Shown: one piece after another, positions 1 through 36,804 of the stretch
Layout of the letters: each line of letters starts with the position of its first letter
How positions within the stretch are numbered: the stretch's first letter is position 1
Origin: an uncultured Oscillibacter sp.
GTDB lineage: Bacteria > Bacillota > Clostridia > Oscillospirales > Oscillospiraceae
Assembly: GCA_945868085.1 (NCBI GenBank)
Contig: CAMBKF010000020.1
Coordinates: 1-36,804 of the forward strand
Reading direction: 5' to 3'
Length of the DNA: 36,804 nt
The notes under the pieces: generated by a model
Seen by the model: only the letters and a program-made list of their open reading frames with translations
Database searches by the model: none
Told to the model about the DNA's origin: nothing
Position numbers and translations under genes: made by a program

Positions 1-137
1 CGGCATGGCATACCTAATTGAAATTCCTCTGTTGCCCTTCTTGGGTTTCCCTCACACTCCCTTCCTTACCGTTATCGCAAATCGTACCACTTTATCGACA
101 GCCTCACCCGTGCTTTTTCCCTGTCAAATATAAACGA

Positions 138-164
138 GGCCGCTCCCCCATTGAGGGAACGGCC
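138..164 (-). terminator. Probable terminator of the surface glycopolymer operon
   Basis: Arms GGCCGCTCCC (138-147) and GGGAACGGCC (155-164) form a 10-bp stem with one mismatch and a 7-nt loop. On the minus strand a moderately T-rich stretch follows. It lies about 40 bases past the stop of the last minus-strand gene. The rest of 1-204 shows no convincing gene. Confidence 0.55.
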
Positions 165-204
165 GCTTGTTTACCATATATAAGTACGAAAATCCGTCGC
201 TTTT

Positions 205-1332
205 TCAGCGAATAGCGGTCTCCTGCTTCTGCACTCTGTCATCCTGCAGAATGAGCTCCGTTATCTTTTCGGTGGCGTGGCCCAGGTCCTGGGGCAGGTA
301 CAACCTCTTGTATTCCTGCAGGTCCTCCATGGGGTATGCACCGCTGTCGATCACGCGGAACAGGTCCTCCTGCTCGGTAAAGGTGCAGCGGGGCATGGCC
401 TGAAACAGGTCTATGTTCACGCCGTTTTCGCTGCGGTAGCGGTCATCGTCCGGCAGGTAGAACAGCGTGGGCTTGTCCATGGCCGCCGCCTCCAGCGCCA
501 GGGAGGAATAATCCGTGATAAAATAATCGCACATCTGCAGCAGGTCAAATATATCCTCCTGGGGATAATCACTGTCCCGGTTGCCGCCCGCCAGCGCCTG
601 ATTTGGATGGAAGCGGCACAGCACCGCGTACCGGTCCTTGGGGAAGCAGGAAAAATCCGGATCCGGCAGCTCCAGGGGGTATGTACGGTAAGTAGGCGCG
701 TACAAAACCACCGTGCGCCCGGCCAGCTCCGGGAATCTGCTTCGGCACTGCGCGGCCTCGCCCTTTGCGGAAACCAGATGGTCCAGCCGCGGCAGCCCCC
801 AGTTGCGCAGCCTGTCCTCCGTCACGTCAAAAGCGGCACAGTAAAACGGGTTCCACGCCGGGCCGCCGGCCATGATAAAATCATAGTTCCGGTGCATGCA
901 CAGGGCCCGGGCCATGGCGCCGGACCGCCCGGAGGGCTTATCCAGGGTCTGGTACCCGGATTTTTTGATCTTTCCCACGGAGTGCCAGATCTGGATCACC
1001 CGCAGGTCCTTTTTATCCCGGAGCAGGCAGATGGTGGGCCAGTATCCGTCCAGCACGCAGACCTGAGCCGAGGCGGCCAGGAAAACGCTCCGCACGCACT
1101 GCCATAAAAACCGCAGCGGGCCGTCCTGCCGGCCCCGGTAGCGGCAGCAGATAGTCACGATCTCCATGGTAGGGTCGGTCTTGCGGAGCTGCTGCTGCAG
1201 CAGGGCAAAATCCGGCGTGAGCCGGCTGGCCTGGCGGCTAAAAAAGCAGGTTCTGTGCCTTACGCCCATCCTGCGCCGAAGTGAAAACAGGGCGCTGATG
1301 AGCCAGCGGATCACGCCCACGATCGCTTTCAT
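205..1332 (-). CDS. CDP-glycerol glycerophosphotransferase family protein (TagB/TagF-like)
   Basis: A 375-residue protein of the family that adds glycerol phosphate (or a similar polyol phosphate) to a lipid-linked wall teichoic acid precursor on the inner face of the membrane. Visible motifs are QIWHSVGKIKKSG (residues 114-126), matching the family's WHG-type loop, the YAPTYR segment (211-216), RFHPN (240-244) and YFITDYSSLALEAAAMDKPT (270-289); the two histidines fit the catalytic pair known for TagF. The start at 1332 is chosen because its ATG overlaps the preceding gene's TGA (ATGA), implying translational coupling; an upstream extension to 1446 would only run inside that gene. It is the last gene of the operon, downstream of the TagGH exporter pair. 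The donor is not proven: ribitol- and other polyol-phosphate transferases share these motifs. Confidence 0.85.
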   Translation of the reverse strand: MKAIVGVIRWLISALFSLRRRMGVRHRTCFFSRQASRLTPDFALLQQQLRKTDPTMEIVTICCRYRGRQDGPLRFLWQCVRSVFLAASAQVCVLDGYWPTICLLRDKKDLRVIQIWHSVGKIKKSGYQTLDKPSGRSGAMARALCMHRNYDFIMAGGPAWNPFYCAAFDVTEDRLRNWGLPRLDHLVSAKGEAAQCRSRFPELAGRTVVLYAPTYRTYPLELPDPDFSCFPKDRYAVLCRFHPNQALAGGNRDSDYPQEDIFDLLQMCDYFITDYSSLALEAAAMDKPTLFYLPDDDRYRSENGVNIDLFQAMPRCTFTEQEDLFRVIDSGAYPMEDLQEYKRLYLPQDLGHATEKITELILQDDRVQKQETAIR

Positions 1333-2210
1333 GATTTTCCTCCGTCCGGCTCTTTTCTCCGCCCGGGCACAGCTTTGGCAGCCGCCCCGGTCTTTTTCGC
1401 GTTTTCCATCAGCGCGCCGAAGGCTGCCCGCAGCTTGCCCTGCCAAACCTTGTCGTCATAGGTCCCGCCGCACAGCGCCTGGATCAGCTCAAACAGCATC
1501 TCCGGACTGCACAGGTTGATGACCAGCGGGTTGCGGTGGAATACCTCCCGCACAAAGTCCAGGGTAATCCGGTCCATATGGCGCTTGAGCCCATCCACGA
1601 TCATGGGCGGCGCATAAATGGCGCCGAAGGAATCCCGCACCGTGCTCTCTTTTTTGGCGCCCCGGAGCATGAGCAGCAGATCCTTATAATACGGCAGGCC
1701 GCTGTAGTGAATATACAGCGCCGCCACAAAATGATAGGCCGCCTGCTCGTTGCACTGCTCCAGCTCATACAGCCGGGCAATGTCTCTGTGCAGGTTGCAG
1801 ACGGCGGGAAAATCGCCCTTCTGCATCCGCCGATGCAGCTCCCGCAGGAGGACGCTCCACATAGCCGCGCAGAAGCTCTCCTCCCGATGCTGCTCCCGCT
1901 CCTGCTCAAAGTCGCATACGTCCACATAGGGACTGCAGAACCGGTAAAAGGCCACATATTCCGGATCGATCTGCTTTCGGCCCTCTCTGGTGGCGCTGTA
2001 GCCGCCCAGCTCGTTGCGCTGGATCAGCCTTCTGCGGGCCAGGCCCTTGGCAAAGGTCACGTTATTGACGATATCCAGCTCCGTTTCAAAGGAATCCGGA
2101 TAATTCACCGCCGCCAAGTGCTGGTGCCGCTCCACAAAATCAATGAATACCGAGCGGGAATAGGCATCGCGGCACCGCTTTTTCTTACTGCCATTTATAA
2201 ATGTTGACAT
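1329..2210 (-). CDS. Unrecognised 293-residue protein in the TagGH operon
   Basis: No confident family. It is soluble-looking, with no signal peptide or membrane segment. Residues 1-90 contain a short basic, helical, possibly winged-helix-like part (GLARRRLIQRNELGGYSATR). The rest is helical with many Cys and aromatic residues. The C-terminal half (roughly 95-265) resembles, from memory, the C-terminal domain of SAP-domain hypothetical proteins from Firmicutes and their phages, including an ending of the type LVINLCSPEMLFELIQALCGGTYD minus its first residues; this is a weak recollection. The ATG at 2210 is preferred over an upstream TTG at 2216 because AGAGG lies 6 bases before the ATG and directly abuts the TTG. 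It follows the ATPase gene by 9 bases and overlaps the next gene by 4, so it is co-expressed with exporter and transferase; its role there is unknown. Confidence 0.7.
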   Translation of the reverse strand: MSTFINGSKKKRCRDAYSRSVFIDFVERHQHLAAVNYPDSFETELDIVNNVTFAKGLARRRLIQRNELGGYSATREGRKQIDPEYVAFYRFCSPYVDVCDFEQEREQHREESFCAAMWSVLLRELHRRMQKGDFPAVCNLHRDIARLYELEQCNEQAAYHFVAALYIHYSGLPYYKDLLLMLRGAKKESTVRDSFGAIYAPPMIVDGLKRHMDRITLDFVREVFHRNPLVINLCSPEMLFELIQALCGGTYDDKVWQGKLRAAFGALMENAKKTGAAAKAVPGRRKEPDGGKS

Positions 2211-2219
2211 TTTCAACCT

Positions 2220-2954
2220 CTACACATGCATTTTTTCATAAAACGCCGCCGCGTCTTTAATATCTCCGTCAAAGACCAGCTTGCCCTCGCGGATCACCAG
2301 TCCCCGCTTGCAGAAGTTCTTCGCCTCCGCCGTGGAATGGGTGACAAAGAGGAAGGTCACACCGCTGTTCAGAATCTCTGTGATCCGCCTGCGGCACTTG
2401 GCACGGAAATCCTTATCGCCCACGCTGAGGGCCTCGTCCACGATGATGATGTCCGGGCGGATATTGGCGTTGATGGAGAAGCCCAGCTTGGATTTCATAC
2501 CGCTGGAATAGGTGCGGATGGGCATATCGATATAGCTGCCCAGCTCTGAAAAAGCCACAATATCCGGCTCCATCTCCTTCAGCTCATCCCGGCTGATGCC
2601 CAGCAGCTCGCCGCGGAAATAGATATTCTCCCGGCCGGAAAGCTCCGGATCGAAGCCACCGGAAACCTCCAGCAGGGCGCTGACCCGGCCGGTGACGCGC
2701 ACCGAGCCCACCGTGGGGAATGTCACGCCGGAGATCATCTTCAGCATAGTGGATTTTCCGGCGCCGTTTTTGCCCAGGATCGCCACGGCCTCTCCCTGGC
2801 GGATGTCAAAGGACAGGTTATCGATAGCGACTTTTTTCCTGGCATTCGTATTGCGAAACAGCAAAGACTTCAGCCGCTGCTTGTCATTTTTGAACAGGTC
2901 AAAGGTCTTTGTCACGTTTCGGAACTGTATTACTACTTCGTGTTCTTCAGTCAT
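2220..2954 (-). CDS. tagH: Polysaccharide/teichoic acid ABC exporter, ATPase subunit (TagH/Wzt-like)
   Basis: A 244-residue ATP-binding cassette protein that would power export of a lipid-linked glycopolymer with the adjacent permease. Walker A is GKNGAGKST (about residue 61), the ABC signature is YSSGMKSKLGFS, Walker B is IIIVDEALSVGD, and a switch histidine occurs in FVTHSTAEA. The N-terminal FDLFKNDKQRLKSLL segment and the LLEVSGGFDPELSGRENIY stretch are typical of the teichoic acid/O-antigen exporter branch. It ends right after the nucleotide-binding domain and lacks the C-terminal carbohydrate-recognition domain of Wzt-type ATPases, so substrate choice is probably set elsewhere. The start at 2954 has AGAGG 7 bases upstream, and the TAG stop of the permease gene lies inside that ribosome-binding region. 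Confidence 0.9.
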   Translation of the reverse strand: MTEEHEVVIQFRNVTKTFDLFKNDKQRLKSLLFRNTNARKKVAIDNLSFDIRQGEAVAILGKNGAGKSTMLKMISGVTFPTVGSVRVTGRVSALLEVSGGFDPELSGRENIYFRGELLGISRDELKEMEPDIVAFSELGSYIDMPIRTYSSGMKSKLGFSINANIRPDIIIVDEALSVGDKDFRAKCRRRITEILNSGVTFLFVTHSTAEAKNFCKRGLVIREGKLVFDGDIKDAAAFYEKMHV

Positions 2955-2963
2955 ATCGTACCT

Positions 2964-3770
2964 CTACAAAACATCCGTGATGGTTTTTTCCGTGCGGCTG
3001 TAGATCTTGACGCCCAAAAACACGAAAAGCAGGTAAACCAGCATAAACCGCAGCAGCGACAGTGGTTCCTCCCAGAACCAAATATGATCGATGAAGCAGT
3101 ATCTGAATCCGTCGATGAGATAAGTTACGGGATTGAGCCGCAGAATAAAACGCAGGGCGGTGCCCTTGATCGTGGAGATCTGATAGAAAATGCCGGACAG
3201 CCACATCAGTGCCGTGAATGAGCTGCGGACAAGCTGATAGAAGTCTTTACTGACCGCCGTTACCTGCCCGGAGAACAGACCCCACGCCACGCCCATCATC
3301 AGCATCAGCAGCCAGTAAAACGGCAGCTGCGCCAGGTATATAGTGATCGGTGCGCCCATAGCGATGAAAATGATAATCATCAGCAACGTCAGCGCCAGAT
3401 GCACGATCATATTGGACAAGGCCACGATCATCGGCACACAGCAGACAGGGAACTTGATCTTTTTGACCAAAAACGCGTATTTATGGAGAGAATACGCGCC
3501 CCCCGTATACATGGCGGAGATATAAAACCAGGGGATAAATCCCGAGATGAGCCACAGAAAGTATGGGTATCCCTTTATGGGTTTACCGGTGCGCAGGCCC
3601 ACCGTAAAAGCGAAATAGTACACCCCGATGGTTATGGCCGGTTTTAAGATCGCCCATCCCCAGCTCAGCAGCGCCCCACGATAGGTCTTGATCAGATCCG
3701 TTTTTGCCAGCTGCAGAATCTGATTGCGGTACTGGACATGTGAAATTATAATCTTCCAAAGTGTTTTCAT
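2964..3770 (-). CDS. tagG: Polysaccharide/teichoic acid ABC exporter, permease subunit (TagG/Wzm-like)
   Basis: A 268-residue ABC-2 type permease with about six membrane segments. Features seen: an N-terminal interfacial stretch (QILQLAKTDLIKTYRGALLSWGWAILKP) typical of TagG/RfbA proteins split over a conserved LGxxW-like turn, and the late LNPVTYLIDGFRYCF motif near residue 220 that marks this family. It pairs with the ATPase encoded 9 bases downstream to move the finished or growing glycopolymer across the membrane. The preceding gene ends 17 bases upstream and the two are surely co-transcribed. Confidence 0.9.
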   Translation of the reverse strand: MKTLWKIIISHVQYRNQILQLAKTDLIKTYRGALLSWGWAILKPAITIGVYYFAFTVGLRTGKPIKGYPYFLWLISGFIPWFYISAMYTGGAYSLHKYAFLVKKIKFPVCCVPMIVALSNMIVHLALTLLMIIIFIAMGAPITIYLAQLPFYWLLMLMMGVAWGLFSGQVTAVSKDFYQLVRSSFTALMWLSGIFYQISTIKGTALRFILRLNPVTYLIDGFRYCFIDHIWFWEEPLSLLRFMLVYLLFVFLGVKIYSRTEKTITDVL

Positions 3771-3787
3771 ACTCTACTCTCTTGCCG

Positions 3788-5782
3788 TCACCTGGAGCCG
3801 CGGCATTTATCCTTCTGCGCCGCTCTTTCGGTGAGGTATTTTTTGACGTCTTCCGGGTACAGGGGATATCTATGCAGATCCTGATGGAGATTCACCTCCA
3901 GGATCTTGAACCCATCCTCTGTCACCACGACGTCATAACCCAAATATTCCAGCGGTGACAAATCTCTGCTGATGCGGCAGATCTCATGAGCCAGCCGCTG
4001 CCAGTGGGGCATCTGTCCCCGGATCTCCCGGCCTGTGTCCGGGTGTACCGGGCAGGGCAAAAACTGATGTTCCTGCAGCAATTCGGCCCCGCTGAAGGCC
4101 CCCGTCTGCACATCCAGGGGAACGACCAATCCGCCGTTTGCGATGTTATCCGTCGCCCCTGTGAAGCTGGTGCCAATGCGGAAGTATCCATAGCGGATGG
4201 AGGCCTGTCCCTGCCTGCACAGCACCATAAGCCGCACAGTACCCGTAACGCCGCTGTATATCTCCTCCAAATAGGGGTGCATCCGGATATACTCCGTGAC
4301 GATATAGTCCGCGTCGATCCCGCGGAAGAACTCTTCCAGTTCCTCCCGGCTGCAGGATGTGCCGTTTATCAGGTATAACTGATCGTCTTCCCGGCGCAAG
4401 TGGAAAAAGCCCTTTCCGTGAGAACCTACAGCCGGCTTCATAGCCAGCTCACCCGCCCGGTCCAAACAGTCAATTACATCGCGCCAGCTGCATTCCCCCT
4501 GGCCCTGATAGCCAAAGATCCGCTGCCTGCCATCGCTGACCAGTATCCGGAAGAAGTACCGAGGCAGGTGCTCACTGTAGTCCGCCAGAATATCGGGCAG
4601 GTTGGTTTTGTTCCAAAACCATTTCTGAAATCCCGGATTCAGCGGCCGCAGGCGCTTATACTGATAGTCCGATAAAAAGTTCCGGTAATTCTCCTCCGTC
4701 AGCCCATACTGGGCAATGCGGTAGGAGTAAAAGCCCCGCTTATGCGCCCATCGCTTCTGCGCCCTGGTAGTATGCGCCGTTTGGTTATCCTCCTGCACGC
4801 CGCGCAGCCAGTTGCGGTACATGAAGTCCACAAAACCCCGGCGATGGGCCCGCCATGCAAAGGTATAGGCACGGATCCGGGTAAGCACATCTTTCAGTGT
4901 GCTTTTTTTTCTGCCGCTGCACAGGATCTGCGCGGCCCGACGGCACGGATCCGTCAGCGGATGCACCCAGGCAAGCTCCGTCCCGGTGTCCACACGCAGC
5001 ACAACAAATCCGGCCTCCGTGAGCACAGCGTTTACGCCGACATAGGGCATTTCGGGATAACGCCGGGCAATTTCCCGGGCAAAATCCTCCACACCCTGTA
5101 CGCGGTCATCCTGCCGGTCCGGCTCCCGGTCGACAGCGGAAAACGCAAAGGGACTGTACCCATTTTTATTTCCGTGATCCTCCCACCGCAGCAGGACCTC
5201 CTCCGTCTCTCCTTCTCTGCGCAGCAGCGCACAATGGAGTACGGGAAGCGCCGCTTCCGGGCAGGCATCCCCTGCCGGCTCCATATGCTCCAGCAGCAAT
5301 GTCTGGTCGGGCAGTCGATGCAGAAATGTCAGCAGCTCCGCATCGGTCTGTTCAGCCCCGTCCAAGAGGAGCATCTCTCCCTGCCGGGAAATTCGGTACA
5401 GCCGGCCCTTGGCCCGGTGCTCATTCGGCAGGATCCAGCAGCCATTCCGCTCCCGCAGGAATGTCAGCCAATCTTTTGCCGTTAATTCCGGTGCTGCACC
5501 CGCAAGAGGCACTATACGCCTGCCGCCAACCGTGACGGCCAGGCCATACAGGCTCGGGAAATACTCTCGTCCTAAAACACGGGTGGTGGTGAGCAGATCC
5601 GCGAATAGCTCGTCCATGCGTTTGCGCATAGGATCGCTCAGCAGCAGTTTTTTCAGCAGCGCACGGTTTGCCTCCGGGCAAGTCTTTTCCATCCGCAGAT
5701 AAAACTGTGCAGCATGGAATGTATATCCGCCCAGGACCATTCCCAGTGCTCTCATTTTATTTTTCACTTTAGCCGATCCCAC
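3788..5782 (-). CDS. Large two-module ATP-grasp protein (sugar-transfer-associated family)
   Basis: 664 residues. The C-terminal module (about 375-645) is a complete sugar-transfer-associated ATP-grasp domain: MKPAVGSHGKGFF nucleotide loop (448-460), VTEYI adenine-side strand (495-499), GTVRLMVL (514-521), DNIANGG (545-551) and YDVVVTEDGFKILEVNLHQ (616-634) with the acidic/Asn metal-binding residues. Residues 50-280 look like a decayed version of the same fold without the nucleotide loop. A linker (300-370) shares QKRWAHKRGFYSYRIAQYGL-type sequence with the protein encoded at 7035-9203. ATP-grasp enzymes join a carboxylate to an amine, thiol or hydroxyl through an acyl phosphate; the substrate is unknown. 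The start is uncertain: GTG at 5782 keeps a KVK stretch shared with its paralogue, while ATG at 5755 would give MRALGMVL; neither has a strong Shine-Dalgarno site. Confidence 0.8.
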   Translation of the reverse strand: MGSAKVKNKMRALGMVLGGYTFHAAQFYLRMEKTCPEANRALLKKLLLSDPMRKRMDELFADLLTTTRVLGREYFPSLYGLAVTVGGRRIVPLAGAAPELTAKDWLTFLRERNGCWILPNEHRAKGRLYRISRQGEMLLLDGAEQTDAELLTFLHRLPDQTLLLEHMEPAGDACPEAALPVLHCALLRREGETEEVLLRWEDHGNKNGYSPFAFSAVDREPDRQDDRVQGVEDFAREIARRYPEMPYVGVNAVLTEAGFVVLRVDTGTELAWVHPLTDPCRRAAQILCSGRKKSTLKDVLTRIRAYTFAWRAHRRGFVDFMYRNWLRGVQEDNQTAHTTRAQKRWAHKRGFYSYRIAQYGLTEENYRNFLSDYQYKRLRPLNPGFQKWFWNKTNLPDILADYSEHLPRYFFRILVSDGRQRIFGYQGQGECSWRDVIDCLDRAGELAMKPAVGSHGKGFFHLRREDDQLYLINGTSCSREELEEFFRGIDADYIVTEYIRMHPYLEEIYSGVTGTVRLMVLCRQGQASIRYGYFRIGTSFTGATDNIANGGLVVPLDVQTGAFSGAELLQEHQFLPCPVHPDTGREIRGQMPHWQRLAHEICRISRDLSPLEYLGYDVVVTEDGFKILEVNLHQDLHRYPLYPEDVKKYLTERAAQKDKCRGSR

Positions 5783-5849
5783 CGTACTTCACACACCACC
5801 GTTACATGATCTTTTTGTTGTGCTATTGCGCTGACACAGCCGCGACCGG

Positions 5850-7013
5850 TCAGGGCATTTTATAATAGTTTTCGGACACAGCCACCGTGTTCTTCGGTGC
5901 GTAATCCAGCTTTCTGCCCTCAAGGCCAAGGATCTTTTCCGGCTGGATCCAGGGTCTGTTCTGGATCTGGCTGGTCTCCTCATGGGTCAAATATCCCTTA
6001 TGCGTCACCATGCTCCGGCGCAAAAATCCGTCTCTGGCGCAGGCCTCCGCAATGCCGTTATTGAGGATGCTGCGGATATGCGGTTCTGCCGCTGCAGCAA
6101 TGGCAATGGACGTGGAATTCGCAATAGCGCTGGGGATGTTGCTGACGCAGTAATGCACCACGCCCTCCTCCACATAGGTGGGGTTATCGTGCGTTGTCTC
6201 ATGGAAGGTCTCGATCACACCATAGTCGTTGCTGATATCAACGATGACAGATCCCTTGGGCATGCTTGCCACCATGGACCGGTCGATCAGGAACTGGGTG
6301 TTGCTCTTGTCCCAACGGACACAGTTGACCACCATATCCACCTGCGGCAGGATGCGCCGGATGTTGTAGCGGTTGGAAACAATGGTATTGATTTTCCCAT
6401 CATACTTGGAGGCAATGGTACGCAGATGGCCGACATTTGTGGCGGCTACCGTCACCCATGCGCCCAGGGACTGCAGCACCTCAATGGCTGCCTTGCCCAC
6501 GATGCCGCAGCCCAGCACCAAGGCATGGATGCCGGGTGCCGTACCCAATCCGCTGACAAATTTTCCGCAGCCGCCGTTGATGGTCATCATGGAATACAGG
6601 CCCATGATGACGCCGGCCTTGCCCGCCGCCTCGCAGTTGGGAGAACCATGGCGATGGCTGTCCTCCGCGGCAAAGGCCGTGACCTTTTTCTTCAGCAGCT
6701 CGTCAACTTCCTGGGGATGGGCCGCCGGATGGATGCAGGTGAACACGATCTGCCCCTCCCGCAGCAGGGGGTACTCGGACGGGTCGATCTCCTTGACCTT
6801 GGCAATCATGTCGCACTCCCGATAAATCTCATACCGGTCTGCGAGCACCGCGCCCACCTCTTCGTATTCCCTGTCCGGAAATCCGGCCCGCTCGCCGGCG
6901 CTGCGCTCCACAAGCACCTGATGTCCGTCCTGGATGATATTCTCCACCTCACTGGGAGTGAGAATGACCCTGTATTCTTCTTTCTTGATGTCCTTTAAAA
7001 TTCCTAGTTTCAT
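5850..7013 (-). CDS. Alanine dehydrogenase family oxidoreductase
   Basis: 387 residues of the NAD-dependent alanine dehydrogenase family (pyruvate + ammonia + NADH to L-alanine). Residues that match the known active site are all present at almost the textbook numbers: R15 (EEYRVILTP), K74 (AKVKE), H95 (CIHPA) and D263 (ISNDYG). The nucleotide-binding turn is LGCGIVG (167-173), and TTHDNPTY and HYCVSNIPSA follow near 275-295. The ATG at 7013 is chosen because GGAGG lies 8 bases upstream; an ATG at 7028 lacks one. It is more divergent than housekeeping Ald (for example GTAPGIH where VPGV is usual) and lies between two ATP-grasp genes, so a dedicated role making or consuming an amino acid for the surface polymer is an inference. 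A carboxyethyl-ornithine/lysine synthase-type relative cannot be excluded. Confidence 0.85.
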   Translation of the reverse strand: MKLGILKDIKKEEYRVILTPSEVENIIQDGHQVLVERSAGERAGFPDREYEEVGAVLADRYEIYRECDMIAKVKEIDPSEYPLLREGQIVFTCIHPAAHPQEVDELLKKKVTAFAAEDSHRHGSPNCEAAGKAGVIMGLYSMMTINGGCGKFVSGLGTAPGIHALVLGCGIVGKAAIEVLQSLGAWVTVAATNVGHLRTIASKYDGKINTIVSNRYNIRRILPQVDMVVNCVRWDKSNTQFLIDRSMVASMPKGSVIVDISNDYGVIETFHETTHDNPTYVEEGVVHYCVSNIPSAIANSTSIAIAAAAEPHIRSILNNGIAEACARDGFLRRSMVTHKGYLTHEETSQIQNRPWIQPEKILGLEGRKLDYAPKNTVAVSENYYKMP

Positions 7014-7034
7014 CTGATAGGCCTCCATTCCGCT

Positions 7035-9203
7035 TTACTTGAGTTTATAGATGTTCTTCTTGATCCTGATCTTTTCGGCAAAGAAGTCCTTGATCTCCTG
7101 GCTGTGGGTAGCCACCTTATGCAGATCCTGATGAATATTGATCTCGATCACCTGGAAGCCCTCTTCCGTGATGGCGATGTCAAAGCCCAAATACTCCAGT
7201 TCTCCCAGATAGCGGCAAATATCCAGCACTTTTTCACGGATCTCCTGCCAGTTGGGCAGAATACCGGCAATGGGCGTTCCGGTATCCGGATGGACGGGGC
7301 AGGGATGGAATCTGTGCTCTGCGATGGTCTCCGGGTCATGCAGTTCTCCCGTTTCGGAATCCACCATCACGCAGATGCCGCCGTAGCCCACGTTATCTGT
7401 AAAACCGGTGGTAGACGAACCGATGCGCATATAGGTCTGCATGATTTTTGGATCATAGCCGTGGGAATTGATCACCATCACCCGCACCGTGTTGACGGAC
7501 TTGGGATAAATCGCCTTGAGCATCGGATGCATGTTGATGTATTCGGTGATAACATAGAACGACTTCCGCTGGGAAATGATCTGCCAAAGCTGATCTGCTG
7601 TTGTCTCCTCGCCGTTGACGGTATATTTCCCGTCCTCATAGGCCAGGCAATAGAATCCATCTCCATGGGTGCCGGAGGATGGCTTCATTGCCAGCTTTCC
7701 CTTCCGCTCCAGCATGGTCAGAATCCCCTTCAGGTCGGGTTGCACATCCTCGTCGCAATCCCACATTCTGCTGATATGGGGTGTGCCGCGCCGCTTGGTG
7801 ATAGCGAAATAGTATTTCGGAATATAGTCCGCAAAGGGATCCAGGACCAGGCGGAATGTCGTCTTGTCATTCACCCAAAGCTGATAGATGTTGTTGATCC
7901 GGTTGAGCCAGTGATAGTCATAATCCGAGAGGAAGTTCTTGTAATTCTCCTCCGTGAGGCCGTACTGCTCAATTCGGAAGGACAGGAAGCCCCGCTCCCA
8001 GCACCATTTTTTCTGGGCAGGGGTCGTGGTCGTGGTGTTCTGGCGGTCACTCTCCATCTGATCCAGCCAGAGCTGCTGCATATAGGGGCGGATCCCCTTG
8101 CGGCCGGTCTTCTGCAGATAGCTGTAATGCCGTCTTCTCTTCAGGTCTTCCCAACGCATCTTCATGGTGATCTCACCCATGCGCTCCTTTGCGTCGGCCG
8201 CCTTGCTTCTGAGATAATCGTTATGTCTCTGGCTGATACGGCTCTTCTTGCGGAATGGCTTTGCGGAAAAATGCAGGAAGGTAAAGCCCCCCTTGTCATC
8301 CAGGGCAATGGACACCGTGAAATAATCCAGCAGGTCAAGCTCACGAGCCGTCTGCAGCAGCTCCGAACAGACGGTCTGCCACCCGGGCACAAAGAACTTT
8401 TCATCGCCCAGGACAAAGCTGCCGTCCTCCTCTACAGAACAGTTCGCCCAGCTGCGTCCAGCTGCTTTTACATCCAGCTCACAGTCCAGAATCTGCGGCT
8501 CCTCGCCCGCGTCATTGCTCAGCCAAAACTTGATGAAGTGCTGGCCGCTGAGTTCCGGGGCAAAGTCGAACTGTGTGTCAACATATTCCGCCACTATATA
8601 GTTCGACCGCAGTCCATTGATCACACGGCGCAGATACTCCTGGTCATCCCGTCGGGTCTGCCCGTTTATGAAAATCATTTCCTTTTCATAGCTCAGCTCA
8701 TACCGGGTACTTTTGCTTTCCCAAAATGCCGGGCGCAGTTCCACACGGCCCTTGCTGATAACAAGATCGATCACATCCTGCGCCGTGCAGGGCCGGTCAT
8801 AGTCCTCGCCCTTGGACAGGATGATCTGTTCACCGCGCCTTTGGAAAATGGAGAAGTATACCTTGCGGCAGTGATCACTCTGCCTTTTCAGCACGCGATT
8901 CGTGGTAATAATATCTCCGATCCATTTGCTGAAGTTATTATTGAACGGGGATAAAAACATATACTCAAAGTCCGTCACATACTTGTCCGACCGATCATTG
9001 AGCAGGTCATATGTCTTGATGCTCTGCGACAGGTACCCGCGCCGATGAATGTCATCCAGCGCACTCCGCCCATACCGCTTGGCATTGTTCCGGTTATCCC
9101 GCATAACGGCCTTTCTCCAGGATATGGCCATGCCCCGTGAGTATCCATGACGCATGATGCTCCAAAGTTCGTTTTCGCGCTTGACTTTTTTTACGATATT
9201 CAT
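7035..9203 (-). CDS. Large two-module ATP-grasp protein, paralogue of the 3788-5782 product
   Basis: 722 residues. The C-terminal ATP-grasp domain (about 445-695) has MKPSSGTHGDGFY (506-518), VITEYI (551-556), NTVRVMVIN (571-579), DNVGYGG (603-609) and FDIAITEEGFQVIEINIHQ (674-692). The N-terminal module (about 90-316) repeats the same order of elements (KVYFSIFQRRGEQ, then a segment aligned to the nucleotide loop, then NYIVAEYV, then a final TVSIALDDKGGFTFLHF), but the loop is replaced by LRPAFWESKSTRY, so it should not bind ATP normally. The start at 9203 (MNIVKKVK) is chosen because it leaves a normal gap after the sugar transferase gene and has AGAGGG upstream; longer readings would overlap that gene. 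The product is probably cytoplasmic and probably modifies the glycan or its precursor; the substrate is unknown. Confidence 0.8.
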   Translation of the reverse strand: MNIVKKVKRENELWSIMRHGYSRGMAISWRKAVMRDNRNNAKRYGRSALDDIHRRGYLSQSIKTYDLLNDRSDKYVTDFEYMFLSPFNNNFSKWIGDIITTNRVLKRQSDHCRKVYFSIFQRRGEQIILSKGEDYDRPCTAQDVIDLVISKGRVELRPAFWESKSTRYELSYEKEMIFINGQTRRDDQEYLRRVINGLRSNYIVAEYVDTQFDFAPELSGQHFIKFWLSNDAGEEPQILDCELDVKAAGRSWANCSVEEDGSFVLGDEKFFVPGWQTVCSELLQTARELDLLDYFTVSIALDDKGGFTFLHFSAKPFRKKSRISQRHNDYLRSKAADAKERMGEITMKMRWEDLKRRRHYSYLQKTGRKGIRPYMQQLWLDQMESDRQNTTTTTPAQKKWCWERGFLSFRIEQYGLTEENYKNFLSDYDYHWLNRINNIYQLWVNDKTTFRLVLDPFADYIPKYYFAITKRRGTPHISRMWDCDEDVQPDLKGILTMLERKGKLAMKPSSGTHGDGFYCLAYEDGKYTVNGEETTADQLWQIISQRKSFYVITEYINMHPMLKAIYPKSVNTVRVMVINSHGYDPKIMQTYMRIGSSTTGFTDNVGYGGICVMVDSETGELHDPETIAEHRFHPCPVHPDTGTPIAGILPNWQEIREKVLDICRYLGELEYLGFDIAITEEGFQVIEINIHQDLHKVATHSQEIKDFFAEKIRIKKNIYKLK

Positions 9204-9259
9204 TATTCTCTGCCCTCTTTTAACTTTTTTGGGGATAAAACTGACAATTCGCAGGAAGC

Positions 9260-9886
9260 TCACATAACTCCGCTTCCGGACAGCACCACCGTGACGGACT
9301 TTACCATGCACCACAGATCCAGCCGCAGGGATCGTTTTCTCTGGTACTCCGCATCCAGCCTCGCCTTGCGTGCAACGCCGATGCTGTCCCGGCCCAGCAC
9401 CTGGGCATAGCCCGTGAGACCCGGACGCCCCTCAAACACGCCCATCTTTCTGCGCAGGGCGTTGAGCTTCTTTTCAGACGTACACACCGGACGGAAGCCC
9501 ACAAACGACATATCGCCCCGCAGAATATTGAACAGCTGCGGCAGCTCGTCGATGCTCAGGCGGCGCAGAAGCCTGCCCAGCTTGGTGGAGCAGCCGTCGA
9601 TATTCTCCAGCTGCCGCGTCGCCACATTGTCCGGCGCGGTTATGCTAAGCGTTCTGAACTTGAAGATCACGAACTCTTTTCCGTGATACCCGATTCTTTT
9701 TTGTTTGAAAATGACCGACCCGGGTGAGTCGATCGCAATGGCCGCCATCACGAGGAGCAGCAGCGGCAGCAGCGCCACGATCAAAACCAGGGACAGCACG
9801 ATGTCAAACGTGCGTTTTATAAACAAATAGGCCGTTTTGCGCTGGCTGACCTCGCGGATCTCTATTTTATTTGCAACAGCGTCCAT
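9260..9886 (-). CDS. Polyisoprenyl-phosphate sugar-1-phosphate transferase (bacterial sugar transferase family)
   Basis: 208 residues of the monotopic phosphoglycosyl transferase family that loads the first sugar phosphate from a UDP-sugar onto undecaprenyl phosphate. After a basic stretch comes KRTFDI and one hydrophobic segment (about 28-50), then KQKRIGYHGKEFVIFKFRT, IDELPQLFNILRGDMSFVGFRP (about 113-134, including the catalytic-type Asp-Glu) and PGLTGYAQV. The length fits the small PglC-like form. It lies 23 bases after the surface-protein gene and should start the lipid-linked repeat unit exported by the TagGH pair. The sugar specificity cannot be read from the sequence. Confidence 0.9.
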   Translation of the reverse strand: MDAVANKIEIREVSQRKTAYLFIKRTFDIVLSLVLIVALLPLLLLVMAAIAIDSPGSVIFKQKRIGYHGKEFVIFKFRTLSITAPDNVATRQLENIDGCSTKLGRLLRRLSIDELPQLFNILRGDMSFVGFRPVCTSEKKLNALRRKMGVFEGRPGLTGYAQVLGRDSIGVARKARLDAEYQRKRSLRLDLWCMVKSVTVVLSGSGVM

Positions 9887-9909
9887 TGTTCCTCACCACC
9901 GCGCTTTCT

Positions 9910-11190
9910 CTAGTTTTCCATTTTCTCTTTTTGTCCGTCCGGCTCCTCCGTATAGGAGCTGAGATACGGCCGGAAATAAGCGATCTCCTCGCTCTTTTTG
10001 CTCTTTGTCTTCATCTTTTTCCAGTTCAGCAGCAGCCACGCCCCGGCAATCAGCAGCACCGCGATCACCACCAACAGCGCCGCTGTGGAAATATGGCTCA
10101 GCAGCCCGGACTTCTCCTCCAGAGCCACGTTATCCGTGCGCACCAGCAGGTCCACCTGCCCGTCCGCATTTTTGACGTAATACATGTCCCCCTGCTTGTT
10201 GTTCAGAAACAGGATATTGTCCTCACCGCCGCAGGAGATGTACTTTTTCCCCTCGATGGTCACAAAGGACACCGTGGTCAGCGCGTGAGACGTAGGCTCA
10301 TACCGCCGCCAGATGGTATGCTCGGCATTGGCCGAATCCTCATACTGCACCAGCAGCATGGACAGGCCCGTGCTCTGGGCGATCCGCCCCTTGAAGCCGG
10401 TCTCGCTCACCGTACGGAACACGCCCGGCAGCGCCGTCAGATCCGGCTCGCTCATCTGCTCGTAATGCACACCGTCTGCATAGTACTCGCTGTTATCCAT
10501 CACGTGGATCAACAGGGTATACTCCTCCGTAAGGCCGCCGTTATAAACGCGGATCTTACGCTTGATATCCGTATTCACAAATTTTTCCTCGCCGCTGACG
10601 CTGACGCTGGAATAGGAATCGCTGGGCACGGCGGTAATGGCGCAGCTCTTCTCCGGCTGCTCCGCCGTTACATAGACCGTATACTCATATACCTGGGGAT
10701 CAAACGCCGGATAGAGCTCCCCGCAGGCTATGGAAATGGAACTCAGCGACGCGTCCCGCACGGGTGCCGGCGGCTCCACCACCGGATCATCCACAACCGG
10801 GTCAGGATCCGGCGTCGGATCGGGATCCGGTGTCGGGTCAGGTGTCGGCGTCGGATCGGGGTCCGGTGTCGGGTCAGGGTCCGGTGTCGGCGTCGGGTCA
10901 GGATCCGGTGTCGGATCAGGGTCCGGTGTCGGATCGGGATCCACACCGGGGTCGGGCTGCTTACCAGGATCCGGATCCTCCCCGGAGCCGGGGTCCTCGC
11001 TGGGATCGGTAGTGCCGCCGGAGGCAGGATCCTCCGGAGTGGTCACCGAGCCCACGGTCATCGCCCCGCCGGCAGAACCGGTTTCCTCCGTTGCCGCAGG
11101 GTCGGCAAAGGCGCTTGCGGCCACGCACGGCAGCACCAGCACGGCGGCAAGAAGGAGCGCCATCAGTTTTCTCATCCCTTGGTGTTTCAT
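9910..11190 (-). CDS. Pro/Asp-repeat, membrane-anchored surface protein with cadherin-like beta-sandwich domain
   Basis: 426 residues: signal peptide (MKHQGMRKLMALLLAAVLVLPCVAASAFA, with likely cleavage before DPAATEE), a long low-complexity stalk of DPDPTP units (about residues 60-135), a domain starting ASLSSISIACGELYPAFDP that matches the cadherin-like beta-sandwich family (PF12733 type; about 143-232), a further extracellular part (about 235-365), one C-terminal membrane helix (ISTAALLVVIAVLLIAGAWLLL) and a basic cytoplasmic tail of about 40 residues. There is no sortase motif. The start at 11190 has AAGGCGG upstream; MRKLMA at residue 6 is an alternative. Its position between the LCP transferase and the first sugar transferase suggests it holds, receives or spaces the glycopolymer at the envelope, which is inference. 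Confidence 0.8.
   Translation of the reverse strand: MKHQGMRKLMALLLAAVLVLPCVAASAFADPAATEETGSAGGAMTVGSVTTPEDPASGGTTDPSEDPGSGEDPDPGKQPDPGVDPDPTPDPDPTPDPDPTPTPDPDPTPDPDPTPTPDPTPDPDPTPDPDPVVDDPVVEPPAPVRDASLSSISIACGELYPAFDPQVYEYTVYVTAEQPEKSCAITAVPSDSYSSVSVSGEEKFVNTDIKRKIRVYNGGLTEEYTLLIHVMDNSEYYADGVHYEQMSEPDLTALPGVFRTVSETGFKGRIAQSTGLSMLLVQYEDSANAEHTIWRRYEPTSHALTTVSFVTIEGKKYISCGGEDNILFLNNKQGDMYYVKNADGQVDLLVRTDNVALEEKSGLLSHISTAALLVVIAVLLIAGAWLLLNWKKMKTKSKKSEEIAYFRPYLSSYTEEPDGQKEKMEN
10796..10950. repeat. In-gene tandem repeat encoding the Asp-Pro-Thr-Pro stalk
   Basis: Degenerate units related to GGATCCGGTGTCGGATCGG on the plus strand recur with periods that are multiples of 6 bases (6, 12, 18). All changes keep the reading frame, so unit gain or loss would lengthen or shorten the stalk without breaking the protein. 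Confidence 0.8.
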
Positions 11191-11233
11191 GATACCGCCT
11201 TTCCTTATCTATCTATCGTTATCTATTGTTCTC

Positions 11234-12739
11234 TTACGACTGGCTGTCCTCTGTCCCGTTCAGCACGTTCTGGATCATCTCCCGGGCCGTCTGCACGGAT
11301 GCCTCATTCTGCGGCATGACCCATGCCTCGGCCCCGCCCAGGGAGTAGCACGGCTGGCTGGTGCTGCCGCTGCCCTGGGTCACGGCGTAGGTGTCGATCT
11401 TCCACTCGGACATATTGGTCAGCTGCGTGCGCACCAGGGCCGTGATATCCTCGTAGCTCAGGTTCGTGGTCATATTGTTGGAGACCGCCGCCAGAATGCT
11501 CTGATAATTCACCAAGGTGGAGGCCTTGGTGAGCTTGGCCGTCAGGGCCTGGAGAATGGCCATCTGGTTCTTGCCCCGCTGGTTGTCACCGTCAGCGAAG
11601 CCGTAGCGCTCCCGGGCGAAGGCCAGGGCCTTGGCGCCGTCCATGTGGTTGACGCCTTCCACCACTTCCCGGTCAATATCCCCGGACTTGGAGCAGGCGT
11701 TGGTGCTTAGGGTAAAGCTCATGGGAGAGACCACATCGATCCCGCCCACGGCATCCACGATGTCCTTGAGCCCGTAGAAATTGATGCGGGCATAGTAGCT
11801 CACATCCACGCCGTACAGGTTCTCCAGCGTGGCGATGGACTCCTCAATGCCGTAGATGCCCGCATGGGTGAGCTTGTCCATCTGGCCGTTTCTCGCCAGG
11901 GGCACATAGTAGTCTCTGGGCGTATTCACCAGCAGGATCCGGTGGGTGGTGGGATTGACCACCGCCAGGATATTCGTGTCGCTCCGGGCGCGGACGGATA
12001 CATCCGTGCTGCGGGCGTCCGAGCCGCTGAGATAAATAATGTAGCTGTCCGTCAGTACGTTCGTATTCACGGGCACCACCTGGTCCGGCTCCTGGGCATA
12101 GTAAAACTCATGGACCAGCTTCACCTGATCCGAAAGGTCCGTCAGGCCGTCGGTCTCCTCCAGGGTGTCGAGAAACGCCTCATTGAGCAGCATGACGTCC
12201 ACATCGCCGCTCAGCAGGGCGGAAGCCAGCTCCACCGAGGAGTCCAGTTCTTTTTCATCCACCACGCCCACGGCGTCCTCCATGTCCTTCAGGGCCCGCA
12301 GGGTGTTGTCCCGATCCGGCTGCGCGGCGATGCCCAGCAGGTAGCCGCTCACGTCCTTCAGCTCCTGGGCCGGGTCATCTGCGCGGACATATACGCCCAC
12401 ATAGATGCCCTCTTTCCGCTCCTTGGAGATGTCGCGGAACGCGCCAGACACCTTCCCCACGGCTACCATGGCCACGATCATGGCCGCCGTCAGCAGCAGG
12501 GCGATAACGCCGCACACGGTCTTGCCCACGTGCACCTTTCCCTTGCCCAGCTGCAGCCAGATGTGCAGGCCGTTGAGCAGCACCAAGCCGCCGGTGATGG
12601 CCCACACGATGCCCTTGTTCAGTAGGCCCGAGGTAAACAGCAGGATCACCAGCACGATGCTGGCCGCCGCCATCAGGCCCATGCAGGCCAGGCAGAAGAT
12701 CTTCTGTCCGTTTATAGTCTTATTGTTTTTTTCGCTCAT
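11234..12739 (-). CDS. LytR-CpsA-Psr (LCP) family glycopolymer transferase
   Basis: 501 residues. LCP enzymes move finished glycopolymers from undecaprenyl carrier to peptidoglycan (or protein) outside the membrane. Three hydrophobic segments lie within residues 13-97, followed by an accessory extracellular domain (about 108-235) and the LCP domain: SDTNILAVVNP, VNTPRDYYVPL, DKLTHAG, RINFYGLKDIVDAVGGIDV, and a final MDGAKALAFARERYGFADGD followed by NQRGKNQ. The conserved Arg and Asp residues that bind the pyrophosphate lipid are present. The ATG at 12739 is chosen for GGGAGGA 7 bases upstream. It lies 28 bases after an ATP-grasp gene in the same operon and would attach the polymer made by this locus. 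Confidence 0.92.
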   Translation of the reverse strand: MSEKNNKTINGQKIFCLACMGLMAAASIVLVILLFTSGLLNKGIVWAITGGLVLLNGLHIWLQLGKGKVHVGKTVCGVIALLLTAAMIVAMVAVGKVSGAFRDISKERKEGIYVGVYVRADDPAQELKDVSGYLLGIAAQPDRDNTLRALKDMEDAVGVVDEKELDSSVELASALLSGDVDVMLLNEAFLDTLEETDGLTDLSDQVKLVHEFYYAQEPDQVVPVNTNVLTDSYIIYLSGSDARSTDVSVRARSDTNILAVVNPTTHRILLVNTPRDYYVPLARNGQMDKLTHAGIYGIEESIATLENLYGVDVSYYARINFYGLKDIVDAVGGIDVVSPMSFTLSTNACSKSGDIDREVVEGVNHMDGAKALAFARERYGFADGDNQRGKNQMAILQALTAKLTKASTLVNYQSILAAVSNNMTTNLSYEDITALVRTQLTNMSEWKIDTYAVTQGSGSTSQPCYSLGGAEAWVMPQNEASVQTAREMIQNVLNGTEDSQS

Positions 12740-12767
12740 TTTTAAATCCTCCCATAGGGTCGCTCTG

Positions 12768-13823
12768 TCACCGGATGACACCGTGCTTACGGTAGAAATT
12801 CCCCAGCTCGCCGTTGCGCTGACCGCCCCAGAGCTGGATGATATTCACGCCGGAGGAGGTATTGGCCTCGATGATGCAGTTAGTACCGTCCTCCATCTTC
12901 ACCACATCCCACGCCACAAAGTGCAGAAACGGCAGGCTCTCCGCCAGGCCCACGATCTCCGCCTTGGTCTGCTCCCAATCGGGGATCACCACCTGGTCAA
13001 AACGGATGCCGGAGTCCGGATGCTCCTCATAGATCTGGGTAGTATGCAGGGACCCGGCATGGGACAGCCGCCCCGTTTCCAGGTCGATCCTGCACACAAG
13101 GCCGCCCTGGCTGGCGTTGTCCACCGGGATGGTCTTGGCCGTGCCCACCCGCTGCACGGCGAAAAACAGCTTGATCTTGCCGCTGTCGGGATCCCGCAGG
13201 GTGATCATGCGGATGGTGTTGCAGGTCTTGTCATACAGCCCCGCCGCGTAGGCGTGCTGGGTGATGGTCTCGGAGAGATACCACTCGCTCTCCTTTTCGA
13301 ACAGCCTCTTCATTTCCTCGGCGGATCTTTTCTCCTGATCCACCCAAAAATCCTGTCCGTCATAGCGCAGGCGGTGTACGCCGTTGCCCTTGCCCTTGCC
13401 GAAGGGCTTCATGAACACCTCCCGGCACCGGCGCAGTGTCTCCACGGCCACAGCGCCGTCCTTTGTGCAGTGGCCTGCGTCCACGATGCCCGCCCGGGTC
13501 TTCACCAGGTAGACCTCCGGGACCCGGACATACTGCCGCAGCACCTCCGTGGCCACCACCTTATTGTTGAGCATCTGGTCAAAGGGCTCGTTTATGTAGC
13601 GGGAGCGGTACCAGTCGAACTCCGACAGATACTCCTTCTTTTTCTTCCCGTCCAGAGAGTACAGCGCCCACTGGTCGGCCAAGAAGCCGCCGCCGAAGTT
13701 GGCCCGCAGCTTTGTGAAAAAGCCCACCTTCATGTGGTTGGGGGCAAACACGATCCGCCGCCAATACAGCACGAACAGCCGCAGGTGGTTAAAGCAGTTC
13801 CGATACAATTTAAAAACGTCCAT
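12768..13823 (-). CDS. Single-module ATP-grasp protein (sugar-transfer-associated family)
   Basis: 351 residues with one intact ATP-grasp module: VFMKPFGKGKGNGVHRL nucleotide loop (about 137-153), WYLSETI, CNTIRMITLRD (about 202), DNASQGGLVCRID (about 234) and WDVVKMEDGTNCIIEANTSS (about 301-320) with the metal-binding Glu and Asn. It lacks the N-terminal decayed module of the two longer paralogues and has the usual E-A-N-T-S-S-G ending where they have E-x-N-x-H-Q-D-L-H, so it belongs to a different subgroup and may act on another substrate. The start at 13823 has only a weak Shine-Dalgarno match. It is the second gene of the operon. Confidence 0.85.
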   Translation of the reverse strand: MDVFKLYRNCFNHLRLFVLYWRRIVFAPNHMKVGFFTKLRANFGGGFLADQWALYSLDGKKKKEYLSEFDWYRSRYINEPFDQMLNNKVVATEVLRQYVRVPEVYLVKTRAGIVDAGHCTKDGAVAVETLRRCREVFMKPFGKGKGNGVHRLRYDGQDFWVDQEKRSAEEMKRLFEKESEWYLSETITQHAYAAGLYDKTCNTIRMITLRDPDSGKIKLFFAVQRVGTAKTIPVDNASQGGLVCRIDLETGRLSHAGSLHTTQIYEEHPDSGIRFDQVVIPDWEQTKAEIVGLAESLPFLHFVAWDVVKMEDGTNCIIEANTSSGVNIIQLWGGQRNGELGNFYRKHGVIR

Positions 13824-13869
13824 AATATGTACTTCTTTTCTTTATTGGATTTCGCCGCAGTCGGTCCGG

Positions 13870-14442
13870 TCAGCAGTCCGCCTTTTCCGCAAAGCGCCGA
13901 TATTCTTCCTCTGTGTTAAAGCCGGTAGTCTCGTCCTCAATGCGGCATATCTCCGCACAGCCATCCTGCTGGGCCATTTCATACAGCTGCCAGCCCCGGC
14001 ACGCGGGATCCCTCTCCTTCAGCTTCCGGATGCAGTCCTTCTGATAGGCACCATCCGCCACCTTCACGGCAAAAACCTCCGTGTCGTTCCTGGCAAAGCC
14101 CAGAGCCTTCACCGGCATCTCCACGATCCGGCGGATGGCCTGCTCGGTGTAATACACATCGCCGTACAAAAAGCATACGTCATCGTCGATCAGCTCCCAG
14201 GTGAAACGATCGATCTCGCAGCTGTTGCTTTTCGGTTCATAGCGCACGGCCCCGGGAGCCTCGTAGTTGGGGTTATGAGAAGTGATGACCACCTGCGCCC
14301 CCGGCGCGTAGGTCTGCGCCAGCCGCGCCGTGCGCAGCAGGATCGGCTCGCCGTGGACAGGGAGCAGATGCTTGGGGACCAGGCGGTTATTCCACCGGGT
14401 CATCTTCCCGTCTGCCATGATGATAAATCTTTTTATAGCCAT
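13870..14442 (-). CDS. Short nucleotidyltransferase (NTP transferase family)
   Basis: 190 residues of the GT-A-fold nucleotidyltransferase family, which activate a phosphate compound with an NTP. Seen: the N-terminal substrate loop FIIMADGKMTRW, PKHLLPVHGEPIL (about residues 20-32), DDDVCFLYGDVYYTE with the metal-binding Asp, and a late TTGFNTEEEYRRF typical of the family's last helix. The usual GxGTR core is changed to DGKMTRW, as in several small cytidylyltransferase-like enzymes of surface loci. The start at 14442 (MAIKRFI) is set by the first motif; upstream sequence lacks a good ribosome site. First gene of the operon; it could supply CDP-glycerol or another activated donor, which the sequence does not decide. 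Confidence 0.75.
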   Translation of the reverse strand: MAIKRFIIMADGKMTRWNNRLVPKHLLPVHGEPILLRTARLAQTYAPGAQVVITSHNPNYEAPGAVRYEPKSNSCEIDRFTWELIDDDVCFLYGDVYYTEQAIRRIVEMPVKALGFARNDTEVFAVKVADGAYQKDCIRKLKERDPACRGWQLYEMAQQDGCAEICRIEDETTGFNTEEEYRRFAEKADC

Positions 14443-14573
14443 AGTTCGTTTCTGCCAAGCAAGAAAGAAAAGTGACCGTCTGTTTTTTCTCTTGCATCTC
14501 CTGATATAAGATGTAAATGCAACATTTTTGCCACAATAGGGCATAGTATCCCCAGCATGGCATGCAAAGGCAT

Positions 14574-14601
14574 GTTATATTTTATGCTATTTTCCCTATA
14601 A
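14574..14601 (-). promoter_or_regulatory. Candidate promoter of the glycopolymer operon
   Basis: On the minus strand TTATAG (14601-14596) and TATAAC (14579-14574) are 16 bases apart. The -10 matches the consensus at five of six positions and the -35 is poor. It overlaps the left arm of the inverted repeat and would give a leader of about 125 bases. Confidence 0.3.
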
Positions 14602-14644
14602 AGTAAAGCCCTAAAGGGAAAAAAGGCGAAAAAAGGGAAAATAG
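14587..14644. repeat. 11-bp perfect inverted repeat with nested CCCT/AGGG hairpin
   Basis: CTATTTTCCCT (14587-14597) is perfectly mirrored by AGGGAAAATAG (14634-14644). The 36-base spacer contains CCCT-AA-AGGG (14609-14618), and a run of T follows at 14648-14654. It could be a protein-binding site, or a plus-strand terminator-like structure with no gene to terminate. Confidence 0.5.
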
Positions 14645-14751
14645 GGATTTTTTTCATATCCACTGCCCAAAGAGAGTCCCCCTCCTCTGCCGCATTTGGA
14701 GAAGCTGTGGAAAGTATTTTCGCCTCAACTTCTCTTTTTTTCACAAAACTG

Positions 14752-14781
14752 TTGACGGATACGACCCGGCAGGTGTATACT
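14752..14781 (+). promoter_or_regulatory. Sigma-A-type promoter of the TetR-kinase-aldolase operon
   Basis: TTGACG (14752-14757) and TATACT (14776-14781) are separated by 18 bases, each one or two changes from consensus. The gene start follows about 50 bases downstream. Confidence 0.8.
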
Positions 14782-14832
14782 ATATCCATCTTGTGAATTG
14801 CCGCTCACGACATGTATCGACGGAGACGAAAT

Positions 14833-15489
14833 ATGTACAAAAAGCTCGATGAAAAAACCATGGATCTCATTCTGGAGACCGGCATCGACCAGTTCGCTCA
14901 GTGCGGCCTGGACCGGGCCAATATCAATACCATTGCCAAGACCGCCGGGGTCTCCGTGGGCGTGCTTTATAAATATTTCGGCGATAAGGACAGCTTTTTC
15001 CTGGCCTGTGTGCGCCATTCCCTGGCCCTGCTGGACCAGGTCCTGCAGGAAGCCGTGGCCCACGAGACAGACATTGAGTCCGGCATCCGCAGCATCGTCA
15101 GCGCCCTCATCGTCCACGCCCGGGACCATCAGAGCCATAACGCCCTTTATAACGAAATCACCTCCGGCGGCTGCAAAAAGTACGCCCGGGAGCTGGCCCG
15201 GGAGATCGAGAGCCGCACCGCCGCAGTCTACGCCCAGCTTTTGGAAAACGCCCGCCGGGTCGGCACCGTGGACCCCACCCTGGACCCGAAAACCTTTGCC
15301 TTTTTCCTGGACGACCTGTTCATGATGCTGCAATTTTCCTTCAGCTGTGAGTATTACCGGGAGCGCATGGCCATCTTCCTGGGGCCGGACTGCACCGATG
15401 ATCCGGAAAAAATGACGGAATCCTTTATGCACTTCATCAAAAATGCATTAAAAATAGGAGGGGATCGCCTTGTATGTGATCGCGTATGA
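14833..15489 (+). CDS. TetR/AcrR family transcriptional regulator
   Basis: 218 residues. The N-terminal DNA-binding domain shows the classic pattern: AQCGLDRANINTIAKTAGVSVGVLYKYFGDKDSFFLAC (about residues 22-60), read as helix-turn-helix followed by the YKYF recognition helix. The C-terminal ligand domain is variable and gives no substrate. The ATG at 14833 is chosen over 14812 because GGAG lies about 7 bases upstream. It is the first gene of the plus-strand operon and overlaps the kinase gene by 20 bases, so it probably represses its own operon until a pathway ligand is present. Confidence 0.9.
   Translation: MYKKLDEKTMDLILETGIDQFAQCGLDRANINTIAKTAGVSVGVLYKYFGDKDSFFLACVRHSLALLDQVLQEAVAHETDIESGIRSIVSALIVHARDHQSHNALYNEITSGGCKKYARELAREIESRTAAVYAQLLENARRVGTVDPTLDPKTFAFFLDDLFMMLQFSFSCEYYRERMAIFLGPDCTDDPEKMTESFMHFIKNALKIGGDRLVCDRV
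15456..15472 (+). promoter_or_regulatory. Strong Shine-Dalgarno site that fixes a TTG start
   Basis: AGGAGGGG (15456-15463) lies 6 bases before TTG (15470-15472), giving a protein beginning (M)YVIAYDIGTTG, exactly where FGGY kinases begin. The nearby ATG at 15474 is out of frame. The site lies inside the regulator gene, so the two are translationally linked. Confidence 0.8.
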
Positions 15490-17056
15490 CATTGGCACCA
15501 CCGGCGTCAAGACCTGTCTTTTTGAGGTGGGAGACACCATTCGCCTGCTGGCCGGGGAGTATGAGGGCTACGGGCTCTACATCCTGCCAAACGGCGGCGC
15601 GGAGCAGGACGCCGACGAGTGGTGGGCGGCCATGGCCAAAAGCACCCGCCGCCTGCTGGAGAAAACCGGCACAGACCCCAAACTGATCGCGGGCATCTCT
15701 TTCTGCTCGCAGATGCAGGGACTGGTACTGGTGGATGAATCGGGCCGCGCCCTGCGCCGGCCCATGAGCTACATGGACCAGCGGGGCAGCAAGGAATTTG
15801 CCGCCTGTCAGACCCACGGGCTGACCATCTCCGGGGTGAACGCTCTCATGCTGCTGCGGAGCCTGCGGCGCACCCGGGCCGCCTCCACCAGCGTCAAGGA
15901 TCCCCTGTGGAAATACAAGTGGGTCCAGAAAAACGAGCCGGAGGTCTACGCCCGGATCCATAAATGGCTGGATGTGAAGGAATACCTCATCGGCCGCTGC
16001 ACGGGCCAGTTCGTCATGACCCGGGACTCGGCCTACTCCACCTTCCTCTACGACAGCCGTCCCGGCAAGGGCTGCTGGAGCCGCGAGCTGTGCCGCATGT
16101 ACGGCGTAGACTTTGACCATCTGCCCCGGATCATTGAGTGTACGGATGTGGCCGGGCCCCTGACGGCCCAGGCGGCAGAGGACCTGGGCCTGGCGGAAGG
16201 CTGCCCCGTTTACGGCGGCGGCGGCGACGCCACCCTCATCGGCGTAGGCGCCGGCTGCACGGAGGTGGGCCAGACTCACATCTATTCCGGCACCTCCGGC
16301 TGGGTCGGGACGGTCATTGACCGCCAGGAGGTGGACATCGTCTCCATGATCGCCGGCATCGTGGGCGCCCAGGAGGGCAAATACAATTATTTTGCTGAGA
16401 TGGAAACCGCCGGCAAATGCTTTGAGTGGGTCAAGGAGCACCTGGTGCTGGACGAGATCGGCATTTACCTGCAGAAGACCAACGTGGCCGAGAGCCAGGA
16501 GACGGTGTATGAGAGCCTCTATGACTACATGACCGATACCATCGAGGCCATTCCCCCCGGGGCGGGCGGCGTGATCTTCACCCCGTGGCTCCACGGCAAC
16601 CGCTGCCCCTTCGAGGATCCCAAGGCGGCGGGTATGTTCTTCAACCTCCGCCTGGACACCGGCAAGACCGAGATGCTCCGGGCCGTGCTGGAGGGCATCT
16701 GCTATCACCTGCGCTGGATGCTGGAGTGTGAGGACAAGAAAGTGAAAACCGCCTCCACCCTCCGCTTTGTGGGCGGCGGGGCCCTGTCCCGGGTCACCTG
16801 TCAGATTTTGGCAGATGTCACGGGCCGCACCGTGGAGACCGTGGCCGACACCAAGGACGTGGGTGCCGTGGGCGCGGCCATGCTGGTGGCGGTAGGCAGC
16901 GGTCAGATCGCCGACCTGACCCGGGCCGCCGGGCTCATCCGCCCCTCGGCCCGCTATACGCCCAACTCTGCCAACAAGGTTCTGTATGACCGGAATTATA
17001 AGGTATTCAAAAATCTCTACGCGGCCAACAAAAAGAACTTCGCCGCGCTGAACTAA
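15470..17056 (+). CDS. FGGY-family carbohydrate kinase (xylulokinase-like)
   Basis: 528 residues, the normal length for the FGGY family, which phosphorylate sugars, polyols or related hydroxy compounds with ATP. Seen: the N-terminal phosphate loop DIGTTGVKTCLF (7-18), GISFCSQMQGLVLVD (75-89), YMDQRG (101-106), the catalytic-base region GGGGDATLIGVGAG (249-262; D253), and the C-terminal nucleotide motif FVGGGALSR (433-441). It begins at a TTG codon behind a strong ribosome site. Substrate specificity cannot be set; it groups by look with xylulokinase-type rather than glycerol kinase. Coupled to the class II aldolase gene 12 bases downstream, it probably makes the phosphorylated ketose or related compound that the aldolase acts on. 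Confidence 0.9.
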   Translation: MYVIAYDIGTTGVKTCLFEVGDTIRLLAGEYEGYGLYILPNGGAEQDADEWWAAMAKSTRRLLEKTGTDPKLIAGISFCSQMQGLVLVDESGRALRRPMSYMDQRGSKEFAACQTHGLTISGVNALMLLRSLRRTRAASTSVKDPLWKYKWVQKNEPEVYARIHKWLDVKEYLIGRCTGQFVMTRDSAYSTFLYDSRPGKGCWSRELCRMYGVDFDHLPRIIECTDVAGPLTAQAAEDLGLAEGCPVYGGGGDATLIGVGAGCTEVGQTHIYSGTSGWVGTVIDRQEVDIVSMIAGIVGAQEGKYNYFAEMETAGKCFEWVKEHLVLDEIGIYLQKTNVAESQETVYESLYDYMTDTIEAIPPGAGGVIFTPWLHGNRCPFEDPKAAGMFFNLRLDTGKTEMLRAVLEGICYHLRWMLECEDKKVKTASTLRFVGGGALSRVTCQILADVTGRTVETVADTKDVGAVGAAMLVAVGSGQIADLTRAAGLIRPSARYTPNSANKVLYDRNYKVFKNLYAANKKNFAALN

Positions 17057-17068
17057 GGGGGCAAGACC

Positions 17069-18061
17069 ATGGAAGAAACCGCACAAAGAGAGCTGATCTG
17101 CCAAACCGGCCTGGCGCTGCTGGAGACGGGTCTGGTGGCCCGGACCTGGGGCAATGTCAGCAGCCGCCTGGACAAAGACCATTTCCTCATCACGCCCAGC
17201 GGCCTGGACTATCACAAGACCCGGCCCCAGGACATCGCCCGGGTGGAGCTTTCCACCATGACCTGGGAGGGCACGCGCAAGCCCTCCGGCGAGCGGGGCG
17301 TCCACGCGGCAGCCTATGCACAGTTTCCGGAGGTAAATTTCGTCATCCACACCCATCAGAACTGTGCCTCGGCCCTGGGCCTGGCGGGCTTTGACGTCCT
17401 GGACATCACCCCGGAGGAGCGGGCCGCCCTGGGCGGTCTGGCCAAGGCCGAATACGGTCTGCCCGGCACCAAAAAGCTGAAAAACGCCGTCTCCGCCGCC
17501 CTGGCCACCGGGGCCCACACGGTGCTCATGTCCGGCCACGGGGTGGTCATCTGCGGGGCGGACCAGGCCCAGGCCATGGAGCGGGCCAAGCTCCTGGAGG
17601 ACATCTGCCGGCGCAATCTGCGAGTTCCCCAGGCTGCGCCCCGGCGCATTTCGGAGGAAAGCGCGCAGACACTCCTGGCCGCCGTGCAGCGAGAGGTGCC
17701 CGACGCGAAAGTTTCCGGCGGTGACTATGCCGTTTTGTGGGCGGACCGGGGCGAGACCCTCCGGGCCCAGCTGGACGACATGGCCCAGATGCTGGGCCCC
17801 CGGGTCCTCTGTGTGGAGCCTGCAGCAGCGGACGTGATCCATGCCCTTAAAAAGCGGGACGCGGTGTTTGTCCGGGGCATGGGTGCCATTGTACAGGCGG
17901 CGGATCCGGACGACCGGGAGGCCCTGTGCCTGCTGACGGAGAAATCCGCCCTCTGCGCCCTGCACGCCGCGGGCCTGGGTGTAAAGGCCCACCTCAGCAC
18001 ATTGGATGCGGCGCTCATGCGCCTGGTTTATCAAAAAAAATACTCTAAAAGGAAGGGATGA
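17069..18061 (+). CDS. Class II (zinc) aldolase with degenerate second module
   Basis: 330 residues. Residues 1-190 are a class II aldolase/adducin domain related to L-fuculose-phosphate aldolase: the four zinc-site residues are present as E75 (SGERGVH), H94 and H96 (VIHTHQN) and H157 (LMSGHGVV), each two residues beyond the E. coli FucA numbers. Such enzymes split or join phosphorylated ketoses through DHAP or a similar enolate. Residues about 215-315 repeat the second half of the domain (VFVRGMGAIVQAADPDD aligned with VLMSGHGVVICGADQAQ), but the metal His is Met at 271, so that copy should not bind zinc. The TGA stop overlaps the ATG at 18058 as ATGA. The substrate is unknown. Confidence 0.85.
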   Translation: MEETAQRELICQTGLALLETGLVARTWGNVSSRLDKDHFLITPSGLDYHKTRPQDIARVELSTMTWEGTRKPSGERGVHAAAYAQFPEVNFVIHTHQNCASALGLAGFDVLDITPEERAALGGLAKAEYGLPGTKKLKNAVSAALATGAHTVLMSGHGVVICGADQAQAMERAKLLEDICRRNLRVPQAAPRRISEESAQTLLAAVQREVPDAKVSGGDYAVLWADRGETLRAQLDDMAQMLGPRVLCVEPAAADVIHALKKRDAVFVRGMGAIVQAADPDDREALCLLTEKSALCALHAAGLGVKAHLSTLDAALMRLVYQKKYSKRKG

Positions 18062-18063
18062 CT

Positions 18064-18516
18064 ATGCAAACAGAGAAAAAGAAAGAGACCGCCCGGGTCA
18101 TTAAGTTCGTGCTGTTTTCCGCCTCGGCGGGCATCATCGAGACGGTGGCCATGATCCTCTGTGAGGAGGTTCTGAAGATCCCCGGCCACTGGGTCTGCTA
18201 CACCATCGCCCTGGTTCTGAGCGTGCTTTGGAACTTCACCTTCAACCGAAAGTTCACCTTCCAGAGCGCGGCCAATGTGCCCCGGGCCATGCTTTTGGTG
18301 TTCCTGTTCTATGTGCCCTTCGCGCCGTTCACCATTTGGAACGAGCACTTCCTGGCAGACACCCACGGCTGGAACGAGTATGCCGTTCTGGCCATCAACA
18401 TGGCCCTGAATCTCTCCCTGGAGTATCTGTGGGACAATTTCGTAGTTTACCGCAACAGTAAGGATACCAACGACATCGCTAAGAAAAAGCAAGGAAAGGA
18501 GCAGCAGCATGAATAA
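18064..18516 (+). CDS. GtrA-like membrane protein
   Basis: 150 residues, four membrane segments and the family mark NFTFNRKFTFQS (about 52-63) between helices two and three. GtrA-family proteins are thought to flip polyprenyl-phosphate-linked sugars or aid glycan modification. The ATG at 18064 is preferred because GGAAGG (18051-18056) then sits 7 bases away; the ATG at 18058, which overlaps the aldolase stop, is too close to it but remains possible. Its presence in a sugar kinase/aldolase/aminotransferase operon hints that the product is used at the cell surface rather than only in catabolism. Confidence 0.8.
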   Translation: MQTEKKKETARVIKFVLFSASAGIIETVAMILCEEVLKIPGHWVCYTIALVLSVLWNFTFNRKFTFQSAANVPRAMLLVFLFYVPFAPFTIWNEHFLADTHGWNEYAVLAINMALNLSLEYLWDNFVVYRNSKDTNDIAKKKQGKEQQHE

Positions 18517-20005
18517 TTGCGGCATCAGCAGATGGGACGATCCCAAGGAGATCAACGCCCAGCTCAAAGCCCTCACCGACCAGCCCATTTGGGAGGTTAC
18601 GGACGAGTATTATAATAATGTGATTCTGAAGTATTACGACGAGAAGTGCACCCAGTCCCGGGCGGTGTACGAGGAGTCCCAGAAGTATATCCCCGGCGGC
18701 GTGCAGCACAACCTGGCCTTCAATAAGCCCTTTCCCATGTGCATGGCCAAGGCCGAGGGCGCTTACCTCTACGACAAGGACGGCAACAAGTACATCGACT
18801 TCCTCCAGGCCGGCGGCCCCACCATCCTGGGCAGCAATTACCCCGTGATCCGGGAAAAGGTCTTTCAGCTGCTCAATGAGTGTGGCCCTGTCACGGGCCT
18901 GCTCCACGAGTCCGAGATGCTCATTGCCCGGGAGATCAACCGCCACATGCCAAATGTGGAGATGTTCCGCATGCTGGGCTCCGGCACCGAGGCAGTGATG
19001 GCCTCCCTGCGCATCGCCCGCATCGCCACCGGGAAAAAGCGCATCATCAAGATCGGCGGCGCCTATCATGGCTGGTCCGATCAGATGGTCTACGGTCTGA
19101 AGATTCCCGGCAGCCGGGCGCTGCTGGAGTCCCACGGCATCCCCAAGGGTGCCTATGCTACCACTGACGAGGTACGGCCCAACGACCTGGATATGCTGGA
19201 GCGGATGCTCAAACGCAACAAGCTCCGGGGCGGCACAGCGGCGGTCATCGTGGAGCCGGTAGGCCCCGAAAGCGGCACCCGGCCCATCGGCCACGAATAT
19301 AACAAGGGCGTCCGGGCCCTGTGCGACCAGTACGGCGCGCTGATGATCTTCGACGAGGTAGTCACCGGCTTCCGCGTGGCCCTTTCCGGCGCCCAGGGCT
19401 ACTTCGACGTGGTCCCGGATCTGACCATCTTCGGCAAGATCGTGGCCGGCGGCTATCCCGCCGCCGGCGGCGTGGGCGGCAAACGGGAGTACGCCCAGCT
19501 CATGGCCGCAGGTCTGGCCACCGGCAAGCACCGGGCCTATGTAGGCGGCACCCTGGCGGCCAACCCCCTGTCGTGTCTTGCGGGCTACACCGCCATCCAG
19601 GAGATCGAGCGCACCAACGCCTGCGAGATCGCCGGCCGCATGGGCGACCGCCTGTGTGACGGGCTCAAGGGACTTATCAATCAGTATGGCCTGCCCTTCG
19701 TGGCTTACAACCAGGGCTCCATCGTCCACCTGGAGTGTACCGGCGCTATGAGCTTCGACTTCTCCTCCATGTCCTTCCTGAAGTCCGCGGTGGGTCTGCT
19801 GCGCAACAAGGACATGATGTATGTCCGCAAGGACTCCATGGAGCGCATGGGTGCGGCCTACATGGCCAACGGCATCGTCACCCTGGCCGGCAGCCGTCTG
19901 TATACCTCTATGGCCGACACCCCGGAGATCATCGATGACGCCCTGAACCGCTTCGAGGAGGTCTTCAAGCACGTGGCCAAGACCGACAAGGGTCTTGTTA
20001 AATAA
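18509..20005 (+). CDS. Class III PLP-dependent aminotransferase (glutamate-1-semialdehyde aminomutase-like)
   Basis: 498 residues, longer than HemL (about 430) because of an N-terminal extension of about 50 residues. Motifs: SGTEA (158-162) phosphate-binding turn, GGAYHGWSD (183-191), FDEVVTGFR (281-289; D282 binds the pyridine nitrogen) and the PLP lysine K310 in TIFGKIVAGGYPAAG. These fit class III enzymes that transfer amino groups to or from aldehydes or ketones away from the alpha carbon. It is probably not the tetrapyrrole enzyme, given its operon with kinase and aldolase. The gene starts 8 bases inside the GtrA gene with GGAG upstream and is last before the terminator. Confidence 0.88.
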   Translation: MNNCGISRWDDPKEINAQLKALTDQPIWEVTDEYYNNVILKYYDEKCTQSRAVYEESQKYIPGGVQHNLAFNKPFPMCMAKAEGAYLYDKDGNKYIDFLQAGGPTILGSNYPVIREKVFQLLNECGPVTGLLHESEMLIAREINRHMPNVEMFRMLGSGTEAVMASLRIARIATGKKRIIKIGGAYHGWSDQMVYGLKIPGSRALLESHGIPKGAYATTDEVRPNDLDMLERMLKRNKLRGGTAAVIVEPVGPESGTRPIGHEYNKGVRALCDQYGALMIFDEVVTGFRVALSGAQGYFDVVPDLTIFGKIVAGGYPAAGGVGGKREYAQLMAAGLATGKHRAYVGGTLAANPLSCLAGYTAIQEIERTNACEIAGRMGDRLCDGLKGLINQYGLPFVAYNQGSIVHLECTGAMSFDFSSMSFLKSAVGLLRNKDMMYVRKDSMERMGAAYMANGIVTLAGSRLYTSMADTPEIIDDALNRFEEVFKHVAKTDKGLVK

Positions 20006-20051
20006 TCCGCTTGTGGGGCCGCGAAGCACACCGTCACTTTCCAACAGTAAA

Positions 20052-20087
20052 AAGTCCTTGGAGCCATATGGCTCCAAGGACTTTTTT
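20052..20087. terminator. Perfect bidirectional terminator between the aminotransferase gene and hypB
   Basis: AAGTCCTTGGAGCC and GGCTCCAAGGACTT form an uninterrupted self-complementary stem around ATAT, with a run of T on the plus side and a run of A (T on the other strand) on the left. It can serve both converging operons. Confidence 0.9.
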
Positions 20088-20104
20088 GTATAGGCGCGTC
20101 ATCT

Positions 20105-20779
20105 TTATTTTGCCTCGTTCCAATCTCTCACCTGCCGGCGCAGCCAATCACACCAGGCGTCTACCCCTTCGCCGGTTTTGGCGGAGATGGGGAATATCTC
20201 CAGCTTGGGGTTGCGCATATGGGCGTACTCCACTACTTTTTCCATGTCGAAGTCAAAGTAGGGCAGCACGTCGATCTTGTTGATGACCAGCGCGTCGCAG
20301 ACGGTGAAGATCAGCGGGTACTTCAGGGGCTTGTCGTGGCCCTCCGGCACAGAGAGGATCATGGCGTTTTTCACTGCGCCGGTATCAAACTCCGCCGGGC
20401 ACACCAGGTTGCCCACGTTCTCCAGCACCACCAGGTCCAAATCGGAAGTTCCGATCTCCCGCAGGCCCTGCTCCGTCATGCCGGCATCCAGATGGCACAT
20501 GCCGCCGGTGTGGAGCTGGATGGACCGGACACCCGCCTGGGCCACCGTCTTCGCGTCCACATCCGAGTCGACGTCCGCCTCCATAACGCCTATGCGCAGG
20601 TCGTCTTTCAGGTTCTCAATGGTGCGCAGCAGCGTGGTGGTCTTACCGCTGCCGGGAGAGGACATCAGGTTCAGCAGAAAAGTCTTGTCCCGCTTCAGGT
20701 CCTGCCGGACCCGCTCCGCCTCCCGGTCGTTGTTGGCAAATACGCTCTCCTTTACTTCAATGATCTTGTATGATTCCAT
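20105..20779 (-). CDS. hypB: Hydrogenase nickel incorporation GTPase HypB
   Basis: 224 residues. HypB is the GTPase that, with HypA, loads nickel into the precursor of [NiFe] hydrogenase. Seen: Walker A SSPGSGKTT (about 40-48), MEADVDSDVDA switch region, the metal-binding GGMCHLDA, the LENVGNLVCPAEFDTG stretch and the base-specificity motif NKIDVLP. There is no His-rich nickel-storage tail. Its ATG overlaps the hypA TAA by one base (TAATG). GAGG lies 6 bases upstream. Confidence 0.95.
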   Translation of the reverse strand: MESYKIIEVKESVFANNDREAERVRQDLKRDKTFLLNLMSSPGSGKTTTLLRTIENLKDDLRIGVMEADVDSDVDAKTVAQAGVRSIQLHTGGMCHLDAGMTEQGLREIGTSDLDLVVLENVGNLVCPAEFDTGAVKNAMILSVPEGHDKPLKYPLIFTVCDALVINKIDVLPYFDFDMEKVVEYAHMRNPKLEIFPISAKTGEGVDAWCDWLRRQVRDWNEAK

Positions 20780-21123
20780 TATATCGCCTCGATCTCCTTG
20801 ATATTGATCTCATTGCCCCGGATCAGCCAGGTATTTTCACTGCCGCAGCGGGGGCAGATGCGGCCCTGGGGCACGGTGGGATAGTCCTGCCCACAGCCGC
20901 CGCAGTGGGTCACCGCCGGGATGGTCTCAATGCGCAGCCTAGCCGTCGGCATCAGCTCTGTGCGCTTTACGGCCCAGTCCCAGCAGTTCTCCAGCTCATG
21001 GGGGATAGCGCCGGAGACCTCTCCTAACTCCAAGGTGACGGATGCCACGTTTTGCAGTCCCTGCTCCCGCCCCACCTGCTCGATAGTGTTGATGACGTAG
21101 AATACAATGCCAAGCTCGTGCAT
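20779..21123 (-). CDS. hypA: Hydrogenase/urease nickel metallochaperone HypA
   Basis: 114 residues, the family's usual length. It begins MHELGIV, with the N-terminal amine and His2 that bind nickel, and ends in a structural zinc site built from CGGCG and CPRCG (about 74-94). It follows the oxidoreductase remnant by one base, so it was once translated as part of that operon. Its own ribosome site is weak, and the upstream break may have removed the original promoter. Confidence 0.95.
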   Translation of the reverse strand: MHELGIVFYVINTIEQVGREQGLQNVASVTLELGEVSGAIPHELENCWDWAVKRTELMPTARLRIETIPAVTHCGGCGQDYPTVPQGRICPRCGSENTWLIRGNEINIKEIEAI

Positions 21124-21124
21124 A

Positions 21125-21955
21125 TCACTTACGCTTTCTGGCGGCGCGCCTGATCTTGAAATTGCGCTTGAGCATATAGGGCAGAATGGCCTTCATCTTG
21201 TCCTCGCACTTATACATGGTGCTGCACTCGGGATGTTCTCGGTGCAGGTGGATGGCGTCAAAGGCGCACTTGGTGGTGCACAGGCCGCAGCCGATGCACT
21301 TGTTGGGATCCACAATGCTGGCGCCGCAGCCCAGGCACCGGGCCGTCTCCTTCTTCACCTGCTCCTCGGTAAAAGCCACACGCTCGTCCCGGAAGGTCTT
21401 GCGCAGAGCTTCATTATAGCCGATCTGCTGGCGGGGCGTATTGTCATAGCTATCCACGGCAATAAGGGCGTTTTTCTTGTCCAGCTCGATGAACTGGCGG
21501 CGGTCCCGGCCGATGGTCAGTGTGGCGTGCTGCACATAGCGGTGCAGAGACACCGCCCCCTGCTTGCCGGCGGCAATGGCGTCGATGGCAAATTTCTGAC
21601 CGGTATAAACATCGCCGCCCACGAAAATGTCCGGCTCGGCGGTCTGATAGGTGACGGGGTCGGCCTTCACAGTGCCGTTGGGATTGAACTCCACCTTCGT
21701 CCCCGCCAGCAGGTCCTTCCACTCCACCTTCTGTCCGATGCAGTAGAGCACCTGGTCGCAGGCGGCTTCCTCCGTAACGGCGTCGTCAAACTGCGGGTCA
21801 AAGCGCCCCTCCGCGTTCTTCACGGACAGGCACTTGCGGAACTTGATACCCGCGCACCGGCCATCCTGCTCCACGATCTCCGTCTGGCCCCAGCCCGCGT
21901 GGATGCTGATGCCCTCCCGCTCGCACTCGCTGCGGTCCTCCTCGCCCATGGGCAT
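21125..21955 (-). pseudogene. Truncated NAD(P)H/FAD oxidoreductase with C-terminal 4Fe-4S domain (GltD-like remnant)
   Basis: Only the C-terminal ~277 residues remain of a glutamate-synthase-small-subunit-like flavoprotein. Present: the NAD(P) domain end (CDQVLYCIGQ), the FAD-binding finish PDIFVGGDVYTGQKFAIDAIAAGK, and a ferredoxin-like tail with CIGCGLCTTKCAFDAI and a nearby CLGCG. The N-terminal FAD-binding GxGxxG part is absent. Upstream of about 21955 the reading continues only as the antisense of a tyrosine recombinase, so the gene is cut there. Whether the tail is still made is doubtful because the start and promoter are gone. The original enzyme probably passed electrons in the same operon as hypA and hypB. 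Confidence 0.75.
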
Positions 21956-22186
21956 ATGCTCCAACGGGTACTGAAACGAGCGGGGCTGCCAAGGATACGC
22001 TTCCATGACCTGCGCCATACCTTCGCAACGATGGCCCTGCAGAACGGCGTGGACGTGAAAACGGTGTCCTCCATGCTGGGCCACTACTCAGCGGGCTTTA
22101 CGCTGGACACCTACGCCCACGTTACCACCGACGCGCAGCTGAAAGCGGCCCAAACTATGGGCAATATCCTCTCCGGCGCTGTCTGA
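21956..22186 (+). pseudogene. C-terminal remnant of a tyrosine recombinase (integrase)
   Basis: 76 codons covering the catalytic end of a phage/ICE-type integrase: FHDLRHTFA (Arg and His), VKTVSSMLGHYS (His) and TLDTYAHVT (nucleophile Tyr), with the usual tail. The N-terminal DNA-binding and core domains are missing; 5' of about 21956 the DNA becomes the oxidoreductase gene on the other strand. It lies 120 bases from the 3' end of a tRNA gene, a standard attachment place, so it marks an element that was mostly deleted. Confidence 0.8.
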
Positions 22187-22265
22187 TGCTTTCCGCCATC
22201 CGCTCCCGTTGGGGTCAGCGTTTGGGTCAGAAAAGAGCAACAGGAAGAAATGACAACTCATGAAA

Positions 22266-22300
22266 AACAAAAATCCCCGAAATCTTACGATTTCGAGGAT
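22266..22300 (-). terminator. Terminator of the tRNA-Arg gene
   Basis: On the minus strand ATCCTCGAAATC-GTAA-GATTTCGGGGAT forms a 12-bp stem (one G-T pair) followed by TTTTTG and further T. It starts 6 bases past the tRNA 3' end. Confidence 0.8.
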
Positions 22301-22306
22301 TTTTGG

Positions 22307-22380
22307 CACGCCGTGAGGGATTCGAACCCCCGGCCTTCTGGTCCGTAGCCAGACGCTCTATCCAGCTGAGCTAACGGCGC
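22307..22380 (-). tRNA. tRNA-Arg (anticodon ACG)
   Basis: A 74-base cloverleaf on the minus strand: acceptor arm GCGCCGT with ACGGCGT (a G-T pair at the end), D arm GCTC/GAGC, anticodon stem TCTGG/CCAGA around CTACGGA giving ACG, and T arm GGGGG-TTCGAAT-CCCTC. The CCA end is not encoded. It borders the integrase remnant and is probably the attachment site of the lost element. Confidence 0.93.
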
Positions 22381-22481
22381 ATGTCTCATTCCTGGCGACT
22401 TGAATATAATATCACGTCTTAATACAAAATGCAAGCTTTTTTTGAAAAAATCTTCTTGTTTTTTTCCGGAGCATTTCCCGC

Positions 22482-22510
22482 TTGTCATGGAGCCAAGTTT
22501 GTGCTATTGT
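22482..22510 (+). promoter_or_regulatory. Promoter of the DivIVA-like gene
   Basis: TTGTCA (22482-22487) and TATTGT (22505-22510) have the ideal 17-base spacing. The start codon lies about 67 bases downstream. Confidence 0.65.
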
Positions 22511-22576
22511 AGAAGAAAATAATGTACGATTTTCCGCGGCATTTCGGCAGATGCCCCGGGCGTAACGGAGGATGCT

Positions 22577-23173
22577 ATGAGCGCAAATTTCAGAACACGG
22601 ATGTTCGGCGGCTTTGACCGGGAGGATGTGGTCGCCTACATTGGGAAGATCACCAAGGAAAATCAGGCCCAGGTGGAGGAGCTGACCAGCGCCGCCGATG
22701 AGCTGCGCCGGCAGAACGACGGACTCATCCGCCAGCTTGCCGTCCTGCGCCGGCAGGTAGAGAGCTGCGAGGATTCCCACCGGGAAAACGAGGCGCTCAC
22801 CCAGCAGGTGCAGCGCCTGGAGGCGGAAAACCAGGCCGCGCAGGACGCGCTGCGTCAGGCCCAGGCCCGGTGCGATGAGCTGCAGGTCCAGGCAGATGAA
22901 TACGCCAAGATCCGGGACCACATCGCCGACATCGAGATCAGCGCCCACCGCCGGACGGAGGAATTCCGCGCCCAGACCATCCAGCGCATCCACGAGCTGG
23001 TGGCCCAGCAGCGGGCCTGGTGCAGCGACAACAGCGTCCGCTATGAGGAGCTGCTGCAAAGCTTTGGTGAGAAGCTCCAGGCCGCCCGGGATGTACTCCG
23101 GGAAACAGATCTCTCCGGATTCGAAGAGATGCTCTGCAGCCTGAATGAGCTGGACGAGGAGCTGGACAAGTAA
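22577..23173 (+). CDS. DivIVA-domain coiled-coil protein
   Basis: 198 residues. The N-terminus has the DivIVA signature RMFGGFDREDVVAYI (residues 8-22), which in this family binds curved membranes, followed by a long coiled coil rich in Gln, Glu and Ala (about 25-110) and a helical C-terminal part. DivIVA-like proteins scaffold division, pole or wall-growth factors. It is monocistronic: own promoter, GGAGG 6 bases before the ATG, and a hairpin after the stop. Which of the DivIVA/GpsB-type roles it has cannot be read from the sequence. Confidence 0.8.
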   Translation: MSANFRTRMFGGFDREDVVAYIGKITKENQAQVEELTSAADELRRQNDGLIRQLAVLRRQVESCEDSHRENEALTQQVQRLEAENQAAQDALRQAQARCDELQVQADEYAKIRDHIADIEISAHRRTEEFRAQTIQRIHELVAQQRAWCSDNSVRYEELLQSFGEKLQAARDVLRETDLSGFEEMLCSLNELDEELDK

Positions 23174-23191
23174 ATTCCGATACTGAGAAAC

Positions 23192-23224
23192 CGGATGCCC
23201 GCAGATGCGGGCATCCGATTTTCT
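23192..23224. terminator. Hairpin terminator between the DivIVA-like gene and copA
   Basis: CGGATGCCCGC-AGAT-GCGGGCATCCG (23192-23217) is a perfect 11-bp stem followed by ATTTTCT on the plus side; on the minus side GGTTTCT follows. It separates two converging genes. Confidence 0.8.
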
Positions 23225-23267
23225 ATTGATTTGCATGGCACGAATCCGTCCGATGGCAACCTCCCGC

Positions 23268-23474
23268 TCACCGGATCGCCGTTACTTCATACCCGGCGTC
23301 CTTCACGGCCTTGCGGAGCATATCGTCCGTGACCTCCGGGCCCGCTGTGACGATGGCGGTCTTTTTCTCCAGGTCCACATGGGCGCTGACCCCGGGCAGG
23401 GCGTTCAGCGCGCTCTCCACATGGGCGACGCAGTGGGCACACATCATGCCTTCAATGGTCAAAGTTCTGTTCAT
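23268..23474 (-). CDS. Possible internally initiated CopZ-like copper chaperone
   Basis: An ATG at 23474, in the copA frame, begins [15 protein letters not shown] and would give a free 68-residue heavy-metal-associated domain of normal CopZ size. A perfect AGGAGG (23488-23483) lies 8 bases upstream of it. The ATPase probably arose by fusion with a once separate copZ gene, and the internal start may still work, giving both fused and free domains from one message. Alternatively the site is only a relic. Confidence 0.45.
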
Positions 23475-25760
23475 ACCGTTTTCCTCCTGTTTTTCAATTT
23501 GATTTTCTTTTGCTGTTTTTTCTTCCGTCACCGGGCAGACCGGGCCCTTCCACAGGCGCAGGCGCAGGGCATTGGTCACCACGCACACGGAGCTGAGACT
23601 CATGGCCGCGGCGGCGATCATGGGATTCAAGGTAATGCCCAAAGCCGGGTACAGCACGCCCGCCGCCACGGGGATGCCAATGGCGTTGTAGATAAATGCC
23701 CAGAACAGGTTCTCCCGTATGTTGCGGATAACGGCCCGGGACAGCTCCGCGGCGGTGACGATGTCCCACAGGGAACTGCGCATGAGCACCACATCTGCCG
23801 ACTCGATAGCAATGTCCGTGCCCGCACCGATGGCCAGGCCCACATCCGCCCGGGCCAGGGCCGGGGCGTCGTTGATGCCGTCGCCCACCATAACGGTGCA
23901 GCGGCCCTCCTTTTGGAGCTTTTCCACACACGCCGCCTTATCTGTGGGCAGCACCTGGGCAATGACCCGGGAAACGCCTACCTGCTCGGCAATAGCCTGG
24001 GCGGTGGTCTCGTTGTCGCCGGTGAGCAGCACCACTTCCCGGCCCGCCGCCTGGAGTGCCTTTATGGCGGCGGCGCTGTCCGGCTTCACCACATCCGCCA
24101 CGGCGATAAGGCCCAAAAGCCGGCTATCCCGGGCAAAATACAGGGCCGTCTTCCCCTGCCGGGCCAGGGTCCGGGCCTGCTCCTGCACCGCCGCCGTGTC
24201 CACGCCGCATTGGGTCATGTAGTCCAGGTTCCCGGCGTATACGGCCGCGCCGTCCAAAACGGCCTTTACACCGCCGCCGGGCACGGAGGTAAAGTCCGCC
24301 ACCGGGGAGAGCGTCAGTCCCCGCTCCTCCGCCGCCTGGCCGATGGCCAGGGACAGCGGGTGCTCAGAGGGTTTTTCCACCGAAGCGGCCACCTGCAAAA
24401 GTTCAGTCTCCGTTGTCCCGGCGCACACAATGTCCGTGACCCGGGGCTTTCCTTCGGTGACGGTGCCGGTCTTGTCCAGCACCACGGTCTGGGCCTTGCC
24501 TAAAAGCTCCAGGCTCTCAGCGGACTTAATAAGGATGCCGCTCTGGGCGGCCTTGCCCGTGCCCACCATAATGGCCACCGGCGTCGCCAGGCCCAGGGCG
24601 CAGGGGCAGGAGATCACCAGCACCGCGATGCCGATGGACAGGCAGAAGCGGATGCCCTCGCCCCCCACAAAGTGCCACAGCAGCGCCGCCACCAGGGCAA
24701 TGCCCATGACCACCGGCACAAACACAGCGCTGATGCGGTCCGCCAGCCGGGAGATGGGCGCCTTGGAGGAGGCCGCCTCCTCCATAAGCCGAACGATCTG
24801 AGACAGCGTCGTGTCGCCGCCTACCCGCCGGGCCTCCAGCTCCAGATAGCCGGAGAGCACCACCGTGGCCGAGGACACGGTGGTCCCCTCCCCTTTTTCC
24901 ACCGGCAGGCTCTCGCCGGTGAGGGCAGATTCGTCCACCGAGGCGGTGCCGGCGGTCACCACGCCGTCCACAGGGATCTTGCCTCCCTGGCGGACGATGA
25001 CGGTGTCCCCCACCGCGATCTCCGCCGCCGGGACCGTGACCTCCCGGCCGTCCCGGCGCACTACGGCGCTGTCCGGCGCCAGGCGCAGCAGGGCGGAGAT
25101 GGCCCCAGTGGTCTTTTTCCGGGAGCGCTGCTCCAGGTATTTGCCCACGGTGACCAGGGTGAGGATCATGCCCGCGGACTCAAAGTACAGGTCCGGCATG
25201 CCCTCGATCCGGCCCGCGATGAGCAGACCCATTTCAATGAGGCTGTATATCAGGCCCGCCGCCGCACCCAGGGCCACCAGGGAGTCCATGTTGGGACTGG
25301 CCTGAAAAAGCCGGGAAAAGCCCACGGTGAAATAGGCCCGGTTCAAGATCAGAATGGGGATCACCAGCGCCAGCTCCGTCAGAGCCATAGCCAGGTGGTT
25401 TTCGTGGAAAATGCCGGGCACCGGCAGGCCCATCATGTGGCCCATGCTGATATAAAACAGCGGCACCAGGCATATGACCGACCATAGGAGCCGCCGGCCC
25501 ATGCGCTGAACCACCTCGTCCTGCTGCTTATCCGGAGCCAGATCGCTCTCGTCCGCCTCCCGGGCGCCGTAGCCGGCCCGGATCACCGCGTCGATGATCT
25601 GCTGGGAGGTGACCTGGTTTTCATCGTAGCTGGCGTTCAGCCGCCCCAGCATCAGGTTCACCGCCGCCGATCGGACCCCCGGCAGCTGCGCCACCGCCCG
25701 CTCCACATGGGCCGAGCAGGCCGCGCAGGTCATACCCGTCACGGCAAATTGTTTCGTCAT
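23268..25760 (-). CDS. copA: Copper-translocating P1B-type ATPase with C-terminal CopZ-like domain
   Basis: 830 residues. It exports Cu(I) using ATP. In order: N-terminal metal-binding domain with [10 protein letters not shown], membrane helices, actuator loop with TGESLPVEK, the ion-binding [10 protein letters not shown], phosphorylation site [20 protein letters not shown] (the P1B HP motif), hinge [15 protein letters not shown], two final helices, and then, from about residue 763, a second complete metal-binding domain [13 protein letters not shown]. The C-terminal domain is fused in frame through a charged linker and has its own ribosome site (see the internal start entry). GAGGAGG lies 7 bases before the ATG at 25760. 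The gene follows csoR by 12 bases and should be induced by copper. Confidence 0.93.
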
Positions 25761-25772
25761 AGCAAGTCCTCC

Positions 25773-26072
25773 TCACTTCATGAGCTTCTGCAGCGTGGTC
25801 ACCAATTCGTCGATGACCTCGTCGTCCCCCCGGCGGATGCCGTCGGCCACGCAGGTACGGATATGGGTGGCCAGCAGCTCCTTGCTGAAGCTGTTCAGCG
25901 CCGCGTTCACCGCCGATACCTGCACCAGGATGTCCGTGCAGTAGGCGTCCTTCTGCAGCATATCCCGCAGGCCCCGGACCTGGCCCTCAATGCGGCTGAG
26001 GCGATTCGTCAGGCTCTTCTGCTCCTCCGGGGAGCGGTGTTTGGTTTTCTGATGGCAGCAGCAACAGTCCAT
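25773..26072 (-). CDS. csoR: Copper-sensing repressor CsoR
   Basis: 99 residues of the CsoR/RcnR family, all-helical repressors released from DNA by Cu(I). The motif RLSRIEGQVRGL marks the DNA-binding helix, and the copper ligands are Cys in DAYCTD and His and Cys in THIRTC. The N-terminus has CCCCH, possibly an extra metal site. Start: ATG at 26072 puts AGGAGG 9 bases upstream; the ATG at 26078 is only 3 bases from it. The promoter and both operator-like palindromes are just upstream, so csoR-copA is autoregulated. Confidence 0.9.
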   Translation of the reverse strand: MDCCCCHQKTKHRSPEEQKSLTNRLSRIEGQVRGLRDMLQKDAYCTDILVQVSAVNAALNSFSKELLATHIRTCVADGIRRGDDEVIDELVTTLQKLMK

Positions 26073-26078
26073 TTTCAT

Positions 26079-26095
26079 ATACCTCCTGGGGGTAT
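26079..26095. promoter_or_regulatory. Second CsoR-type operator, overlapping the csoR ribosome site
   Basis: ATACCTCCTGGGGGTAT is a near palindrome (one mismatch to ATACCCCC/GGGGGTAT). Its CCTCCT is the complement of the csoR Shine-Dalgarno sequence, so repressor-binding and ribosome-binding sequences share bases. Confidence 0.6.
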
Positions 26096-26112
26096 TTTTT
26101 ATTACGTCGGTC

Positions 26113-26141
26113 ATTATATACCCCCAAGGGGTATTTGTCAA
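26113..26141 (-). promoter_or_regulatory. Consensus promoter of csoR-copA
   Basis: On the minus strand TTGACA (26141-26136) and TATAAT (26118-26113) are both perfect and exactly 17 bases apart. The -35 hexamer overlaps the stop codon of spoVAE. Confidence 0.92.
26118..26134. promoter_or_regulatory. Primary CsoR operator in the promoter spacer
   Basis: ATACCCCCAAGGGGTAT, a G/C-run palindrome of the type bound by CsoR, fills the spacer between -35 and -10, so bound repressor would block RNA polymerase. Centre-to-centre distance to the second operator is 39 bases. Confidence 0.85.
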
Positions 26142-26494
26142 CGTTTATCTTTCGGTTTGAACAAAATTGCCATGAGCACGCCGAAAAACACCGCCGCCGC
26201 GATGCCCCCCGCCGTAGCGGTGAGTCCGCCGGTAAGGGCGCCTAGGATCCCCTTCTCGGCCACGGCCTTGGCCACGCCCTTGGCCAGGCTGTAGCCAAAG
26301 CCCGTCAGGGGCACCGTGGCCCCGGCGCCGCCCCAATCCACCACATATTGATACACCCCCACCGCCTGGAGCAGCACCCCTGCCACCACATAGCCCGTTA
26401 AGATCCGGGCCGGGGTGAGCTGCGTCTTGTCAATGAGCAGCTGGCCGATGGCGCACAGCACGCCGCCGCATAAAAATGCCTGTAAATACTGCAT
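26138..26494 (-). CDS. spoVAE: Stage V sporulation protein AE
   Basis: 118 residues, mostly hydrophobic, about four membrane segments, and the family's FLCGGVLCAIGQLLIDKT start and PLTGFGYSLAKGV middle. SpoVA proteins form the channel that carries dipicolinic acid into the forespore and out at germination. The gene starts one base after spoVAD ends. Its stop codon lies inside the csoR promoter, with no terminator between, so spore-stage transcription would run into the copper genes. Confidence 0.92.
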   Translation of the reverse strand: MQYLQAFLCGGVLCAIGQLLIDKTQLTPARILTGYVVAGVLLQAVGVYQYVVDWGGAGATVPLTGFGYSLAKGVAKAVAEKGILGALTGGLTATAGGIAAAVFFGVLMAILFKPKDKR

Positions 26495-26495
26495 G

Positions 26496-27518
26496 TCAGT
26501 TCTCCTTTCCCGCGGCGATGACCACCGCGTGGCAGATGCCCGGGATGCTCTCCCCCTGGAAGGACGAGGTGGGCGAGAGCAGCGCTCCGGTGGGGGCGAA
26601 AACGATCTTTTTCCATCGCCCCGCCCGGAGGCCCCCCAGCAGATACCCGTTCAGCACCGCCGCCGAACATCCGCAGCCGGAGGCTCCGGCGTGCATATCC
26701 TGCCTCTCCCGGTCGTAGAGCAGCAGCCCGCAGTCCGTGTAATTCTCCCCCATGTCCACGCCGTCCTCCCGGAAAAAGTCCACCACGATGTCGTGGCCCA
26801 GCATCCCCAGGTCTCCGGTGACCACAAGGTCATAGTCTTCCGGTCCCGTCCCCGTCTCCCGAAAGAGAGCCGAGAGGGTGTCATAGGCCGCCGGGGCCAT
26901 GGCCGCGCCCATGTTGTTCACGTCCTTGATGCCCAGGTCGATGATGCGCCCGCAGGTGACGTGGGTGATATACGGCCCGTCCCCCTGGGCACCCAGGATG
27001 CAGCAGCCGGAGGCTGTGGCGGTCCACTGGGCCGTGGGGGTGCGCTGGTTACCGTAGAGCACCGGCATCCGGTACTGCCGCTCGGCGGTGCAGAAATGGG
27101 AGCTGGTCACGGCCGCCGCCAGCCGGGCAAAGCCTCCGTCAATGAGCAGCGCCGCCAGGGACAGACTCTCCCCCATGGTGGAGCAGGCACCGTACAGCCC
27201 GTAAAACGGGATCTTGAAATCCCGCAGGCCGAAGGAGGTGCCGATGCACTGGTTCAGCAGGTCCCCTGCCAGCACATAGTCCAGGTCCTCCGGGCCAAGC
27301 CCGCCCTTCTCCATGGCCCGCCGCAGGGTGAACTGCTGCATGGCGGATTCCCCCTTCTCCCAGCTTTTCTGCCCGAAGTAGGCGTCCTGATTCAGCTCAT
27401 CGAAATATCCGGCCAGCGGCCCCTGGGCCTCCTGCTTGCCGCCGATATTGGCGTAGGACACCACGCTCACCGGGCTTCCCAGCCGCACGGTCTGCCGTCC
27501 CAGGCGTTTTGATGACAT
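26496..27518 (-). CDS. spoVAD: Stage V sporulation protein AD
   Basis: 340 residues of the thiolase-fold SpoVAD family, which binds dipicolinic acid. Recognisable: EKGESAMQQFTL, LAGDLLNQCIGTSFGLRD, FYGLYGACSTMGESL, VTSSHFCTAERQYRMP, GLLLYDRERQDMHAGASGCG and a final FAPTGALLSPTSS. The ATG at 27518 (MSSKRLGR) is chosen because GAGGAG is 9 bases upstream; the ATG at 27527 directly abuts that site. The usual spoVAC gene is not upstream; a hairpin and the thiamine diphosphokinase gene are there instead, so this AD-AE pair is separate from a full spoVA operon. Confidence 0.93.
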   Translation of the reverse strand: MSSKRLGRQTVRLGSPVSVVSYANIGGKQEAQGPLAGYFDELNQDAYFGQKSWEKGESAMQQFTLRRAMEKGGLGPEDLDYVLAGDLLNQCIGTSFGLRDFKIPFYGLYGACSTMGESLSLAALLIDGGFARLAAAVTSSHFCTAERQYRMPVLYGNQRTPTAQWTATASGCCILGAQGDGPYITHVTCGRIIDLGIKDVNNMGAAMAPAAYDTLSALFRETGTGPEDYDLVVTGDLGMLGHDIVVDFFREDGVDMGENYTDCGLLLYDRERQDMHAGASGCGCSAAVLNGYLLGGLRAGRWKKIVFAPTGALLSPTSSFQGESIPGICHAVVIAAGKEN

Positions 27519-27548
27519 AGCTTCCATCTCCTCGCAAAAAGATACCCT

Positions 27549-27575
27549 TATTGTGCCGCTTTTTTCTCGGAATAT
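27549..27575 (-). promoter_or_regulatory. Possible sigma-G/F-type promoter of spoVAD
   Basis: On the minus strand CACAATA (27555-27549) resembles the CATaaTA -10 element of forespore sigma factors, and CATAT lies about 16 bases upstream as a poor -35. It fits the known sigma-G control of spoVA genes but the match is partial. Confidence 0.3.
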
Positions 27576-27579
27576 GAAA

Positions 27580-27613
27580 CAAATACCGGGCTTTCCGAAG
27601 AAAACCCGGTATT
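27580..27613 (-). terminator. Terminator after thiamine diphosphokinase
   Basis: AATACCGGG (27582-27590) and CCCGGTATT (27605-27613) pair with a 14-base loop; on the minus strand TTTGTTT follows. It sits directly after the stop at 27618. Confidence 0.6.
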
Positions 27614-27617
27614 CTTT

Positions 27618-28232
27618 TCACATTTTTGATTCCATCACCGCCAGCACGCCGGTCTCCACGCTGATCGCCGCGTCTCCCCGCCACTGGTTGCTCACGCCGA
27701 TGGGAAAGCTGTTCTCCACGGTGACGTTCTCCAGCTCATACTTGGTCCCGTGGATGCTCACCCCGGTGCACCGGTCCGACAGCGCCAGCACCGAGAGGGA
27801 CCACCCTTCCCGCTCCGGCACGGTGATACACCCGCCGGTAAAGACCCGTATCTCCGTCTCCCGGTCGATGATCCGCACCCACGCCCCGTGCTTTACGGCA
27901 AAGGCCGCCGCCTGCAGGTTCCCCAGCAGGTGGTCAAGCCTCCCTCCCATGGCGCAGTAAAGCCATATTTCCCCGCACCCGGCAGAAACTGCGTGGCGGA
28001 TGGCCGCCATGGTGTCCGTGTCGTCCTTCTCCACCGGCAGGTCAAGCCTTGGCACGTCCTGGGGCAGCGGCCCCGTGTAGGAGTCAAAATCACCCACCAG
28101 CAGGTCCGGCCGCAGCCCGGCCTCGCGCAGGTACTCGTAGCCCCGGTCGCAGGCGATGATATAGCCGCATTTTTCAATGTCCGTCAGGGCCGAAAACCGT
28201 CCGCCGGACACAATGGCCCAAGGTTTTTTCAT
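27618..28232 (-). CDS. Thiamine diphosphokinase
   Basis: 204 residues. It transfers pyrophosphate from ATP to thiamine, giving the active cofactor. Family motifs in order: ACDRGYEYLREAGLRPD (about 28-44), GDFDS (47-51), LPVEKDDTDTMAA (65-77), GGRLDH (95-100), and the thiamine-pocket SNQW near residue 181. Length is normal. GGGAGGG lies about 7 bases before the ATG. It follows greA by 16 bases in the same direction. Confidence 0.93.
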   Translation of the reverse strand: MKKPWAIVSGGRFSALTDIEKCGYIIACDRGYEYLREAGLRPDLLVGDFDSYTGPLPQDVPRLDLPVEKDDTDTMAAIRHAVSAGCGEIWLYCAMGGRLDHLLGNLQAAAFAVKHGAWVRIIDRETEIRVFTGGCITVPEREGWSLSVLALSDRCTGVSIHGTKYELENVTVENSFPIGVSNQWRGDAAISVETGVLAVMESKM

Positions 28233-28248
28233 AGCGCGTCCCTCCCTG

Positions 28249-28752
28249 TCAAAAGCTGCCGATGGGAATGGACCCGTCGTCCGTTCCCTTTTCCACGCCG
28301 CGGATCTGCAGCCAGTAGGTGCTTCCGTTTTCCATCTGCACCTGTACCCGGTCCCCGGCCCTGTGGCCCAGCACCGCCCGGCCCACGGGGGATTCCTTGC
28401 TGATCAGCCCCTTCAGGGCGTCCTGGCGCAGGGTGGTCACCAGGGTGATCTTCCGGCTTTTCCCGGTGTTTTCCATGTAAATTTCCACCGTGTCGTACAG
28501 CCCCGCCGTGTCCGCCCCGGACCGATCCTCGATGACCTTAGCGGTCTTGATCATCCGCTGCAGATAGCGGATGCGGCTGTCGTTGCGGTTTTTCTCCTGC
28601 TTGGCGCATTTGTATTCAAAGTTCTCGCTGAGATCGCCAAAGGCCCGTGCGGTCTGCACATCCTCAATGAGCTTCGGCCGCAGCTCCCGCACCCGATAGT
28701 CGATCTCCTCCTGCATTTTCTGAATGTCGCTCCTGGTCAATTCGTCGTACAC
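28249..28752 (-). CDS. GreA/GreB-family transcription elongation factor
   Basis: 167 residues. Gre factors insert a coiled coil into RNA polymerase and stimulate cleavage of backtracked RNA. The N-terminal coiled coil carries ARAFGDLSENFEYKCAK (about 35-51), with the acidic Asp and Glu of the tip in place (usual form GDLSENAEY), and the C-terminal FKBP-like domain has LISKESPVGRAVLGHRAGD. The Cys and Phe changes in the tip and the moderate overall likeness suggest a second, specialised Gre rather than the main GreA. The start is GTG at 28752 with AAGGAGGG 6 bases upstream, inside the end of the MocR gene (16-base overlap). Confidence 0.85.
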   Translation of the reverse strand: MYDELTRSDIQKMQEEIDYRVRELRPKLIEDVQTARAFGDLSENFEYKCAKQEKNRNDSRIRYLQRMIKTAKVIEDRSGADTAGLYDTVEIYMENTGKSRKITLVTTLRQDALKGLISKESPVGRAVLGHRAGDRVQVQMENGSTYWLQIRGVEKGTDDGSIPIGSF

Positions 28753-30155
28753 GACGGTCCCTCCTTTATAATATCCGCCAGATACTCCAGCGCCTGGGGC
28801 AGGCGCTGCAGATCCAGCCCCGAATAGTTCACCACCAGCGTGTGCCGCCGGGCACCCTCTCTTTCGTGATAGTAATCCGACAGCATGGCGAGCCTCAGCC
28901 CCTTCTCCGCCGCCCGGCGCTGCAGGACGTCGTCCGGCAGCCTGGTCTGCAGCTCCGCCAGGAAATGCAGCCCCGCATCCTGGCCGGTGATCTTCACCCG
29001 GCCCGCCAGGGGCCCCTGCAAAAACGCCGTTATTACCTGGTCCCGCTTCTGCCGGTACCGGTTGCGCATCCGGCCCAGATGCCGCTCAAAGTACCCCTGC
29101 TCCAAGAATTTCGCCAGGGTGTACTGCTCAAAGCCCGATATGGTGCAGGCATAGAACCCCAGCTTCTCCCGGTACCGCTCCAGGAGCTTCGGGGGCAGGA
29201 TCATGTAGCTGATGCGGATGGACGGCGCAATGGTCTTGGAAAACGTGTTCAGATACACCACCCGCTCATTCTCATCCGTGGAGTACAGGGACGGGATGGG
29301 CCGCCCCACAAAGCGGAACTCGCTGTCGTAGTCGTCCTCCAGAATATACCGCTCCGGCTGCTCCGCCGCCCACCGCAGCAGCTCCTGCCGCCGGCCGATG
29401 GGCATCACCGTGCCGGTGGGATAGTGGTGGGTGGGCGAAATATGTACCACCTGGGCCGCATGCCGGCGCAGCTGGGCGGTAGAAAGCCCGGCCTCGTCGA
29501 TGCCGACATACTGCACCTGCACCCGGTTGCTCTCATAAATGGCGGCGATCTTGCTGTAGCCGGGGTCCTCCACGGCGTAGCACTTGTCCCGGCCCAAAAG
29601 CTGGATCAGCAGATGGTACAGCAGCTCCGTCCCGGCGCCCACGATGATCTGCTCCGGGTCCACCTGCATGCCCCGGAATTGCTGCAGATACCCCGCAATG
29701 GCCCGCCGCAGCTCGGCGGCCCCGTTGTAGGGCGCCGCCCGCAGCAGCTGCTTGTCCTGCTCCAGAATGGTCTGGCGCATGAGCCTGGCCCACACGGTAA
29801 AGGGGAAATACGCCGGGTCCATGGCCCCGGAGGCAAAATCCAAAAACCACCCCTGCTCCCTTTCCGGGCCTGCGTTGGCGGGCCGCGGCGTCTGCCGGCT
29901 CTCCGGCGGCCGCTCCACCTCGGACACGAAGTAGCCGCAGCGCTGTCTGGCGTGGATATACCCCTCCGCCTGCAGCTGCTCATAGGCGTTTTTCACCGTG
30001 ATGGTGCTCACCTCCAGGTGCTGGGCCAGGGTCCGCTTGGAGGGAAGCCGCTCCCCGGAGTGCAGCCGCCCGGATAGAATGTCCTCCCGTATAAAGCGGT
30101 ACAGTTGCTCGTACAGGCTCTCCTTTTTCTGTTTTTCCAGTGTGTAGGTCAGCAT
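28737..30155 (-). CDS. MocR/PdxR-type regulator (GntR helix-turn-helix fused to aminotransferase fold)
   Basis: 472 residues. Residues 1-75 are a GntR winged helix (LYEQLYRFIREDILSGRL, GERLPSKRTLAQHLEVS, TVKNAYEQLQAEGYI); the rest is a class I aminotransferase fold with YILEDDYDSEFRF and the PLP lysine in YLNTFSKTIAPSIR. MocR proteins sense PLP or PLP-amino acid adducts and often control vitamin B6 or amino-acid genes beside them. The ATG at 30155 is chosen for GGAGGG 5 bases upstream. It diverges from an ECF S-component gene and probably controls it through the short shared region. Confidence 0.92.
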   Translation of the reverse strand: MLTYTLEKQKKESLYEQLYRFIREDILSGRLHSGERLPSKRTLAQHLEVSTITVKNAYEQLQAEGYIHARQRCGYFVSEVERPPESRQTPRPANAGPEREQGWFLDFASGAMDPAYFPFTVWARLMRQTILEQDKQLLRAAPYNGAAELRRAIAGYLQQFRGMQVDPEQIIVGAGTELLYHLLIQLLGRDKCYAVEDPGYSKIAAIYESNRVQVQYVGIDEAGLSTAQLRRHAAQVVHISPTHHYPTGTVMPIGRRQELLRWAAEQPERYILEDDYDSEFRFVGRPIPSLYSTDENERVVYLNTFSKTIAPSIRISYMILPPKLLERYREKLGFYACTISGFEQYTLAKFLEQGYFERHLGRMRNRYRQKRDQVITAFLQGPLAGRVKITGQDAGLHFLAELQTRLPDDVLQRRAAEKGLRLAMLSDYYHEREGARRHTLVVNYSGLDLQRLPQALEYLADIIKEGPSCTTN

Positions 30156-30171
30156 GTCTCCCTCCATCTGG

Positions 30172-30186
30172 TATTATCGAATAATA
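30172..30186. promoter_or_regulatory. Palindrome TATTAT-CGA-ATAATA in the MocR/ECF divergent region
   Basis: A perfect 6-base inverted repeat around CGA lies between the two divergent starts, followed by a related ATATCG at 30184-30189. It is a candidate regulator site. Confidence 0.4.
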
Positions 30187-30220
30187 TCGCTATGGGTATT
30201 TTAATATATCCAGTTCCCAC

Positions 30221-30226
30221 TATAAT
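30221..30226 (+). promoter_or_regulatory. -10 element of the ECF S-component gene
   Basis: A perfect TATAAT lies 34 bases before the start codon, but the expected -35 position (about 30198-30203) is ATTTTA, a poor match. A strong -10 with a poor -35 is what an activator-dependent promoter looks like. Confidence 0.5.
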
Positions 30227-30259
30227 ACAGACAGAAAGAAAAAGCAAGAGGTGACTTGT

Positions 30260-30772
30260 ATGAAAGACATTCGCATCCGTAAATTAGTATATGCCGCACT
30301 GATGGCGGCGCTGACCTATGTGGCCACGATGGTCATTCAGATCCCTTCCCCCATGCAGGGGTATGTGAATTTGGGTGACTGCTGCGTGCTGCTGTCCGGC
30401 TGGCTGTTGGGCCCCTGGTGGGGCGGTGCCGCCGCCGGTATCGGCTCCATGCTCACGGACCTGCTCAACGGCTATGCCCATTACGCCCCCGGCACCTTCG
30501 TCATCAAGGGCTGCATGGCCATCGCCGCGGCGCTTCTGGCCAAGGCCATGGGCCGCAAGGCGGGCGGCTATGTGGTCAGCGGCATCGTTGCCGAGGTCAT
30601 TATGGTCGTCGGCTACTTCGGCTATGCCGCCCTGCTCCTGGGCAAGGGCATCGGCGCCGCCGCCAGCATCCCCGGCAACCTGGTCCAGGCCGTTATGGGT
30701 CTGGCCATCGGTCTGATCCTTTTCTTCCTGCTCAAGCGCAGCAAGGCACTGGACAAACTGGGCCTGCAGTGA
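30260..30772 (+). CDS. ECF transporter S component (vitamin or precursor uptake)
   Basis: 170 residues, about six membrane segments. ECF S components bind a vitamin and associate with a shared energising module. The start IRIRKLVYAALMAALTYVATM and the early NLGDCCVLLSGWLLGPWWGG loop are typical of this group. The ATG at 30260 has AAGAGGTG 6 bases upstream; a GTG at 30251 is less likely. No ATPase genes are nearby, so it uses a general EcfAAT. Divergent pairing with a PLP-sensing MocR regulator suggests vitamin B6 or a related pyridine or amine as substrate; this is inference. Confidence 0.85.
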   Translation: MKDIRIRKLVYAALMAALTYVATMVIQIPSPMQGYVNLGDCCVLLSGWLLGPWWGGAAAGIGSMLTDLLNGYAHYAPGTFVIKGCMAIAAALLAKAMGRKAGGYVVSGIVAEVIMVVGYFGYAALLLGKGIGAAASIPGNLVQAVMGLAIGLILFFLLKRSKALDKLGLQ

Positions 30773-30818
30773 TACACTAAAGGCAGTGGTTTTTCCCCAC
30801 AGGAAAGGATGAGATTCT

Positions 30819-31421
30819 ATGGCTGGAACCGTGCATGAATTGGAGCAGAAGGATCTGTTTTGGCAGGTACAGAGCGAGGCGGCCAAGGCTGCCCAGCAGC
30901 TGGTGGACCAGGCGCACCTGCGCCAGAGGCAGATCGTTGTGGTGGGCTGCAGCACCAGTGAGGTGGTGGGCAAGCGTGTGGGCAGCTGGTCCACGCCGGA
31001 GATCGCCCAGGCCATTTTTAGCGGCTTGAACAGTGTCTTTGCCCCCCAGGGCATCTATATCGCCGCCCAGTGCTGCGAGCATCTGAACCGCGCGCTGATC
31101 GTGGAGTACGAGGCCGTTCCGGGCGCGGAGATCGTAAATGTGAAGCCCCAGCCCAAGGCCGGCAGCTCCTTTGCCACCGCCGCCTATAACAGCTTCCGCC
31201 ACCCTGTGGCGCTGGAGGAGATCAAGGCCGACGCAGGCTTGGACATCGGCGGCACCCTCATCGGCATGCACCTGAAGAAGGTGGCCGTTCCCGTGCGGCT
31301 GGATCAGAACCATATCGGCAGCGCCATCGTCCTGGCAGCCCGGGTCCGCCCCAAGTTCATCGGCGGCGAGCGCGCCATTTACGACGAGAGCCTCAAGGAC
31401 GGGTATCCGGATTTTGATTGA
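30819..31421 (+). CDS. DUF436 / UPF0340 family protein (YwlG-like)
   Basis: 200 residues of a conserved Firmicutes family of unknown function. Recognised by VVVGCSTSEVVGKRVGSWS (about 33-51), IAAQCCEHLNRALIVE (about 77-92), SFATAAYNSFRHPVALE and a final VRPKFIGGERAIYDE. Soluble, no signal peptide. It follows the ECF gene by 46 bases and is probably co-transcribed, with a terminator after it. A link to vitamin uptake is possible from position only. Confidence 0.9.
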   Translation: MAGTVHELEQKDLFWQVQSEAAKAAQQLVDQAHLRQRQIVVVGCSTSEVVGKRVGSWSTPEIAQAIFSGLNSVFAPQGIYIAAQCCEHLNRALIVEYEAVPGAEIVNVKPQPKAGSSFATAAYNSFRHPVALEEIKADAGLDIGGTLIGMHLKKVAVPVRLDQNHIGSAIVLAARVRPKFIGGERAIYDESLKDGYPDFD

Positions 31422-31444
31422 GGAGTTCTGCATTGCAATAGGAA

Positions 31445-31475
31445 AATGACCGGCCCTGCGGCCGGTCATTTTTTT
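31445..31475 (+). terminator. Terminator after the DUF436 gene
   Basis: AATGACCGGCC-CTGC-GGCCGGTCATT is a perfect 11-bp stem followed by seven T. Confidence 0.93.
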
Positions 31476-31564
31476 GGAAACGGGGATACGGATTGCCACA
31501 GGCACTTTGCGCCCTCGCAATGACACGTTTTTTTGCATGGGGTGCAGGGGGTTCCTTGGAGTGC

Positions 31565-31638
31565 GTAGGGGCGGGGCACATGGGCCCCGCTCTACAATAT
31601 ATTATTTTGTAGGGGGCGGCGTCCTCGACGCCCCGTTA
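31565..31638. repeat. Palindromic REP-like intergenic repeat
   Basis: Two GC-rich units face each other: GTAGGGGCGGGGC...GCCCCGCTCTAC (31565-31595) forms a hairpin, and TGTAGGGGGCGGCGTC...GACGCCCCG (31609-31635) begins with the same TGTAGGGG start and folds again. This look (TGTAGGGGCGG with GACGCCCCG) is known to me as a dispersed intergenic repeat in gut clostridia. The rest of 31476-31710 has no gene. Confidence 0.6.
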
Positions 31639-31657
31639 CCGGGCGGGCTATAACGAT

Positions 31658-31703
31658 CCCCCCGGGACTGCTGCGTGGCAGTCCCGGGGGGCACTGTTTT
31701 TTT
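31658..31703 (+). terminator. Long hairpin with T run
   Basis: CCCCCCGGGACTGC (31658-31671) and GCAGTCCCGGGGGG (31678-31691) form a perfect 14-bp stem with a 6-base loop; seven T follow at 31697-31703. It fits a plus-strand terminator, although no plus-strand gene directly precedes it, and may also stop the minus-strand lipoprotein gene. Confidence 0.5.
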
Positions 31704-31710
31704 CATCCGC

Positions 31711-31899
31711 TCAGTGGTATTGGCTGGTGCGGCAGCCATTCAACCCCGACCAATATACACAGCATGTATCGCACATACCCGCCAAACATTTGGGATTAGC
31801 GGGCCTTCCACAGCCGTTGGCGCATTTTTTGCTGCAAGCGGTCATGCAGAAAATCATAGCGACAGCGATCAAAAGCACCGCAAATTTCTTCGCCTTCAT
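31711..31899 (-). CDS. Small Cys-rich lipoprotein
   Basis: 62 residues, no family recognised. A hydrophobic signal (KKFAVLLIAVAMIFC) ends in a lipobox-like MTAC, so the mature protein would begin at CSKKCANGCG and be lipid-anchored. The ~40-residue mature part has about nine cysteines (including KC, GC, KCLAGMCDTCC and NGC), enough for a small disulfide- or metal-bound knuckle. The ATG at 31899 has AAGGAGA 8 bases upstream. It stands alone in an AT-richer region. Confidence 0.65.
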   Translation of the reverse strand: MKAKKFAVLLIAVAMIFCMTACSKKCANGCGRPANPKCLAGMCDTCCVYWSGLNGCRTSQYH

Positions 31900-32022
31900 A
31901 CTCTTTCTCCTTTTTCTGTTTCTATACTCAAAAGTGACTATACGCATAAATGAATATTCTTGTCATAGGTACAACAGGTTTCCCTGCTACAGCAAGCCGT
32001 AAGCGTATTTAAAAATTATCTT

Positions 32023-32821
32023 TTAATAGTTTGAAATTCTCTGCACCCTAACACCACTGTTGTCTTTTATCGGATCAGAGAAATTGCAATAAACAGCCAC
32101 ATCACCCTCGTCGCGGTCTCCGTAATACCAATTTGAATCAAGCCATAGGCTTCCTACCGGTTTCTCTATATAGTAGCCTCTCATTTCACCATATTTTTCA
32201 ATCTCTTCGATATGACATTTCACCGTTCCGCTCAGCTTATCTGCCCGCTCCCCGTTCAAGTTTTTCACATAATAGTTGTTATAGTGATATTGATCCCGCT
32301 CTGACCTGGGTGGGGTATAGCTGTATGTCGCCGTAACCGTCATCGCACTCAGATCCAGGTCAGAGAGCGTCACCGTGTACCCCCCCTCCGTTATCGTATG
32401 TATCCGCATATGTCTTTCCATCCAGCAATTTCTTCAGGTCCCATTGTACATCCATGACCTCAAAATCGCTGGATTCGCAAGCACTCCAAATATCATTTTC
32501 CTTGTAATACTGATAGGTCTGCGTCCTTTTAACGGTGGCCGACCCGTACTCGCCGCTATAAACCAGGGTCAGCTCCACCGTGTCCTGGTGACGCTCCCGG
32601 TCGGGGGTGTGCTTTGCCTCCCAGGTATAGGTAGCCTCATCCGCGCTATAGCCTATGGAGTCCGTCGTCTCGGCCAGCATCTCCTCCACCACAGAATCCG
32701 GGACCTCCGACTTCCCCGCAAACGGATTTTTTATGTCTATATGTAATTCATCTTTAAAGGAAAAAAATCCCACCACCATCAGCAACACCACAAAGACTAT
32801 GGTTCCACCATGTTTCTTCAT
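32023..32821 (-). pseudogene. Membrane-anchored extracellular protein interrupted at a G7 tract
   Basis: Two overlapping frames read as one gene: 32360-32821 (153 residues; N-terminal membrane helix GTIVFVVLLMVVGFF, then an extracellular domain) and the frame ending at 32023. On the minus strand a run of seven G (plus 32380-32386) follows AACGGA. Read as is, it ends NGGGVHGDAL-stop; with one G fewer it continues NGGGYTVTLSDLDLSAMTV to 32023 and gives 265 residues. The two halves share a beta-rich, Tyr/Thr-rich style. AGAGGAG lies before the ATG at 32821. It may be a real frameshift, a phase-variable homopolymer switch, or a sequencing error. No family was recognised. Confidence 0.7.
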
Positions 32822-32963
32822 ACGCTCTCCTCTTTATTTAACAGAATTGAAATGTATACAATTCAAAACGCTCTTTTTCTACATTAAATCGCACATTTTT
32901 CCCTTGTAATATCAAAATTTTCCAGTATACTTGTATTATGAAAGGTATGCCCTTGCGATTTGC

Positions 32964-32977
32964 AAAGGTATACCTTT
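32964..32977. promoter_or_regulatory. Palindrome AAAGGTATACCTTT, possible recombinase site
   Basis: A perfect 14-base palindrome with a further AAAGGTAT copy at 32941-32948, 23 bases away in direct orientation. It lies just beyond the stop of the serine recombinase gene. The size and TA centre suit a crossover or regulator site; its function is inferred. Confidence 0.35.
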
Positions 32978-32997
32978 CCAAATTTTCCGCACCTTTT

Positions 32998-33955
<958 letters not shown>

Positions 33956-33981
33956 AGTGAATTCCTCCTCCGTTTTTCTGT

Positions 33982-34010
33982 AGTATACCGAAAAAGCCTC
34001 CCTCCGTCAA
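33982..34010 (-). promoter_or_regulatory. Promoter of the small membrane protein gene
   Basis: On the minus strand TTGACG (34010-34005) and TATACT (33987-33982) are 17 bases apart. Confidence 0.8.
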
Positions 34011-34147
34011 GATGCAGCTCCCAGCCGGAAGGTGTTCCTCCCCACCCCGCTTTGGCAGGTTTTACCAAACAGATCCGTTCCTCGTAGCCTATATTTGCAT
34101 ATACATTCCAACATTGCATATTTATTAAATATTTATTCATTTTATGC

Positions 34148-34175
34148 TTGACATCGGTGAATATTTATGTATAAT
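34148..34175 (+). promoter_or_regulatory. Promoter of the C69 dipeptidase gene
   Basis: Perfect TTGACA (34148-34153) and TATAAT (34170-34175) with 16 bases between, in AT-rich DNA, predict strong expression. Confidence 0.88.
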
Positions 34176-34243
34176 AAGCTCATCACATAAAACCGTGCGT
34201 TCCTCAGCGCCATGGAGGTTCAGCACAGGAAGGGAGAACAAAA

Positions 34244-36190
34244 ATGAAAACGATGAAGAAATTTTGGATCCTTATGGCAGCACTGACCGCCACGCTACTG
34301 CTCTGCGTGATCAGCGCATCGGCCTGCACCATGGTCTATGTAGGCTCCGACCTGACAGACGACGGTTCTTCCTTCATGGCGCGAAGTGAGGACTACAGCA
34401 ACAGCTACAACAAGATCGCCTATGTAAACCAGCACGGCAAGTACGCCGCCGGCAGCGTGTACGAGGGCTGCTACGGCTTCACCCACACCTTCACCCATGA
34501 CAGCTACGCCTACACCGCCACCTCCGATGACAACACCTCCGGCGTGTGCCCCGACTGCGGTCAGACCCATCCCCACACCCCCATGGAGGAAGTAGGCTCC
34601 AATGAAAAGGGCGTCTCCGTATCCGCCATGGTCACCCTCAGCCCCAACGATTCTGTGGTAAATGCCGACCCCATGGAGGACCTGGGCATCTGTGAAAGCG
34701 ACATGGCCACCATCCTCCTCAGCGAGGCCTCCAGCGCCAAGGAAGGCGTGGATCTGCTGCTGAATATCTACGATACGGTTGGTGCCGGCGAGCCCTCCGG
34801 CGTGCTCATCGGCGACCAGAACGAGATCTGGTATGTGGAGAACTTCACCGGCCACAGCTATACCGCCGTGAAGCTGAGCTCCAACATGATCGCCATGAAC
34901 CCCAATATGGGCGCCATCGGCCTGGTGGACCTGGACGACACGGATAACGTCCTCTCCTCCGCCAACCTCATTGATGTGGCCAAGCAGGCCGGCACCTATG
35001 TGGGCAACGAAATCGAGAACACCATTGATGTTTACAAATCCTTCTGCGCCTACGCGGACGCCGAGCCCAACGCCCGGTTGGTAAACGGCCTGAACTACTT
35101 CCTGGCCTCTGATACTCTGACTGCTTCCACCGTCGCCCCCGAGGACTTCACCATCTCCAACGTGAAGGACGGCAAGATCGTTTCCCTGTACACGAACGTT
35201 CAGAACAAGCTGGGTGAGATCGGCATCCAGGACGTGGTAGATTTCTATAAGGTCAGCGGCATTGCCAACACCGGCAACCTGGAGTGGCACATTTTCCAGA
35301 TCCAGTCCGATGACGCTCAGCAGACCGGCACCATCGAGTGGCTGGCCATGGAGCACGGCCAGTACACCGTAGCCATCCCCTACTTTCCCTCTCTGACCAC
35401 CGATATGTATGACGGTTATAAGTTCGGCGGCGAGGAGGCCTCCTTCACCGATACGGCCCCGGCCGATCCCTATGGCTCCTATTCCTTCTCCAGCTACTGG
35501 GGCAACGGATACATCGTCCTTCCCGAGGGCTGGGAGAACGGCTACTACTGGACTGTGGACGCCCTGTCCAACTACGCACTGTCCGATCAGTGCTCTAAGG
35601 AGGACAACGCCCTGATCCACAGCGAGCTGACCAAGATGCAGCAGCTCTGCTACGACAAGGCCGCCGAGATGAAGGCTGCTCTGGCCGACATGAGCGATGA
35701 CGAGGCGAAGGCATATGCCACCGAGCAGAGCGCCGCCCTGGTCGAGCAGGCACACACCCTGACCCTGGAGCTCTACAAGCACGTTGTGTCCCACGAGCAC
35801 ACCTATGGTGATTGGGAGACCACCACGGCCCCCACCTGCAAGGACGAAGGCGTGGCCACGCAGACCTGCAAGTTCTGCGATGCGACTCAGACCAAGAGCC
35901 TGCCCAAGACCGACGAGCACACCTGGGATGACGGTGTGGTGACCAAGGCCGCTACCACCGAAGCGGAGGGCGTCAAGACCTACACCTGCACCGTGTGCCA
36001 GGCAACCAAGACGGAAGCCATCCCCGCCCTTACGCCTGATACCAACACCGATACTCCCGCAGATGTTCCCGCAGCGGATACCAATCCTGCCACCGGCGAC
36101 AGCGAAAATCTCATCCTGCTGGGTGCTGTAATGCTCCTGACCGTTACCGGTACGGCGTTTGTGATAAAAAAGAAAATTTTGGTGAAATGA
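34244..36190 (+). CDS. Secreted, wall-anchored C69-family dipeptidase
   Basis: 648 residues. C69 (PepD-type) enzymes are N-terminal-nucleophile hydrolases acting on dipeptides. A signal peptide ends ISASA, directly followed by the nucleophile Cys in ACTMVYVGSDLTDDGSS (C28), so removal of the signal would expose it. EDYSNSYNK, GSNEKGVSVSAMVT, EIWYVENFTGHSY and NPNMGAIG are family motifs. Residues 95-115 hold a CPDCGQTHPH insert. The C-terminal part has two repeats with paired CxxC (CKFC, CTVC; about 525-595), a Thr/Pro/Asp linker, and NPATGDSEN followed by a membrane helix and KKKILVK, a sortase-type anchor with N replacing L of LPXTG. The gene is single with its own promoter and terminator. 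Confidence 0.9.
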   Translation: MKTMKKFWILMAALTATLLLCVISASACTMVYVGSDLTDDGSSFMARSEDYSNSYNKIAYVNQHGKYAAGSVYEGCYGFTHTFTHDSYAYTATSDDNTSGVCPDCGQTHPHTPMEEVGSNEKGVSVSAMVTLSPNDSVVNADPMEDLGICESDMATILLSEASSAKEGVDLLLNIYDTVGAGEPSGVLIGDQNEIWYVENFTGHSYTAVKLSSNMIAMNPNMGAIGLVDLDDTDNVLSSANLIDVAKQAGTYVGNEIENTIDVYKSFCAYADAEPNARLVNGLNYFLASDTLTASTVAPEDFTISNVKDGKIVSLYTNVQNKLGEIGIQDVVDFYKVSGIANTGNLEWHIFQIQSDDAQQTGTIEWLAMEHGQYTVAIPYFPSLTTDMYDGYKFGGEEASFTDTAPADPYGSYSFSSYWGNGYIVLPEGWENGYYWTVDALSNYALSDQCSKEDNALIHSELTKMQQLCYDKAAEMKAALADMSDDEAKAYATEQSAALVEQAHTLTLELYKHVVSHEHTYGDWETTTAPTCKDEGVATQTCKFCDATQTKSLPKTDEHTWDDGVVTKAATTEAEGVKTYTCTVCQATKTEAIPALTPDTNTDTPADVPAADTNPATGDSENLILLGAVMLLTVTGTAFVIKKKILVK

Positions 36191-36210
36191 TATAATACCA
36201 TCCATAAAAG

Positions 36211-36250
36211 AAAAGATCCGGGCCCTCCTGATAAAGGGCCCGGATCTTTT
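36211..36250 (+). terminator. Terminator of the C69 dipeptidase gene
   Basis: AAAAGATCCGGGCCCT (36211-36226) and AGGGCCCGGATCTTTT (36235-36250) form a perfect 16-bp stem ending in T; the A/T ends make it symmetrical. Confidence 0.92.
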
Positions 36251-36372
36251 CTTCCATCGATAAGACAGTCGGCCGATTGCATTGGCCGCCCCCGTGGATG
36301 GTGCCGACCCCACAAGGTGCAGCGCATAACCGGACAAGTCCCCAAGTTACTCCGTCCTGCAAAAAGGCATTT

Positions 36373-36400
36373 GCAGGGGTGATGCCCACATCACCCCTGC
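36373..36400. other. Perfect 12-bp hairpin without T tail
   Basis: GCAGGGGTGATG-CCCA-CATCACCCCTGC, a stem with no mismatch and a 4-base loop, and no T run on either side, so it is not an ordinary terminator. It could be part of a structured RNA or a repeat. Confidence 0.5.
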
Positions 36401-36575
36401 GTATGCTCTCCCTGTTATGCCAAAGCCGCAGAGATAAAAGCTGCATCTGCCATGTGCTGGGCCTGCAGCGTGAGAAAGCCGTCCATCACTGCCCGGTACT
36501 GCCGCCTGCAACAGTATGCCGTTCCATCCGCAGCAGAGCCGGAGACCAATGTCCACGTCAAAGGGCAGTAATCAT

Positions 36576-36610
36576 AAAAAGGGCTGTCCCGATTTGGGAC
36601 AGCCCTTTTT
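36576..36610. terminator. Bidirectional terminator downstream of etfA
   Basis: AAAAAGGGCTGTCCC-GATTT-GGGACAGCCCTTTTT, a perfect 15-base inverted repeat with T on both strands, 19 bases past the etfA stop. Confidence 0.92.
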
Positions 36611-36628
36611 GAATCGGTAAAGAGAGTC

Positions 36629-36804
36629 TTACTTAGCAGCCTTGGCAGCCTTGATGGACTCGATGAGCTCGGGAACGACCTTGAACAGGTCACCCACGAT
36701 ACCGTAGTCAGCCACCTCGAAGATGGGAGCGGTATCGTTCTTGTTCACAGCGATGATGCACTCGGAATCCTGCATACCAGCCTTGTGCTGGATGGCGCCG
36801 GAGA
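36629..36804 (-). CDS. etfA: Electron transfer flavoprotein alpha subunit, C-terminal fragment (cut by window end)
   Basis: The last 58 codons of a gene that continues beyond the right edge. The translated end reads [20 protein letters not shown], then [19 protein letters not shown] and [17 protein letters not shown], matching the FAD-binding domain end of EtfA. EtfAB passes electrons from acyl-CoA dehydrogenases, often in butyrate formation in clostridia. The stop is TAA at 36629-36631. No start or partner gene is visible here. Confidence 0.93.

Follow-up and report, generated by a model that had tools for sequence, protein, structure and literature searches.

Amino acids and opines are already known as substituents of O-antigens. 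In the available parts of PMC10609480, the O-antigen of Providencia rustigianii O14 carries carboxyethyl-lysine on GalA and that of P. alcalifaciens O35 carries alanopine on Qui4N, and L-alanine amides of uronic acids are likewise known in glycans. Like the product proposed below, these substituents are amide-bonded to a surface glycan (PMC10609480, same parts). The Providencia antigens are Gram-negative lipopolysaccharides, whereas the locus described here is an Oscillospiraceae-related TagGH/LCP locus, and the likeness drawn here is one of glycan chemistry. The teichuronopeptide of Bacillus halodurans is a wall polymer of glucuronate and glutamate, and tupA is involved in its synthesis (PMC8153356, in the part available). 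Pfam classes TupA (PF14305) as an ATP-grasp, but in another family than PF14397, to which the ATP-grasps of our locus belong; PF14305 is absent from its twelve genes and present in the related loci L009, L029, L083 and L084.

We analysed a stretch of 36,804 nucleotides (the window) from an assembly that is 84.5% complete in 60 contigs. Like wall teichoic acid (Tag/Tar) loci, the window has TagGH, a Glyphos_transf enzyme and an LCP enzyme; unlike them, it adds a Bac_transf enzyme, ATP-grasps and a dehydrogenase. A search of the assembly for the CDP-glycerol synthesis enzyme TagD gave no TIGR01518 match at E 0.001. D-alanylation by DltABCD works by carrier-protein transfer. The cassette described here would also put an amino-acid substituent on a wall polymer, but probably by cytoplasmic ATP-grasp chemistry. 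An earlier sequence-only reading took DltABCD to be absent; for DltA, the 84.5% complete assembly yielded only a weak match below the cut-off, an acyl-CoA ligase (122 vs 560 bits). Our literature searches returned no description of such a cassette in a TagGH/LCP locus, none linking ATP-grasps with teichoic acid and alanine dehydrogenase, none linking opines, ATP-grasps and polysaccharide, and none on PF14397/ATPgrasp_ST by family name. We consider it fairly probable that this is a teichoic-like wall-polymer locus with a variable cassette, in which an amino compound is made and then ligated before TagGH export.

Gene content of the locus

ORF and gene-caller reading gave a gap-poor run of twelve minus-strand genes at 205-14442, with several overlaps or near-contacts and a widest intergenic gap of 67 bases (5782/5850), in agreement with the sequence-only reading. 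The features are as follows.

138..164, minus strand: terminator-like hairpin 3' of GPT, 12-pair stem (consensus scan only)
205..1332, minus strand: GPT, Glyphos_transf, TagB/TagF-like polyol-phosphate transferase (Pfam PF04464, E 1e-45)
1329..2216, minus strand: g02, protein of no assigned family (no Pfam or NCBIfam match at E 0.01)
2220..2954, minus strand: TagH-like export ATPase (PF00005, ABC_tran; top NCBIfam match TagH)
2964..3770, minus strand: TagG-like permease (PF01061, ABC2_membrane)
3788..5782, minus strand: AGa, tandem ATP-grasp, C-terminal half predicted to be catalytic (PF14397, E 1e-30)
5850..7013, minus strand: Ald2 (g06), alanine-dehydrogenase-family enzyme in the dehydrogenase slot (PF05222/PF01262)
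7035..9203 (ORF open to 9314), minus strand: AGb, tandem ATP-grasp, the cassette-defining gene (PF14397, E 2e-37)
9260..9886, minus strand: Bac_transf sugar-phosphate transferase (PF02397, E 4e-54)
9910..11190, minus strand: repeat-rich protein with a cadherin-like domain (PF12733, at threshold)
11234..12781, minus strand: LCP (LytR-CpsA-Psr) attachment enzyme (PF03816, E 1e-34)
12768..13823, minus strand: AGc, single-domain ATP-grasp, part of the core (PF14397, E 6e-35)
13870..14442, minus strand: NT, MobA-like nucleotidyltransferase (PF12804, NTP_transf_3, E 1e-4; weak, below cut-off)

Pfam bore out the Glyphos_transf enzyme, TagGH, the three ATP-grasps, the Ald-family enzyme, the sugar-phosphate transferase and the LCP enzyme named in the earlier reading, while the nucleotidyltransferase match is weak; homologues of NT were found at 43-48% identity. 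Two NCBIfam matches fall below their cut-offs, GPT with TarB (109.9 bits, cut-off 500) and the TagH-like ATPase with TagH (232.8 bits, cut-off 538). Among the loci searched for the locus genes, homologues of g02 occur only in L025/L026 (30-34%). The repeat-rich gene contains a tandem repeat at 10798-10942. Gene calling and alignment place the start of AGb probably at 9203 (722 aa), where the aligned homologues begin, rather than at 9314, and Ald2 probably starts at the ATG at 7013. In consensus scans of the sequence, terminator-like sites numbered 26 against 13.7 in shuffled sequence, and promoter-like sites did not exceed chance (8, with 9.2 in shuffles).

All three ATP-grasps match PF14397 (ATPgrasp_ST) above its gathering cut-off of 31.4, at 107, 130 and 121 bits. 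The C-terminal half of AGa keeps the Lys, the Gly loop and the D/E/N residues, and its N-terminal half is a degenerate copy. In alignments, K, D, E and N are conserved in 12/12 AGa/AGb C-halves, and K139, D312, E319 and N321 in all nine single-domain rows, five of them AGc; we take these to be the ATP-grasp catalytic residues. AGc adjoins NT in the window, L025, L026, L027, L030 and L081-L084. Judged by such gene neighbourhoods, AGc is a core member with the nucleotidyltransferase and glycerophosphotransferase, and AGa and AGb are the tandem-domain proteins of the variable cassette; the earlier treatment of the three as one set did not stand. A sequence search with AGb against the PDB gave no matches, nor did profiles of NT and of the single-domain ATP-grasps when run against solved structures. 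Across 394 order-wide genomes, AGb retrieved, beyond its own genome, only single-domain relatives (32-38%, 3 genomes); L057-L059 gave no dehydrogenase match.

The dehydrogenase slot behind AGb

We found seven loci with a long tandem ATP-grasp AGb, and all seven contain an amine-forming dehydrogenase, which lies directly downstream of AGb in six (gaps 16-72 bases). The gene behind AGb is Ald2 in the window, L025 and L026, an N5-carboxyethylornithine-synthase-like (CEOS-like) gene in L030 and a PF02317 octopine dehydrogenase in L027 and L029; the seventh locus, L009/L028, has its CEOS-like gene at another place in the cluster, following a 25-residue remnant of an AGa C-terminus (68% identity). 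Ald2 thus accounts for three loci, CEOS-like genes for two and octopine dehydrogenases for two, with "CEOS-like" a weak label at about 30% identity to annotated CEOS and with relatives at 27-30% annotated as alanine dehydrogenase. L009 and L029 also carry UDP-glucose-type dehydrogenase, TupA ATP-grasp and Mur-ligase proteins.

Two comparisons indicate that the pairing is conserved as a unit. L025 and L026 are MAG loci that share 88.5% identity over 12.9 kb. Each has homologues of all twelve window genes within 16 kb in changed order, and AGb-Ald adjacency is kept despite the reordering; Ald is the best conserved protein (79%; others 30-67%). L027 and L030 come from two congeneric genomes and are collinear over 7052 bases (78.8% DNA identity), with a second aligned block of 1366 bases (75.5%). 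Between these blocks only the gene behind AGb is exchanged, an octopine dehydrogenase in L027 and the CEOS-like gene in L030, which share no similarity (E 1.6). The L027 enzyme aligns over almost its full length with N-(1-D-carboxylethyl)-L-norvaline dehydrogenase (1BG6; E 4e-31). Parts of L006, L025, L026, L034, L036, L041, L043 and L081 had their genes placed by tblastn. Gene content, co-conservation, the dehydrogenase swap and the kept catalytic residues are established observations. By these sequence comparisons, the ligase-dehydrogenase link is real yet not alanine-specific: the pairing in the earlier reading stood, and alanine as its general substrate was not supported, with CEOS-like or octopine-type enzymes in 4/7 slots and Ald2 below the alanine-dehydrogenase cut-off. 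That reading had counted a lack of Ald in related loci against itself; Ald is absent from the same four loci, where another amine-forming dehydrogenase is present.

Ald2 carries AlaDh_PNT N and C domains (PF05222/PF01262) and scores 259.8 bits against the alanine dehydrogenase equivalog TIGR00518, below the cut-off of 391.85. PF02317 is absent from Ald2 and from its genome. In a tree that carries a long-branch warning on the CEOS side, and that omits L028 (copy of L009), L012 (copy of L072) and L048 (partial), the window enzyme groups with those of L025/L026 (support 100/100) within an Ald2 branch of its own, which has 20 rows (99/100) and excludes CEOS, the annotated Lactococcus enzyme included. 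On this tree we rejected placing Ald2 in the CEOS branch, and by sequence the window enzyme falls outside both the CEOS and the octopine/opine dehydrogenase families. R15, K74 and H95 (aligned to the solved Ald 2EEZ), presumably the substrate-binding and catalytic residues of Ald, are invariant in 20/20 Ald2 proteins. Nine residue columns join Ald2 to canonical Ald against CEOS, and three join it to CEOS. N126 and S261, which we take to lie in two active-site motifs, are common to CEOS (9/9 and 8/9) and occur in none of nine canonical Alds, a set that excludes the divergent Ald-like L066 and L067. The NAD-binding Asp is D in 12 Ald2 proteins, A in 7, including the three locus enzymes, and G in 1. 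The change to Ala was dropped as a cassette mark, as free Ald2 copies carry it too.

Distribution in the genus and family

In the genus of L027 and L030, the core GPT-AGc-NT-TagGH is present in 5/6 genomes and, in the sixth (L027), is seen up to NT, where the contig ends; the ATP-grasp cassettes beside it vary. The export core is retained in four congeners that lack AGb, and these have no such dehydrogenase gene at that place; across this one genus, the same core is flanked either by AGa/AGb cassettes or by TupA-type and PGA_cap-associated ATP-grasps. Of the 35 Octopine_DH places in 150 family genomes, 6 (in 4 genomes) have a PF14397 gene no more than 2 kb away, against 0.02 expected for a mean genome size of 2.2 Mb; this count leaves out 11 PF14397 rows (ten under cut-off, and G122, passing only with its neighbours) and one Octopine_DH row under cut-off (G113). 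One weak ATP-grasp row among those left out, G139:C14, has an Octopine_DH place at a distance of 8.6 kb. Outside the family, an E. coli plasmid polysaccharide cluster has an annotated ATP-grasp, CEOS and nucleotide-sugar dehydrogenase.

Several observations count against the cassette reading. Most PF14397 loci are without such a dehydrogenase, which is present in 2 of the 12 short-ATP-grasp loci read, and the Ald2-type arrangement was seen in three related loci only, the window, L025 and L026. In G331 and G220, which lack AGb, CEOS-like genes sit on separate contigs (L031, L032), and no ATP-grasp is annotated near the CEOS gene of a Streptomyces plasmid or the ODH gene of a Cytobacillus plasmid. 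A nucleotide-sugar dehydrogenase is absent from the window locus, and the one found in the genome lies in another polysaccharide locus. Proteins 56-68% identical to Ald2 occur in 18 other family genomes (partial pieces G191:C104, G185 and G179 excluded), and since in none of the 18 cases did the stretch fetched around the free gene contain a relative of these ATP-grasps or of TupA, Ald2 appears also to work without such ligases. Ald2 is the only PF05222-type enzyme found in the 84.5% complete assembly, which neither helps nor refutes the reading because 129 of the 150 family genomes have no PF05222 match.

Alternative readings and the proposed pathway

Ald2 might be a true alanine dehydrogenase making L-alanine, which the ATP-grasps attach as a stand-in for Dlt. 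The best family match of Ald2, its kept R15, K74 and H95, the nine columns shared with canonical Ald, the DltA search and the uronic acid alanine amides cited above all fit this; the sub-threshold score, N126 and S261, and the CEOS-like or octopine-type enzymes in the same slot of four loci speak against it, and a dedicated supply of so common a metabolite seems unneeded. We regard it as rather doubtful. That Ald2 serves catabolism or redox metabolism, with regulation alone accounting for its place in the operon, while AGb takes ordinary cell amino acids, is distinctly unlikely: some free copies do adjoin transporters or an M20 peptidase or peptide-binding-protein gene, but AGb adjacency outlasts rearrangement of the locus, and other dehydrogenase families replace Ald2 where it is absent.

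An unlikely alternative of another kind is that the ATPgrasp_ST proteins, instead of ligating amino acids, act on sugar or polyol units as kinases or phosphotransferases, or that dehydrogenase and ligase make an opine-type product as a separate small molecule. It would suit the lack of relatives of AGb and AGc among solved structures by sequence search, the position of AGc beside NT, and the paired PF14397 and Octopine_DH genes of G002, G038, G054 and G120, which have no core-gene match nearby (G054 has a generic ABC ATPase at 24%, and two of the four contigs are short). Against it stand the exchange of AGa/AGb cassettes for TupA-type and PGA_cap-associated ATP-grasps next to a single core within one genus and the involvement of tupA in making a wall polymer with glutamate and glucuronate (PMC8153356, in the part available). 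A chance neighbourhood in a MAG, for which the incomplete, 60-contig assembly might argue, is extremely improbable; the arrangement recurs in seven loci from several assemblies, and conservation in L025/L026 and the swap in L027/L030 led us to reject it.

That an amino compound is ligated before export, in the cytoplasm, as the earlier reading had suggested, is still the best reading of these sequences, because the ATP-grasp/dehydrogenase pair is conserved in loci for exported wall polymers and the search for DltA gave nothing above cut-off. We infer the substrates, bond, acceptor and step order of the cassette as follows. The Bac_transf enzyme would start a teichoic-like wall polymer, for which NT and the Glyphos_transf enzyme would supply and add an activated unit. 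The dehydrogenase would combine an oxo acid, an amine and NAD(P)H into a small amino compound; AGb, together with AGa, would activate a carboxylate with ATP and couple the compound to the polymer precursor in the cytoplasm, at a carboxyl or amino group. TagGH would then export the polymer and the LCP enzyme anchor it. In the relatives, the compound is probably an opine (an N-1-carboxyalkyl amino acid); in the window, an opine-like amino acid and alanine are about equally likely.

More tentatively, the wall-polymer decorations of these Oscillospiraceae-related bacteria may be interchangeable opines, with a single gene from one of three dehydrogenase families setting which N-carboxyalkyl amino acid the tandem ATP-grasp ligates onto the TagGH-exported polymer, so that close species differ in surface charge and antigen. 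If the cassette reading is true, TagGH-exported wall polymers have opines and other oxo-acid-derived amino acids among their building blocks, and PF14397 ATP-grasps gain a concrete substrate class to assay. It would also point to charge tuning by a route independent of Dlt and to a system of serotype-like variation, and a swappable pair of dehydrogenase and ATP-grasp would be an unfamiliar route to altered surface chemistry in such bacteria.

The polymer locus and its relatives

The sequence-only reading had described an uninterrupted run of twelve minus-strand genes, and this run is present at 205-14442 with gaps of 67 bases or less. Domain searches upheld its gene list: a Glyphos_transf enzyme (GPT), TagH-like and TagG-like transporter parts (TagGH), Bac_transf and LytR_cpsA_psr (LCP) proteins, an enzyme with AlaDh_PNT domains (Ald2, of the alanine dehydrogenase family), and three PF14397 (ATPgrasp_ST) proteins, which we refer to as AGa and AGb (tandem domains) and AGc (single domain). 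A domain search of the assembly, a MAG of 1.96 Mb in 60 contigs that is 84.5% complete, found three PF14397 matches, all in this locus, and matched PF05222 in the Ald2 gene only. In line with the claimed absence of DltABCD, searches of this 84.5% complete assembly found no DltA, and likewise no TagD. The g09 protein of the locus contains an in-frame, Pro-Asp-rich tandem repeat (PDPTPDPDP; 10798-10942) that is perhaps a wall-spanning linker. Other genes in the window are as follows.

14812-20005: a TetR regulator diverging from the locus, followed on the plus strand by genes for an FGGY kinase, a class II aldolase, a GtrA-like protein and a class III aminotransferase
23268-25760: P-type ATPase of the heavy-metal type (two HMA stretches)
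26496-27527: SpoVAD gene, which makes it probable that the host forms spores

Scanning genome contigs with an AGa/AGb alignment yielded five loci; by name, four of the five related contigs belong to Oscillospiraceae or Oscillibacter and one to Clostridia. When 400 family genomes were searched with AGb, a long AGb (E < 1e-90) was found in four: the window's own, G029, G261 and G298. Duplicates were merged (G261:C35 is letter-for-letter L027, and G029 has sequence in common with L028), giving seven AGb loci: the window, L025, L026, L027 (= G261), L028 (= L009, G029), L029 and L030 (= G298). L025 and L026, which are 88.5% identical across 12.9 kb, hold homologues of all twelve window genes inside 16 kb and an additional Mur-ligase/LRR gene. 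Despite their changed gene order, the adjacency of AGb and Ald2 is preserved in both, and Ald2 is the protein best conserved between them and the window (79%, versus 30-67% for the others).

The gene directly behind AGb

An amine-forming dehydrogenase lies directly behind AGb in six of the seven loci.

Occupants of the position directly behind AGb
Ald2: window, L025, L026
CEOS-like enzyme: L030
Octopine_DH (PF02317): L027, L029
PGA_cap/Mur-ligase protein: L009

In L009, a CEOS-like gene is found elsewhere in the cluster, after a 25-residue relic of the AGa C-terminus. The label CEOS-like is ours: relatives on plasmids, 30-32% identical, carry the annotation N(5)-(carboxyethyl)ornithine synthase (CEOS), and other relatives in the same listings, at 26-30% identity, that of alanine dehydrogenase. 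Lactococcus CEOS joins this group in our tree on a 100/100 branch, which unites long branches and whose support may be inflated. For 344 of its 358 residues, the octopine dehydrogenase of L027 matched N-(1-D-carboxylethyl)-L-norvaline dehydrogenase, a solved structure. In L032 (6834-10261), a CEOS-like gene lies near a gene for a MurT_C protein and a weak match to GATase_3, a pairing of the kind responsible for peptidoglycan amidation.

L027 and L030 belong to the same genus and align over 7052 bases (78.8%) covering the MobA-like nucleotidyltransferase (NT), AGc, GPT, AGa and AGb, with proteins 80-90% identical; the alignment resumes at a MoaA-like gene (1366 bases, 75.5%). Between these blocks lies a single gene, an octopine dehydrogenase in one and a CEOS-like gene in the other, with no mutual similarity. 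Judged from these alignments, the difference is a natural swap of the dehydrogenase. An ATP-grasp query matched in all six genomes of this genus examined, and AGb in only these two; the remaining four have the same core (GPT, AGc, NT and TagGH genes) with other ATP-grasps alongside.

ATP-grasps beside the core in congeners lacking AGb
Two-TupA-domain proteins: L083, L084
PF14397 with PGA_cap: L082
Further stretches like PF14397 proteins: L081

No Ald, CEOS or octopine dehydrogenase match was found in any of these four stretches (7 to 14 kb). A CEOS-like gene is present on a separate contig in genomes G331 and G220, which lack AGb.

Across 150 family genomes, evenly drawn from a larger group, 50 places, in 44 loci, passed the cut-off for PF14397, and 35 passed that for Octopine_DH. 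Six of the 35, in four genomes (G002, G038, G054 and G120), are no more than 2 kb from a PF14397 gene, compared with 0.02 expected for genomes assumed to be 2.2 Mb. PF05222 occurred within 13 kb of PF14397 at 2/24 places (expected 0.08), namely the window itself and G029. Such a dehydrogenase is present in two of 12 short-ATP-grasp loci, which were chosen from the PF14397 survey before dehydrogenases were looked for; most PF14397 loci are without one. At the gene level, the link between ATP-grasp and dehydrogenase is strong. Octopine_DH/ATPgrasp/Octopine_DH triplets also occur at L023 32-3294 and L075 236-3580, with no match to a core polymer gene in the short contigs fetched.

Ald2 and the ATP-grasp proteins

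Ald2 of the window (5850..7013) retains R15, K74 and H95 and scores 259.8, below the alanine dehydrogenase cut-off of 391.85. Near-full-length Ald2 proteins (56-68% identity) were found in 18 other family genomes; none of the 18 stretches fetched around them, of which some are short, at 5.6 to 19 kb, or break off just past the gene, held a match to the ATP-grasps of the window or L009. Among the neighbours annotated for eight of these copies are a Glt symporter, a C39 peptidase accompanied by AMP-binding and radical-SAM proteins, a methyltransferase, a Na+/H+ antiporter-like protein, an anion transporter, an M20 peptidase, an acetyltransferase and an SBP_bac_5/PGA_cap/racemase-like set. As these free copies lie without the ATP-grasps, among other neighbours, Ald2 was probably recruited into the polymer locus. 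The three locus enzymes (window, L025, L026) form a single branch (100/100) nested in Ald2. Three alignment columns (N126, L180 and S261) are common to Ald2 and CEOS versus nine canonical Alds, two of them in active-site motifs, and nine are common to Ald2 and canonical Ald versus CEOS; this pattern hints weakly at an opine-like substrate.

AGa and AGb, at 31-32% identity, are both two-part proteins, and profile comparison matched N-halves to C-halves (probability 99.9, E 1e-36). In 12/12 AGa/AGb proteins the C-half retains the Lys, the Gly loop and the D/E/N residues of ATP-grasp enzymes, apart from one Gly in L025 AGa; as we read the alignment, loop and metal ligands have been lost from the N-half. 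AGc keeps in its one domain the residues conserved in those C-halves. BspA-type leucine-rich repeats are fused to an ATP-grasp or Mur-ligase protein in L009 (6934-10011) and L025 (14350-16305), which is unusual for presumably cytoplasmic enzymes.

A candidate route to polymer decoration

ATP-grasp ligases couple carboxylates with amines, and in the reductive reactions of CEOS and octopine dehydrogenases an oxo acid is coupled to an amino acid. Since the position behind AGb accepts three dehydrogenase types next to one ligase, it is best read as amino-compound supply, in which the dehydrogenase would provide an amino compound to the neighbouring ATP-grasp. TagGH and LCP in the locus imply that the polymer would be exported and then attached to the wall. 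A UDP-glucose-type dehydrogenase in L009 and L029 would give a uronic acid, a candidate acceptor there. The sole nucleotide-sugar dehydrogenase found in the window genome is TviB-like and belongs to another locus, which has Bac_transf-like and LCP-like genes of its own.

Published work describes amino-acid amides on glycans, including those of Providencia rustigianii O14 (carboxyethyl-lysine) and P. alcalifaciens O35 (alanopine) (PMC10609480), teichuronopeptide and tupA (PMC8153356), a clostridial carbohydrate cluster with an 'ATP-grasp amino acyl ligase' (PMC4000134), and ATP-grasp domains in other settings (PMC2824669, PMC12419801). In the portions of the open-licence literature searched, we recognised no account of a TagGH locus that combines ATP-grasp with opine or Ald enzymes. 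A polysaccharide cluster on an E. coli plasmid, from a different phylum, offers a sequence parallel with annotated ATP-grasp, CEOS and nucleotide-sugar dehydrogenase; its ATP-grasp (read from L056) had no Pfam match at 0.001, leaving PF14397 membership unsupported. Amino-acid decoration of surface polymers is of a known kind and, with the chemistry that we infer for it, the swappable cassette of dehydrogenase and tandem ATP-grasp would be a new variation here.
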